Virus record (IMG/VR): IMGVR_UViG_3300020201_000043
Coordinates: 1-42,622 of that record
Strand: one strand, 5' to 3'
From: a virus
DNA: 42,622 nt
In this document: positions 1 through 42,622 of the stretch, one piece after another
How positions within the stretch are numbered: position 1 is the stretch's first letter
Layout: every line of letters starts with the position of its first letter
Notes under the pieces: model-generated
Databases searched by the model: none
Told to the model about the DNA's origin: nothing
What the model saw: the letters and a program-made list of their open reading frames with translations, nothing else
Position numbers and translations under genes: made by a program

Positions 1-84
1 GCAGGGTGTGGCAAGGCTAGGTGGGGCGAGGCAGGTGAGGCAAGGCGGGGTGCGGCACGGCTTGGCTAGGTAAGGCAGGCATGG
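1..84 (+). repeat. Degenerate GGYNN pentanucleotide tandem repeat, left end
   Basis: About 16 tandem units, each beginning with GG followed by a pyrimidine and two variable bases (for example GGCAA, GGCTA, GGTGG, GGCGA). A shortened 4-nt unit GGCA resets the phase at positions 30 and 74. The same pattern fills the right end (42513-42622). The strand is G-rich on the coding side. It sits just ahead of the terminase genes, where packaging sites or origins are common. The function is unknown; I infer that the two blocks are one array interrupted by the assembly cut. Confidence 0.85.
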
Positions 85-94
85 TTAGTACTGG

Positions 95-137
95 GATGCG
101 CATAGGATAAACGCATATGAGAGCCAAAAGCTCTTTC
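95..137 (+). promoter_or_regulatory. Short inverted repeats before terS
   Basis: Two small stems precede the first gene. ATGCG (95-99) can pair with CGCAT (112-116). GAGAGC (119-124) pairs with GCTCTT (130-135) around a CAAAA loop and is followed by TTTC, which resembles a weak terminator or a processing hairpin. No clear -35/-10 pair was seen. Regulatory meaning is a guess. Confidence 0.3.
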
Positions 138-152
138 ACGGGAGTATAATAA

Positions 153-548
153 ATGATAATGATTGAAGAATTAAACATAAATATTAAAACAGATCCACCA
201 AAACTCAACAACATTAAAAAGGCAGTGTGGATAAAGACATATAAAAACCCCCAGTATATGGGAAATATCTCAACAGTCTGTGAAACGGTAGGAATTAACA
301 GGACTACTTACTATGACTGGCTAGAAGCAGACGAAGGATTTAGGCAGTTAGCCATGGAAGCCAAGATGGAGATGTGTGATACGGCAGAGGAGACACTCTA
401 TGCTAGGGGGCTAGAGAAGGATACGACAGCGTTGATCTACTGGTTAAAGAATAGACACCCCGACTTTAACGAGAACGAGAAGAAGTTCAATCAGCAAACA
501 AACATTCAATTCATTGTGACCAGGGGAGAGCCAAATGAAACAGGTTAA
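153..548 (+). CDS. terS: Terminase small subunit (phBC6A51-type HTH)
   Basis: A 131-aa protein. Residues about 25-60 form a helix-turn-helix pattern (AVWIKTYKNPQ, then NISTVCETVGINRTTYYDWL) typical of phBC6A51-like small terminases that recognise the packaging site. A charged helical tail follows (EETLYARGLEKD, YWLKNRHPDF), where such proteins oligomerise. The start at 153 has GGGAG eight bases upstream; a second ATG at 159 is too far from it. The gene overlaps the next one by 14 bases, and that gene is the large terminase, which supports the call. It lies just downstream of the G-rich repeat and a nearby pac or cos site is plausible. Family assignment is from the HTH pattern and position, not from a search. 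Confidence 0.8.
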   Translation: MIMIEELNINIKTDPPKLNNIKKAVWIKTYKNPQYMGNISTVCETVGINRTTYYDWLEADEGFRQLAMEAKMEMCDTAEETLYARGLEKDTTALIYWLKNRHPDFNENEKKFNQQTNIQFIVTRGEPNETG

Positions 549-1830
549 TTTGAATGTCTTTTATCCGTCAAAGCCTCATGCTAAACAACAAGTAGTGCTA
601 GATGCGTTGGATGCTGGAGAACGCTTTGTATTACTTAGAGCCGGGAGAAAGTTTAGAAAAACATCCCTGATGATTTCCTGGCTTATTGAAGGCGCATTAC
701 AAACAAACCTGGTGTGTCCTTATATAGCTCCGAATAAGGTGCAGGCGAGAAATATAGCATGGAATGACCACGTTCAGAGAATCCTCTTGCACTTCAAAAA
801 AGCGGGAGTCCCTTACAAGACCAATGAGGTTGAGCTATCCGTAACCTTTTCAGGAGGAGGGAAGTTGATGCTTTTGGGAGTAGAGAACAAAGAAGCACTT
901 CGAGGGATCTCAAACTGGGGGCGAGTCGGCATGGATGAATACGATGACTGGCATCAGGATATATATCCCAAGATTATCAGGCCAAATCTAATAACACACA
1001 AAGCCCCTGTCCTGGTCACTGGAACACCTAAAGGATTTAGAAATCTCTACAGACTTGAATCGTCAGGAGTATTTAAATCCTTCCACTTCACATCAAGAGA
1101 CAATCCTGAAATTGACACTAAAGAGCTTGAGTCTTTAGTTGAGGAATACAAATTAATGGGCATGTCTTATTATCGCCAGGAAATACTAGCTGAGTATGAA
1201 AAACCTGTAGGGGCTGTTTATTCTGAATGGGACATGGATTCAAAATACATTCCATTCGAGTATGATCCGAACCTACCTCTCCACCTTACCTGGGACTTTG
1301 GGATCAACGACCCAACCGCAATTATCTTCATTCAACCTAATGGGTCAGAGTTGAGAGTTATTGATTACTACGAAGCCGCCAATGCCAACCTTGAACACTT
1401 TGCACAAGTTCTAGCAGCAAAACCCTACAAGCTACCTGAACTAGAAACTGGAGATATAGCCGGAAGGGCGAGAGAGTTAACAACTGGCAAATCCCCAATC
1501 GAGGAATTAAAAAGAATGGGCCATAACATCAAAACAGATTCCATCCCGGATCTACCTACCCAGATTAGAAACACTCATAAATTCATACCCAGGTTATTCG
1601 TCTCAAGTTCAGTACCTGATTGTGCAAGAGTCCGAGAGTGTCTAGTGAACTACCGATACCCTAAAAAAGAGTCAAACATTATTAATCAATCAAATGAAAT
1701 TCCTATACACGACGAGTATTCTCACTGTATGAGAGCTTTTGAATACTATTGTTGGAACTACAAAGCTCCTGAATCGTCGGATAAGACTGTAATCCGCAAC
1801 AACGAAATGATGGCGAAATGGAGTATCTAA
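535..1830 (+). CDS. terL: Terminase large subunit
   Basis: A 431-aa packaging motor. The ATPase has a Walker A-like loop RAGRKFRKT at residues 35-43, a Walker B segment VGMDEYDDW near residue 130, and a coupling motif TGTPKG near 162. The C-terminal RNase H-fold nuclease begins with TWDFGINDPTA near residue 249 (first catalytic Asp); a late Asp appears in HDEYSHCMRAFEYY. Length and motif order match small TerL proteins of podoviruses and siphoviruses. The protein would cleave and translocate concatemeric DNA into proheads together with TerS and the portal. The stop codon overlaps an ATG (TAATG) at 1830. Confidence 0.95.
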   Translation: MKQVNLNVFYPSKPHAKQQVVLDALDAGERFVLLRAGRKFRKTSLMISWLIEGALQTNLVCPYIAPNKVQARNIAWNDHVQRILLHFKKAGVPYKTNEVELSVTFSGGGKLMLLGVENKEALRGISNWGRVGMDEYDDWHQDIYPKIIRPNLITHKAPVLVTGTPKGFRNLYRLESSGVFKSFHFTSRDNPEIDTKELESLVEEYKLMGMSYYRQEILAEYEKPVGAVYSEWDMDSKYIPFEYDPNLPLHLTWDFGINDPTAIIFIQPNGSELRVIDYYEAANANLEHFAQVLAAKPYKLPELETGDIAGRARELTTGKSPIEELKRMGHNIKTDSIPDLPTQIRNTHKFIPRLFVSSSVPDCARVRECLVNYRYPKKESNIINQSNEIPIHDEYSHCMRAFEYYCWNYKAPESSDKTVIRNNEMMAKWSI

Positions 1831-1840
1831 TGCAGAGTAA

Positions 1841-2020
1841 GTGGGCTATCTAGTTATCACCGATGAGAAAGACAACAATCAATATCTTCTTCATCCGGCA
1901 ATTATAACAAAGCCTTTGGCTTTTGTAGAAAAGCCTTTGGCTTTTGTAACAAAGCCGTCCCTTGATAACCTCTTCACAGACAGAATTACAATCCCTTCAT
2001 GGGTTTTACACAACACTTAG
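1841..2020 (+). CDS. Small protein carrying two KPLAFV repeat elements (start uncertain)
   Basis: An open frame of 59 codons links TerL to the next structural gene and runs 22 bases into it. It reads as a plausible protein: VITDEKDNNQYLLHPAII, then two repeat-element copies (TKPLAFV, EKPLAFV), then TKPSLDNLFTDRITIP. The repeat elements are in the same codon phase as every other copy in the genome, which is the main reason to believe it. The start is unclear. GTG at 1841 has no good ribosome site. The ATG at 1830 has GGAG six bases upstream and overlaps the terL stop, but it lies one frame away and meets TAG at 1851. A frameshift, real or from assembly, near 1841 would join them. No function is known. 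Confidence 0.45.
   Translation: MGYLVITDEKDNNQYLLHPAIITKPLAFVEKPLAFVTKPSLDNLFTDRITIPSWVLHNT
1909..1956 (+). repeat. Palindromic 21-bp elements, two copies plus a partial third
   Basis: Copies at 1909-1927 and 1930-1948 both read AAAGCCTTTGGCTTTTGTA. A truncated AAAGCC at 1951-1956 keeps the 21-base period. The core AAAGCC-TTT-GGCTTT can form a hairpin. Related copies lie at 29131, 31583, 33277, 34335, 34356, 34559 and 34580. Confidence 0.9.
1962..1998 (+). promoter_or_regulatory. Leaderless-type late promoter, copy 1
   Basis: The block is TTGATAACCTCT, one base off the consensus TTGATAACCTCC. It starts 37 bases before the ATG at 1999. TACAAT lies 25 bases into the element and is followed by six bases (CCCTTC) and the ATG. 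There is no Shine-Dalgarno site, and the predicted +1 coincides with the start codon. Confidence 0.7.
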
Positions 2021-3243
2021 TCAACGCAGGAATCGGCGTCCTTGGACAGGCACTTAGATTACCTGAAATGGGTTTTTCTGAAAGAATAGCCTACGGGAAG
2101 CCTGCAGCCCCTCAGGCTAGCGTTAACACAGGACAGGTTCAGGGTGTCTCGGCTCCTCAACCTCAAAACTATTCCCAAAATACAAATAACTTCTCGCCTG
2201 TCGCCAACACATATCAAAAGGCAGCGCAACGGCAGCAAGCACAGTCCCAACAGCGGGCCTCAAGTGGTGGTGGCGGTAATGGCTTCAACATGAACAACTA
2301 CAAAGGTTGGAATGCGGCCTCAGCTGAGGCAGACTACAATGCCAATCCGAACAAGTTTGCTAATCAACAAGGTCCTTCCCAGGATGACATCATGAATCAG
2401 ATCAATGGGTTATATGGAGAATCTGAGAACTATCTAAATCAGGCAGAGAGTGCACTCAGGGCAGACCATCCATCAGCACTTGCAGAAGCAGAAGCCATAT
2501 TCAAAACAAATAGCTCTATGCTCGGCACAGATAGGGACGTAGCCTTTCAAGGTTTAAACTCTCAATCCACTAAAGCTACCAAAGCTAAAGAAAGTGCCCT
2601 TGAGTCAGCTAGACGTATGTACGCAGACCAACAGATGGGAGCTACTCAAAGATTCGGTGGTTCATCCAGTGCCGGACAAGCAGCATCAGAGCTCATGGCC
2701 AGAGAACAAGCCAGACAATTCGGCCAAACAGGTAGGCAGCACGCCGAAGTACAGCAACAGATTGATGTTCAAAGGCAGAACGTAGAGAAAGAGTTCAACA
2801 CCGGACTCATGCAGCTAGAACAACAAAAACAATCAGGTATATCAAGCGCTAACCGTGATTTCCAGAACAAACTCCTCCAAATATCTCAGAACAGAGCACA
2901 GATAGGTCAAGCCAAAGCAGAAGCCCGTCTAGGGGCCTTACAGGAGCTCAGGAACCAGGTATTTGCCATACAACAACAGAACACTCAGTTTACCCAACAG
3001 CTAACAATGATGAGAGAACAGGCTAACTTGCAGCTACAGTCACTTGGTCAATCTTCTCAACAGGGAGTAGACAGAGCAACAAACACTGTTAATGCCTTTA
3101 ACCCTAATATTCAAAGTAACTTAACTGCCTCAAATAATACGCGCCAACAAGCTCCGGCCCAGCAACAGTTGACAGGTCAGATCAAACCAGGGAGAAGACA
3201 GGAAGATTATCTACAGCCATCATACAACAGGGCTGAATATTGA
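1999..3243 (+). CDS. Gln/Asn-rich coiled-coil virion protein (probable internal or ejection protein)
   Basis: A 414-aa protein. Residues 1-35 are ordinary and hydrophobic (FTQHLVNAGIGVLGQALRL). A Q/N/S/G-rich low-complexity stretch follows to about 110. A long Gln-rich helical region from about 140 to 350 (for example LMQLEQQKQSG, LTMMREQANLQL) is likely coiled coil. The position between terL and two further large proteins, one with a peptidoglycan-lytic domain, fits the ejection-protein block of podoviruses. No enzymatic motif was seen. The start codon is fixed by the 37-base promoter spacing, and the stop TGA lies inside the next promoter block. The function is an inference from composition and neighbours. 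Confidence 0.7.
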   Translation: MGFTQHLVNAGIGVLGQALRLPEMGFSERIAYGKPAAPQASVNTGQVQGVSAPQPQNYSQNTNNFSPVANTYQKAAQRQQAQSQQRASSGGGGNGFNMNNYKGWNAASAEADYNANPNKFANQQGPSQDDIMNQINGLYGESENYLNQAESALRADHPSALAEAEAIFKTNSSMLGTDRDVAFQGLNSQSTKATKAKESALESARRMYADQQMGATQRFGGSSSAGQAASELMAREQARQFGQTGRQHAEVQQQIDVQRQNVEKEFNTGLMQLEQQKQSGISSANRDFQNKLLQISQNRAQIGQAKAEARLGALQELRNQVFAIQQQNTQFTQQLTMMREQANLQLQSLGQSSQQGVDRATNTVNAFNPNIQSNLTASNNTRQQAPAQQQLTGQIKPGRRQEDYLQPSYNRAEY

Positions 3244-3276
3244 TAACCTCCATTCCCCCTCCACTAATCTATCTTC
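3240..3276 (+). promoter_or_regulatory. Leaderless-type late promoter, copy 2
   Basis: TTGATAACCTCC begins at 3240 and overlaps the stop codon of the upstream gene. TAATCT is at 3265-3270, then ATCTTC, then ATG at 3277. The distance from block to ATG is 37 bases and no ribosome-binding site is present. Confidence 0.75.
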
Positions 3277-4254
3277 ATGGACGAACGCATCAAAAACTCA
3301 GCGCTAGGGAAGATACTTCAAACAGCACACCAACGGTTTAGTGACGCAATGACTCCTCAACTAGTACATTCGTTTAGGAAAACAGCTATGCCCGAGACCG
3401 GAACTGGAGCTCCTTTACAACAAGGTCAGAGTGTAGCCAGCTTTCCAGGCTATCAGGAACAGGCACAACGAGGAGGCTATGCTCCTCCACCCTCACAGTT
3501 TAATTTCCAACAAGCAGGACAGATGGTTGGTACAGCAGCTGGAGCAATCAAGAATATGTTCAGTGAACCACCAGCACCACAAGGCCCCAAGATGTGGAGA
3601 CAGCCAACCAATGAGGTAATCCGTCAGTCTGATGTCCCGGGAGCAACACCATATCCTTCAGCTACACCACTACCCTCACCAACCAGTAGGCCCACAGTAG
3701 ACCCTAACTTCCGCTTTGCTTATGAGACATTACCTAGAGATAAATACTGGACTGACAATGGCCCCAGACCCGGATTCAAACCTAACCAGCCACCAGCTAA
3801 CGTTGGGCAGTTAATCCGTGAATTCTTCCCTAATGAAGCCACAGCAGCTGCCGCTATCTTTGCCAGTGAGAACGCTACTTTTGATCCTAATAGACCTGAT
3901 GCTGAGAACAAAGATAAAAAGACCGGGAAAGTTAAGTCTACAGACAGAGGCATCCCCCAGATTAATTCGGACTCCTTTAATGGATTAATGGATAGGCAAG
4001 GCAAGAAGTTAAAGGAACAGGGCATTACTTCCTATGCCGACATGAGAGACCCTAGAAAGAGCTTCATAGTAGCCAAGATGCTTCAAGAGGGGAGCAAGTC
4101 ATATAACAAATCACTAGGGAATGATTCAAAAGGCTGGAGCGGTTGGTATGGCTGGCAAGATACAGGCTATGACATCAACAATGGTTATTTTGCTGCAGGC
4201 CCAAGAGGTGATTATGAAGAGAACAAAAAGAAATTGAAAGTGAAAAAGAAATAA
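3277..4254 (+). CDS. Virion protein with transglycosylase-like (lysozyme-fold) domain
   Basis: A 325-aa protein. The first 170 residues are Pro/Gln-rich and probably disordered. From about 170 a lytic-transglycosylase-like domain appears: FFPNEATAAAAIFASENATF supplies a candidate catalytic Glu, STDRGIPQINSDSF matches the G-(L/I)-x-Q-I-N motif of SLT and goose-type lysozyme families, and GWSGWYGWQDTGY resembles the late aromatic W-Y block. The basic tail ends in KKKLKVKKK. In podoviruses such domains in internal proteins open the cell wall during DNA ejection. The start is set by the promoter spacing. The stop overlaps the next start (TAATG). The domain call is by motif only. Confidence 0.75.
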   Translation: MDERIKNSALGKILQTAHQRFSDAMTPQLVHSFRKTAMPETGTGAPLQQGQSVASFPGYQEQAQRGGYAPPPSQFNFQQAGQMVGTAAGAIKNMFSEPPAPQGPKMWRQPTNEVIRQSDVPGATPYPSATPLPSPTSRPTVDPNFRFAYETLPRDKYWTDNGPRPGFKPNQPPANVGQLIREFFPNEATAAAAIFASENATFDPNRPDAENKDKKTGKVKSTDRGIPQINSDSFNGLMDRQGKKLKEQGITSYADMRDPRKSFIVAKMLQEGSKSYNKSLGNDSKGWSGWYGWQDTGYDINNGYFAAGPRGDYEENKKKLKVKKK

Positions 4255-7200
4255 TGGATCCACGAATACTCGACAACTTAAGATCTAAATTCAATCAGGC
4301 AGTACAAAGGGTGCAAACGCTCCCTGACCAGGTTAGAGCTGCAAGACAATTAACAGAGCAACATGTCACTCCACAGATCCAAAAGCATTCACAGAACTTT
4401 GTCAACAATATACCTGAGGCAGTATACAGACAGGCGATGCCAATGCTCCCACCCCAGATCTCAAGGCAGGTAATGAGTTTTGGAGCACAAGGCATAGCAG
4501 ATCTACCAGCGTCATATTTAAGAGGTGCAGAGTATGCACTCAACCCAACAAGAAGAAGAGAAGTCTCTCAGATGGATCTTATGGGTAAGGTCGGAGCTAT
4601 AGGCGATGTTTCTAATTTAGTTCCTATGGGGACTCTAGCCAAGGGAGCAGGGAGACTAGTGGGGGGAGTAGATCTAGCTCAGGCTGGACTGGGGCAAATG
4701 GGAAAGATTAAGCTAGGCCCTAGCCAAAAATTAATACAAACAGCAGGAAAATTAAAGGGAAAAGGGCAACAGCAGCTACCAGGCGGTATGGCTTCGGCAG
4801 ATAACCTACTATCTTCTCCACAGCTAGCCAGCTCAGTAACCCTACAACAGCCAGGCAAAACAGGATTAAGGGTAAGACCACAAGATATGTCCAGTCAATC
4901 GGACGATATACTTGAATCAGGTTATTCAGAAATTGGTTCATTAGCTCAAAAGCCCAAGAAAACATTAACTCAACACTTTGATGAATTCTATACTAATTGG
5001 GTAGACAAGTTCAATCCGATAGTTAAGGCAGCTGAGAGTGCAGAAGGTGCACTCAAAGCCAAGGGAGCTCAACTTATGCCTGCACATAACCCAAGATACA
5101 CCCTAAAACGCTTCTTAGGCATGGGAGGGATAGCAGAGCATAGATACGAGAAGGAGCTCAAACCAATACTATCCAAGCTTGATGAGTTTCAGATCCCCCA
5201 AAAAGATATTGACCTGTATTTAAAAGCCAGACGTGACATCAACTTAGGTGGCAGGGGAATTAAAGGCTCAGACTCAAACCTAGGAATCCAAAGAGCAGGG
5301 TTAATGGAGAGCAAGCACGGCTCAAACCTCCAAGCTGTAGCGGACCAGCTATATGAATACCAAAAGAAGGGCTTTCAGGAGCTATCACAAGCTGGATTTA
5401 TGGATCCTGCAACATCTAACGCCATCATGACAGCTAATGCTGACTATGTCCCTTTCCAAAGGGTCATGGATAAGCTTGATGACTACTTAGGTATCCCCTC
5501 AAGGTCAGTTCAGCAGAGTGCTAACCCTGTTAAAAGCATTAAGGGTTCGGATAAACAAATCTATTCCCCTGTAGAGTCAATTATAGCCAATACCTATAAG
5601 CAAAGAGCTGCTATTGAGAAGAACAATGTAGTCAAATCAATAGTAGGCTTAACCAAGGTCATGCCGGAGTTAGGTTTCTACCCCACATCCAACTCAGGGT
5701 CCTCAACCATCTCTGTCTGGGAGAGCGGGCAGAAGGTTCATTATGAGGTTGGAGAAGATATAGCCAAAGCAGTCAAAGGATTATCAGAAGAGAACATGCA
5801 CTCATTCCTTAAATTACTTGAGATACCGGCTTCATTACTCAGACAGGGAGCCACAGGCCGGAACCCTGAATTCATGCTGCCTAACATCGTCAGGGATCAG
5901 TTTGACGCAGCTATGAATTCAAAATATGGCTATGTTCCGTTTGTTGATTGGGCAAAGGGGCTATCTCACCTAGTGAAAAAGGATGAGGTTTACGAAGCTT
6001 GGGTTAATTCGGGCGCAGCCCAAATTCTTTCATCAATGTCAGGCAGGCAAGGGATACATGATGCTTTGATGAGTAAAACCGCCCAGAAGAAGCTAACACG
6101 CAAGCTGTTTGGCTGGATGGGTGAAGGATTAGATACGCTGGGTAAATACTCAGAGAATCCAACAAGAATAGGGTTATTCAACAAAGCCTATCAGAATACA
6201 GGCAACCCTTTAATAGGGGCTATGGAATCAAGAGAGGGGACGCTGGACTTTGCGAGGATGGGAGCCAAGATGAAGGTAGCTAACTCTATTATTCCTTTTC
6301 TTAATGTCGGGTTACAGGGGTTCGACAAGATGATCCGAACCGCCAAGGACAATCCATTCAAGTTTGCTTTAAAGATGGCTACATACGGCACTATGCCTGC
6401 CGTGGCAACTACGCTATATAACACTCAGTTCTTCCCTGAAGAGTTTGCTGAGATCCCCCAGTTTGTGAAAGATGATAACTTTGTCATAGTCCGCGGCAGA
6501 AGCGATACAGGCACAGTCCAATATATGACCATTCCTAAGGGGAACATCATCAAATACATAACCAACCCTGTAGAAAACTTTATCTCCTATGCAGCTGGCA
6601 CAAACTCTCAATCCCTGTCTGAGATGGCTACACTCTTCATCTCCTCAGGACTGCCTCTACTAGGTGAAGGTCAAAGCATTCAGGAAGTAGCCACTAAAAC
6701 CATAGGAGCTAACTTACCTCAGGCTATCAAACCATTAACAGAAAACTTGATGAACAGATCATTTTACAAGTACGACACCAAAGATGAGCAAGCTAAAGAT
6801 ATCGTCCCTTATTACCTCAACAGTAAACCCGCAGGAGAAAGAGCCTACGAATTCACACCTCAGGCATATCAGTTTATAGGCAAAGCATTAAATGTCTCAC
6901 CGCTTCAGGTCAAGAACCTATTAGAAGGCTATCTTGCGGGCTATGTCAAAATCCCTGTTAACATAATAGAGAGCTTAAATAACATTAATGAGGGTAAAGA
7001 CGTCAATCAAAATCAGATTCCAATACTAAGAAGGTTTGTGCAGGAAACCTACCCCACATCAGCTTCAGAAGTGTCTGATTCAGATCTGGATTTATATGGT
7101 GGCCCCGAGCCTGAGAAGAACGCAGCAGGGTCAGATATATTAAGTAAGGCCTCAGCTGCGGAGGAGAACAAAGGGAAGAAGACCACTGACCAGATGATTA

Positions 7201-7742
7201 AGAATATGCTTTCTGATGGTCGGATATCAGCTTTAGAAAAGAAGCAAGCATCTAGTGCCATCCACCTGATTAAACAGGAGGAGACCGCGGTATATGACTC
7301 AAAGCTCTCAGACGAAGAAAAGGATAAGGAACTCTCAAGACTGGGAGAGTTAAAGAAGAGACTACAGGAATCAGATAACAAATCCAAAAAGCAGACTTAC
7401 CTCAACATAAAGCTAACAGGAGACCCTGACATGGATAAGCTGATAGCCTCTAAGCAGGTCGGGGAAATCACAACCGAAATCAACAACACAGTCGAAGCTT
7501 TTACAAAAGGAGAGATCTCACTTGAGAAAGCCAACGAGACGATAGCAGGGTATAAAGCGCTGCAGGCTGAGCTGAAGAAAGTCGGGAAAGGGAAGAAACC
7601 AAAGAAGCTATCCATCCGCATGGGTAAAGCCCCATCATTTAAGTATTCTAAATTCAAGAAGATAAAAGTCAGAAAGGTTAAGCTTGGTAAGTTTAGGCTA
7701 GGTAAGGACGTAACCCAAAATTTAGATAAGTCCGCAGCATAG
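4254..7742 (+). CDS. Large internal virion protein with LPD38-like polyvalent region
   Basis: The largest protein here, 1162 aa. A glycine- and proline-containing N-terminal part is followed by helical regions. From about 530 to 720 the text resembles the phage 'large polyvalent protein-associated domain 38' proteins: ATGRNPEFMLPNIVRDQFDA, TRIGLFNKAYQNTG, IIPFLNVGLQGFDKMIRTAK, then a hydrophobic stretch. The last 200 residues are Lys/Glu-rich and end in repeated K-x-G-K motifs (MGKAPSFKYSKFKKIKVRKV) suggesting DNA binding. Proteins of this size and position are ejected into the host with the DNA in podoviruses. It is translationally coupled to the transglycosylase gene through TAATG. The last codons lie in the 46-bp repeat that recurs at 8762. 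Confidence 0.7.
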   Translation: MDPRILDNLRSKFNQAVQRVQTLPDQVRAARQLTEQHVTPQIQKHSQNFVNNIPEAVYRQAMPMLPPQISRQVMSFGAQGIADLPASYLRGAEYALNPTRRREVSQMDLMGKVGAIGDVSNLVPMGTLAKGAGRLVGGVDLAQAGLGQMGKIKLGPSQKLIQTAGKLKGKGQQQLPGGMASADNLLSSPQLASSVTLQQPGKTGLRVRPQDMSSQSDDILESGYSEIGSLAQKPKKTLTQHFDEFYTNWVDKFNPIVKAAESAEGALKAKGAQLMPAHNPRYTLKRFLGMGGIAEHRYEKELKPILSKLDEFQIPQKDIDLYLKARRDINLGGRGIKGSDSNLGIQRAGLMESKHGSNLQAVADQLYEYQKKGFQELSQAGFMDPATSNAIMTANADYVPFQRVMDKLDDYLGIPSRSVQQSANPVKSIKGSDKQIYSPVESIIANTYKQRAAIEKNNVVKSIVGLTKVMPELGFYPTSNSGSSTISVWESGQKVHYEVGEDIAKAVKGLSEENMHSFLKLLEIPASLLRQGATGRNPEFMLPNIVRDQFDAAMNSKYGYVPFVDWAKGLSHLVKKDEVYEAWVNSGAAQILSSMSGRQGIHDALMSKTAQKKLTRKLFGWMGEGLDTLGKYSENPTRIGLFNKAYQNTGNPLIGAMESREGTLDFARMGAKMKVANSIIPFLNVGLQGFDKMIRTAKDNPFKFALKMATYGTMPAVATTLYNTQFFPEEFAEIPQFVKDDNFVIVRGRSDTGTVQYMTIPKGNIIKYITNPVENFISYAAGTNSQSLSEMATLFISSGLPLLGEGQSIQEVATKTIGANLPQAIKPLTENLMNRSFYKYDTKDEQAKDIVPYYLNSKPAGERAYEFTPQAYQFIGKALNVSPLQVKNLLEGYLAGYVKIPVNIIESLNNINEGKDVNQNQIPILRRFVQETYPTSASEVSDSDLDLYGGPEPEKNAAGSDILSKASAAEENKGKKTTDQMIKNMLSDGRISALEKKQASSAIHLIKQEETAVYDSKLSDEEKDKELSRLGELKKRLQESDNKSKKQTYLNIKLTGDPDMDKLIASKQVGEITTEINNTVEAFTKGEISLEKANETIAGYKALQAELKKVGKGKKPKKLSIRMGKAPSFKYSKFKKIKVRKVKLGKFRLGKDVTQNLDKSAA

Positions 7743-7783
7743 AACTGCTATCTTGCAAACTCTGCATTATGTTGTATTATCAA
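7738..7783 (+). promoter_or_regulatory. 46-bp direct repeat with sigma70-like promoter, copy A
   Basis: The segment is repeated at 8762-8807 with one mismatch. It contains TTGCAA (7753-7758), a 16-base spacer and TATTAT (7775-7780), a good -35/-10 pair. It includes the stop codon of the preceding gene and would drive the sigma-like gene at 7848. Confidence 0.75.
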
Positions 7784-7847
7784 CAAGATTAAAACTCAGA
7801 AAATTCAAACTTCCAAAAACCGAACTGGAGGTTTTTAAGGCGAAAGA

Positions 7848-8210
7848 ATGATAGACCGAAAATGCAACTACTGCGATAAATTACTGAGCCAAAGAGACCT
7901 CGAGTCCCCAGCAGCCTGGGCGAAACGCAAAAACTGCGGCAGGGTTTGTGCCGATTTGGGGAGCCTTTCAGAGACTGCCAGGCTTCGCGGGGTGAAACTG
8001 GCGTTGTTGTACAAAACAGGCCTATATACTTTAAGCGAAGTCGGGAAGATGTCTGGGGGAATTACTGGCGAACGAGTCCGACAGATTCTTCGAAAAACAC
8101 AGGATTTGATCCCGGATTACCGCCTAATTGTGGTGAAAAACAGGCAACTATCAATGAACAGACTTTTAAAAACACAGGGTAGGCGGGAAATTATTCCCGT
8201 ACAAATTTAG
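7848..8210 (+). CDS. Zinc-finger plus sigma-region-4-like HTH regulator
   Basis: A 120-aa protein. The N-terminus has CNYCDK at residues 5-10 and two later Cys (KNCGRVC), a likely zinc knuckle. Residues about 63-85 (YTLSEVGKMSGGITGERVRQ) match the region 4.2 helix-turn-helix of sigma70 factors, in which T-x-E-R-V-R-Q-I contacts the -35 element. No region 2 is present, so it is not a complete sigma factor. It could be a transcription activator or a -35-binding co-factor. It lies in a cassette bounded by two copies of a 46-bp promoter repeat. The ATG at 7848 has AAGG seven bases upstream; GGAGG at 7827 is too far. It is an obvious candidate for recognising the TTGATAACCTCC promoters, but that link is inference. 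Confidence 0.7.
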   Translation: MIDRKCNYCDKLLSQRDLESPAAWAKRKNCGRVCADLGSLSETARLRGVKLALLYKTGLYTLSEVGKMSGGITGERVRQILRKTQDLIPDYRLIVVKNRQLSMNRLLKTQGRREIIPVQI

Positions 8211-8220
8211 CCCAACGGAA

Positions 8221-8403
8221 ATGGATACCCAAAAAAACACTCAAACACCAACAAGATTTATCAATCAGAAATGCGGGCTTTGCTCTGGTTTTGGAACCCT
8301 AAAGTACGGAGCCATTCCTTGCCCGGCGTGCAGGACGAAAGGCATCGTCGTTGTTGATCAGCTGACTGGCGTGCTCGTGGATCAGGAGGAAACTAGAGAA
8401 TGA
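8221..8403 (+). CDS. Zinc-ribbon miniprotein 1 (DnaJ-type CxxC pair)
   Basis: A 60-aa protein with CGLCSGFG and CPACRTKG, the two CxxCxxxG knuckles seen in DnaJ-type zinc-binding domains. It is the first of three tandem paralogues. Its stop codon overlaps the ATG of the second copy. The 3' end of the gene (aggaggaaactagagaATG) supplies the ribosome site of the next gene. Such small ribbons may bind nucleic acid or protein; the actual role is unknown. Confidence 0.7.
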   Translation: MDTQKNTQTPTRFINQKCGLCSGFGTLKYGAIPCPACRTKGIVVVDQLTGVLVDQEETRE

Positions 8404-8573
8404 CAACTACGAAACCAGAAGTCGAAATCACCAAGGTAACCCCCCAATTCATTCCCTTCAAATGTCCAAACTGTAACGGCTACACAACGATAGGTTATCA
8501 GCAAATTCCTTGCAAATCGTGCAACCAAACAGGCTACATAAAAGTCCCGATTAAGGAGGAAACAAGAGAATGA
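8400..8573 (+). CDS. Zinc-ribbon miniprotein 2
   Basis: A 57-aa protein beginning MTTTKPEVEITKVTPQF, with CPNCNGYTT and CKSCNQTGY knuckles. It starts inside the stop codon of copy 1 (ATGA) behind GGAGG and ends by overlapping copy 3 in the same way. The first 60 bases are nearly identical to those of copy 3, so the pair arose by recent tandem duplication. Function unknown. Confidence 0.75.
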   Translation: MTTTKPEVEITKVTPQFIPFKCPNCNGYTTIGYQQIPCKSCNQTGYIKVPIKEETRE

Positions 8574-8749
8574 CAACTACGAAACCTGAAATCGAAACCA
8601 TCAAGGTAACCCCTATTTTTGCATTTCAGACCTGTCCGAATTGCTATGGTTATGGCGCCAAAGGAAACCCCCCGAGGAGAATCACATGCCCAAGTTGCAA
8701 AGGTGAAGGCGTGTTAAAAGTTCCGATTAAGGAGGAAGCCAAAGCGTGA
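8570..8749 (+). CDS. Zinc-ribbon miniprotein 3
   Basis: A 59-aa protein beginning MTTTKPEIETIKVTPIF, with CPNCYGYGAKG and CPSCKGEG knuckles, the closest of the three to the DnaJ motif. The ribosome site AAGGAGG lies within the end of copy 2. It ends 13 bases before the second 46-bp repeat. Function unknown; duplication of copy 2 is clear from the shared DNA. Confidence 0.75.
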   Translation: MTTTKPEIETIKVTPIFAFQTCPNCYGYGAKGNPPRRITCPSCKGEGVLKVPIKEEAKA

Positions 8750-8761
8750 AGATTAAATCTC

Positions 8762-8807
8762 CATAGAACTGCTATCTTGCAAACTCTGCATTATGTTGTA
8801 TTCTCAA
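8762..8807 (+). promoter_or_regulatory. 46-bp direct repeat with promoter, copy B
   Basis: A near-identical copy of 7738-7783. TTGCAA is at 8777-8782, then a 16-base spacer, then TATTCT at 8799-8804 (one change from copy A). It would transcribe the zinc-ribbon gene at 8824 with a leader of about a dozen bases. Confidence 0.75.
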
Positions 8808-8823
8808 TTCGGAAACTGCCATA

Positions 8824-9168
8824 GTGGATATAGTCATTCATAAAACTGTTATTATTAATAACGGCGAAAACGATTGGAATCGGACAATCGAGAATAGGGT
8901 GCACGGGATCACCCGAAAAGCTTACGGCTGGAGCAAGTACGGAGGCAAGAAATTAGGTTTAGTTCAGGAATCTAAGACCGAAGAATGGAACTGTCAGGCC
9001 TGCGGAGAGAAGCAAGGGTCAGAACTCCCCTCATATATGTTTGAATGCCTAGAGGGTGAATTCATCCGTATCTGCACTCTCTGCCAATCGAGGAAGATAA
9101 CAAACGGAATCACCCAAATGTCTCAGTTATTAGATTTAGTCAGGATTCACCTTGCCCCATGGTACTAA
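8824..9168 (+). CDS. Zinc-binding phage protein of unknown function
   Basis: A 114-aa protein, start assigned to GTG 8824. The predicted +1 of the promoter just upstream lies near 8811, so the leader is very short, and only a weak GGA precedes it. An in-frame ATA sits at 8821, notable because ATA seems to start two other genes. Cys pairs CQACGEKQG (residues about 59-67) and CTLCQSRK (about 85-92) form a zinc-ribbon pattern. It is followed directly by the portal promoter. No family was recognised. Confidence 0.6.
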   Translation: MDIVIHKTVIINNGENDWNRTIENRVHGITRKAYGWSKYGGKKLGLVQESKTEEWNCQACGEKQGSELPSYMFECLEGEFIRICTLCQSRKITNGITQMSQLLDLVRIHLAPWY

Positions 9169-9169
9169 C

Positions 9170-9206
9170 TTGATAACCTCCCTTAATTCATTGATCTAAT
9201 CACTAC
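9170..9206 (+). promoter_or_regulatory. Leaderless-type late promoter, copy 3
   Basis: TTGATAACCTCC starts at 9170, just after the stop of the preceding gene. TCTAAT is at 9195-9200, then CACTAC, then ATG at 9207. Spacing is exactly 37 bases and there is no Shine-Dalgarno site. Confidence 0.7.
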
Positions 9207-11306
9207 ATGGCAAGAAAGCTAAAACCGATCAGAGTCAAGCACGACGCTGATCAAACCCTAAAAGAAGTCATCTCCCATTACAACATCTGGACAGAAGACG
9301 GTGAACATCGTAAGTCAAGAAAGAATGGTTACGATGATATTACAGATGCCTATTACGGTAAGCTGCCTGATGACTGGCCCTATATCTCCAAAGTTACTGA
9401 TCCTGTTATCCGAACTACTGTTATTGAGAAGAACTCAAGGCTCATGAATTCCAAGTTAAGAGGCCGGTTAGTGCCTAGAGAGGGGGGGGATGTGTTGACA
9501 GCCAGACTTAACAATGCCCTGCTAGACTTTCAATGGGATAACGCTAACTCTGGAGGGAGTATGCTTGAGAAGTGGAGTATAACCGAGCAGGATACAAGGC
9601 TCTACGCTTCCAAGTTCGCCGAAGTACCATGGAGATATGAGGCTGGATCCGACGGGTCGTGCCTGTTTAACGGTAATGAGTTTATTCCTTTAGATGTCCG
9701 TGACTGTGGAATGGATCCTTCAGCTTCTCACATAAGGGACGCAAAGTGGTTTCAGCAAAGAGAGTGGCTAACTCTGGACGAGATGGAGACCGTATCCGAA
9801 GCCGAAGGCAAACCCCTATACCCTGGACTGGGAGAACTAAAACAGGCTATGAAAGAGGGGAAGACCGACAGGCGGGATACTAGATGGGATAATCGAATCC
9901 TGCATCTTAAAGGGTTATCTGACAGGGTGGGAGATGACATTGCTTTTCCTGTACTGGAAGTAGTAACCGAGAAACGCCGGGGCCGATATATAACCTTTTC
10001 TCCTATCTACAAAGTTGTACTAAGAGATATTCCTAATCCCTATGCTCATAAAAAGATTAATGTCATTCAGCTCAGGTACTATGCCATACAGGGTGACCCA
10101 CTGGGAGAAAGCGAAATAGAGGCTGTTTTGCCCCTTTGGAGGGCAATACAAGCATGCGTCAACGGATATCTTGACGGTATGAATATCAAGCTCAGACCTC
10201 CACTAAAAATCTTAGATGGTAGAGTCAGGATTGAATCTATTGTCTATGCACCTGAGGCCCAGTGGTTAATGGATCAGGTTGATGCAGTAACTGAACACCA
10301 ATCAGGAAATCAGGCAGATCAGACATTCCAAACAACACTCTCTTCACTAAAGTCAGCATTCAATATCGCTATGGGTGATATCTCTCAAGGGGTGGGAGGA
10401 GTAGATCCTTTTAACCCTGAGAACAAGACCGCAACAGAGATCAAGCAGACCGCCAAACAACAGAATTCAAGGGATCAGAAAAACCAGACATCTATTGCTG
10501 AAGCTATTCAGGACATGATGGGAATGTGGGTTTCCAACAACAAACAATTCCTTTTTGCTGATCTTGATAAACAAGAATATATCTTAAGGATAGTTGGAAC
10601 AGATCTATTTAATTACTTTAAGAGAGCTGGTATGGATGAGATGGAAGTCTCAGAAGATGCCATGCAGATGATAGGGGAGGTGGTGAGTACGCAGGGTGGG
10701 AACATGTCAGACGATGATATTATGTCTCTGGTTGATGCTGGTAAAACTCCAAGGCATCCGGTTATTGAAAACCCGCAGGAGAAAGACCCATACAAGCTAA
10801 AGGTTAAAGCTAAGATGACAGTTAATGAGATGGGTGATGGCGCCGAGGTGATAATGATCCCTGATGATTTAAATGGTAACTATGATTATGTGGCTGATGT
10901 TAAATCTATGTCCTCTGGGGCTGACGTTGAGCTGCAAAACTCAATGCAAAAAGCCATCGATAGGCTCACCACAAACCCGACTGTGCTACAATTATTAGCG
11001 CAAGAGGGAGTCCAGCCATTAATCAAAGAGTTGCTGGTCTCAGAGTTAGAAGGTACAGGACTTAAAGATGCAGAAAGATTCTTCCAACAGGCACAAGCTC
11101 AGCCAGGAACTACTCCGGGAGGAATCCCTCAACAACCTATACCAACAGGCGGAATTCCAGCAGATCTTGCTGCCACTCTTGGAGCAGGAGCTAACCCCTC
11201 CACTGCTCAACCCCAAGGATTACCCATCCCTGGACAAGTTCCTGGAGGCGTACAACCTCCTCCTGGCCAAGGCCCTGGTATACAAGGAGCTCCTCCTGCT
11301 TTTTAA
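9207..11306 (+). CDS. Portal protein
   Basis: A 699-aa head-tail connector. Features typical of podovirus portals are an early region with DAYYGKLPDDWPYISKVTDP and VIEKNSRLMNSKLRGRL, a central region PLWRAIQACVNGYLDGMN, and NKTATEIKQTAKQQNSRDQK, the helical segment found in many portals before the channel domain. The last 90 residues are rich in Pro, Gln and Gly (GGIPQQPIPTGGIP) and look disordered. The position before the scaffold and capsid genes fits. The start is set by the promoter spacing. A second reading frame overlaps its 3' end (11068-11385). Confidence 0.85.
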   Translation: MARKLKPIRVKHDADQTLKEVISHYNIWTEDGEHRKSRKNGYDDITDAYYGKLPDDWPYISKVTDPVIRTTVIEKNSRLMNSKLRGRLVPREGGDVLTARLNNALLDFQWDNANSGGSMLEKWSITEQDTRLYASKFAEVPWRYEAGSDGSCLFNGNEFIPLDVRDCGMDPSASHIRDAKWFQQREWLTLDEMETVSEAEGKPLYPGLGELKQAMKEGKTDRRDTRWDNRILHLKGLSDRVGDDIAFPVLEVVTEKRRGRYITFSPIYKVVLRDIPNPYAHKKINVIQLRYYAIQGDPLGESEIEAVLPLWRAIQACVNGYLDGMNIKLRPPLKILDGRVRIESIVYAPEAQWLMDQVDAVTEHQSGNQADQTFQTTLSSLKSAFNIAMGDISQGVGGVDPFNPENKTATEIKQTAKQQNSRDQKNQTSIAEAIQDMMGMWVSNNKQFLFADLDKQEYILRIVGTDLFNYFKRAGMDEMEVSEDAMQMIGEVVSTQGGNMSDDDIMSLVDAGKTPRHPVIENPQEKDPYKLKVKAKMTVNEMGDGAEVIMIPDDLNGNYDYVADVKSMSSGADVELQNSMQKAIDRLTTNPTVLQLLAQEGVQPLIKELLVSELEGTGLKDAERFFQQAQAQPGTTPGGIPQQPIPTGGIPADLAATLGAGANPSTAQPQGLPIPGQVPGGVQPPPGQGPGIQGAPPAF

Positions 11307-11385
11307 AGAAGCCAGAGACAGAGCTCAGGCGATACGGTCAATGCTAGAAGCACCACAAAAAGATTTCAGCGTAGGAAATGGATAA
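11068..11385 (+). CDS. Overlapping ORF in the portal 3' end (candidate gene)
   Basis: A 105-codon frame, +1 relative to portal. Its first 239 bases lie inside the Pro/Gln-rich portal tail. It continues past the portal stop and ends eight bases inside the next gene. ATG 11068 has AGGA seven bases upstream. The product is Leu-rich and helical (FLEAYNLLLAKALVYKELL, then FKEARDRAQAIRSMLEAPQK). The 70 bases between portal stop and the next gene would otherwise be empty, and the stop/start overlap with the gene at 11378 suggests coupling. The shorter ATG at 11341 is an alternative. Function unknown. Confidence 0.45.
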   Translation: MQKDSSNRHKLSQELLREESLNNLYQQAEFQQILLPLLEQELTPPLLNPKDYPSLDKFLEAYNLLLAKALVYKELLLLFKEARDRAQAIRSMLEAPQKDFSVGNG

Positions 11386-11587
11386 ACCTGAACTGCCACC
11401 ACTGCCTAAAGAAGTATTTGATGGGGAGCATTACGAAGCCCCTATCCCTAAAAACACCCCTTTGCCTAAGAATCACACCCATCGAGATGTCACCCTTGTT
11501 TCTTCTACTGAAGTTAAATGCTCCTGTGGTGTCGGCTGGACAGGCCCTGACATTTTAAAGCTGTATAACGCTCTCAAGAAGCAGTAA
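11378..11587 (+). CDS. Small phage protein with CxC motif
   Basis: A 69-aa protein with a Pro-rich start (MDKPELPPLPKEVFDG), a His-containing middle (PKNHTHRDVTLV) and EVKCSCGVGWTGPDILKLY at the end. The His and Cys residues could bind a metal. It overlaps the preceding frame by eight bases and ends just before the promoter block at 11589. No family was recognised. Confidence 0.65.
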   Translation: MDKPELPPLPKEVFDGEHYEAPIPKNTPLPKNHTHRDVTLVSSTEVKCSCGVGWTGPDILKLYNALKKQ

Positions 11588-11588
11588 C

Positions 11589-11625
11589 TTGATAACCTCC
11601 TATTTGTGTGATCCATACTCCACTC
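11589..11625 (+). promoter_or_regulatory. Late promoter, copy 4 (no ATG at +37)
   Basis: A perfect TTGATAACCTCC begins two bases after the preceding stop. The box at the usual offset is CATACT (11614-11619). At the position where the other copies have ATG, this copy has ATA (11626), opening a 10-codon frame that ends at 11658. The transcript probably serves the scaffold and capsid genes, giving a leader of about 75 bases. Confidence 0.65.
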
Positions 11626-11699
11626 ATACTGTTGAGTCATTGCAGACTCTTCACTTAGCAGTAAGGCAGTAAATCAACCCCGAAAGGTGGTGAATCTTA

Positions 11700-12485
11700 A
11701 TAAACGAAGAACAAAATGGACAGGAAATAACCGAAGGGAATCCGGTTGAGGAATTGTCCGACTCACAACAACCAGCAGAGCAGGTGGAGCCAAATCTTCC
11801 CGAGGGCGCGAAGGAAGAAACAAAAGAGCAATTTGAAAAGTTAAAAGAACATAACCGACAAATGGCTCAAAAGCTTGAAGAATACGAGCGGCAACAACCT
11901 AAGTTCAGCTCTGTGTTAGATGAAGTTCAGCCTCCATCTAAAGTATTTGGTAATCTCTCAACCTCGCAGGTTGCAGACATAACTCAATCTTTAGTTGACA
12001 GCGAAGGCTACATCGACCAGAACCTTTTGACGAATACTCTAAATGAGCAGAACCAAAGGGCCCAGAGAGCCGAGGATAGGGCAATGCTTGCCGAGCAACG
12101 GATTGAGAAGTTTGAGGAAACTCAGCTTGTCAGGGACGTACACAGTAAGCATCCACAATTAGATCCGTATAACCCTAATTTTAGTCGTGAATTTTACGAC
12201 AAAGTTAAAGACACTGTTTTAAAACAGTTAAAGAGAGGGTATCAGGACTATGAGGCCGCAGCCAATCAGGTTGCAGCTGAGTTAAAAGCCACATCCCAGG
12301 AAGTCTCTAAAGCCCAGACTGTTAAAGAAGAGGAAGCTAAAAAGGTCATCTCGCAAAGAGAACAAGCTTCGGCTAAAACCGGAGTCCGAGCACCAAATCA
12401 AGCTGAGTATGACAGCGACGAAGAGGGACTCAGGAAGGGTGACGCCCTTTCAATAGGCCGCTTGCTGAAAGCAAATGGATACTAA
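11700..12485 (+). CDS. Scaffold-like protein, apparent ATA start
   Basis: An acidic, Gln/Glu-rich protein of about 261 aa with a long predicted coiled coil (FEKLKEHNRQMAQKLEEYER, then RAQRAEDRAMLAEQRIEKFE) and a mobile tail. It lies directly before the capsid gene, the usual place for a scaffold. The frame is open from 11694. The first ATG/GTG/TTG codon is TTG 11754, which lacks a ribosome site. AAGGTGG (11684-11690) stands nine bases before ATA at 11700, giving (M)NEEQNGQEITEGNPVEEL, continuous in character with the rest. I therefore place the start at ATA 11700. The SSB-like gene at 30676 shows the same arrangement with the same AAGGTGG. Confidence 0.7.
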   Translation: MNEEQNGQEITEGNPVEELSDSQQPAEQVEPNLPEGAKEETKEQFEKLKEHNRQMAQKLEEYERQQPKFSSVLDEVQPPSKVFGNLSTSQVADITQSLVDSEGYIDQNLLTNTLNEQNQRAQRAEDRAMLAEQRIEKFEETQLVRDVHSKHPQLDPYNPNFSREFYDKVKDTVLKQLKRGYQDYEAAANQVAAELKATSQEVSKAQTVKEEEAKKVISQREQASAKTGVRAPNQAEYDSDEEGLRKGDALSIGRLLKANGY

Positions 12486-12518
12486 TCTCTTTTCGGAAAG
12501 TAGGTGAATTTTTAAAAT

Positions 12519-13442
12519 ATGCCATTTGGATTAGATACATATCAATCAGGTGATAGACGAGAATCGTTACTGAGCATTCTAAAGAATGTTTCTCCTAACG
12601 AGGATAACTACTTTGTTTCAAATATAGGAAAAGCTTCTGCTGCAACTAACACACTCCATGAGTGGACTACTTACAACACAGCCAGACCGACATCCGTTAC
12701 TTTCGCAGTAGAAGGTTTTCAGGCATCTTATGGTGATCTGACAGCCCCAACCAGAACCAATAACATAACAGCTATTGTTGATGAGGAAGTAAGGGTATCC
12801 GGAACAATGAAAGCTATTTCAACCGCAACAGGTGAAGACCCATACGCTTTTCAAAAAGGCGAAGCTCTCAAGAGATTGAAAGCTAAAATGGAGTACGCAA
12901 CTATTAACGGTGCAGCAGCTTCAGGTTCGTCAGGTGTAGCCAGAGGGATGAGTGGTATTGATGGAATGATTTCCACCAATAAAACTGCTCGCCTTTCAGG
13001 TACATCTTTCACGGAAATCGAACTCAATGACATCATGCAAGATGTCTGGGATCAGGTAGGATCAGAGTATGTTGCAGATTTAATCGTCGCTCCTATGGTC
13101 ATTAAACGAAGAATCGCAGGATTTACTTCTAACTTAACTCGAAATATCGACGCTAAGGAAAAAAGGTTAACTAGTGAGGTTCGTGTTTATGACACACAGG
13201 TAGGTCAAACTGTAATGGTTTTGGCTCACAAAGACGTTAGAAACTCTGCCGGTACTTTGACTGTCTACGCTTTGAGGGAAGACACTTGGAAACACGCTTT
13301 CTTAACAGGAAGAGAACCACAGTGGACAGAACTCGCCCAAGACGGAGACCGTGATAACGGAATGTACGTGACTGAGTTAACTGTTGTTGGATTCGCACAA
13401 CGCGCTTCAGCAAAGAGAACAGGTTACGCTACAACTCTGTAG
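12519..13442 (+). CDS. Major capsid protein, SU10/DUF5309 type
   Basis: A 307-aa protein. It resembles the SU10-type capsid family (DUF5309): NVSPNEDNYFVSNIGKASA followed by NTLHEWTTYNT near residue 45, a central DEEVRVSGTMKAISTATGED, and RLKAKMEYATINGAAASG around 120. A basic residue-rich segment (VIKRRIAGFTSNLTRNID) and a beta-rich C-terminus follow. HK97-fold structure is known for the family. The start ATG has AGGTG about 12 bases upstream. It follows the scaffold gene by 33 bases and is followed by a strong terminator, consistent with high late expression. Confidence 0.85.
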   Translation: MPFGLDTYQSGDRRESLLSILKNVSPNEDNYFVSNIGKASAATNTLHEWTTYNTARPTSVTFAVEGFQASYGDLTAPTRTNNITAIVDEEVRVSGTMKAISTATGEDPYAFQKGEALKRLKAKMEYATINGAAASGSSGVARGMSGIDGMISTNKTARLSGTSFTEIELNDIMQDVWDQVGSEYVADLIVAPMVIKRRIAGFTSNLTRNIDAKEKRLTSEVRVYDTQVGQTVMVLAHKDVRNSAGTLTVYALREDTWKHAFLTGREPQWTELAQDGDRDNGMYVTELTVVGFAQRASAKRTGYATTL

Positions 13443-13475
13443 TCATTGTGCCTTAGTCTCATGCTCTAAGGCCAC

Positions 13476-13503
13476 GAGGGGGCTCCCGAAAGGGGGCCTC
13501 TTT
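13476..13503 (+). terminator. Rho-independent terminator after the capsid gene
   Basis: A 12-pair stem (several G.U pairs) joins 13476-13487 to 13492-13503 around a GAAA tetraloop. It runs straight into a short T run (CTCTTTC). It lies 34 bases after the capsid stop codon. Confidence 0.85.
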
Positions 13504-13552
13504 CGTACTATCTTGAATACTTCCCCCTCCTGTGTATCAAACTATATTAAGC

Positions 13553-13954
13553 ATGAGTCTCGACCCTTTTATGTTCTACGAAGGCCCTTCAGAACAGGAG
13601 CTTTTAACAATCACCTTTTTAGACAGATTAGCCATCAAGTTAGGTAATCCCACAGATATAGAGACTGAATCAGGCCTTAAGCTAATGGACGCAGTAGTTG
13701 GAGTCTGGCAAAAGCATTTCCCCCAGGAGGGTGAAGACTGGACACATGACAGGGCGATTGATCTTAAGTATGAGAAATCCCTTTCGTATTTGGCTTCAGA
13801 TAAAAGCGCCGGATATAACCCTGCAGGATACCCCCCGATGCTTTTTAAGTTAATCAAAATTATGTTCCCTGATTTAAAACTCCAGAACAAAAAGGTCTTT
13901 TTTAAGTTAATCAAAATATACCCTAATCTATTTGGTACCAGTAATTACGTATGA
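13553..13954 (+). CDS. Unknown phage protein with a duplicated KLIKI segment
   Basis: A 133-aa protein. ATG 13553 was preferred over GTG 13532; neither has a good ribosome site, although TATATT lies 4 bases before the ATG. The first 110 residues are an ordinary soluble helical protein (EQELLTITFLDRLAIKLG, WTHDRAIDLKYEKSLSYLA). Near the C-terminus a 20-base sequence (ttttaagttaatcaaaat core) occurs twice, at 13842 and 13899, giving LFKLIKIM and FFKLIKIY. The stop overlaps the next ATG. Function unknown. Confidence 0.6.
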   Translation: MSLDPFMFYEGPSEQELLTITFLDRLAIKLGNPTDIETESGLKLMDAVVGVWQKHFPQEGEDWTHDRAIDLKYEKSLSYLASDKSAGYNPAGYPPMLFKLIKIMFPDLKLQNKKVFFKLIKIYPNLFGTSNYV

Positions 13955-15768
13955 AAATATCAGCCTGTTTAATAGTCAAAGATAATAGTGAGTATCCAAA
14001 GCTTGTTAAGGCTATAGACTCCATCCGACCGTATGTAGATGGTATTTACCTGACTTCAACAGGCAAAGAGGTTAATCTAATCAAATCCATATCGGGTGTT
14101 ACCCATACTCACTTCGACTGGGTAGATGACTTTTCAGCAGCGCGTAATTTTAACTTCTCTCAAGCTCCTCAAGACTCTGATTATATATTCTGGATAGATT
14201 CAGATGACATCTTAGTAGGAGGAGAATATTTAAGGACAATAGCCGAACTAGGGAAGAAGACGGGGAAAGACATTCTATTTCTTACTTACTGGTATGGGTG
14301 TGCTTTTAATGGCGAGCCATCTATCGAAAATATGGTGGATATCGAGCTATCTCAGATGAGGGAGAGATTGATCAGACCTACAGCTTCAGAATGGAAAGGA
14401 AGACTTCACGAGACACCTGTTCCTGTACAGGGAGCCAAGAATAACTACACCTCTGTTAAATACACAGCAGAACCAAGAAACGAATATGAGTTTCCGATAG
14501 CTGTTATGCATACCACACAGGATGCGGATTTACCCGAGAAAATGGAGCGCAACAAACGCATTCTGGAGATCCAGTTAGAAGAAGAGAGAGGTAAAGGCGA
14601 GGCAGACCCCCGAACTTTGGTTTACTTAATGAAAATCTACGCGGAGCAGAACATAGAGAAAAACTGGGAGAAAGTTATAGATATGGGGAGTGAATACATG
14701 TCTAAATCAGGATGGGATGAAGAGCGTGGTACAGCTTATGAAATGATGGGCCTTGTCTTAGGAAAACAGGGAAAATTCCAACAATCAGCCGATATGCTCC
14801 ATAAATCTATAGCTGAGTGGCCTCATAATATTCTCGCCTACCTCAGGCTGTGCGTTGCCTACTATAACCTTAAAAAGTACGACACCGTTGATCACTGGTT
14901 AAACATTGCTTCCAATATGGATATAGACAAGCGGATAACCTCCGGAGCTATCAACGTAAAAGCTATCAAAGTTATGTTTGCTGAGCTTCTTCTAAACATG
15001 AACTACAACGCCCGAAAAGACACCAAGAAAGCCCTTGAGGCTGCCAACCTTCTCTATACAGAAGACCCCTCTGAAACCAACAAACAACAGCTGATATTCA
15101 TTCAGGATTTAAATGATTTAAATGACGCCTGTGCCAACGTCGACAAGCTGACTCTCTATCTAAATTCAATAGGAGCAGATGATTCAGTCTTAAAGGTCCT
15201 CGATGCGTTACCTGAAGCGATTAATTCCCAACCTTTTGCCCACAAGATACGGCATAAAGTAACGCCCCCTCGTTCCTGGGCAGGGAATGAGATCTGTTAT
15301 TTTGCTAATTTTGGGGGTAAATTCTTTGAACCCTGGGCTGCCAATAGCCTGGAGACAGGCATAGGCGGCTCCGAGACCGCTGTAATAGAGCTGTCTAAGG
15401 AGTGGTCAAAGATGGGATACAAGGTGACGGTTTACGGAGACCCCGGGGCACACCGTGGAGATCACGAGGGCGTCACCTATCTCCCTTGGTACGAGTTCAA
15501 CCAAAGAGACTTCTTCAATATCTTTATTCAGTGGAGAGGTTGGCAGATGGCAGGCAAAGTCAAAGCCCGTAAGTTTCTGGTAGATCTTCACGACATTTAT
15601 TCAGTGGTCGATTTAAAAGGCTCTCACCTGAGGAGCATTGACAAGATCATGGTTAAGAGTCAGTACCAGAGGAAGCTAGCACCAACTATTCCCGATGACA
15701 AGTTTCAAGTAATTAGTAACGGGATACGAAGGAGGGAGGAACCATATCCGTTCTCTGAATGGATATAA
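13951..15768 (+). CDS. Glycosyltransferase: GT2 + TPR + N-terminal part of a GT-B domain (interrupted)
   Basis: A 605-aa protein. Residues 1-130 are a family 2 glycosyltransferase (ISACLIVKDN; FDWVDDFSAARNFNF; YIFWIDSDDIL with the D-x-D metal motif). Residues about 230-350 form TPR-like helices (AYEMMGLVLGKQGKFQQSAD). From about 445 a GT-B/GT4 domain begins (EICYFANFGGKFFEPW, TGIGGSETAVIELSKEW, VISNGI) but stops at TAA 15766. The rest of that domain continues in the same frame at 15778 (SSYDRGLDILLKMWPEIK). The 140 bases between are a foreign HNH fragment. Probably modifies host or virion surface glycans. Confidence 0.8.
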   Translation: MKISACLIVKDNSEYPKLVKAIDSIRPYVDGIYLTSTGKEVNLIKSISGVTHTHFDWVDDFSAARNFNFSQAPQDSDYIFWIDSDDILVGGEYLRTIAELGKKTGKDILFLTYWYGCAFNGEPSIENMVDIELSQMRERLIRPTASEWKGRLHETPVPVQGAKNNYTSVKYTAEPRNEYEFPIAVMHTTQDADLPEKMERNKRILEIQLEEERGKGEADPRTLVYLMKIYAEQNIEKNWEKVIDMGSEYMSKSGWDEERGTAYEMMGLVLGKQGKFQQSADMLHKSIAEWPHNILAYLRLCVAYYNLKKYDTVDHWLNIASNMDIDKRITSGAINVKAIKVMFAELLLNMNYNARKDTKKALEAANLLYTEDPSETNKQQLIFIQDLNDLNDACANVDKLTLYLNSIGADDSVLKVLDALPEAINSQPFAHKIRHKVTPPRSWAGNEICYFANFGGKFFEPWAANSLETGIGGSETAVIELSKEWSKMGYKVTVYGDPGAHRGDHEGVTYLPWYEFNQRDFFNIFIQWRGWQMAGKVKARKFLVDLHDIYSVVDLKGSHLRSIDKIMVKSQYQRKLAPTIPDDKFQVISNGIRRREEPYPFSEWI

Positions 15769-15871
15769 ATTAGGACAATGGCTAAGAAAAAACAATTATC
15801 CACAAGGATTTCAAATACTGTGTCACAACTGCAACATGAGCAAGGGGATTTACGGAATTTGCCCTCACAAA
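15731..15871 (+). pseudogene. HNH endonuclease C-terminal remnant inside the glycosyltransferase gene
   Basis: Read in the +1 frame relative to the host gene, this stretch gives GGRNHIRSLNGYKLGQWL, then RKNNYPQGFQILCHNCNMSK, then GIYGICPHK. This matches the tail of a common HNH/zinc endonuclease family: GG-x-x-H-R, a WL+KNN-P-x-G-F-Q-x-LC block, then a C-x-x-C-N knuckle and G-x-CPH. The upstream half (first Cys pair and catalytic HNH core) is absent, and a stop lies in this frame at about 15707. The insertion adds an in-frame stop to the glycosyltransferase while keeping its phase. It looks like debris of a homing endonuclease or its intron. Confidence 0.75.
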
Positions 15872-17394
15872 CTCCCAGACATCACAAACTCTGGTGGCAA
15901 TCTTCCTATGACAGGGGCTTAGATATTCTTCTTAAAATGTGGCCTGAAATAAAAGCTAAGTTCCCCGATGCAGAACTACATTGTGCTTATGGGTGGAAGG
16001 TCTTTGACGCGATCTGTGCTGGTAACCCCGAGAGGATGAAATGGAAAGAGTCAGTTATCGAGATGATGAAGCAAGATGGTGTATTTGAACATGGAAGGAT
16101 AGGGAAGAAAGAACTTAAAGAGTTAAGACAACAAATGGGAATACTTGCTTATCCTACCTACTTTACCGAAATTTTCATGATTGGTGCGATAGAATCCCAA
16201 ACAGATGGAGTTGTACCTGTAACTATGGCTCTAGCCGCCTTAAAAGAGACTGTGGGAGCTGGAGTATTAGTTGAGGGGAATATCGACGATAGGGAAACAA
16301 AAGAGAGCTACTTAAAGGAGCTGTTAGCCTTAATGGGTGATGAGGATAGGTGGAGTGAGGAGCAGGCTAAAGGAATAGAGTTTGCCAAAGTATACGACTG
16401 GTCAAAGATAGCTACAGACTGGACAGGACAGTTCGAGAAACCTAATGAGGATATTAAGGTCTCCATAGTCACCCCAACCATTAGGAAAGGCTTCTGGAAC
16501 ATCATGGCTAACAACATAGCCACTCAGACATACAAGAACGTGGAGTGGTTAATCATTGATGACTATGAACAAAACAGGGAAGCCCTAGCCAAAGAGTACG
16601 CCAATCAATATAAACTGGACATTAAATACTTAAGAGGTAAATCCAGAAAAGTTAAAAGGACATATGGACTAGTTAACGCCAACAACACAGGGCTGATTCA
16701 CTCTAAAGGCCAGTTAATCGTCATCCTTCAGGATTTTGTGTTAATGCCCAAGGATGGAGTGGAGCAGCTGGTAGTCCTGCACAAGATGCACCCTAATGCC
16801 CTACTGGCCCCTTGTGACATCTACAGAGCCCCGAAAATTAAACCTGATATAGAAAGCGAGGACTGGTTCCATGGAGAACTGGATGTAGAGGGTGAGTTCA
16901 TCCGTGCCAATGTCAGAAATAAGAATGAAGGTATCAGGAATAGTGACTCACCTTTTGAGTTTGAGCAAAACTACGGAGCAGTCCCCAGAGCTATAGCCCA
17001 AGACCTAGGAGGCTGGATAGAAGCATTTGATGAAGGACTAGGCTTTGATAACACTGAATTTTGTTTTAGAGCTTTGAGGGCGGGATACGAATTAATTGTT
17101 GATGATACTAATATTGCTACGTGCATTGATCATTGGAAAGCTCTCGAAGGTACACCACAACATGGGTTAGGTAGGGAGAGAAAATTAAATGATCCTAGAT
17201 ATATCTGGGTAATGCAAATGATTGAGGATGGGAAATTACCTATTAGGATTACCCAGGATATTAATGACCGAATAGAGCTTTTGTATGAAATGCCAGAAGT
17301 AATACCAACCGCAGACGCAGTTAAATGGATACGCTCAACTATGGATAAGATTGCTTTTGAATGGCTGGAGAGATATCAAAAGGGGTTTGTATGA
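15778..17394 (+). CDS. Glycosyltransferase: C-terminal GT-B half plus a second GT2 domain
   Basis: A 538-aa frame. The first ~40 residues are out-of-frame translation of the HNH remnant. From about residue 34 the GT-B domain resumes (HHKLWWQSSYDRGLDILL, then MGILAYPTYFTEIFMIGAIE with the E-x7-E-like region). From about 225 a GT2 domain follows (VSIVTPTIRKGFWNIM, VEWLIIDDYE, LIVILQDFVLMPKDG, then FEQNYGAVPRAIAQDLGGWIE and GFDNTEFCFRALRAGYEL). The frame is the same as the upstream ORF, so one ancestral multi-domain transferase of about 1100 residues is likely. Whether ATG 15778 is used is unclear; AGGA lies close by. It overlaps the epimerase start. Confidence 0.75.
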   Translation: MAKKKQLSTRISNTVSQLQHEQGDLRNLPSQTPRHHKLWWQSSYDRGLDILLKMWPEIKAKFPDAELHCAYGWKVFDAICAGNPERMKWKESVIEMMKQDGVFEHGRIGKKELKELRQQMGILAYPTYFTEIFMIGAIESQTDGVVPVTMALAALKETVGAGVLVEGNIDDRETKESYLKELLALMGDEDRWSEEQAKGIEFAKVYDWSKIATDWTGQFEKPNEDIKVSIVTPTIRKGFWNIMANNIATQTYKNVEWLIIDDYEQNREALAKEYANQYKLDIKYLRGKSRKVKRTYGLVNANNTGLIHSKGQLIVILQDFVLMPKDGVEQLVVLHKMHPNALLAPCDIYRAPKIKPDIESEDWFHGELDVEGEFIRANVRNKNEGIRNSDSPFEFEQNYGAVPRAIAQDLGGWIEAFDEGLGFDNTEFCFRALRAGYELIVDDTNIATCIDHWKALEGTPQHGLGRERKLNDPRYIWVMQMIEDGKLPIRITQDINDRIELLYEMPEVIPTADAVKWIRSTMDKIAFEWLERYQKGFV

Positions 17395-18305
17395 TCATTC
17401 TCGTTACTGGAGCTACCGGTTTATTAGGAACCAATTTAGTTTTAAGGTTGAGAAAAGAAGGCCATGACGTCTACACCATGTCCAGAAGAGAAGGTTTTGA
17501 CTTAGCGGATACGATATATACTGACCACTTCGTAGATCAGGTTCAACCGGAGGTCGTCTATCACTTAGCAGCGAATGCAGCCGAATCAAGGGGGGAGATA
17601 TCACCTATCGACATGACCCAAAGGAATATAGGTATATTTGTCAGTGTCTTAAGAGCTGCTATCAATGCCAAAGTAAAAAAGTTCATCTACACCTCTAGCG
17701 CCGCTGTCTATGGAGAGGCTACTATCCCTTATAAAGAAGATGGTGAAACAGTGCCTGAAGATGTCTATGGAGTAAACAAATTAGCCTGTGAGCAAATACT
17801 TAAGATAATGGCAAAGGTGTACAATATGGAGTATATTATTTTTAGACCACACAACCTGTATGGTCCTCATCAGAATATGAATGATCCTTATCGCAATGTA
17901 GTCGCATTGTTCATGAGACGCCTAATTGAAGGTGAGCCTTATAAACTCTACGGTGAGGGCAAAATGAGAAGGGCCTTCTCCTATATTGATGATGTTGTTG
18001 ATGTCATGGTGGACTCCCTAGATAAATTCCCCAACCAGACAATTAATGTTGGGTCAGATAAAGATATTTCTATTAGAGAGTTGTCAGACACTCTCCAGAG
18101 AGTCACAGGAATTAAAGCATCTATTGAAATGGCAGACGCACGAAAACAGGAGATATCAATGTTTTTGGCAGACCACACACGTCAGAATTCGCTAACTACT
18201 TATAAAGAAACCCCCATTGAAGAAGGATTACTTAAGACTTGGGAGTGGGCTAAAAAAAAAGGAATCGAGGAACTGGAGGAACAGGAGAATGAGATACAAT
18301 TATGA
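17391..18305 (+). CDS. NAD-dependent nucleotide-sugar epimerase/dehydratase (extended SDR)
   Basis: A 304-aa protein starting at ATG 17391 in an ATGA overlap. The Rossmann motif TGATGLLG is at residues 6-13, VVYHLAANAA near 60, the catalytic Ser region KKFIYTSSAAVYGE near 105 and YGVNK near 130 (Tyr-x3-Lys). RPHNLYGPHQNMNDPY and RRAFSYIDDVVDVM are typical of GalE/RfbB-like enzymes. It would convert a nucleotide sugar (4-epimerisation or 4,6-dehydration; the substrate is not readable). It probably feeds the 3-dehydrase encoded next and the glycosyltransferases around it, in the cytoplasm. Confidence 0.88.
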   Translation: MIILVTGATGLLGTNLVLRLRKEGHDVYTMSRREGFDLADTIYTDHFVDQVQPEVVYHLAANAAESRGEISPIDMTQRNIGIFVSVLRAAINAKVKKFIYTSSAAVYGEATIPYKEDGETVPEDVYGVNKLACEQILKIMAKVYNMEYIIFRPHNLYGPHQNMNDPYRNVVALFMRRLIEGEPYKLYGEGKMRRAFSYIDDVVDVMVDSLDKFPNQTINVGSDKDISIRELSDTLQRVTGIKASIEMADARKQEISMFLADHTRQNSLTTYKETPIEEGLLKTWEWAKKKGIEELEEQENEIQL

Positions 18306-19456
18306 ACCCATTTAACAAACGATTAGCCTATGGAGGAGCTTATACAGATAAGGCCGATTTTGATGCCATACAGGGCGTTCTAGACCGTAACTGGTGGACG
18401 ATTGATAAAGAAGGTAAAACACTCGAACAAGAGCTAGCTGCGTTCACAGGGAAGACTCACGCTACTCTGGCTAACTCAGGCTCCTCAGCTCTAATGATTG
18501 CTTACGCCTCACTAAGTCTGCCTGAAGGGTCAGAGATTATTACCGGTGCAGTTCATTTCCCTACAACTATTGCCTCCCTCTACTACAACCGGTTAACTCC
18601 GGTATTTATTGATAATGAGGCAGAAACATTAGGGTTGAATCCTGAATTGATAGAGCAGGCAATCAGTGAGAAGTCTAAAGCCATTATCGTTGTCGCTATC
18701 GCTGGAAGCGTGCCTAATCTTGACGAAATACTGGCAGTAGCTAAGAAGCATGGCCTAATCACCATTCTCGATAATTGCGATGGCTTTGGGAGCACGTACA
18801 AAGGCAGGTTACTTGAATCATACTTTGATATTGCTGTAACTTCATTCCACGCAGCTCACATTCTTTGCATGGGTGAGGGTGGTGCGGTATTCACTAGCAA
18901 TCCTGAGTATGGAAACAAAGCAGCCTCGTTAAGAGAATGGGGTAGGCTGGGTGGTTATGATGGTATCAATGACAAAAAGAAGCTTGAAGGTATCCCTGAG
19001 GATTATCCGGCACGGTATCTATTCCAGTACATGGGGTTCAATGTTAAACCTCTAGAACTTCAATGTGCGATGGGGAGAACTCAACTTAAGAAGCTACCAA
19101 TCATTAAGGAAAAAAGAATGCGGAACTTCCACAGACTCTACGAGGGGTTAAAAGATCTACCTCAGATTGCACTCCTTAAATACAATGCTGATGCTAGTTG
19201 GTTTGGATTCCCCATGTTTGCACAGGATAGGGGCAATCTGAGGGACTTCCTCGAAGGAAGAGACATTGAAACACGAACCATCTTCGGAGGGAACATAACC
19301 AAACAGCCGGGATTTAGAGGGTTTGGTCGAATAGCTACTGAGTTACCAGTTGCAGATAAAGTTATGGAACTGGGCATGTTCGTGGGGGTCCATCCTGATT
19401 TAACTGATGAAATGATTGATTATATTATTTCTTCAATAAAGGAGTTTTATGGTTGA
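18302..19456 (+). CDS. DegT/DnrJ-fold sugar 3-dehydrase, Lys-to-His active site (ColD-like)
   Basis: A 384-aa PLP-fold enzyme of the aspartate aminotransferase superfamily. The segment SFHAAHILCMGEGGAV has His186 where DegT aminotransferases have the PLP-binding Lys. That replacement is the signature of ColD and RfbH/E1-type 3-dehydrases, which remove the C3 hydroxyl of 4-keto-6-deoxy sugars. DNCDGFGSTYKGR near 157 holds the PLP-binding Asp. The cysteine cluster of E1 is missing in the matching stretch (REWGRLGGYDGIND), which points to the ColD mechanism. It starts in an ATGA overlap with the epimerase, so the two likely act in sequence to make a 3-deoxy sugar. Confidence 0.82.
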   Translation: MNPFNKRLAYGGAYTDKADFDAIQGVLDRNWWTIDKEGKTLEQELAAFTGKTHATLANSGSSALMIAYASLSLPEGSEIITGAVHFPTTIASLYYNRLTPVFIDNEAETLGLNPELIEQAISEKSKAIIVVAIAGSVPNLDEILAVAKKHGLITILDNCDGFGSTYKGRLLESYFDIAVTSFHAAHILCMGEGGAVFTSNPEYGNKAASLREWGRLGGYDGINDKKKLEGIPEDYPARYLFQYMGFNVKPLELQCAMGRTQLKKLPIIKEKRMRNFHRLYEGLKDLPQIALLKYNADASWFGFPMFAQDRGNLRDFLEGRDIETRTIFGGNITKQPGFRGFGRIATELPVADKVMELGMFVGVHPDLTDEMIDYIISSIKEFYG

Positions 19457-19601
19457 ACTAGGACTGCTTATATTTTTAATTTGGCTTTCATTATCATTCA
19501 ACCTTTGGATTGTTTACAAAACAGTTAGAAAAGGTAATAAAGATCAACAAGAGATAAAAACAAGACTCCACTGGGTGAAGTGGAGACAACTTAAAGAATG
19601 A
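19449..19601 (+). CDS. Small single-pass membrane protein
   Basis: A 50-aa protein. One strongly hydrophobic helix at residues 5-23 (GLLIFLIWLSLSFNLWIVY) is followed by a basic tail (KTVRKGNKDQQEIKTR). It overlaps the end of the dehydrase gene by eight bases and the next start by four (ATGA), so coupled translation is likely. Function unknown; perhaps it anchors the glycosylation enzymes. Confidence 0.65.
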   Translation: MVELGLLIFLIWLSLSFNLWIVYKTVRKGNKDQQEIKTRLHWVKWRQLKE

Positions 19602-20287
19602 TTGTTTATTATCGCTTGTGCAGCATCCCCAGCACTAACCCATCCCCAATCCTACAGGATGATAAGTTTGAACTAAACAAGCTTTGCCTTAAATCTTTTG
19701 TTAGGGCTTTTAAAGACGTTAACCCCGAAGTAGTGTTTCTTGCTGATTTCTGCGGGGAGAGGGAGGCTGAAATGGTAAAGCAGGTAGTACCGTTTAAGCA
19801 CTCCTTCGTCCCCACCGCTATAGGTATTAATGAAACTTGTTTAATGCAATACGAGATGGCTTTGAAACAAATAGAGCATGAGGAGATTTTGTTTCTGGAA
19901 TGTGACTATCTCTGGAACCCCGCTGTAGAGGTTCAGAAGTTAGTTGATGCTATTAAAGAATTAGGCCTTGTTTCCCCTTACGACCACCCCAATTTTTACA
20001 AGGACAGATCCCTTCATTCTAATAAATGCCAGATTGAGTTGGTATCAAACTATCACTTTCGATCTACAGAACGTAATACCATGACTTTTGGGCTTCGTAA
20101 GGCTATTTTACAGGACAATATTGATTTATTTAATGAGTTTGGTTACCTGGATGGTCAAGTGTGGTATGACTTACTGGAAAGAGGATATCCACTTTGGACT
20201 CCAATAAAAACAATGGCAACCCATATGGTTGTAGACAATCTGTCCCCATCAATAGACTGGGAGGCCCAATGGAAAACCCTCTTGTAA
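19598..20287 (+). CDS. Glycosyltransferase-like protein
   Basis: A 229-aa protein. It begins MIVYYRLCSIPSTNPSPIL and contains PEVVFLADFC and EEILFLECDYLWNP, a nucleotide-sugar-transferase-like strand with an acidic D-x-D-like site near residue 110, then MTFGLRKAILQDNIDLF. Similar proteins in phages and bacteria sit beside GT2 enzymes. It overlaps both neighbours. It is a probable GT-A fold protein acting on the same surface sugar; the exact family was not identified. Confidence 0.55.
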   Translation: MIVYYRLCSIPSTNPSPILQDDKFELNKLCLKSFVRAFKDVNPEVVFLADFCGEREAEMVKQVVPFKHSFVPTAIGINETCLMQYEMALKQIEHEEILFLECDYLWNPAVEVQKLVDAIKELGLVSPYDHPNFYKDRSLHSNKCQIELVSNYHFRSTERNTMTFGLRKAILQDNIDLFNEFGYLDGQVWYDLLERGYPLWTPIKTMATHMVVDNLSPSIDWEAQWKTLL

Positions 20288-20982
20288 ATCCACCAACATA
20301 TTCAGTAATAGTGCTGATGTATCACCGGACTAAAGAGTTGGTTGATATGGCTCGTGACTGCATAGCCTCTGTTAGAAATTCTATAGGTGAAGATACAGAG
20401 CTGATTATTGTAGATAACGGATCCACTGAAGTATATGACTGGCAGAAAGAGTGCGATACCTATATCAGGCTTAAAACTAACATGGGGTGTGCAGAAGGAT
20501 GGAATACCGGTTTACGAGCCGCAAGGGGTGAATACATGGCAATTCTGGGCGATGACACCATAGTTCATAAGGGATTCCTGGAAGGGTTAAAAAAAGCCAT
20601 GGATATGCCTGACTGCGGGGTAGCAAACATCCATGTCCAGAACCTCCCTGCGGGGGCGGGTGTTGTTGAATGCTACAAATGGTTTTCAGGAGCTTGTTTT
20701 ATGCTTACCCGCAACACAATTAATAAGGTAGGATACTTCTCTCACGACTACTGGCCTGTTAACTTCGAGGATACGGACTATTGGATCAGGACGTATAAAG
20801 CAGGGTTAAAGCTCTACAGAAACTACGGAGTCAGTATCCAACATAAGGAAGGGCAAACCACTCATTCTCCCGATTTGTCAATGCATTTTGACAGACTTAA
20901 AATCATCTTTATGAGAAACCACGGCTTCGACCCACTCCCCATCTTCTATGGTGATGCGCCTATTGAATCAGTTTTGAAATAG
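20269..20982 (+). CDS. GT2 family glycosyltransferase (rhamnosyltransferase-like)
   Basis: A 237-aa protein starting at ATG 20269 behind GGGAGG; an in-frame start at 20194 lies deep inside the previous gene. Family motifs in order: YSVIVLMYHRTKELV, ELIIVDNGSTE, LKTNMGCAEGWNTGLRAARG, YMAILGDDTIV (D-D-T metal site), WFSGACFMLTR, VNFEDTDYWIRTYKAG (E-D base) and VSIQHKEGQTT. These match N-acetylglucosaminyl/rhamnosyl GT2 enzymes of O-antigen clusters. It closes the sugar cluster before the tail genes. Confidence 0.85.
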   Translation: MENPLVNPPTYSVIVLMYHRTKELVDMARDCIASVRNSIGEDTELIIVDNGSTEVYDWQKECDTYIRLKTNMGCAEGWNTGLRAARGEYMAILGDDTIVHKGFLEGLKKAMDMPDCGVANIHVQNLPAGAGVVECYKWFSGACFMLTRNTINKVGYFSHDYWPVNFEDTDYWIRTYKAGLKLYRNYGVSIQHKEGQTTHSPDLSMHFDRLKIIFMRNHGFDPLPIFYGDAPIESVLK

Positions 20983-20985
20983 TTC

Positions 20986-21022
20986 TTGATAACCTCCACT
21001 CCCTCACATTTATTATCTCTTT
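20986..21022 (+). promoter_or_regulatory. Leaderless-type late promoter, copy 5
   Basis: TTGATAACCTCC at 20986 lies four bases after the preceding stop. TATTAT is at 21011-21016, then CTCTTT, then ATG at 21023. Spacing is again exactly 37, with no Shine-Dalgarno site. Confidence 0.78.
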
Positions 21023-21550
21023 ATGACTGAAGATGCAAACAAAATACTGCGTAAGATAGCCGATGGGGGCAGTGTTGATGGTGGAACATTCACAGCAGGT
21101 ACAACAGGAGGGACAGTACTTCAGGGAGTATATCAGGCTACCCCGACTTCGGTAGCTGACGGCAAAGCCGGAGCTGTCGGAATGACTGCTAACAGGGCTT
21201 TAAAAATTAGTCAAGATACTTTAGTTTCAGGTGAGGACTTAACCAATAATAGGCTAATGGTCAGACCTACCTACTCTTACTCAGCTGTGGCAGTAGCTGA
21301 TGTACAAGTCAAAGCTAGTGCGGGCTACCTACATACAGTCACAATCTCCTGCAATGATGCTGCACCTACCGCTGGATCTATCATCATCTTTGACAACACC
21401 GCAGAGTCGGGCACACAGGTCTTTAATCACACCTTTACAACTACACCATTTATGCCATTTACGGTTATACTTGACTACACAATGGCTACAGGGATATATG
21501 TCGGATTCACGACTACAGCAGACGTCAACGTTTCTTGTGCATTTTTATAA
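21023..21550 (+). CDS. Virion decoration or fibre protein
   Basis: A 175-aa protein. Gly/Thr-rich N-terminal part (GGSVDGGTFTAGTTGGTVL), then a beta-rich C-terminal domain with alternating hydrophobic residues (LHTVTISCNDAAPTAGSI, FNHTFTTTPFMPFTVILDY). Such compact beta domains occur in phage head-decoration and fibre proteins. It is driven by its own late promoter and lies upstream of the LamG protein. Assigned by composition and location only. Confidence 0.5.
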   Translation: MTEDANKILRKIADGGSVDGGTFTAGTTGGTVLQGVYQATPTSVADGKAGAVGMTANRALKISQDTLVSGEDLTNNRLMVRPTYSYSAVAVADVQVKASAGYLHTVTISCNDAAPTAGSIIIFDNTAESGTQVFNHTFTTTPFMPFTVILDYTMATGIYVGFTTTADVNVSCAFL

Positions 21551-21553
21551 ACT

Positions 21554-21883
21554 ATGAAATATAAAGTAACAAACATAACTAAATCAGGGTCAGGCATGGG
21601 AGTTGCCGAACTTACTGTGACCTTAGATGATGGCTCTACATACAACAAGAGAATGATGGTTGAGCTAACTTCTGAAGAGACAGTTCATGCCGATATTCAA
21701 CAGTGGTTAGCAGATTACCTTCAAGTTAAAGCCGAAGAGCTTACTTTTAACCCTGCTGGAATGTCTGGCCTGACTACAGTTATCGAACCTGGGGACTTAC
21801 CTAAAACAAGTAAAGATCAAGTTAGAGAAGAGGAAGCCAGAAAAGCAGCAGAACTAATGAATTCAAAGTCGGAGACTCCATAG
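21554..21883 (+). CDS. Small phage structural-region protein
   Basis: A 109-aa protein. Residues 1-45 look like a small beta sheet (MKYKVTNITKSGSGMGVAEL, TVTLDDGSTYNKRMMVEL); the rest is helical and charged. It starts three bases after the previous stop with no clear ribosome site, so it may depend on coupling. Downstream, GGAGAC/GTCTCC and TCTCC/GGAGA can form alternative short hairpins around the next ribosome site. Function unknown. Confidence 0.6.
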   Translation: MKYKVTNITKSGSGMGVAELTVTLDDGSTYNKRMMVELTSEETVHADIQQWLADYLQVKAEELTFNPAGMSGLTTVIEPGDLPKTSKDQVREEEARKAAELMNSKSETP

Positions 21884-21912
21884 TGTCTCCTACGGAAGGA
21901 GATTACTAATAT

Positions 21913-23292
21913 ATGCCACGAAGTACAGCAACTCAAAGACAAGTAGCTAGAGATTTTGGGACGTGTTTGAATTTTAATGGGACGAGCGGTCATGTGACAG
22001 CTGCTTCAATCACAGGTCTCACGGCAGCAACATTTACAGTTAGTGTGTGGGTAAATATGCGATCCTTCGGTGGATCTGATTTTCTGTCAAACATTGTCAG
22101 TAAGGAAACAGGAAACTCTGGCTATGTCCTTAGAGTAGGAACACGCACTGTAAATTTTGCTGTTGGTAATGGGGGTTCCTTTGCAGCAGCAAAAGATCCA
22201 AGTCCATCAATGCAAGTAGGTAGATGGTATTTTCTTACTGGGACATATGATGGAACTAATATAAAAGTCTATCTTGACGGTGTATTGAAAGCTACAGCTG
22301 CGTTAGGCTCGTATTCAGGAGGAGCAGGGAGCTTTGCAGTAGGTCAAACGATAGGATTAGGTCGATTTGCCAATGGGCTTATTGATGATGTCAGATATTA
22401 TGATACTGCTCTAACAGTAGGCGATATCTTGAGTCTCTATACAGGACAATATTCTTCAGTTACAAACCTAAAACTTCACTACAAATTTGATGAAGGCTCA
22501 GGGACAGCGGCAGTTGACTCCTCAGGAACTCAAGCTGACGGCACCATCACAGACGCCACCTACTCCACAGACGTAGTTATGAAACCTAGGACTACAGCAG
22601 GACAAAGACAAACAGTTAGAGATTTTGGGACGTGTTTGAATTTTGCGGGGGGTGTAGCCACTGACCGGGTGCAGTTTTCGGACTCTAACTCGCTCGATTT
22701 AACCACAAACCTTACTATAAGTTGTTGGATAAAGCCACTAAGTTTTGGCACCAGTAATGCAGGAAGATTATTAAATAAACAGGGGGGAGGGTTTGGTTAT
22801 GATTTTCTTTATGACGGAACTAATAAAACCCTTAGAGCTTTTTTTAACAACACATTATATCCTTCAAGTCAGGCTGCTACGATTACATTGGGTCAGTGGC
22901 AGCATGTGGCTATGACATTCGATAGCACTGCCGGGTCAAACCAGATCAAGTTTTATGTGAATGGACTTGCAGCAGGAACGGCAACTCGACCAACAGCAAT
23001 TACAGCTAACACGGCTGTTCTAGCAATTGGAAATAACGAGTCAAGCAATCGAAGCTTTGACGGTAAGATGGATGAATTTAAAATATACAATAGTACACTG
23101 ACTTCTGGGGAAATTTCAAATGAGTACTACGGTATAAATCAATCTACTTCTGGTTTAGTCCTCTATACAAAATTTAATGAAGGCTCAGGGACTTCTGCTA
23201 TAGATAGTTCTGTTACTCAAGCTGACGGCACCATCACAGACGCCACCTACTCCACAGACGTAGTTATGAAACCTAGGACTACCGTAGTATGA
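21913..23292 (+). CDS. Virion protein with two LamG/concanavalin-like domains
   Basis: A 459-aa protein made of two similar halves (about residues 1-225 and 226-459). Each has the jelly-roll pattern of LamG-type domains: TFTVSVWVNMRSFG / LTISCWIKPLSFG, RWYFLTGTYDGTNIKVYLDG / QWQHVAMTFDSTAGSN, and IDDVRYYDTALTVGDI / MDEFKIYNSTLTSGEI. Each half ends in GSG-T-A-x-D-S-S-x-TQADGTITDA. A 68-base segment is identical at 22528-22595 and 23215-23282. It probably binds host surface glycans as a tail or head appendage. GGAGAT precedes the start. Confidence 0.82.
   Translation: MPRSTATQRQVARDFGTCLNFNGTSGHVTAASITGLTAATFTVSVWVNMRSFGGSDFLSNIVSKETGNSGYVLRVGTRTVNFAVGNGGSFAAAKDPSPSMQVGRWYFLTGTYDGTNIKVYLDGVLKATAALGSYSGGAGSFAVGQTIGLGRFANGLIDDVRYYDTALTVGDILSLYTGQYSSVTNLKLHYKFDEGSGTAAVDSSGTQADGTITDATYSTDVVMKPRTTAGQRQTVRDFGTCLNFAGGVATDRVQFSDSNSLDLTTNLTISCWIKPLSFGTSNAGRLLNKQGGGFGYDFLYDGTNKTLRAFFNNTLYPSSQAATITLGQWQHVAMTFDSTAGSNQIKFYVNGLAAGTATRPTAITANTAVLAIGNNESSNRSFDGKMDEFKIYNSTLTSGEISNEYYGINQSTSGLVLYTKFNEGSGTSAIDSSVTQADGTITDATYSTDVVMKPRTTVV
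22528..22595 (+). repeat. 68-bp exact repeat at LamG domain ends (first copy)
   Basis: Identical to 23215-23282 and encodes the end of each LamG half plus the start of the next linker. The segment beginning AGAGATTTTGGGACGTGT is likewise repeated at 21951 and 22618. This marks an internal duplication homogenised by recombination. Confidence 0.9.
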
Positions 23293-23326
23293 TCAGGACG
23301 TTAGCATAAGAACAAGACTTGTTTAC

Positions 23327-23363
23327 TTGATAACCTCCCGCATTTAGTCCTTAAAGTTCTCCT
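23327..23363 (+). promoter_or_regulatory. Leaderless-type late promoter, copy 6
   Basis: TTGATAACCTCC at 23327. TAAAGT is at 23352-23357, then TCTCCT, then ATG at 23364. The spacing is 37 bases. The preceding 34 bases are non-coding. Confidence 0.72.
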
Positions 23364-24008
23364 ATGCGCACTCTTCAGGACATCTTAATTGACATAAATG
23401 CTTATCTGGATAAGGAGGCTACCATACCAACAGGAACAGATTTGATATTAAGAGCCAACTTTGCAAACCAAGCTGTCTGGGATGCCTCAGCTATCGGTCA
23501 ATTTTCAGAACTTCATACCATCTACAATGTTGCCCCTTCTGCAAATGCTTCTGTCCCTTTACCTACCAATTTTAAGGAATTCATGCTGGCCCCCAGACAG
23601 CTCCTGAGTGACGGCTCATGGTCGGATCCGTATGAGGAGATTAAACCCCTCGAAAGATTTGGGAAGGCCACAACAGATAAATATTTATACCTCATGGGAA
23701 ACCCAGCTCAAGGATATACAGCGGTTTTTAATGGGCTAACTGCTGGAGCGACACTCTCAATGGATATCCAGAGATATCCCTCAGGGCTACTTACATTAAC
23801 CGATGTTTGCGAATTATCTGACCCACTGTATGTGGTTACTGCTGTAGAATCATATGTGCTGGAGTCTCGTCAGGATGATAGGTTTCCCATTAAAAGAGCA
23901 GAGAGCAATAATAAGCTGCAAAACCTCCTAGGAAGGGAGATGAAAACCCCCGGGGGGGGTATTAATACGACAAGAAGGCAAGGTACGGCTGCGTACTCGA
24001 TAGGATAA
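23364..24008 (+). CDS. Head-tail adaptor (connector) protein
   Basis: A 214-aa protein of the kind found between capsid and nozzle genes in podoviruses: MRTLQDILIDINAYLDKEA at the start, LILRANFANQAVWDASAIGQ, then APRQLLSDGSWSDPYEEIKP, LTDVCELSDPLYVVTAVESY and a disordered Gly-rich tail. It resembles adaptors that form a ring below the portal. It is followed three bases later by the nozzle-like gene, a conserved pairing. Identified by order and general pattern. Confidence 0.65.
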   Translation: MRTLQDILIDINAYLDKEATIPTGTDLILRANFANQAVWDASAIGQFSELHTIYNVAPSANASVPLPTNFKEFMLAPRQLLSDGSWSDPYEEIKPLERFGKATTDKYLYLMGNPAQGYTAVFNGLTAGATLSMDIQRYPSGLLTLTDVCELSDPLYVVTAVESYVLESRQDDRFPIKRAESNNKLQNLLGREMKTPGGGINTTRRQGTAAYSIG

Positions 24009-24011
24009 ACA

Positions 24012-25958
24012 ATGCCTCAACTTAATACTAATATTCCGGCATACAAAAGACGCAAAGATCTTGAAGCAGAATGGAGAACATTCCGTAAGGGGCTGAATCT
24101 CTTACTTCGGCCTACGGAATTAGGCAGGGATGAATACGCTCAGGGTGATAATATTATGCTAATCGGCTCAGGCGTACCCACAGGCCGATGGGGAACCTCG
24201 ACATACTTCTCAGTTAACTCCACAGGCACGATTAAAGGATTTGCGACATACAACAACGTCCTCTCTTTGACTAACGAACTACTGGCATTATCTGATCAGG
24301 GGTTTATCGTCAAAAAGAATGGAACGTCCTCAACAGTCATAACAGGGCAATCATTCCCCTCAGGATCCATTATCCGGTCAGAACAGATGGGTGGGTTTAC
24401 CTACCTTGTTTCAAAGAGCAGGGCATTAACTAGGTACAATGGAACCGGCCTGTCCGTTTTTGCCACCATTTCACCGCCTACAATAGGCAATGCTACGAAC
24501 ATGTCAGGTGCATCAGGAACCTATATCTGGAGCTGGGTAGTTACTGCACTAGGCGCTAATGGAGGAGAGACCACCCCATCAAGCCGGATCCTCTTACCTA
24601 ACCTGCCTCAAGATTTAGCAAATACTAGAGTTGATGTTTATTGGTCGGCCCCTTCTGCCGCCTCCCTTGCAGGCTATCAGATTTATAGAGGTCTTCCTGG
24701 AGATGAAACGTTTCTAGCTGGTGTTGGAGCGTCTACAACCCGCTATGTTGATGTAGGAGATCTAGCCTCCGAAATTATCCTGCCTCCGTTATCTAACACC
24801 ACAGGAGGTGTCGAGAGTGAGTTTGTTAATAAGGATCCTGTCGGAGACCGCCTCTTGATGGTTGACTACAAAGACCCTACAAAACTGCTTATCTCCGGAA
24901 GATATCCTAATCAGTCTAAATTTAACTGGGTAGATGGAGGCGGGTCAGTCTATGTAGGCCCTGATGACGGTTTTCCCATTACAGGGTATGAAGTTCAGCC
25001 GGGTTCAAGCAAGATTACTGTCTTTAAAGAATTTGCCTCTTATGCTGTAGAGCTTCAGACCATTTCAATTGGTGACTTTGTTGTTCTAGATCCCCAAGTC
25101 CAGCCAATCAGCACCGCCGTAGGCTGTACCAGTGCTGACTCAATTCAGATAATGGAGAACGATGTAATCTATTTTGGAAGACAGGGGTTATATGTTGTAG
25201 GCTATGAACCCAACTTCTTATCCATTATTAGGACTAATGAGATATCAGCCCGAATTAGGCCATATTTAGCCCTTCTAAACAGCACTGATTACACCACCTG
25301 CAGTGCGATGTATGTAAACAATAAATATCTCCTCTCCTTCCCCGCCAGAAAAGAATTATTGATTTATGACAGAGAGAGAGGCTCCTTTGCAGGGATTTGG
25401 AAAATGCCTTTCGGTATTAATAAGATGATTAAATATGTTGACAGCTCAGGAACTGAGAGGTGGGTGCTTGGGTCATCTGATTCCAACCAAGCGTACACAT
25501 TTGAAGCCTCGATTAATTCAGACAACGGCACAACCATTACCAAAACCTTAAGACTCAACAAAGAGGCATTCAACTCCTGGAGCCTATTAAAAGAGTTGCA
25601 GCTTTTCTATGTCTTATTCAGAAATATTACCGGGACAGTTACCATCAACATCCTCTCTGAAAACAGAGCAGGGATAACTTCAACCATTAAAAGCTTCACT
25701 ATCGAGGGCGCAGCTATTTCAGGTAAATCAGGATGGGGAGCAAATACCTGGGGTACAAAGATCTGGGGAGATACCAAGGGCACTACAGTTACAGGGTCTG
25801 ACGAGTTCACCCGATGGGGAGAGTTGAATAAAGAGTCAAGGCTGGTACAAATTGAGATCTCCTGTACATCCAGCTCCTCAAATTTTGAGTTTTTAGGTTC
25901 AAGAATAACCGCCTCTCCTCAGTCAGAAGGCTCTCTTTCCTCCGCCCAGAGAGTCTAA
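24012..25958 (+). CDS. Tail nozzle / tail tubular-like protein with fibronectin-type insert
   Basis: A 648-aa beta-rich protein. The start (EWRTFRKGLNLLLRPTELGR, YAQGDNIMLIGSGVPTGRWG) resembles the beginning of many podoviral nozzle proteins. Around 160-255 a fibronectin-like domain is visible (PPTIGNATNMSGASGTYIWS, VDVYWSAPSAASLAGYQIYRG). The middle has propeller-like repeats (VGDRLLMVDYKDPTKLLIS, IIYFGRQG-like ENDVIYFGRQGLYVVG, ELLIYDRERGSFAGIW). It would form the tail end through which DNA leaves. The ribosome site is AGGATAAACA. Confidence 0.72.
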   Translation: MPQLNTNIPAYKRRKDLEAEWRTFRKGLNLLLRPTELGRDEYAQGDNIMLIGSGVPTGRWGTSTYFSVNSTGTIKGFATYNNVLSLTNELLALSDQGFIVKKNGTSSTVITGQSFPSGSIIRSEQMGGFTYLVSKSRALTRYNGTGLSVFATISPPTIGNATNMSGASGTYIWSWVVTALGANGGETTPSSRILLPNLPQDLANTRVDVYWSAPSAASLAGYQIYRGLPGDETFLAGVGASTTRYVDVGDLASEIILPPLSNTTGGVESEFVNKDPVGDRLLMVDYKDPTKLLISGRYPNQSKFNWVDGGGSVYVGPDDGFPITGYEVQPGSSKITVFKEFASYAVELQTISIGDFVVLDPQVQPISTAVGCTSADSIQIMENDVIYFGRQGLYVVGYEPNFLSIIRTNEISARIRPYLALLNSTDYTTCSAMYVNNKYLLSFPARKELLIYDRERGSFAGIWKMPFGINKMIKYVDSSGTERWVLGSSDSNQAYTFEASINSDNGTTITKTLRLNKEAFNSWSLLKELQLFYVLFRNITGTVTINILSENRAGITSTIKSFTIEGAAISGKSGWGANTWGTKIWGDTKGTTVTGSDEFTRWGELNKESRLVQIEISCTSSSSNFEFLGSRITASPQSEGSLSSAQRV

Positions 25959-25961
25959 GTC

Positions 25962-25998
25962 TTGATAACCTCCTATTCTTCTGAACTACTCTGCTGTA
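25962..25998 (+). promoter_or_regulatory. Leaderless-type late promoter, copy 7
   Basis: TTGATAACCTCC at 25962, three bases after the nozzle stop. TACTCT is at 25987-25992, then GCTGTA, then ATG at 25999. The spacing is 37 bases. Confidence 0.73.
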
Positions 25999-26823
25999 AT
26001 GGCACAAGCTATTAAAGCCTCACCCACAGCAAACTTTGTACAGAAAACTCTAGGAGCACCACTAACTGCTGCTGCCACCACCGTCACTTTAAACAACACT
26101 ACCAGCATTCCTAATCTCCCCGGGGTTTTCATTGTTGACCGTATCAATTCCTCTGATGTAGAAACGCCAAGTGCGAGAGAAGTCGTATCTTACACAGCAG
26201 TATCCGGATCAACCCTAACCGGCCTTACCCGGAACGCTGATGCTTCAGGTTCAGACCAGACACATGCCATTAATGCCGTAGTAGAGTTCGGGCCTGATGT
26301 CCTCTGGGCTAAATCTATCTATGATGCTTTAACAGAATCGGTAGTAGTCTCAACCGGATTACTAGATATAACCAAAGTCATCACTCATACCGCTACACAG
26401 ACAATGACTAATAAGACCCTCACCTCACCTGTGATTAATACTCCTACAGGGGATGTTGTAACCTTAACAGGGACTCAAACGCTGACCAATAAACGAGAAA
26501 CCCCCCGCGTCTTAACGGCAGCTTCCTACACAACAGATACCGGTGTTTCCATTGCCGGTGATACACAGGACATGTTCATTGTCACCGCACAAGCAGGCGC
26601 CTTACTATTTAACGCTCCCTCAGGTACTCCGGTAAATGGACAAAAACTTATTATAACGGTGGCTTCATCTACAACCGTTGCTCGTGCTCTGACGTGGAAC
26701 GCTATTTATGGAGCGACCACCGTTGCCCTCCCAACCACCACGGCAGCTACCACAGCCACACTATCAATAGGATTTATATATTCCACTTCAAAAGTTCTTT
26801 GGCAGTGTGTGGCCGTAAGTTAG
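25999..26823 (+). CDS. Tail fibre-like protein
   Basis: A 274-aa Thr/Ala-rich beta protein. The first 110 residues resemble the small attachment domain found at the start of phage fibre proteins (TLGAPLTAAATTVTLNNTTS, VVSYTAVSGSTLTGLTRNAD). Two copies of the fibre motif T-x-T-x-T-N-K follow (TMTNKTLTSPVINTPTGD and TLTGTQTLTNK). The C-terminal part is a beta sandwich. It probably links further receptor-binding subunits to the tail. Assigned from motif style and location. Confidence 0.65.
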   Translation: MAQAIKASPTANFVQKTLGAPLTAAATTVTLNNTTSIPNLPGVFIVDRINSSDVETPSAREVVSYTAVSGSTLTGLTRNADASGSDQTHAINAVVEFGPDVLWAKSIYDALTESVVVSTGLLDITKVITHTATQTMTNKTLTSPVINTPTGDVVTLTGTQTLTNKRETPRVLTAASYTTDTGVSIAGDTQDMFIVTAQAGALLFNAPSGTPVNGQKLIITVASSTTVARALTWNAIYGATTVALPTTTAATTATLSIGFIYSTSKVLWQCVAVS

Positions 26824-26836
26824 GAAATCAAAGATA

Positions 26837-27451
26837 ATGCCAACAATTACACTACAAGATACCGGTGTTACAGATACTTTCATAGACAGTAGTGAACCGA
26901 CCGTTAACATCGGTAGTGACGATAATTTCTATATCGGGGATTTAGCCACTGGGGCGATTATTACCAGAGCATTAATCCAATTTGATCTCTCTTCTATTCC
27001 TGTGGGATCCACCATTATTTCGGCAACGCTCTCAATAGTCCCCTACGCTGATAATAGTTCCAATAGCTCAACTTACAGTGTTCATCGGTTATTAAGGACT
27101 TGGGAGGAATTGCAAGCAACTTGGAATGTCTACACAACAGGAAACAACTGGGGGACAGCCGGAGCGGGGAATACCACCACGGATAGGGAAGCTGCGGACA
27201 TTGGAACCAGAGTTTTCACAGCTTCAGAAACCCTAAACGTTTTTAAAGACTTCACTCTGACGGCTAATAAAATACAGGAGATGTTAACTGGGGGAGTCTT
27301 TACCAATAATGGTTTTTTAATAAAAGGATCCGTTGAGAATGCCGATGGGTATCGGTTCAGAGGGCGGAGTTATGCTGCAGATACCAGTTTAAGGCCTAAG
27401 TTAGTTATTGATTACTCAATAGGTAGTAGTGGGTTTTTTGCGGTTATGTAA
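26837..27451 (+). CDS. DNRLRE/CBM96-like carbohydrate-binding virion protein
   Basis: A 204-aa protein. DTFIDSSEPTVNIGSDDNFYIG, split by variable residues, ALIQFDLSSIPVGSTIISA, a W-rich middle (TWEELQATWNVY) and GYRFRGRSYA before RPKLVIDYS match the DNRLRE domain, a beta sandwich that binds polysaccharide. It is probably the receptor-binding tip or accessory of the tail, next to the fibre gene. The ribosome site AGGAAA precedes it. Confidence 0.78.
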   Translation: MPTITLQDTGVTDTFIDSSEPTVNIGSDDNFYIGDLATGAIITRALIQFDLSSIPVGSTIISATLSIVPYADNSSNSSTYSVHRLLRTWEELQATWNVYTTGNNWGTAGAGNTTTDREAADIGTRVFTASETLNVFKDFTLTANKIQEMLTGGVFTNNGFLIKGSVENADGYRFRGRSYAADTSLRPKLVIDYSIGSSGFFAVM

Positions 27452-27455
27452 AACT

Positions 27456-27674
27456 ATGACTAAAAATCTTGAAGCTAACTCAATCAGTTTCGCTCTAATA
27501 AAGCAGGATATAACGTACATTAAGGATAATGTCAGAGATATTAAGGTTAAGCTTGAGGGACAGTATGTGACCAGAGAACAGTTTGACCCTATTAAAAGGA
27601 TTGTTTACGGAATGGTTGGTTTAGTGCTTACCGCTGTCGCTGTGGGGGTCTTAAATTTGGTGATCAATAAATGA
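27456..27674 (+). CDS. Holin-associated (XhlA-like) membrane protein
   Basis: A 72-aa protein from ATG 27456. An N-terminal coiled-coil-like part (ALIKQDITYIKDNVRDIKVK) is followed by YVTREQFDPIKRIVYGMVG and one transmembrane helix (VLTAVAVGVLNLVI). This layout is the same as XhlA-like hemolysin/holin-helper proteins. It is the first gene of the lysis block. It overlaps the next start. Confidence 0.68.
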   Translation: MTKNLEANSISFALIKQDITYIKDNVRDIKVKLEGQYVTREQFDPIKRIVYGMVGLVLTAVAVGVLNLVINK

Positions 27675-28099
27675 TGAAAATGATACATTTAGCCATCTAT
27701 GCCACGCTGATAATCTCCACTAGTCTGATCCTCTTTCTAGGCTATCAATTCCTGTGGCCTGTTGAAGTCTTAAAGCCGATTGTTCAACCCTATAAAGTTA
27801 TTACAAAGCAGGTCAAACAAGGCGGGACGCTTGTATATACGGTCGAAGCCTGCAAGCTAAAAAATGTCAGTACTCTAGTTGTCAGAAGGTTTGTGAGTGA
27901 GAGAGTCGTGCTATATCAACCACCAGAGCCTTCTAATATTAGAATCGGTTGTCTTCCCGTAAATATTGAAGTGCCTGTCCCTAAACTGGCATCACCCGGG
28001 ATCTGGCATCTGGAAATTGATGTGTCCTACAAGGTTAATCCATTCAGAACAAAAGAATACCATCTGGAAACAGAAGATTTTGAGATCATACCTGAATGA
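27671..28099 (+). CDS. Membrane-anchored phage protein
   Basis: A 142-aa protein. A transmembrane helix at residues 6-28 (LAIYATLIISTSLILFLGYQF) is followed by a soluble beta-rich part (VIVTKQVKQGG-like stretch VITKQVKQGGTLVYTVEACK, then GIWHLEIDVSYKVNPFRTKE). The soluble part would face outside the membrane. It lies between two holin-type genes, so a lysis role (spanin-like or holin partner) is possible, but no motif proves it. Confidence 0.55.
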   Translation: MMKMIHLAIYATLIISTSLILFLGYQFLWPVEVLKPIVQPYKVITKQVKQGGTLVYTVEACKLKNVSTLVVRRFVSERVVLYQPPEPSNIRIGCLPVNIEVPVPKLASPGIWHLEIDVSYKVNPFRTKEYHLETEDFEIIPE

Positions 28100-28113
28100 A
28101 AGGGGGTGAGTGT

Positions 28114-28266
28114 ATGCAATTTTTAGTTGCGTTACTTATTTTTGTTCTAGTTTTTGTAGTAGTCAAGTTCTCACTCAGCAAAGTCGACCCTCTGGCCAAA
28201 CTGCCTGAGATAATAGGAATAGTTGCCGGAGGGTTAGGAGCATTGTATTATCTTGGTGCGATTTAG
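28114..28266 (+). CDS. Small two-helix membrane protein, holin candidate
   Basis: A 50-aa protein with two hydrophobic stretches: MQFLVALLIFVLVFVVVKFS and then IIGIVAGGLGALYYLGAI, joined by a short polar turn. AGGGGGTGA gives a strong ribosome site. The M23 endopeptidase follows after 19 bases. Size and topology fit a class II holin. Confidence 0.65.
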   Translation: MQFLVALLIFVLVFVVVKFSLSKVDPLAKLPEIIGIVAGGLGALYYLGAI

Positions 28267-28285
28267 TTAGCAAAGGGAAGCTGCT

Positions 28286-29167
28286 ATGAGAAAAGTTTTT
28301 AACAGTCAGTTTAAAATAACACAGGAGTTTGGAGTTAATCCGGATTACTATAAAAAGTTCGGATTAACGGCTCACGAAGGTTTGGATCTAATCCCGACAG
28401 GATCTGTCTGGGAAATTTCCTGTCTAGAGGATGGTGTTGTTGTCAGGGATGAAGACAACGCCCGCTCTGGTGCTTATGGAATAAACGTAACCATCTGGCA
28501 TAACAAAGTTAACAAAGCTACTCAATACTGCCATCTGTCGGAAAACTATGTCTCCTCAGGTCAGATAGTCAAAGCAGGTGAAAGGATAGGCAAGATGGGA
28601 TCCACAGGGAATTCTTCCGGCGCTCATCTCCATCTCAACCTTTTTGAGACAGATGATAACGGTGTCAGGTTAAATAGAAATAATGGATACTTCGGCGGTA
28701 TTAACCCTCTGCCATTCCTACAGGAAAATCGCGAAATAATCGCGCAAGAAATCGCGCAACCTCAGAAAGCAGACCAGTACAAAAGAGCCTACAAGGCCTT
28801 AACCGGAGTCTGGGTTAATCAAGATGAAATAGATCCGTGGGTTAAAAGAGGTTTAAGCCTTGACGACACCATGATAGAGATCATGAAGGGGGACGGAAGG
28901 TTTAAGAGACTCTGGATAGATCCGGTCTTAGATCTATTAAAAGAAGATGCAGAAAAAGCCCGGACAGATCTTAAAGCCTACATCACGGAACAGAAAGAGA
29001 AAGAGGAGTCTGCTGAGATTGTAACCACCATCTATCCTCGGAACCCGGCTGTAGTGTCCAAAACACCCCCACAAAAGGCAGCTCCGGCATTCTCCGGCCC
29101 ATTCGTCAATGTCCTCAATTGGCTTGTAAAAAAGCTAAAAGCTTTTGTAAAAAAGGTGGGTTTATGA
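28286..29167 (+). CDS. M23 family peptidase (endolysin), repeat-bearing tail
   Basis: A 293-aa protein. The catalytic domain covers residues 1-150: HEGLDL gives the H-x3-D zinc site (His30, Asp34), and GSTGNSSGAHLHLNL gives the second H-x-H site; GEVI-like stretch VKAGERIGKMG lies between. It cuts peptide cross-links in peptidoglycan at lysis. Residues 165-290 form a helical, charged C-terminal part. The end (LVKKLKAFVKKVGL) carries a diverged copy of the 21-bp palindromic element. Placed between holin candidates. ATGA overlap with the next gene. Confidence 0.85.
   Translation: MRKVFNSQFKITQEFGVNPDYYKKFGLTAHEGLDLIPTGSVWEISCLEDGVVVRDEDNARSGAYGINVTIWHNKVNKATQYCHLSENYVSSGQIVKAGERIGKMGSTGNSSGAHLHLNLFETDDNGVRLNRNNGYFGGINPLPFLQENREIIAQEIAQPQKADQYKRAYKALTGVWVNQDEIDPWVKRGLSLDDTMIEIMKGDGRFKRLWIDPVLDLLKEDAEKARTDLKAYITEQKEKEESAEIVTTIYPRNPAVVSKTPPQKAAPAFSGPFVNVLNWLVKKLKAFVKKVGL
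29131..29149 (+). repeat. Diverged 21-bp palindromic element
   Basis: AAAGCTAAAAGCTTTTGTA has the same length and phase as the consensus AAAGCCTTTGGCTTTTGTA. The stem stays paired (AAAAGC/GCTTTT), i.e. the two arms changed together. It encodes KLKAFV. Confidence 0.65.
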
Positions 29168-29481
29168 ACGAGGATCAATTAAAAGTATTAACCGAAAGAT
29201 TGGATCAGATCCAGAAAGTCGTTAACCGTATAGATGAGGATCAAACGCATAACACTCGAGACTCTCAGGAGCTTACCTTGAGGATGGGGGCAGTGGAGGG
29301 GATTGTGGATCAGCTCAAAATAGATATCTCAAGAATACCCAAGAAGGTCTCTCATGCTGTTGAAGATGCAATACAGCCCGCACAGAAGGAAGTCAAAGAC
29401 TTAAGACAGGTAATTGAGAAGAAGAAAACGCTTTTAATTAAACCGCTATCTTTTTGGCAGAGGTGGGGAAAGGAGAAATAA
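29164..29481 (+). CDS. Coiled-coil lysis-block protein
   Basis: A 105-aa protein. ATG 29164 follows AAGGTGGG and overlaps the M23 stop. Long amphipathic helices (LKVLTERLDQIQKVVNRID, then VKDLRQVIEKKKTLL) indicate a coiled coil, and the end LIKPLSFWQRWGKEK is amphipathic and could touch a membrane. No hydrophobic span. A regulator or partner of the holin just downstream is plausible. Confidence 0.65.
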   Translation: MNEDQLKVLTERLDQIQKVVNRIDEDQTHNTRDSQELTLRMGAVEGIVDQLKIDISRIPKKVSHAVEDAIQPAQKEVKDLRQVIEKKKTLLIKPLSFWQRWGKEK

Positions 29482-29687
29482 TGTACAAACAAAGTGAAAT
29501 AGGAACATTAAATACAACAGACTATAAACAGTTCGGAATTAAACTAATCATGATAGTTGCAGCACTAGCTTTACCAGCTATCGCGGAAGAACTTAAATTA
29601 GTTGATTTCAAACAATACCAGTCAATAGCTACAGGAATTATTTTCATGCTGTCCTATGCAGGACAGAGATTGGCGACAGGTAAGTAA
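29481..29687 (+). CDS. Holin-like membrane protein
   Basis: A 68-aa protein starting in a TAATG overlap. Two hydrophobic helices: GIKLIMIVAALALPAIAEEL and SIATGIIFMLSYAGQRLA. It fits a small phage holin that opens the membrane for the M23 enzyme. AGGAG supplies the ribosome site. Confidence 0.65.
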   Translation: MYKQSEIGTLNTTDYKQFGIKLIMIVAALALPAIAEELKLVDFKQYQSIATGIIFMLSYAGQRLATGK

Positions 29688-29688
29688 C

Positions 29689-29964
29689 ATGCCTAAAGAA
29701 ATGGGGAGATACGATACTTCTTTGCAAATGTTCGTGGAAGAGCCACGAGATCCTTCTATGAACCATTTAAGGTTTCAGAGGTGGTTAAAAGATACCGGCA
29801 GAGCCGGAGCATTGCCTTTTTCTGCGCCCAGGGGTGACTATGTCTTCAAGTTAACAGACCCCGAAATAGTTGCTCATGTGGCCCGCGAAAGTAGACTTAA
29901 AAAGGAGTTAGTTTTCAACAGACCCTCAAGGCTTGAGCATATGGCCGAGCACGGGGAGGACTGA
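29689..29964 (+). CDS. Small soluble phage protein
   Basis: A 91-aa protein from ATG 29689 with AGGTAAG just upstream. Basic and charged (RFQRWLKDTGRAG, IVAHVARESRLKKELVF). No family recognised. It lies in the lysis block between the holin-like gene and a Tat-like signal protein. Confidence 0.6.
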   Translation: MPKEMGRYDTSLQMFVEEPRDPSMNHLRFQRWLKDTGRAGALPFSAPRGDYVFKLTDPEIVAHVARESRLKKELVFNRPSRLEHMAEHGED

Positions 29965-29965
29965 A

Positions 29966-30172
29966 ATGGAACGTCGAAACATACTTAAAACACTTGCTGC
30001 TTTAACAATCTCCGCCGGAGTTGGGTATGGTGCAAAACAGATGGTTGAGGCTATAGATTCAGCATTTAAACCTATGTATGTGGTTAACGGCAGTTCTGAA
30101 CCTATCCCCGAACCCCCGCCAATATGGACACCTAGAACAAATTGGAACAGGAAGATCGGGAGAACCCCTTGA
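29966..30172 (+). CDS. Small protein with twin-arginine-like signal
   Basis: A 68-aa protein starting at ATG 29966 (GGGGAGGACTGAA upstream). The N-terminus ERRNILKTLAALTISAGVG has the R-R-x-I-L-K motif followed by a mild hydrophobic segment, like a Tat signal peptide. The rest is short and Pro-rich (SSEPIPEPPPIWTPRTNW). Possibly exported or membrane-tethered. It overlaps the next gene in a TGATG. Function unknown. Confidence 0.6.
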   Translation: MERRNILKTLAALTISAGVGYGAKQMVEAIDSAFKPMYVVNGSSEPIPEPPPIWTPRTNWNRKIGRTP

Positions 30173-30345
30173 TGGAACGTGATGACTTACAACATAAAAG
30201 AGATAGGCGGATTTTCAAGAACAACATGGCCAGAGCTGCAATAATGGAACAGCTTATGAGAGATCAACGAAGAAAATTAGGACTACAGGAGAATCCCAAA
30301 CCATTGAAGATAGGAAAACTGACAGAGATTTGGTTTAAGAGCTGA
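30172..30345 (+). CDS. Small basic phage protein
   Basis: A 57-aa, very basic and helical protein (DDLQHKRDRRIFKNNMARAA, then MEQLMRDQRRKLGLQ). ATG 30172 overlaps the previous stop. It might bind nucleic acid. No family recognised. It is the last gene before a promoter. Confidence 0.55.
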   Translation: MERDDLQHKRDRRIFKNNMARAAIMEQLMRDQRRKLGLQENPKPLKIGKLTEIWFKS

Positions 30346-30403
30346 CATACTCCCACGGGCTCAGAGCAAGTTCACTTATCCTCGGCTCAATGTCTTTTAA
30401 TCC

Positions 30404-30432
30404 TTTACATTTATACTACTTCGTGTTAAAAT
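30404..30432 (+). promoter_or_regulatory. Early promoter for the HTH gene, likely leaderless
   Basis: TTTACA (30404-30409), 17-base spacer, TAAAAT (30427-30432). The block ACTACTTCGTG in the spacer and GTTGTA after the -10 recur in the promoter at 33890. The predicted +1 coincides with GTG at 30440. Confidence 0.72.
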
Positions 30433-30439
30433 GGTTGTA

Positions 30440-30598
30440 GTGAAGCAATCATATCTCACCGCATACCGAAATCATACCTGCAAGCTGATCTACTTCCTCA
30501 AAGAAGAGGGCTATTCCTTTGAACGCATTGCCTCAGTTATGGGTATCACTTATCAGGGTGTTCAAAAGATTCTCAGCGGAAATTTAAAAGGCAGATAG
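30440..30598 (+). CDS. Small HTH regulator
   Basis: A 52-aa protein. The C-terminal half is a helix-turn-helix (YSFERIASVMGITYQGVQKI), similar to sigma-region-4 or XRE helices. ATG 30431 overlaps the -10 box, so GTG 30440, seven bases after the box and at the predicted +1, is the more likely start. The sequence block shared with the promoter at 33890 could be its operator, making it an early regulator that controls itself and the second unit. It is followed by a terminator. Confidence 0.65.
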   Translation: MKQSYLTAYRNHTCKLIYFLKEEGYSFERIASVMGITYQGVQKILSGNLKGR

Positions 30599-30649
30599 GG
30601 GAGATTGAGTAAGTTGGGCAGAATGCTCAATTCCCCCTATTTGGTTTTT
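30598..30649 (+). terminator. Rho-independent terminator after the HTH gene
   Basis: An 11-pair stem with one bulged G joins 30598-30609 (GGGGAGATTGAG) to 30626-30636 (CTCAATTCCCC), followed by CTATTTGGTTTTT. The 5' arm begins in the stop codon of the HTH gene, giving a self-contained unit. Confidence 0.75.
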
Positions 30650-30675
30650 ACCAGAGGAAGAAGGTGGAATAAACA

Positions 30676-31266
30676 ATAGCAATACCAAAAAACTTTAAAG
30701 AACAAGATTCTAAATCTAATTACACTAAACTCACAACCGGTAAACACCGCTTGAGAGTTTTAGGTGAAGCTATTTCCGGTTGGGTCTGGTGGCTAGATAC
30801 TCCCGAAGGAGGTAGAAAACCTGCCAGGGTACAGGAAAATGAGACAGTCCCTATGTCTGAGGGAGAGAACGCCAAGAAATTCCTGGCTTTCCCTGTTTTG
30901 AATTATCAGACAGGAAATGTTCAGGTTTGGGAAGTTACCCAAAAATCTATTAAAAGGGAGCTAATGTCCCTAGAGTCAGATGCGGATTGGGGAGATCTTG
31001 GGACTTACGACATAGAAATCGAGAGAACTGGGACGGATTTGCAAACAACCAAATACAGGGTTAGTCCTAAGCCAAAACAGCCTCTAAATGAGGAGATACA
31101 GGCAAGCATCTTAACTAATGGCCTACCAGAGTTAAGAGCTTTATACTTAAGCCAAGACCCTTTTACTTACATTCTAACAAAGGAGGAAGAAAAGAGTCTT
31201 AAAGAGGGGAAAACCCCTGAAAAAGAAGAAGTTTCCGAAGAGGAAACAGAGAAATTACCGTTTTAA
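30676..31266 (+). CDS. Single-strand DNA-binding-like protein, apparent ATA start
   Basis: About 196 aa. The N-terminus from ATA 30676 reads (M)AIPKNFKEQDSKSNYTKL followed by TTGKHRLRVLGEAISGW, a start shared by phage gp2.5/SSB-like proteins (usually MAIPKN..). The middle is an OB-like beta region (FLAFPVLNYQTGNVQVWEV, LGTYDIEIERTGTDLQTTKY). The C-terminal tail is acidic and ends EETEKLPF, as in SSB proteins that bind partners through such a tip. AAGGTGG lies eight bases before the ATA. The only conventional start, TTG 30751, would remove the conserved N-terminus. It probably coats ssDNA during replication. Confidence 0.8.
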   Translation: MAIPKNFKEQDSKSNYTKLTTGKHRLRVLGEAISGWVWWLDTPEGGRKPARVQENETVPMSEGENAKKFLAFPVLNYQTGNVQVWEVTQKSIKRELMSLESDADWGDLGTYDIEIERTGTDLQTTKYRVSPKPKQPLNEEIQASILTNGLPELRALYLSQDPFTYILTKEEEKSLKEGKTPEKEEVSEEETEKLPF

Positions 31267-31270
31267 ACGG

Positions 31271-31318
31271 AGCAGACGGAGCCGGACGTTGGGGCTGACC
31301 ATCAACGTCCGGACTGCT
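31271..31318 (+). promoter_or_regulatory. Strong hairpin between ssb-like gene and next ORF
   Basis: CCGGACGTTG (31282-31291) pairs perfectly with CAACGTCCGG (31303-31312) around an 11-base loop. AGCAG (31271-31275) also pairs with CTGCT (31314-31318). There is no T run, so it is more likely a processing or stability element, or weak attenuator, than a terminator. Confidence 0.6.
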
Positions 31319-31327
31319 ATTACTAAT

Positions 31328-31501
31328 ATGAAGTATAGGTTATTAAAAAATATTTTAGATTTCAAAGCAGGGACTATTCACAAGGTCAAAGACGGTAATC
31401 TTCGCTTAGGTGTTCTCGAGTGGAATGGGTGGGAAATACCCCTGTTTATTGTCGAAAGTCACCCTGAAACCTTCGAGCTTCTACCACAAGATATTGTATA
31501 A
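31328..31501 (+). CDS. Small phage protein (57 aa)
   Basis: ATG 31328 was chosen over the upstream TTG (31289), which lies in the hairpin. The product has a compact beta pattern (MKYRLLKNILDFKAGTIHKV, VLEWNGWEIPLFIVESHPE), like small SH3-style phage proteins. No good ribosome site. Function unknown. Confidence 0.5.
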   Translation: MKYRLLKNILDFKAGTIHKVKDGNLRLGVLEWNGWEIPLFIVESHPETFELLPQDIV

Positions 31502-31517
31502 CACTACAACTACTTAC

Positions 31518-31538
31518 ACACTAATTAGTGTATTTACA
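31518..31538 (+). promoter_or_regulatory. Palindromic operator with weak promoter
   Basis: ACACTAATTAGTGT (31518-31531) is a perfect 14-base palindrome. TTTACA follows at 31533-31538; 17 bases on, TACGTT is a poor -10. It lies upstream of the leader ORF and repA and looks like an operator for a dimeric regulator. Confidence 0.5.
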
Positions 31539-31568
31539 TTAGTTTAAATCAGTGATACGTTTAAGAGA

Positions 31569-31665
31569 ATGAGTCCCTTAAAAAAGCCTTTGGCTTTTGT
31601 AGTCCCTGTCTTCTTTAAGACCCCCTCAGCCCTTTATCAAGGGACTCATCCTGAGGGGGTCTTAA
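31569..31665 (+). promoter_or_regulatory. RNA attenuator or pseudoknot that hides a ribosome-binding site
   Basis: Stem B: 31615-31629 pairs with 31651-31665 (15 bp, containing GACCCCCTCAG/CTGAGGGGGTC). Its 3' arm contains GAGGGGG, the ribosome site of the gene at 31667. Stem A: 31569-31579 (ATGAGTCCCTT) pairs with 31639-31649 (AAGGGACTCAT). The arms interleave A-B-A-B, as in an H-type pseudoknot. A smaller hairpin CCCTT/AAGGG in the loop of B competes with A. Confidence 0.7.
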
Positions 31666-31670
31666 GATGA
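31569..31670 (+). CDS. Leader ORF with KPLAFV element
   Basis: A 33-codon frame: MSPLKKPLAFVVPVFFKTPS, then ALYQGTHPEGVLR. It ends by overlapping the next ATG (ATGA). A copy of the palindromic element is in the usual codon phase. The whole ORF lies in a region of long mutually exclusive stems that hide the ribosome site of the gene at 31667. A leader peptide whose translation opens the next gene is the natural reading. It has only a weak AAGAGA ribosome site. Confidence 0.5.
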   Translation: MSPLKKPLAFVVPVFFKTPSALYQGTHPEGVLR

Positions 31671-31894
31671 AAAGAATAGATTTGCCCGAATATTTAAAAG
31701 TCAGATTTCTTGAACTTGGAACGAAAGTGGTTAGAGAAGAGTATTTTAAAAGAATACTTACAATGGTAGAAGTACGTCGCAACCTTAAAGAATTGCCAGA
31801 ATTGATTGAGTTATTAGATTTTCTTTTCCCTGAACCACCAAGATCGTTTGAAGAACGACTAGAAAGGTTTGCAAATGGGACAAAAGTACGATGA
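31667..31894 (+). CDS. Small acidic/basic helical protein
   Basis: A 75-aa helical protein (YLKVRFLELGTKVVREEYFK, RRNLKELPELIELLDFLFPE). Its ribosome site GAGGGGG is seven bases upstream and inside stem B of the leader. It overlaps the repA start by 20 bases, so its translation probably opens repA. A regulator or loader partner of the helicase is possible. No family recognised. Confidence 0.6.
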   Translation: MKRIDLPEYLKVRFLELGTKVVREEYFKRILTMVEVRRNLKELPELIELLDFLFPEPPRSFEERLERFANGTKVR

Positions 31895-33131
31895 GTTTCA
31901 GAAGGAGAGAGAAAAAGGAGGGGTTGGGGCAGAACCCGCTCCTATAGAACAGTCATTTCTTATAGGAAAGCCCGTTAACTGGTCTGAGATTACAGACGAG
32001 ATAACAAAGCGTGAGTGGATCTGGGAAAATTATATAGCTAAAGGTTACATTACTCTATTATCCGCTTTATGGAAAGCTGGAAAATCAACTCTTCTGAGAT
32101 GCCTTTTTGTCGCAATGGCTCAAGGGGAGGAATTCGCAGGTCAACCAATCACAAAAACAAGAGTCCTTGTTATATCCGAAGAGCCTCAGAGTGAGTGGTT
32201 TGAGAAAAAAGAAGATCTTGAAAAAGAATTAATTGATCAAATCTCAATCTGGTCACGCCCTATTAGAAGCAAGCCTAATCTAAAACAGTGGATACAGATG
32301 TTGGATGAGATCAAAGAGCACTGCATTGTAGAAGGCATTAATTTAGTCGTGATTGATACCCTCTCCACGTTTTGGCCTATTGATAACGAAAATGACTCAG
32401 CGCAGGTTTTAAAGGCCTTAGTGCCTATGTACACCTTTACAGAAAACAGAATAGGGGTTCTACTTATTCACCATTTTAGAAAAGGTGGAGGGGATCAAGC
32501 GCAGGCCTCAAGAGGTTCAGGGGCATTACCAGGCTTTGTAGACAATATTATAGAATTCACCCGCAAAGAAGACGGGAATGCCAACCAGCGAGTCCTAAAG
32601 ACTTATGGTCGCTTTGATGAGGTCATTCCGACTGTTGTAATAGAGCTTACTAACGACGGAACATATAAGACGCTAGGAACTCCATGGGAGGTTTCTAAGA
32701 CAGCAAAGCTTGATAGGATAATCTCAATCTTCGAGGAGATGAAAACAAACCTGTGTTCGGCCGATATATTAAAGTTCTGGGTCACTTCTTCAAATTCAGC
32801 GGAAACTTCTATTACGGTAAGATCTGTCAGAAATTATGTAAAAGAACTCGTTTTTAAAAAAATCCTTTCCGCAGTTGAGCCACGCATGCATGGAAAAAGG
32901 CTAACTCCTTACTACGCACTAACTCCCGATTTTCAGGAACTGCGGAAAACATACTCCCCCCCCACAACGGGGGCTTTCCTTTCCTCAGTTCCAACTGCGG
33001 AAAGGGCCCCAGAATCGCTTTCCGCAGTTAACCCCCAAACCGTGCCTGTAACTGAAGTACGGAAAGGTATAAGTGCTATAGCGGAAGACATTAGGCTAGA
33101 AGAGGGGATGGAGAAGATAGATAACCTATAA
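31875..33131 (+). CDS. RepA-like AAA/RecA-fold replicative ATPase
   Basis: A 418-aa protein from ATG 31875 (AAAGG upstream). LLSALWKAGKSTLLR (residues about 61-75) is Walker A. VLVISEEPQSEWF carries the Glu pair seen in RepA-like AAA_25 proteins. GINLVVIDTLSTFWP is Walker B. VLLIHHFRKGGG, then ASRGSGALPGFVDNIIEF, matches the later motif of that family. These are hexameric helicase-like ATPases of plasmids and phages. A winged-helix-like segment follows (SADILKFWVTSSNSAETSIT), then a disordered Ser/Pro-rich tail whose DNA holds repeated AACTGCGGAAA motifs. It is the only recognisable replication motor in the genome. Confidence 0.82.
   Translation: MGQKYDEFQKEREKGGVGAEPAPIEQSFLIGKPVNWSEITDEITKREWIWENYIAKGYITLLSALWKAGKSTLLRCLFVAMAQGEEFAGQPITKTRVLVISEEPQSEWFEKKEDLEKELIDQISIWSRPIRSKPNLKQWIQMLDEIKEHCIVEGINLVVIDTLSTFWPIDNENDSAQVLKALVPMYTFTENRIGVLLIHHFRKGGGDQAQASRGSGALPGFVDNIIEFTRKEDGNANQRVLKTYGRFDEVIPTVVIELTNDGTYKTLGTPWEVSKTAKLDRIISIFEEMKTNLCSADILKFWVTSSNSAETSITVRSVRNYVKELVFKKILSAVEPRMHGKRLTPYYALTPDFQELRKTYSPPTTGAFLSSVPTAERAPESLSAVNPQTVPVTEVRKGISAIAEDIRLEEGMEKIDNL
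32866..33029 (+). repeat. Iteron-like cluster in the repA 3' region, candidate origin
   Basis: The 11-mer AACTGCGGAAA (or its complement TTTCCGCAGTT) occurs exactly at 32866 (-), 32938 (+), 32993 (+) and 33019 (-), plus TTTCCTCAGTT at 32980 with one mismatch. The pair at 32980-33003 forms a near-perfect 24-base palindrome. A C8 run and GGGGG (32956-32974) can form a hairpin between them. The coding sense here is a low-complexity linker, as in lambda O, where ori lies in the gene. Confidence 0.65.
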
Positions 33132-33874
33132 TGTTGACATCAAATAACATATTTGAAGAGAGAGTAATTGCTAGAGATGCCTTAAAAGGGATTTATTCTT
33201 GCCCTGCTTGTGGAGGGGCTACTATTCTTAAAAAAGGAGAAAAGAAGATCGCTCATTTTGCTCATCAGTACTTAAAAAAGCCTTTGGCTTTTGTAGGGGA
33301 TTGTTGGTGGGAGAGTGAAAGTATTGAACATTTATCTTTCAAGCAAAAGCTCTATGACTACTATACAGATAAAGGTTTTGAATGTCAGTTGGAAAAAATC
33401 GTTGATGACGGGAAATTCATACTAGATGTGGCTATCGAATATAAAGGACAAAAGGTGGCTATTGAGATCCAGTTAAGTGAAACACCCATTGAAAGAGTTA
33501 TTGAAAAAACTATCGCCTTGAACAAACTGGGGTACTATGTTTTATGGTTAATTGGCGATCCTGCTTTAAAATCCCACGACGATAGATCAAGTCAACTCTT
33601 ATATTTAATGCACAGTAGATTCTATTTTGGCCGGGTTTATACAATCACCAGCCAGTTTACTGTTAAGTCTAATTTTGGAGTAAATATAGACCCTGAAATG
33701 GAAGTCTCTGCGCTCTATCTAAAATACAGAACAAAAACTATTATTTCTAGGAAACATTATTTCCCACTTATTGACTTAAACATCCTTTGCACAGAGACTG
33801 CTGAATACTCGATAGGAAAAATAAAGATTGCCCGCTTCTGTGATAAGCATATAGACAAAAATAGTCTAGATTAG
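33131..33874 (+). CDS. CoiA-like nuclease-fold protein with inserted KPLAFV element
   Basis: A 247-aa protein. YSCPACGGATILKKGEKKIA followed by HFAH is the CoiA N-terminal zinc and H-F-A-H motif. WWESESIEHLSFKQKLYDYY, GFECQLEKIV, FILDVAIEYKGQKVAIEIQL and SETPIERVIEKTIALNKLGY match the CoiA PD-(D/E)xK-type nuclease core. The element YLKKPLAFVGD sits between HFAH and WWESES, a place where CoiA proteins have a short variable loop. CoiA aids recombination in competence; in phages it is probably a recombination or DNA-processing nuclease. It begins at the repA stop (TAATG). Confidence 0.8.
   Translation: MLTSNNIFEERVIARDALKGIYSCPACGGATILKKGEKKIAHFAHQYLKKPLAFVGDCWWESESIEHLSFKQKLYDYYTDKGFECQLEKIVDDGKFILDVAIEYKGQKVAIEIQLSETPIERVIEKTIALNKLGYYVLWLIGDPALKSHDDRSSQLLYLMHSRFYFGRVYTITSQFTVKSNFGVNIDPEMEVSALYLKYRTKTIISRKHYFPLIDLNILCTETAEYSIGKIKIARFCDKHIDKNSLD
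33277..33295 (+). repeat. Palindromic 21-bp element inside the CoiA-like gene
   Basis: A perfect AAAGCCTTTGGCTTTTGTA, read as KPLAFV, between two conserved motifs of the host gene. Confidence 0.9.
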
Positions 33875-33889
33875 GCACAAGTTGCTATG

Positions 33890-33917
33890 TTGACTTTACA
33901 CTACTTTGTGCTATACT
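33890..33917 (+). promoter_or_regulatory. Early promoter before the 33.9-kb unit
   Basis: TTGACT (33890-33895), 16-base spacer, TATACT (33912-33917). The ACTACTTTGTG block in the spacer and GTTGTA after the -10 match the promoter at 30404. It lies 16 bases after the CoiA stop. Confidence 0.78.
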
Positions 33918-33948
33918 AGTTGTATAGGTAACAAGAAAGAAGAAATAA

Positions 33949-34224
33949 ATGGAAAACTACGATAACTATTCCCAATCAGATCTATATACATTGTCTATAA
34001 AGGATAACCCAGCTCTACAGCTAAAGAAGATATTATTGGCATTAAAAGTAAAACTACATAAAGCAGATCATAAGTTTTGGACGGAAAAGCTCCTTATAGA
34101 TGGTCAGGCGATAGAAGACCTTAAAAAGGAAATCAAAGCCTTTGAAGAGGGTGTTTTGGACACTACAGAGGAATCTAAAGAAGAGATTGAGAGTAATAAG
34201 ATGGGGAGTCCTTTCGATGGCTAA
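33949..34224 (+). CDS. Unknown early phage protein
   Basis: A 91-aa protein. It is helical and ends in an acidic tail (EEGVLDTTEESKEEIESN). The ribosome site is a purine run (AAGAAAGAAG). The first gene of the unit driven by the 33.9-kb promoter. No family recognised. Confidence 0.65.
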   Translation: MENYDNYSQSDLYTLSIKDNPALQLKKILLALKVKLHKADHKFWTEKLLIDGQAIEDLKKEIKAFEEGVLDTTEESKEEIESNKMGSPFDG

Positions 34225-34241
34225 ACACTGGGAGAAACAAA

Positions 34242-34325
34242 ATGAAACCTAAAATATTTTTTAATAACCTATACTTCATATTAATAATAGCAGTCAAGAT
34301 GTTTGAGGAGGAAAAGAATGTTTAA
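34242..34325 (+). CDS. 27-aa membrane peptide
   Basis: MKPKIFFNNLYFILIIAVKM then FEEEKNV. One short hydrophobic stretch. GGGAG is 7 bases upstream of the ATG. The gene contains the GAGGAGG ribosome site of the next gene and overlaps its start, so it may serve mainly as a translational coupler. Confidence 0.4.
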   Translation: MKPKIFFNNLYFILIIAVKMFEEEKNV

Positions 34326-34521
34326 TTTAATAAAAAAGCCTTTGGCTTTTGTAAAAAAGCCTTTGGCTTTTATAAAAGAAATATGGGTTGCGTTGACTCA
34401 GGATATCAACAAATGCTCCCTCTGTGACTCAGATATCTTCTGGTGGGGTGACAAGTGGTATTGCGAGAACCGGAATTGTAAAAGGTTTACCGCCCCTGCG
34501 GTATTAGACGAAACAGAATAA
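34318..34521 (+). CDS. Small zinc-ribbon protein with two KPLAFV elements
   Basis: A 67-aa protein from ATG 34318, set by GAGGAGG. The first half is MFNLIKKPLAFVKKPLAFIK, that is, two tandem copies of the palindromic element. The second half has CSLCDSDIFWWGDKWYC and ENRNCKRF, a C-x2-C ... C-x5-C zinc ribbon. The repeats form a basic amphipathic extension. Function unknown. Confidence 0.65.
   Translation: MFNLIKKPLAFVKKPLAFIKEIWVALTQDINKCSLCDSDIFWWGDKWYCENRNCKRFTAPAVLDETE
34335..34374 (+). repeat. Two tandem palindromic 21-bp elements
   Basis: Copies at 34335-34353 and 34356-34374 (the second ends TATA instead of TGTA). Period 21 bases, codon phase K-P-L-A-F. Confidence 0.9.
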
Positions 34522-34535
34522 ATACTAAGCATTAT

Positions 34536-35195
34536 ATGAAAACAAATAATCACACAATAAAGCCAAAGGCTTTTGTAATAAAGCCAAAGGCTTTTGTAAC
34601 AAAAAGTAAATGGGCGGTATATTTTCTACTCTATATCGCTTGTATAACCTTCTGCTTCGGGTTGGTAGCTAACCATCTATCCTCACAATGGATGATTAAT
34701 TCAGCCTCTTTTGAGCTTAAGAAGGCCAGTGCTGCAATGCACGGCATCCGTGAGGCTAGAGCTGATTATTCAGAGCTTGAGAAGACAAATGAGGAGCTCT
34801 TAAGCGAGCTAGCCGCTATTAAATCCAAGAATCCAGACCCTAAACGAGAAGAGATAGAGGCTTATGTTCGGAAGATCTTTACAAAGGATAACCCCAACCT
34901 TGCCCTTGCTATATCTCACCACGAGTGTGGTTACACTAACAAGAACTATCCTAAGTGTTCTCTTAAGAGCTCAGTAGAAAATAGCATAGGGTTATTTCAA
35001 ATTAACCTACATAATGCACACAAGAACATCCATGCAGATAGAATCCCAGGGGTAACTATGGCTGAGAAGATCCAATGGTTAGAAAACCCATTTAACAACA
35101 CTCTTTACGCTTACTGGGTATTCAAGACATCAGGTTGGAATCCCTGGTCAGCTTACACTAATGGGGCATACTTAAATGATCCTTTAGTCAAATGA
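34536..35195 (+). CDS. Membrane-anchored lytic transglycosylase-like protein
   Basis: A 219-aa protein. Residues 8-24 carry two copies of the element in its AAA-loop form (IKPKAFVIKPKAFV). A transmembrane helix follows (AVYFLLYIACITFCFGLVA), then a coiled coil (YSELEKTNEELLSELAAIK). From about 105 is an SLT-like domain: LALAISHHECGYTNKN with the catalytic Glu, SIGLFQINLHNAHK, and FKTSGWNPWSAYTNGAY. Its place in the early region hints at a role in wall modification during entry or superinfection rather than final lysis. It overlaps the next gene (ATGA). Confidence 0.8.
   Translation: MKTNNHTIKPKAFVIKPKAFVTKSKWAVYFLLYIACITFCFGLVANHLSSQWMINSASFELKKASAAMHGIREARADYSELEKTNEELLSELAAIKSKNPDPKREEIEAYVRKIFTKDNPNLALAISHHECGYTNKNYPKCSLKSSVENSIGLFQINLHNAHKNIHADRIPGVTMAEKIQWLENPFNNTLYAYWVFKTSGWNPWSAYTNGAYLNDPLVK
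34559..34598 (+). repeat. Two tandem palindromic elements, AAA-loop form
   Basis: AAAGCCAAAGGCTTTTGTA at 34559-34577 and 34580-34598. The loop is AAA instead of TTT, i.e. the stem was inverted, but the TGTA tail and reading phase (KPKAFV) are kept. Confidence 0.9.
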
Positions 35196-35383
35196 AAAAA
35201 CTAATGAAAAAACTAACTAAACAAGAACAAAAAGACGAGGCATTGGCAGCCTATGAAGCAATAACAGACTCATTATGGGAAGACTTCAAGACGCTACAAG
35301 CTCCAGCATTAGAAGTGTATTTATTGAGGCTCAGGGAGATAGACAAGGAGAACTTGAAGAAGATCGAAGAAGGAGGCCTTTAA
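35192..35383 (+). CDS. AYEAI-repeat family protein, short form
   Basis: A 63-aa protein beginning MKKLMKKLTKQEQKDEALAA, then YEAITDSLW, APALEVYLLRLREIDKENLK. It shares its first 17 codons with other small genes (40560, 40768) and its A-Y-x-A-I and YLxRLREID parts with the genes at 37469 and 40560. It contains only one clear repeat unit. Probably a helical rod; function unknown. Confidence 0.6.
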   Translation: MKKLMKKLTKQEQKDEALAAYEAITDSLWEDFKTLQAPALEVYLLRLREIDKENLKKIEEGGL

Positions 35384-35387
35384 TAAT

Positions 35388-35576
35388 ATGAAGATAGCTA
35401 TCTCTGCCATCCCCATAGCCATCCTCATAGCCATTTTCATATTTGTAGGTCGCATAGCTCTGATCCGTTACTGGACTAGCGACTGGGAGAAATGCAAACG
35501 GTGCAAATGTTTTTTGACCTGGTGGGCTGCCAAATATTCTAATTGTTCAAATTGCTACTGGAAGGATAAAGAATAA
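35388..35576 (+). CDS. Membrane protein with Cys pairs
   Basis: A 62-aa protein. A transmembrane helix at residues 4-22 (AISAIPIAILIAIFIFVG) is followed by CKRCKCFLTWWAAKYSNCSN and a further Cys, a small zinc-ribbon layout. Function unknown. It starts four bases after the previous stop. Confidence 0.6.
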   Translation: MKIAISAIPIAILIAIFIFVGRIALIRYWTSDWEKCKRCKCFLTWWAAKYSNCSNCYWKDKE

Positions 35577-35577
35577 T

Positions 35578-35931
35578 ATGAAAAAGAAAACAGAGAGAAA
35601 GAAATTAACAGAAAAACTAGATAAGTTAGTCAGTCTCAGGATTCGAGAGATAGAGCCTGAATGTGTGACTTGTGGTTCAACAACCAAATTAGGAGCCGGA
35701 CATATCTTTAGCAAAAGAGGTTTGAATACCAGATGGGATCTAACCGAAGCTGGTAATGTTCACACCCAATGTTGGGGCTGTAACTACCGACACATTAGAG
35801 ATCAGTACCCATATTTCACCTGGTACATTGAGAAGTTCGGGCTGGATCAGTTCAATTCTCTAAGAAGAGTGTTTAAGACAGTTATCAAACTGAAAGATGC
35901 TGAACTGAAAGAATTAATTACACTTATATGA
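35578..35931 (+). CDS. NinG-like (HNH/zinc) recombination nuclease
   Basis: A 117-aa protein. ECVTCGSTTKLGAGHIFSKR followed by NVHTQCWGCNYRHIRDQYPY matches the lambda NinG/Rap family: a C-x2-C pair, the AGH motif and a C-x2-C-N pair. It then has a helical end. NinG (Rap) resolves recombination intermediates. The N-terminus MKKKTERKKLTEK shares its coding sequence with other small genes here. It overlaps the next start (ATGA). Confidence 0.75.
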   Translation: MKKKTERKKLTEKLDKLVSLRIREIEPECVTCGSTTKLGAGHIFSKRGLNTRWDLTEAGNVHTQCWGCNYRHIRDQYPYFTWYIEKFGLDQFNSLRRVFKTVIKLKDAELKELITLI

Positions 35932-36167
35932 CAGAAGTATTTGCAGGATTTTCAAAGAATCCAAACGAAAGAGCAAGCCAGCCAGTATTCTACATAGACA
36001 GAACTGATGCTGAGGTAATGGGCAAAGCTTTGGCAGGATTTACATTATTAAGCATGAAAGCTGCGGTAACGCGAATGTACCCACAAGAATTACAAGTACC
36101 CGAAAGCTTAAGACCAGAAAGGAAAATAGCAGAGAAGCGGGTCCGCGACTCTATGTTTTTTAAATAA
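35928..36167 (+). CDS. Unknown small protein
   Basis: A 79-aa helical protein (DAEVMGKALAGFTLLSMKAA, PERKIAEKRVRDSMFF). It ends three bases before the tRNA-like element. No family recognised. Confidence 0.6.
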   Translation: MTEVFAGFSKNPNERASQPVFYIDRTDAEVMGKALAGFTLLSMKAAVTRMYPQELQVPESLRPERKIAEKRVRDSMFFK

Positions 36168-36169
36168 AT

Positions 36170-36275
36170 GGAGAGGTCGCATAGAGGCCTAGTGCCGAGT
36201 CAGCAAGGAACTTGTTCCAAGTAATGACTTGCTCAGCGATGTCTGGGGCGTAAGTTCAAATCTTATCCCTCTCCG
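36170..36275 (+). tRNA. tRNA-Ser-like class II element with expanded anticodon loop
   Basis: Acceptor arms GGAGAGG (36170-36176) and CCTCTCC (36268-36274). D arm GCA/TGC (36179-36181, 36193-36195) with the loop TAGAGGCCTAG. Anticodon stem GAGTC (36197-36201) with GACTT (36226-36230). Variable arm GCTCAG/CTGGGGC (36231-36249). T arm GTAAG-TTCAAAT-CTTAT (36250-36266). The 5' half closely resembles bacterial tRNA-Ser. But the anticodon loop has 24 bases with no clear U33 and anticodon, and there is one extra C between T stem and acceptor. CCA is not encoded. It could be a decayed tRNA, a spliced one, or a tRNA mimic. Confidence 0.55.
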
Positions 36276-36303
36276 CAAAATATAAAAAAAGGAGGTGAAA
36301 ATT

Positions 36304-37032
36304 ATGACAAATGATAATACAGGAAGCTGGAATACTGGAGACAGGAATACTGGAGACAGGAATACTGGAAACAGTAATACTGGATACATGAATACAGGAC
36401 ACAGGAATACAGGGGACTGGAATACAGGACACATGAATACAGGACACATGAATACAGGAAACTGGAATACAGGAAACAGGAATACAGGACACAGGAATAC
36501 AGGACACATGAATACAGGAAACAGGAATACAGGAAACAGGAATATAGGAGACAGGAATACAGGAAACAGGAATATAGGAGACAGGAATACTGGAAGCTGG
36601 AATACAGGAGACTGGAATACAGGATTCATGAATACTGACTCCCCGACCGTACGAATGTTTAATAAGGATACAGGCTTAAAGTTTGGGGAAATATCCTTTC
36701 CTGAGTACTGGTTCTTTGACTTGACAGAATGGGTGTCGGGAGAAGACATGACTGATCAGGAGAAAGAAGACCATGAATCAGAGTATAAAACCAATAAGGG
36801 ATATCTTAAGGTTTACGACTATAAAAAAGCTTTTAAAGCATCGTGGGACAAGGCTACACCTGAAGACAGAGCGAAGACTTTTGATCTGCCTAACTTCGAC
36901 AAGCAGATCTTTGAAGAGATATCAGGAATTAATGTTGATGAAGAGAGAAAAGTTGAAACAATCAAAATAGGTGATGTTTCTTTCAACAAAGAGGAAGTTG
37001 AGGAAAGACTAAAAGGCTTAAAACCTGTTTAG
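36304..37032 (+). CDS. Pentapeptide-repeat (NTGxx) phage protein
   Basis: A 242-aa protein; ATG 36304 has GGAGG eight bases upstream. Residues 4-112 contain about 21 tandem NTGxx pentapeptides (NTGDR, NTGHM, NTGNW; two read NIGDR), of the Pentapeptide_2 kind. In DNA these are 15-bp tandem repeats. The unique C-terminal domain has FGEISFPEYWFFDLTEWV, YDYKKAFKASWDKATPED, TFDLPNFDKQIFEEISGINV and an acidic end. I recall similar C-terminal domains after NTG repeats in other phages. Pentapeptide proteins can mimic DNA or act as rods; this one is unassigned. Confidence 0.8.
   Translation: MTNDNTGSWNTGDRNTGDRNTGNSNTGYMNTGHRNTGDWNTGHMNTGHMNTGNWNTGNRNTGHRNTGHMNTGNRNTGNRNIGDRNTGNRNIGDRNTGSWNTGDWNTGFMNTDSPTVRMFNKDTGLKFGEISFPEYWFFDLTEWVSGEDMTDQEKEDHESEYKTNKGYLKVYDYKKAFKASWDKATPEDRAKTFDLPNFDKQIFEEISGINVDEERKVETIKIGDVSFNKEEVEERLKGLKPV
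36310..36640 (+). repeat. 15-bp tandem repeats encoding NTGxx
   Basis: About 21 units of the type AATACAGGANNCANG. The variable bases hit two codons (D/N/H/S/Y/F and R/M/W/S), while NTG is constant. The last base of the Thr codon is A or T. Confidence 0.9.
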
Positions 37033-37064
37033 TGATAAAAAAAGAAATAATAGAGGACTAACCT

Positions 37065-37466
37065 ATGACACTAGAACAAATATGCGTAAGCAAAGAATGG
37101 GCGGAGAAGTTAAAAGAAGCTGGGTATCCGGAAAGGGGTAGTGTTTTTTATTGGGCTATTGGCGGTGACAAGTGTGAAAATAAGTGGTCGCTTCTTTACT
37201 CCGATGATGAAGGTTGGTCGTCTACAGATATAATCGCAGCCCCGACTGCCTCAGAGATACTAGAGAAGCTACCCTCATTGATAGTAGTAAACACAAACAA
37301 CGCTTGGCTCTCGTGTCATAAAAACATATTTAATTTGTTTGACGTAGGTTATGCCACTAATGATGGTTTCATTGATGGACACATCGAAGAAAAATCACTG
37401 GTTGATGCTCTAGCAAAAATGTACTGCTACCTGGTATCGGAAAATATAATTAAAGCGAAGGACTAA
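37065..37466 (+). CDS. Conserved-looking phage protein with start context AGGACTAACCT
   Basis: A 133-aa protein. VSKEWAEKLKEAGYPERGSV, FYWAIGGDKCENKWSLL, then APTASEILEKLPSL and KSLVDALAKMYCYLVSENII. This layout is common among uncharacterised phage proteins that begin with 'AeKLkeaGyp'. The leader AGGACTAACCT-ATG is identical to that before the ACG-start gene at 39991. Function unknown. Confidence 0.7.
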   Translation: MTLEQICVSKEWAEKLKEAGYPERGSVFYWAIGGDKCENKWSLLYSDDEGWSSTDIIAAPTASEILEKLPSLIVVNTNNAWLSCHKNIFNLFDVGYATNDGFIDGHIEEKSLVDALAKMYCYLVSENIIKAKD

Positions 37467-37468
37467 CT

Positions 37469-37792
37469 ATGAAAACTAAAGAAGAACAAAAAGAGGAGGC
37501 TCAGAAAGCTTGCGAAGCAATAGTAGACCCAGCACTGGCAGCTTACGATGCAATAAGAAATCCAGCATGGAAAGCTTACGAAGCAATAAGAAATCCAGCG
37601 CTGAAAGTTTGCGAAGCAATAGTAGCCCCAGCACGGGACGATTACGAAGCAATAAGAAATCCAGCATGGAAAGCTTACAAAGCAATAGTAGACCCAGCAC
37701 GGGAAATCTACCTAGCCAGGCTCAGGGAGATTGACGAAAAAGATATTAAAATCATTAACGGTAAAAGATATAAGTTAGTGGAGGAGGAATAA
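37469..37792 (+). CDS. AYEAI-repeat protein, long form
   Basis: A 107-aa protein with about six 13-residue repeats of the form (K/L)AYEAIxxPA(W/L/R), for example WKAYEAIRNPAL and RDDYEAIRNPAW. Flanks are a charged start (MKTKEEQKEEAQKACEAI) and a conserved end (YLARLREIDEKDIKIINGKR, then YKLVEEE). The repeats give a Pro-broken helical rod. The DNA repeats are 39 bp and near-identical, so copy number may vary. The gene at 40560 has the same end and fewer repeats. Function unknown. Confidence 0.7.
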   Translation: MKTKEEQKEEAQKACEAIVDPALAAYDAIRNPAWKAYEAIRNPALKVCEAIVAPARDDYEAIRNPAWKAYKAIVDPAREIYLARLREIDEKDIKIINGKRYKLVEEE

Positions 37793-37794
37793 CT

Positions 37795-38058
37795 ATGAAA
37801 ACACTATCTAAACAAGAACAAAGGGTAATGGAAAAGATGATAAGCATTGTTAAGGAAAAAAGTGCTGATGTCGTATTGCCTGGGCTTACAAATACTTATG
37901 TAAGCAAAGAGATACTTCTTAAGCTACTTCAGGAGGCATACTCAACCTACGATGCAATAGACAAACCATTAACAGAGAAAGAAACACCTAAATATGAATT
38001 ACCAATGTTCAAAGGAACTATGGAAGCACTTGATAAATTAACCATAATTAAAAAATAA
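37795..38058 (+). CDS. Small early protein carrying the DKPLTEKE border
   Basis: An 87-aa protein beginning MKTLSKQEQRVMEKMISIV, helical, with IDKPLTEKETPKYELPMFK near the end. The DKPLTEKE string and its DNA recur in other genes at their very end (38219, 40527). Here it is internal, so a further segment seems to have been joined to it. Function unknown. Confidence 0.6.
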   Translation: MKTLSKQEQRVMEKMISIVKEKSADVVLPGLTNTYVSKEILLKLLQEAYSTYDAIDKPLTEKETPKYELPMFKGTMEALDKLTIIKK

Positions 38059-38061
38059 TAT

Positions 38062-38253
38062 ATGAAAATCACAGTACCAATTTGTAACGTATGTAACAAA
38101 CCACACTACGGAAGGAAAAATGTTAATGAGAGATGTATTTGCGATAGTAGTGGTCAATTTCATTATGGTGAAATAGAAGAAGAAGTAGTTATCAAAAAAG
38201 ACGACCTCCTCGAATCCCTAGACAAACCATTAACAGAGAAAGAAAGTGAATAA
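38062..38253 (+). CDS. Small zinc-binding protein with SLDKPLTEKESE tail
   Basis: A 63-aa protein. CNVCNKPHYGRKNVNERCIC gives a C-x2-C ... C-x-C zinc pattern. It ends SLDKPLTEKESE, the same ending as the gene at 40277. The DNA encoding that tail also forms the ribosome site of the following gene. Function unknown. Confidence 0.6.
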   Translation: MKITVPICNVCNKPHYGRKNVNERCICDSSGQFHYGEIEEEVVIKKDDLLESLDKPLTEKESE

Positions 38254-38254
38254 T

Positions 38255-38353
38255 ATGAAAAGAATAAAAGAATGGTTATTTAAAAAAAACCCAGTAGACA
38301 ATTGGTTCCTGGTAGTAATAGTGATACATGTAATTATTCACTTGATATTATGA
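38255..38353 (+). CDS. 32-aa membrane peptide
   Basis: MKRIKEWLFKKNPVDNWFLV then VIVIHVIIHLIL. A basic start and one C-terminal hydrophobic helix. It begins right after the shared border GAAAGTGAATAATATG and its stop overlaps ATG 38350. Function unknown. Confidence 0.5.
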   Translation: MKRIKEWLFKKNPVDNWFLVVIVIHVIIHLIL

Positions 38354-38643
38354 AAAAGAAAGCAGAGAGAAAGAAAGTGAATAATATGAAATATTTAAAA
38401 GTTAGAGAACGTGGTGAGTGGGAAGAACTCAAGAAGATAGATAAAAAGTCTGACGCTCAAGCGGTTTATCGGCATATTAGAGAGACGCATACTTTTTTGA
38501 CTGATGAGAATCACAAATGGGAAGACACTGATCATTCTATCGTTATTAACAGAAATGATAAGAGTCCTCGCTTACATAACTTAACTCCTGTGTGGGCTAG
38601 ATTAACCGACTTTTGGTTTGCGATACAGTACAAAGTGGAATAA
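38350..38643 (+). CDS. Small early protein (start at 38350 or 38386)
   Basis: 97 aa from ATG 38350, or 85 aa from ATG 38386. The latter follows the shared border AGAGAAAGAAAGTGAATAAT, which elsewhere directly precedes start codons, so 38386 may be the functional one and MKKKAERKKVNN the fused remnant of another gene start. The body is charged and helical (KKIDKKSDAQAVYRHIRETH) then LTPVWARLTDFWFAIQYKVE. Function unknown. Confidence 0.55.
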   Translation: MKKKAERKKVNNMKYLKVRERGEWEELKKIDKKSDAQAVYRHIRETHTFLTDENHKWEDTDHSIVINRNDKSPRLHNLTPVWARLTDFWFAIQYKVE

Positions 38644-38648
38644 ATAAC

Positions 38649-39038
38649 ATGAAGTTACACATAAATATAGATCAATTCAACGAGCTAAATAATAAACAAA
38701 AAAAAGAATTAGAATTGTGGTGTTTTGCGCATAGATATTTTACTCGACTGGCAGTACCAGGAGAGCCATCTAGATTTACAGATACAAAAACATTTACAAG
38801 ATATGTACTTAATCCAATAGAGCTTTCAATCGGTCAAATGGTTGAGTTTTTAGAATACCACGGTAAACTTGGTCAAATCTTGCACCTACTTACATGGACC
38901 GGAGCTACTTGTGCTTGGAGGGTTACTAATGAAAAAGGGATTCCAAATCAGATAGACGGTCTCCCAGACTTTAAGGAACTCTGTGACGCCCTCTGGGAAG
39001 CAGTAAGAGAAAAAATAAAAACTTTGTCAAAAAACTAA
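38649..39038 (+). CDS. Unknown early protein (129 aa)
   Basis: A mostly helical protein (QFNELNNKQKKELELWCFA, IELSIGQMVEFLEYHGKLGQ, FKELCDALWEAVREKIKTL). ATG 38649 was preferred over an upstream in-frame codon lying inside the previous gene. No recognised family. Confidence 0.6.
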   Translation: MKLHINIDQFNELNNKQKKELELWCFAHRYFTRLAVPGEPSRFTDTKTFTRYVLNPIELSIGQMVEFLEYHGKLGQILHLLTWTGATCAWRVTNEKGIPNQIDGLPDFKELCDALWEAVREKIKTLSKN

Positions 39039-39040
39039 CT

Positions 39041-39223
39041 ATGAAAACAACGATAACATCTAGCTACGAGGAGTTTAATCTAGAGCGTGCGAGAATTAAA
39101 AAAGGTAATCAAGAACTTATTGCTTTTTGGAAATCAATCCCTTGGTGGAAGTTCTGGCTAAAACCATCATTTGAAGAACAACGAAGAATTATAATCGACA
39201 GTTGGCAACATTTACGAAGTTAA
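39041..39223 (+). CDS. Small Trp-rich protein
   Basis: A 60-aa protein with WKSIPWWKFWLKPSFEEQRR. The Trp/Phe-rich stretch suggests an amphipathic or membrane-touching helix. The upstream AAAAACTAACT-ATG leader recurs before other genes in this region. Function unknown. Confidence 0.55.
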   Translation: MKTTITSSYEEFNLERARIKKGNQELIAFWKSIPWWKFWLKPSFEEQRRIIIDSWQHLRS

Positions 39224-39232
39224 TAAAATAAT

Positions 39233-39394
39233 ATGTTTTATCCATATATAGAAAAACAAGGAATTAAACAATGGTTGCTAAATACATTTACACCTAGTAT
39301 GTGGTTTAGACCTAAAGATTGTGAATGTAGCTGGCAGATATTTCAAGGTAAACTAATGTGGATAATTCTAGGCGGCTGTCCTAGGCATGATTAA
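39233..39394 (+). CDS. Small protein of unknown function (53 aa)
   Basis: MFYPYIEKQGIKQWLLNTFT, then MWFRPKDCECSWQIFQGKL and a hydrophobic end with GGCPRHD. Three Cys could bind metal. It is weakly hydrophobic. The leader TAATAAAATAAT lacks a strong ribosome site. Confidence 0.45.
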   Translation: MFYPYIEKQGIKQWLLNTFTPSMWFRPKDCECSWQIFQGKLMWIILGGCPRHD

Positions 39395-39408
39395 CTAAAC
39401 CTTTACTT

Positions 39409-39987
39409 ATGAAACAACTTAACTCACGCAATTTTGAGGAAGTATACAAAAAACTAGACATCAACCTAGATACTCTGGGCTGTGTCATGCTTGATTTAGA
39501 ACCACTTGGAAGTATGGGTGGAATAGTAAGAACCACCGAAGATTTATACTATTCAAGCAAGCCAGATCGCAAGTGGATCAACGGCTGGGTAGCTGGAAGC
39601 GTACCCCACATCACCCTGCTTTATGGATTGTTAGATAACGCTCACAATTGGGAAAAGCACATTAAATCAGTCTTAGATGGTTGGAAAATGGATACTGTCG
39701 AGATTGACCACATTGGCTACTTTGAAAGCCCATACGAGGATGAGGCGTACTATTGTCTTGTCGCACATATTAAAGTCACTCCAGAGCTTATGGAGGGTCA
39801 CAACCGCTTGGAGTTTTTACCACACATCAACACGTTTACTGGTTACAAACCACACATGACTATTGGGTACATTAAAAAAGATGAGACATTGAGGGATGAT
39901 TACTTAAAGCGACTCAATGCCTTCTGGGCTGGTAAAAAAATAATAGTTAAAGAAGGTGTCAATTTAGGATACAAGCCGAAGGACTAA
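39409..39987 (+). CDS. 2H phosphoesterase (2'-5' RNA ligase-like)
   Basis: A 192-aa protein with both H-x-T motifs of the 2H superfamily: VPHITLLYG (His67, Thr69) and YKPHMTIGYI (His149, Thr151), about 80 residues apart as usual. It begins with TLGCVMLDLEPLG. Phage members include T4 gp57B and the Acb1 family that cleaves cyclic nucleotides of CBASS. The catalytic pair is intact. Its position in the early small-gene region fits a counter-defence or RNA-end-processing role, but the substrate cannot be read from the sequence. Confidence 0.82.
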   Translation: MKQLNSRNFEEVYKKLDINLDTLGCVMLDLEPLGSMGGIVRTTEDLYYSSKPDRKWINGWVAGSVPHITLLYGLLDNAHNWEKHIKSVLDGWKMDTVEIDHIGYFESPYEDEAYYCLVAHIKVTPELMEGHNRLEFLPHINTFTGYKPHMTIGYIKKDETLRDDYLKRLNAFWAGKKIIVKEGVNLGYKPKD

Positions 39988-39990
39988 CCT

Positions 39991-40254
39991 ACGACAGACA
40001 CACAAAAAATATTAGCGGAATTTGATGAGAGGTTTAATAATTCATTGATTGAATCAGTTATTAAGACGGATATGACAAAACTAACTAAACAAGAACAGAA
40101 ACGAACCCAATTCCAAACTACCCTGCTTAATAATGTGGAACAACTGAAATGGAATCATTACGTAAGAAGTGGTATTAGGCCCGACAGGAAATATCTTCTA
40201 GCGTTAGATGACGTAATAGCTTTAATCAAAGCCCTATATGAAAAAACTAACTAA
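39991..40254 (+). CDS. Small early protein, apparent ACG start
   Basis: 87 aa if read from ACG 39991: (M)TDTQKILAEFDERFNNSL, IESVIKTDMTKLTKQEQKRT and a helical end. The 11 bases before it (AGGACTAACCT) are identical to those before ATG 37065, where the next codons also read M-T. So ACG stands exactly where ATG is expected. Alternative starts are TTG 40045 and ATG 40069; the latter opens with the shared TKLTKQEQK sequence, so the gene may be a fusion of two cassettes. Function unknown. Confidence 0.6.
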   Translation, partial: TTDTQKILAEFDERFNNSLIESVIKTDMTKLTKQEQKRTQFQTTLLNNVEQLKWNHYVRSGIRPDRKYLLALDDVIALIKALYEKTN

Positions 40255-40558
40255 ACAGAGAAAGAAAGTGAATAATATGAAAATAATACAATTCAAAAAT
40301 CCAAAATATAAAATAGGCGAAGTGGTTTGTGTTAAATACAAAGTGGAAGATGAAGTCCAGACTGTTTTGCAGGGCATTATATTTGCTGCTCAATTTAGAG
40401 CTGAATGGTTTTATGGCATTGAACTCAAAAACCCAATGAAACCACTTGAGGAGACAGAGAAGTTTTATTCTTATGAGGAAGATACTGGTGATGCAAAAAC
40501 AAAAATTATAGACCTCGCCTCACTAGACAAACCATTAACAGAGAAAGAAAGTGAATAA
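40238..40558 (+). CDS. Small early protein with SLDKPLTEKESE tail
   Basis: 106 aa from ATG 40238 or 93 aa from ATG 40277. The first 13 codons (MKKLTKQRKKVNN) look like a fragment of one common gene start fused to the shared border GAGAAAGAAAGTGAATAAT-ATG, so 40277 is probably the working start. The body is beta-rich (KYKIGEVVCVKYKVEDEVQT, AEWFYGIELKN), like phage proteins with an SH3-type 'KIGDVV' fold. It ends SLDKPLTEKESE like the gene at 38062. Confidence 0.6.
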   Translation: MKKLTKQRKKVNNMKIIQFKNPKYKIGEVVCVKYKVEDEVQTVLQGIIFAAQFRAEWFYGIELKNPMKPLEETEKFYSYEEDTGDAKTKIIDLASLDKPLTEKESE

Positions 40559-40559
40559 T

Positions 40560-40766
40560 ATGAAAAAACTAATGAAATCAAAGCAAGAACAGAAAGACGA
40601 GGCTAGGAAAGCTTACGAAGCAATAGTAGGCCCAGCATGGAAAGCTTACGAAGCAATAGTAGACCCAGCATATGAAGCCTACAGTGTAAGGCTCAGGGAG
40701 ATAGACGAAGAAGATATTAAAATCATTGATGGTAAGAAATATAAATTAGTTGAGGAGGAGAAATAA
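40560..40766 (+). CDS. AYEAI-repeat protein, medium form
   Basis: A 68-aa paralogue of 37469: MKKLMKSKQEQKDEARKA, then two YEAIVxPA repeats, then YSVRLREIDEEDIKIIDGKK and YKLVEEEK. Its start is fused to the shared border sequence. Difference from 37469 is mainly repeat number. Function unknown. Confidence 0.7.
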   Translation: MKKLMKSKQEQKDEARKAYEAIVGPAWKAYEAIVDPAYEAYSVRLREIDEEDIKIIDGKKYKLVEEEK

Positions 40767-40767
40767 T

Positions 40768-41043
40768 ATGAAAAAACTAATGAAAAAACTAACTATGAAA
40801 CGAAATGAAGAAGCAAATCAATTCGTGGCAACGTTCGGAGCGGGAATTACAGCAGCTGTGGATGTGACGATTACCGATCAAGGATATTTAACAAGAAGAA
40901 AAAGATATAACACTTTTGGTGAGATGGTAGATGTCCTCTGGAACATAAATAAACAGAATAAAAAGATGGGGCTTACTGCGGAGTATACAGTTGTTTTACC
41001 ATTAAAGGGAACAAAGCCAATTTATAAAAAGACGACGAAATGA
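40768..41043 (+). CDS. Small early protein with repeated start
   Basis: 91 aa from ATG 40768 (MKKLMKKLTMKRNEEANQF); internal ATGs at 40780 and 40795 lie within the common cassette start. The body is beta-rich (VDVTITDQGYLTRRKRYNTF, LTAEYTVVLPLKGTKPIYKK). Function unknown. Ribosome site GAGGAGGAG. Confidence 0.6.
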   Translation: MKKLMKKLTMKRNEEANQFVATFGAGITAAVDVTITDQGYLTRRKRYNTFGEMVDVLWNINKQNKKMGLTAEYTVVLPLKGTKPIYKKTTK

Positions 41044-41055
41044 AGAGGAGGATTA

Positions 41056-41403
41056 ATGTATACATATAAAGCTATAGTGCTTCGGGTCATTGACGGTGAC
41101 ACCATAGACTGTTCGGTCCAATTAGGCTTTGACGTGACCATGAACTTACGGTTTAGGCTCTATGGTATCAACACGCCCGAGACTCGTGGAATCGAGAGGG
41201 AGCAAGGGCTCAAGAGCAAGGCCAGGATGCAACAGCTGTTACCAATCGGCGAACAAGTTGTACTAACCACCTACAAAGACCGTAAGGAGAAATACGGAAG
41301 GTACCTTTGTGAGGTATTTGCGGACGATGTCAGCCTCAACGGATTGATGATTGCTGAAGGTTTAGCTACACCATACTCTGGTAGAGGGAAGACAATCAAA
41401 TAA
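41056..41403 (+). CDS. Thermonuclease-like (SNase) protein
   Basis: A 115-aa OB-fold nuclease. VIDGDTIDC (Asp13, Asp15), RLYGINTPETRG (Arg34, Glu42) and DRKEKYGRYL (Arg82) match the staphylococcal nuclease catalytic set; LNGLMIAEGLATPYSG is the typical end. The Asp at the 'G-I-D-x-P-E' position is Asn39 here. No signal peptide, so it acts in the cell, perhaps in host DNA degradation. AGAGGAGG precedes the start. Confidence 0.88.
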   Translation: MYTYKAIVLRVIDGDTIDCSVQLGFDVTMNLRFRLYGINTPETRGIEREQGLKSKARMQQLLPIGEQVVLTTYKDRKEKYGRYLCEVFADDVSLNGLMIAEGLATPYSGRGKTIK

Positions 41404-41425
41404 TAACGTGGGAAGGAGGTGAATT

Positions 41426-42025
41426 ATGGCAGATAAAACAATTGAACAGATAGTAGTAAGACCGCTAAGTATTGGGATTATCCCAGTAAGGATTATTGGT
41501 TTACGTCCTTTAATCTTTCATAAATGGTCAGAGAAAGCTAAACGAATGATGCGTGAGAAGCAACAGAAGAAAGCAGCTAAGGGGCATGAGGTTAGAGATC
41601 CCCAAGCGGAGTTTGAAGCATCGTTCTATCGTAACTCAAATGGAGAGATAGCCTTTCCCGCAATAGCACTAAAAAAGGCTTTAACAGATGCATGTAGGAA
41701 TGTTACGGGAGTGACGATGGCGCTAGTAAAAGGAGCTGTTTTCATAGTGGGTGACCATGAAGGACTTGTAAGAGTCGACTACAAAGGAGAGCCAGAAATG
41801 CGAGAAGACATGGTTAATGTCGGAATCAAAGCAGCCGATCTTAGATACCGAGGTCAATTAACAGAATGGTCTATGGAGTTGACTGTTAAGCATAATGTCT
41901 CTGTTATAAGCGCTGAGCAGGTTATTAACTTGTTTAGGGTTGCAGGATTCGCGTGTGGAATAGGTGAATGGAGGCCTGAGAAAAGTGGAGATTACGGACA
42001 GTTCGATGTCCAAATGGGTAAGTGA
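41426..42025 (+). CDS. Conserved phage protein of unknown function (paired with the next gene)
   Basis: A 199-aa protein: GLRPLIFHKWSEKAKRMMRE, HEVRDPQAEFEASFYRNSN, IAFPAIALKKALTDACRNV, then VISAEQVINLFRVAGFACGI and GEWRPEKSGDYGQF. I recall very similar proteins, uncharacterised, in many phages of uncultured bacteria, usually followed by a gene like the one at 42058. GGAGGTGAATT gives a strong ribosome site. It could be a nucleic-acid-binding or recombination protein; no motif proves this. Confidence 0.75.
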   Translation: MADKTIEQIVVRPLSIGIIPVRIIGLRPLIFHKWSEKAKRMMREKQQKKAAKGHEVRDPQAEFEASFYRNSNGEIAFPAIALKKALTDACRNVTGVTMALVKGAVFIVGDHEGLVRVDYKGEPEMREDMVNVGIKAADLRYRGQLTEWSMELTVKHNVSVISAEQVINLFRVAGFACGIGEWRPEKSGDYGQFDVQMGK

Positions 42026-42057
42026 GTCTTAAAAAAAAAGAAAGGAGGTGTATAAAA

Positions 42058-42502
42058 ATGATAAAAAAAGAAATCGTGGCAGCTGAGCTTAAACGAATTG
42101 AAGGTGAAGGTGGAGCGCTTACTCCACACGCTGTAGTTGAGGCAGCTAGGGCGTCAAAATTCTTTATTACACCTCCTTTTTGATTGGGACAACAGTAGTG
42201 CAGGAGAAAAATACAGATTATGGCAAGCAAGACAGTTGATTTCAGTACAACGGACAATCTTTCAAGAACGAGAGGTTCATCAGTATTACAATATTGAGTT
42301 GACAGAGGACCAAGAGGCAGGTAGAGCGTATTTTCCGTTGGAACAAGTAATGTCTAAGGAGGCACTCTACAAACAAGCTTTAGCTTCGGCCGTCAAGGAT
42401 CTTGAGGTCTGGCTTAAACGCTATGAAGACCTAAAAGGTCTGAAAAATGTAGTGAATCTTTCTATTTTGGAACAGGCGAGGGTAACTGTAGCCTCAATAT
42501 AG
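42058..42502 (+). pseudogene. Conserved phage protein interrupted by a one-base frameshift
   Basis: Behind AAGGAGGTG, ATG 42058 opens MIKKEIVAAELKRIEGEGGA, LTPHAVVEAARAS and then runs to TGA at 42181 (KFFITPPF). The +1 frame continues the family pattern (NSLLHLLFDWDNSSAGEKYR, LWQARQLI, then a helical tail to 42502). Dropping one A of the AAAA run at about 42157 joins the two parts as ARASNSLLHLLFDWDN, as expected for such proteins ('..aaRdp.SpLH..FeWDd'). It is a real mutation, an assembly error or a +1 frameshift site. Confidence 0.7.
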
Positions 42503-42510
42503 AGGCTTTC
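42490..42510 (+). terminator. Possible short terminator at the end of the early region
   Basis: AGCCTC (42490-42495) pairs with GAGGCT (42502-42507) around AATATA, followed by TTTC. The stop codon lies in the loop. The stem is short, so confidence is low. Confidence 0.4.
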
Positions 42511-42512
42511 AT

Positions 42513-42622
42513 GGCAGGTGCGGCGAGGCTGGGCGTGGTACGGCAGGGCGCGGCGAGGCAGGTATGGCGAGGCAGGTAAGGCGGGGCACGGCAAGGTTCG
42601 GCAGGGCTAGGCGAGGCAGGTG
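42513..42622 (+). repeat. Degenerate GGYNN pentanucleotide tandem repeat, right end
   Basis: About 22 units with the same grammar as at 1-84: GG, pyrimidine, two free bases. The 4-nt unit GGCA is usually followed by GGT (at 42513, 42562, 42571 and near the end). The two blocks would join into about 195 bp if the genome is circular. Confidence 0.88.

Follow-up and report, generated by a model that had tools for sequence, protein, structure and literature searches.

The Thermus phage phiYS40 makes leaderless middle and late transcripts, while its other genes are led by Shine-Dalgarno (SD) sites. The middle promoters of phage T4 combine a TATAAT -10 box with a phage-specific MotA box, which lies around -30 in place of the -35 element or overlapping it. 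Leaderless genes of the Deinococcus-Thermus group carry TANNNT a few nucleotides before the ATG and lack an SD site, and a -35 element strengthens their expression (PMC12340547). In that group the layout is a host-wide property, whereas the promoter that we describe here belongs to a phage family and has a conserved upstream block of 10 bp.

We analyzed a stretch of 42,622 nt (the window), an IMG/VR virus record with a podovirus-like gene set that comprises a terminase, a portal/head-tail adaptor, a scaffold-like protein, a major head protein, glycosyltransferases, and an internal virion protein. Comparison of its first 20 kb with a phage collection found no near nucleotide relatives among named phages. 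Judged by terminase, the nearest named phages include HTVC010P-like Pelagibacter podoviruses (∼32%), and judged by head protein, they include Pelagibacter phage HTVC106P (∼32%); both are distant. Positions 40238 to 40558 gave a weak match to DUF1392 (E of 3e-5), just below the curated cutoff.

We have no transcript or protein data, but we consider it very probable that this phage family has a late promoter that makes mostly leaderless messages of the virion region, with the scaffold/capsid message carrying a pseudoknot leader and an SD site. In the mechanism that we propose, the block would be the upstream element of the late promoter TTG[ACT][AT]AACC(T)-N14-TANNNT, and RNA polymerase would start 6 to 7 nt downstream of the -10 box. 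For most virion-region genes, this start point would coincide with the A of the ATG or precede it by at most ∼4 nt, and the resulting leaderless message would be translated without SD pairing, as many Paceibacteria genes appear to be. One copy per phage precedes the scaffold/capsid genes, and there the equivalent start site would open a leader that begins with a three-helix pseudoknot and ends in an SD site. The CC(T) extension would be read by a phage factor or a phage-altered sigma. Late timing is inferred from gene content.

Promoter copies in the window

An initial annotation had placed the block exactly 37 nt ahead of an ATG at six positions, and TTGATAACCTC[CT] indeed has exactly this spacing at all of them (1962, 3240, 9170, 20986, 23327, and 25962). 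Chance would provide ∼0.025 copies of the 11-mer TTGATAACCTC per strand. A reversed control pattern had 0 copies in the window, and GATAACCTC had no copy on its minus strand. Two further copies had been overlooked: the seventh, at 11589, is exact but has ATA in place of ATG at +37, and its leader is inferred to be 74 nt long; the eighth, at 13513, is degenerate. The predicted promoters are as follows.

1962 to 1998, plus strand: leaderless promoter; block TTGATAACCTCT at 1962-1973, -10 box TACAAT at 1987-1992, ATG at 1999
3240 to 3276, plus strand: leaderless promoter; block at 3240-3251, -10 box TAATCT at 3265-3270, ATG at 3277
9170 to 9206, plus strand: leaderless promoter; block at 9170-9181, -10 box TCTAAT at 9195-9200, ATG at 9207 (portal/head-tail adaptor gene)
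11589 to 11625, plus strand: seventh copy; block at 11589-11600, -10 box CATACT at 11614-11619, inferred +1 at 11626; scaffold/capsid genes
13513 to 13552, plus strand: degenerate copy TTGAATACTTCC; -10 box CAAACT at 13538-13543, ATG at 13553 (40 nt on, with a predicted 3-nt leader)
20986 to 21022, plus strand: leaderless promoter; block at 20986-20997, -10 box TATTAT at 21011-21016, ATG at 21023
23327 to 23363, plus strand: leaderless promoter; block at 23327-23338, -10 box TAAAGT at 23352-23357, ATG at 23364
25962 to 25998, plus strand: leaderless promoter; block at 25962-25973, -10 box TACTCT at 25987-25992, ATG at 25999

The six ATGs are firmly placed, since in-frame stops lie 12 to 33 nt upstream of each, no ATG, GTG, or TTG stands in between (one gene has a CTG there and two have an ATT, with no other near-cognate codons), and, as had been claimed, the genes lack an SD site, with no SD-like 4-mer from -20 to -4. 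The -10 boxes reported at offset 25 are present but weak in the window and become clear, as TATAAT, only in relatives. The reported spacer of 19 nt is the usual one in the window's clade, but 18 nt is commoner across the family. The statement that all driven genes are virion genes could be substantiated only for the gene at 9207, a portal/head-tail adaptor homologue; the genes at 1999 (encoding a 414-amino-acid late-region protein), 3277, 21023, 23364, and 25999 lie within the structural region but could not be assigned a named function.

Conservation of the promoter in related phages

We gathered loci of relatives by scanning with the major head protein, the protein encoded at 24012 to 25958, and the portal, which gave >100 contig loci, with some contigs matched more than once. 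An exact-pattern scan of all viral contigs returned 55 matches that were mostly single and chance-like, and only the multicopy contigs were useful. In dozens of related IMG/VR contigs, the element precedes the same genes. When orthologous gene starts were picked by nothing but the homology of their proteins, the core TTGNWAACC, allowing at most 1 mismatch, stood 34 to 41 nt before the ATG in 95 of 136 distinct orthologous upstream regions, compared to 1.0 expected from shuffled sequences. These sequences are related to each other, so p values overstate their independence. Another 33 of the 136 had no core, and most of those were also without a strong SD site. The initial annotation had offered loss of the spacing in related phages as a refutation, and its proposal withstood that comparison: the distance from block to ATG was 36 nt in 36 cases, 37 in 29, 38 in 14, and 39 in 9, with other values rare.

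The orthologue of the 1999 gene in the related genome G001 has the same promoter 37 nt before its start, and the promoter is conserved upstream of most portal orthologues. In a second relative, G013, the counterpart of the 20986 promoter reads TTGCTAACCTCT with TATACT and an ATG at 38. Copies orthologous to the degenerate one at 13513 are near consensus in both genomes (13863 in G001 and 15513 in G013). The well-sampled orthologues of the 23364 gene are mostly leaderless in layout and are SD led where the block sits farther off.

Anchoring 82 nonredundant sequences on TTGNWAA alone, we found that the following CC (1.8 and 1.2 bits), a T (0.6 bits), and a -10 T-A-N-N-N-T at offset 24 emerged unselected. 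The -10 box is one base farther, at offset 25, in the window's clade. At the level of sequence, these alignments show the family consensus to be TTG[ACT][AT]AACC(T)-N14-TANNNT-N6-ATG, with the block at about -36 to -27 and the -10 box at its normal place.

Probable host and recognition of the block

A relative of the phage, L197 (66% on the 24012-25958 protein), carries the block variant TTGATAACAT and occupies a 43,366-nt contig of the metagenome-assembled genome (MAG) nzgw467. This is a Paceibacteria MAG of family UBA5272 with three "prophages," and such elements average 43.7 kb (PMC12455944). It was the sole bacterial bin with both a close phage relative and a published lineage, and among 384 host-class genomes that we searched, no other was a convincing carrier of a phage relative. 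The virus family probably infects ultra-small Patescibacteria, with Paceibacteria as the likely host class. We hold this inferred host with only moderate confidence, since it depends on one co-binned contig without a second carrier and co-binning can mislead.

The own genes of nzgw467 (n = 286) had a TANNNT peak at -12 (14.3% versus ∼3.5%) and scarce SD sites, and a Paceibacteria class sample (L272 to L291) had the same peak (13 versus ∼3). In the nzgw467 loci L208 to L237 and the class sample, TATACT/TATAAT peaked 6 to 9 nt before the ATG, with few SD sites. The likely host class therefore appears to use leaderless starts of the same geometry, which suggests that leaderless genes are widespread in Paceibacteria genomes. 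A search for literature naming both "leaderless" and "Patescibacteria" found nothing on leaderless Paceibacteria genes. The layout was not seen in ADurb.Bin212, which has clear SD sites and no TANNNT peak, or in 58 kb of a "Micrarchaeota" MAG. The layout is shared with Paceibacteria, the likely host class, and the parallel with Deinococcus and actinobacteria drawn in the initial annotation is no evidence for either group.

The block was not enriched in nzgw467 (22 copies versus 33 of the reversed pattern, none with a -10 box), and it therefore looks phage specific, though the arrangement of -10 box, 6 nt, and ATG is common to the phages and this MAG. This arrangement in host leaderless genes, together with the fit of TTGA and TATAAT at 18 to 19 spacing to sigma-70, keeps open the possibility that the host's sigma-A reads the element as an ordinary promoter, with TTGAAA or TTGATA as a good -35; CC(T) would then need no phage factor, and the leaderless output would be unchanged. 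We take this possibility seriously but lean against it: letters 4 and 5 vary (TTGCAA and TTGTAA) while the CC after the hexamer is strongly held, which is not a sigma-70 pattern, and host DNA lacks the enrichment. Recognition of CC(T) by a phage factor or altered sigma remains an inference, and we can name one protein as a candidate.

8824 to 9168, plus strand: small zinc-finger protein with CxxC...CxxC, treble-clef-like, just upstream of the portal gene

This protein was conserved in 13 of 13 relatives and, by one threshold, at 44 of 53 portal loci. Its AF2 model was confident only for residues ∼51 to 110, and we found no family match and no convincing match to a solved structure. It is a candidate regulator only, the sole small protein shared across the family that we considered for this role, without evidence that it binds the block. 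The 120-amino-acid protein of the structural region at 7848 to 8210, which weakly resembles sigma-70 region 4 (E of 0.0028), was rejected as the recognizing factor, having no homologue in 13 relatives. Pfam scans of 30 window proteins detected no MotA or AsiA.

Inferred position of the transcription start

The commonest pairs of offsets for the -10 box and the ATG were (24,36), followed by (24,37), (24,38), and (25,37). A -10 box at offset 24 thus goes most often with an ATG at 36, and one at 25 goes with an ATG at 37. The gap from -10 box to ATG was most often 6 nt (28 cases), followed by 7 (15 cases) and 8 (14 cases). The small shifts between block and ATG largely track the -10 box, also where the spacer is 18 rather than 19 nt, as predicted for a promoter that sets +1 at the ATG. 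In relatives, gaps of 7 to 9 nt are about as common as 6, and leaders of 1 to 3 nt would therefore be frequent. The test for an ORF-adjacent -10 box, TANNNT ∼6 nt before the start codon, was met, with boxes weak in the window and clear in relatives, as was the leaderless-gene test of no SD site.

A strong SD site was found in 1 of 95 cases with the block near the ATG and in 4 of 8 with the block far from it (Fisher p of 8e-5, for sequences that are related). In L120, L121, and L123, the block lies 47 to 53 nt from the ATG, and the SD site falls inside the extra leader. The family offers a natural experiment, as one set of orthologous genes can have a leaderless layout in some phages and an SD-led start in others.

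These results support transcription that starts on the ATG or within ∼4 nt of it. The initial placement of +1 on the start codon is backed by the comparison, with the refinement that some copies would leave a leader of 1 to 4 nt and one copy per phage a long one. With phage genes tightly packed and no RNA data, the promoters could be real and the transcripts could still start upstream and carry leaders, with the short distance from block to ATG reflecting nothing but packing. We think this very unlikely, because the distance is 36 to 37 nt and not just short, because strong SD sites are absent from near-block genes and return when the block is farther away, and because the first helix of the leader RNA described below begins at the predicted +1/+2.

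A structured leader ahead of the scaffold/capsid genes

Most relatives have one block without an ATG at +36/37, followed by a leader of ∼60 to 130 nt (in those read) with an SD site. The window has its counterpart downstream of the seventh copy.

11626 to 11671, plus strand: structured leader RNA; P1 ACTG 11628-11631/CAGT 11667-11670, P2 GAGTC 11634-11638/GACTC 11645-11649, pseudoknot TGC 11641-11643/GCA 11658-11660
11683 to 12485, plus strand: gene for the scaffold-like protein, including SD site AAAGGTGG; apparent AUA start at 11700

The predicted architecture comprises P1, a helix that closes the structure, P2, a hairpin whose loop is TGATGCTCC, and a downstream ATAAAC-YGAGCA, of which GAGCA pairs with the loop's TGCTC (example copies are L160:3884-3934, L174:5678-5730, and L199:363-416). 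Covariation supports P2 and the pseudoknot, with 93.8% of cells paired and 24 double changes versus 8.1 in shuffles (0/500). The pseudoknot varies as TGCC/GGCA, TGCCC/GGGCA, and TGAC/GTCA, and the window's TGC/GCA corresponds to TGT/ACA in G001. The P1 arms differ wholly between phages yet fit their own partners (score of 12.4 versus 8.6 ± 0.4 with partners redealt). A covariance model found 34 copies in 80 sources, never two per source, and missed the divergent copies in the window and G001. Among 27 distinct RNA matches, the block was at -35 to -44 in 23, a close variant was present in 3 more, and only L179 had none. No Rfam 15 family scored above gathering for the leader RNA when its covariance models were used. 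As far as sequence can tell, this 5'-terminal pseudoknot leader, one per phage, is undescribed.

P1 begins 6 to 8 nt after the -10 box in 14 of 18 cases, i.e., at about +1/+2, and therefore places the inferred start site independently of start codons. In copies of the 11589 type, a structured RNA begins at the corresponding point in place of an ATG, which indicates that the block serves as a promoter rather than as a translation signal. That the block is instead a translation-level RNA element, whose ACCTCC resembles the 16S rRNA 3' end, is complementary to the SD site, and may pair with it or a factor in a read-through message (blocks often directly follow the previous stop codon and so lie inside any such message), can scarcely be credited when ACCTCC is lost in many relatives (TTGAAAACCTA, TTGCAAACCTG, and others), a fixed-distance -10 box goes with the ATG position, and the scaffold/capsid block lies upstream of an RNA that begins at the same place and has normal SD translation.

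In both the window and G001, AUA seems to be the start codon of the scaffold gene, with the SD site AAAGGTGG. Orthologues have ATG at the position aligned with 11700, and in G001 (L073) the ATA at 12051 comes immediately after an in-frame TAA.

CPR bacteria are reported to retain RNase J and also YchF, a promoter of leaderless translation (PMC12641178). A broader reading, which we put forward tentatively and which may well prove wrong, is a dedicated late-transcription system of Patescibacteria phages, in which a phage factor would read TTGNWAACC, leaderless virion mRNAs would suit a host whose translation machinery is reduced, and the scaffold/capsid pseudoknot would shield its message from the 5'-3' exonuclease RNase J. 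The protective role of the pseudoknot is speculation.

Comparison with known systems

The promoter consensus and gene-start rule described here are testable, and they apply to a large uncultivated phage family whose probable hosts are ultra-small bacteria that have hardly been accessible to experimental genetics. In these phages, starts can be misplaced by gene callers that count on SD sites or on longer ORFs.

The likeness to T4 MotA promoters is one of position only, the block lying at about -36 to -27 and the -10 box in its usual place; the sequence is different, the -35 TTG is kept, and the messages are predicted to be leaderless. Of the features of extracytoplasmic function (ECF) sigma promoters, the -35 AAC is present in TTGNWAAC, one base farther from the TG than usual, and the CGTC-type -10 is not, the -10 being TANNNT/TATAAT. 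Membership is thus met in full for neither MotA nor ECF-sigma promoters. Late leaderless mRNAs, known in phiYS40 and inferred here, are common to both, though the phages and promoter sequences are unrelated, and we know of no leader pseudoknot in phiYS40. Since such transcripts are known in Thermus phages, leaderless late phage transcripts are not new in kind; what adds interest here is the breadth of the promoter, the apparent phage specificity of its block, and the leader RNA, which is new.
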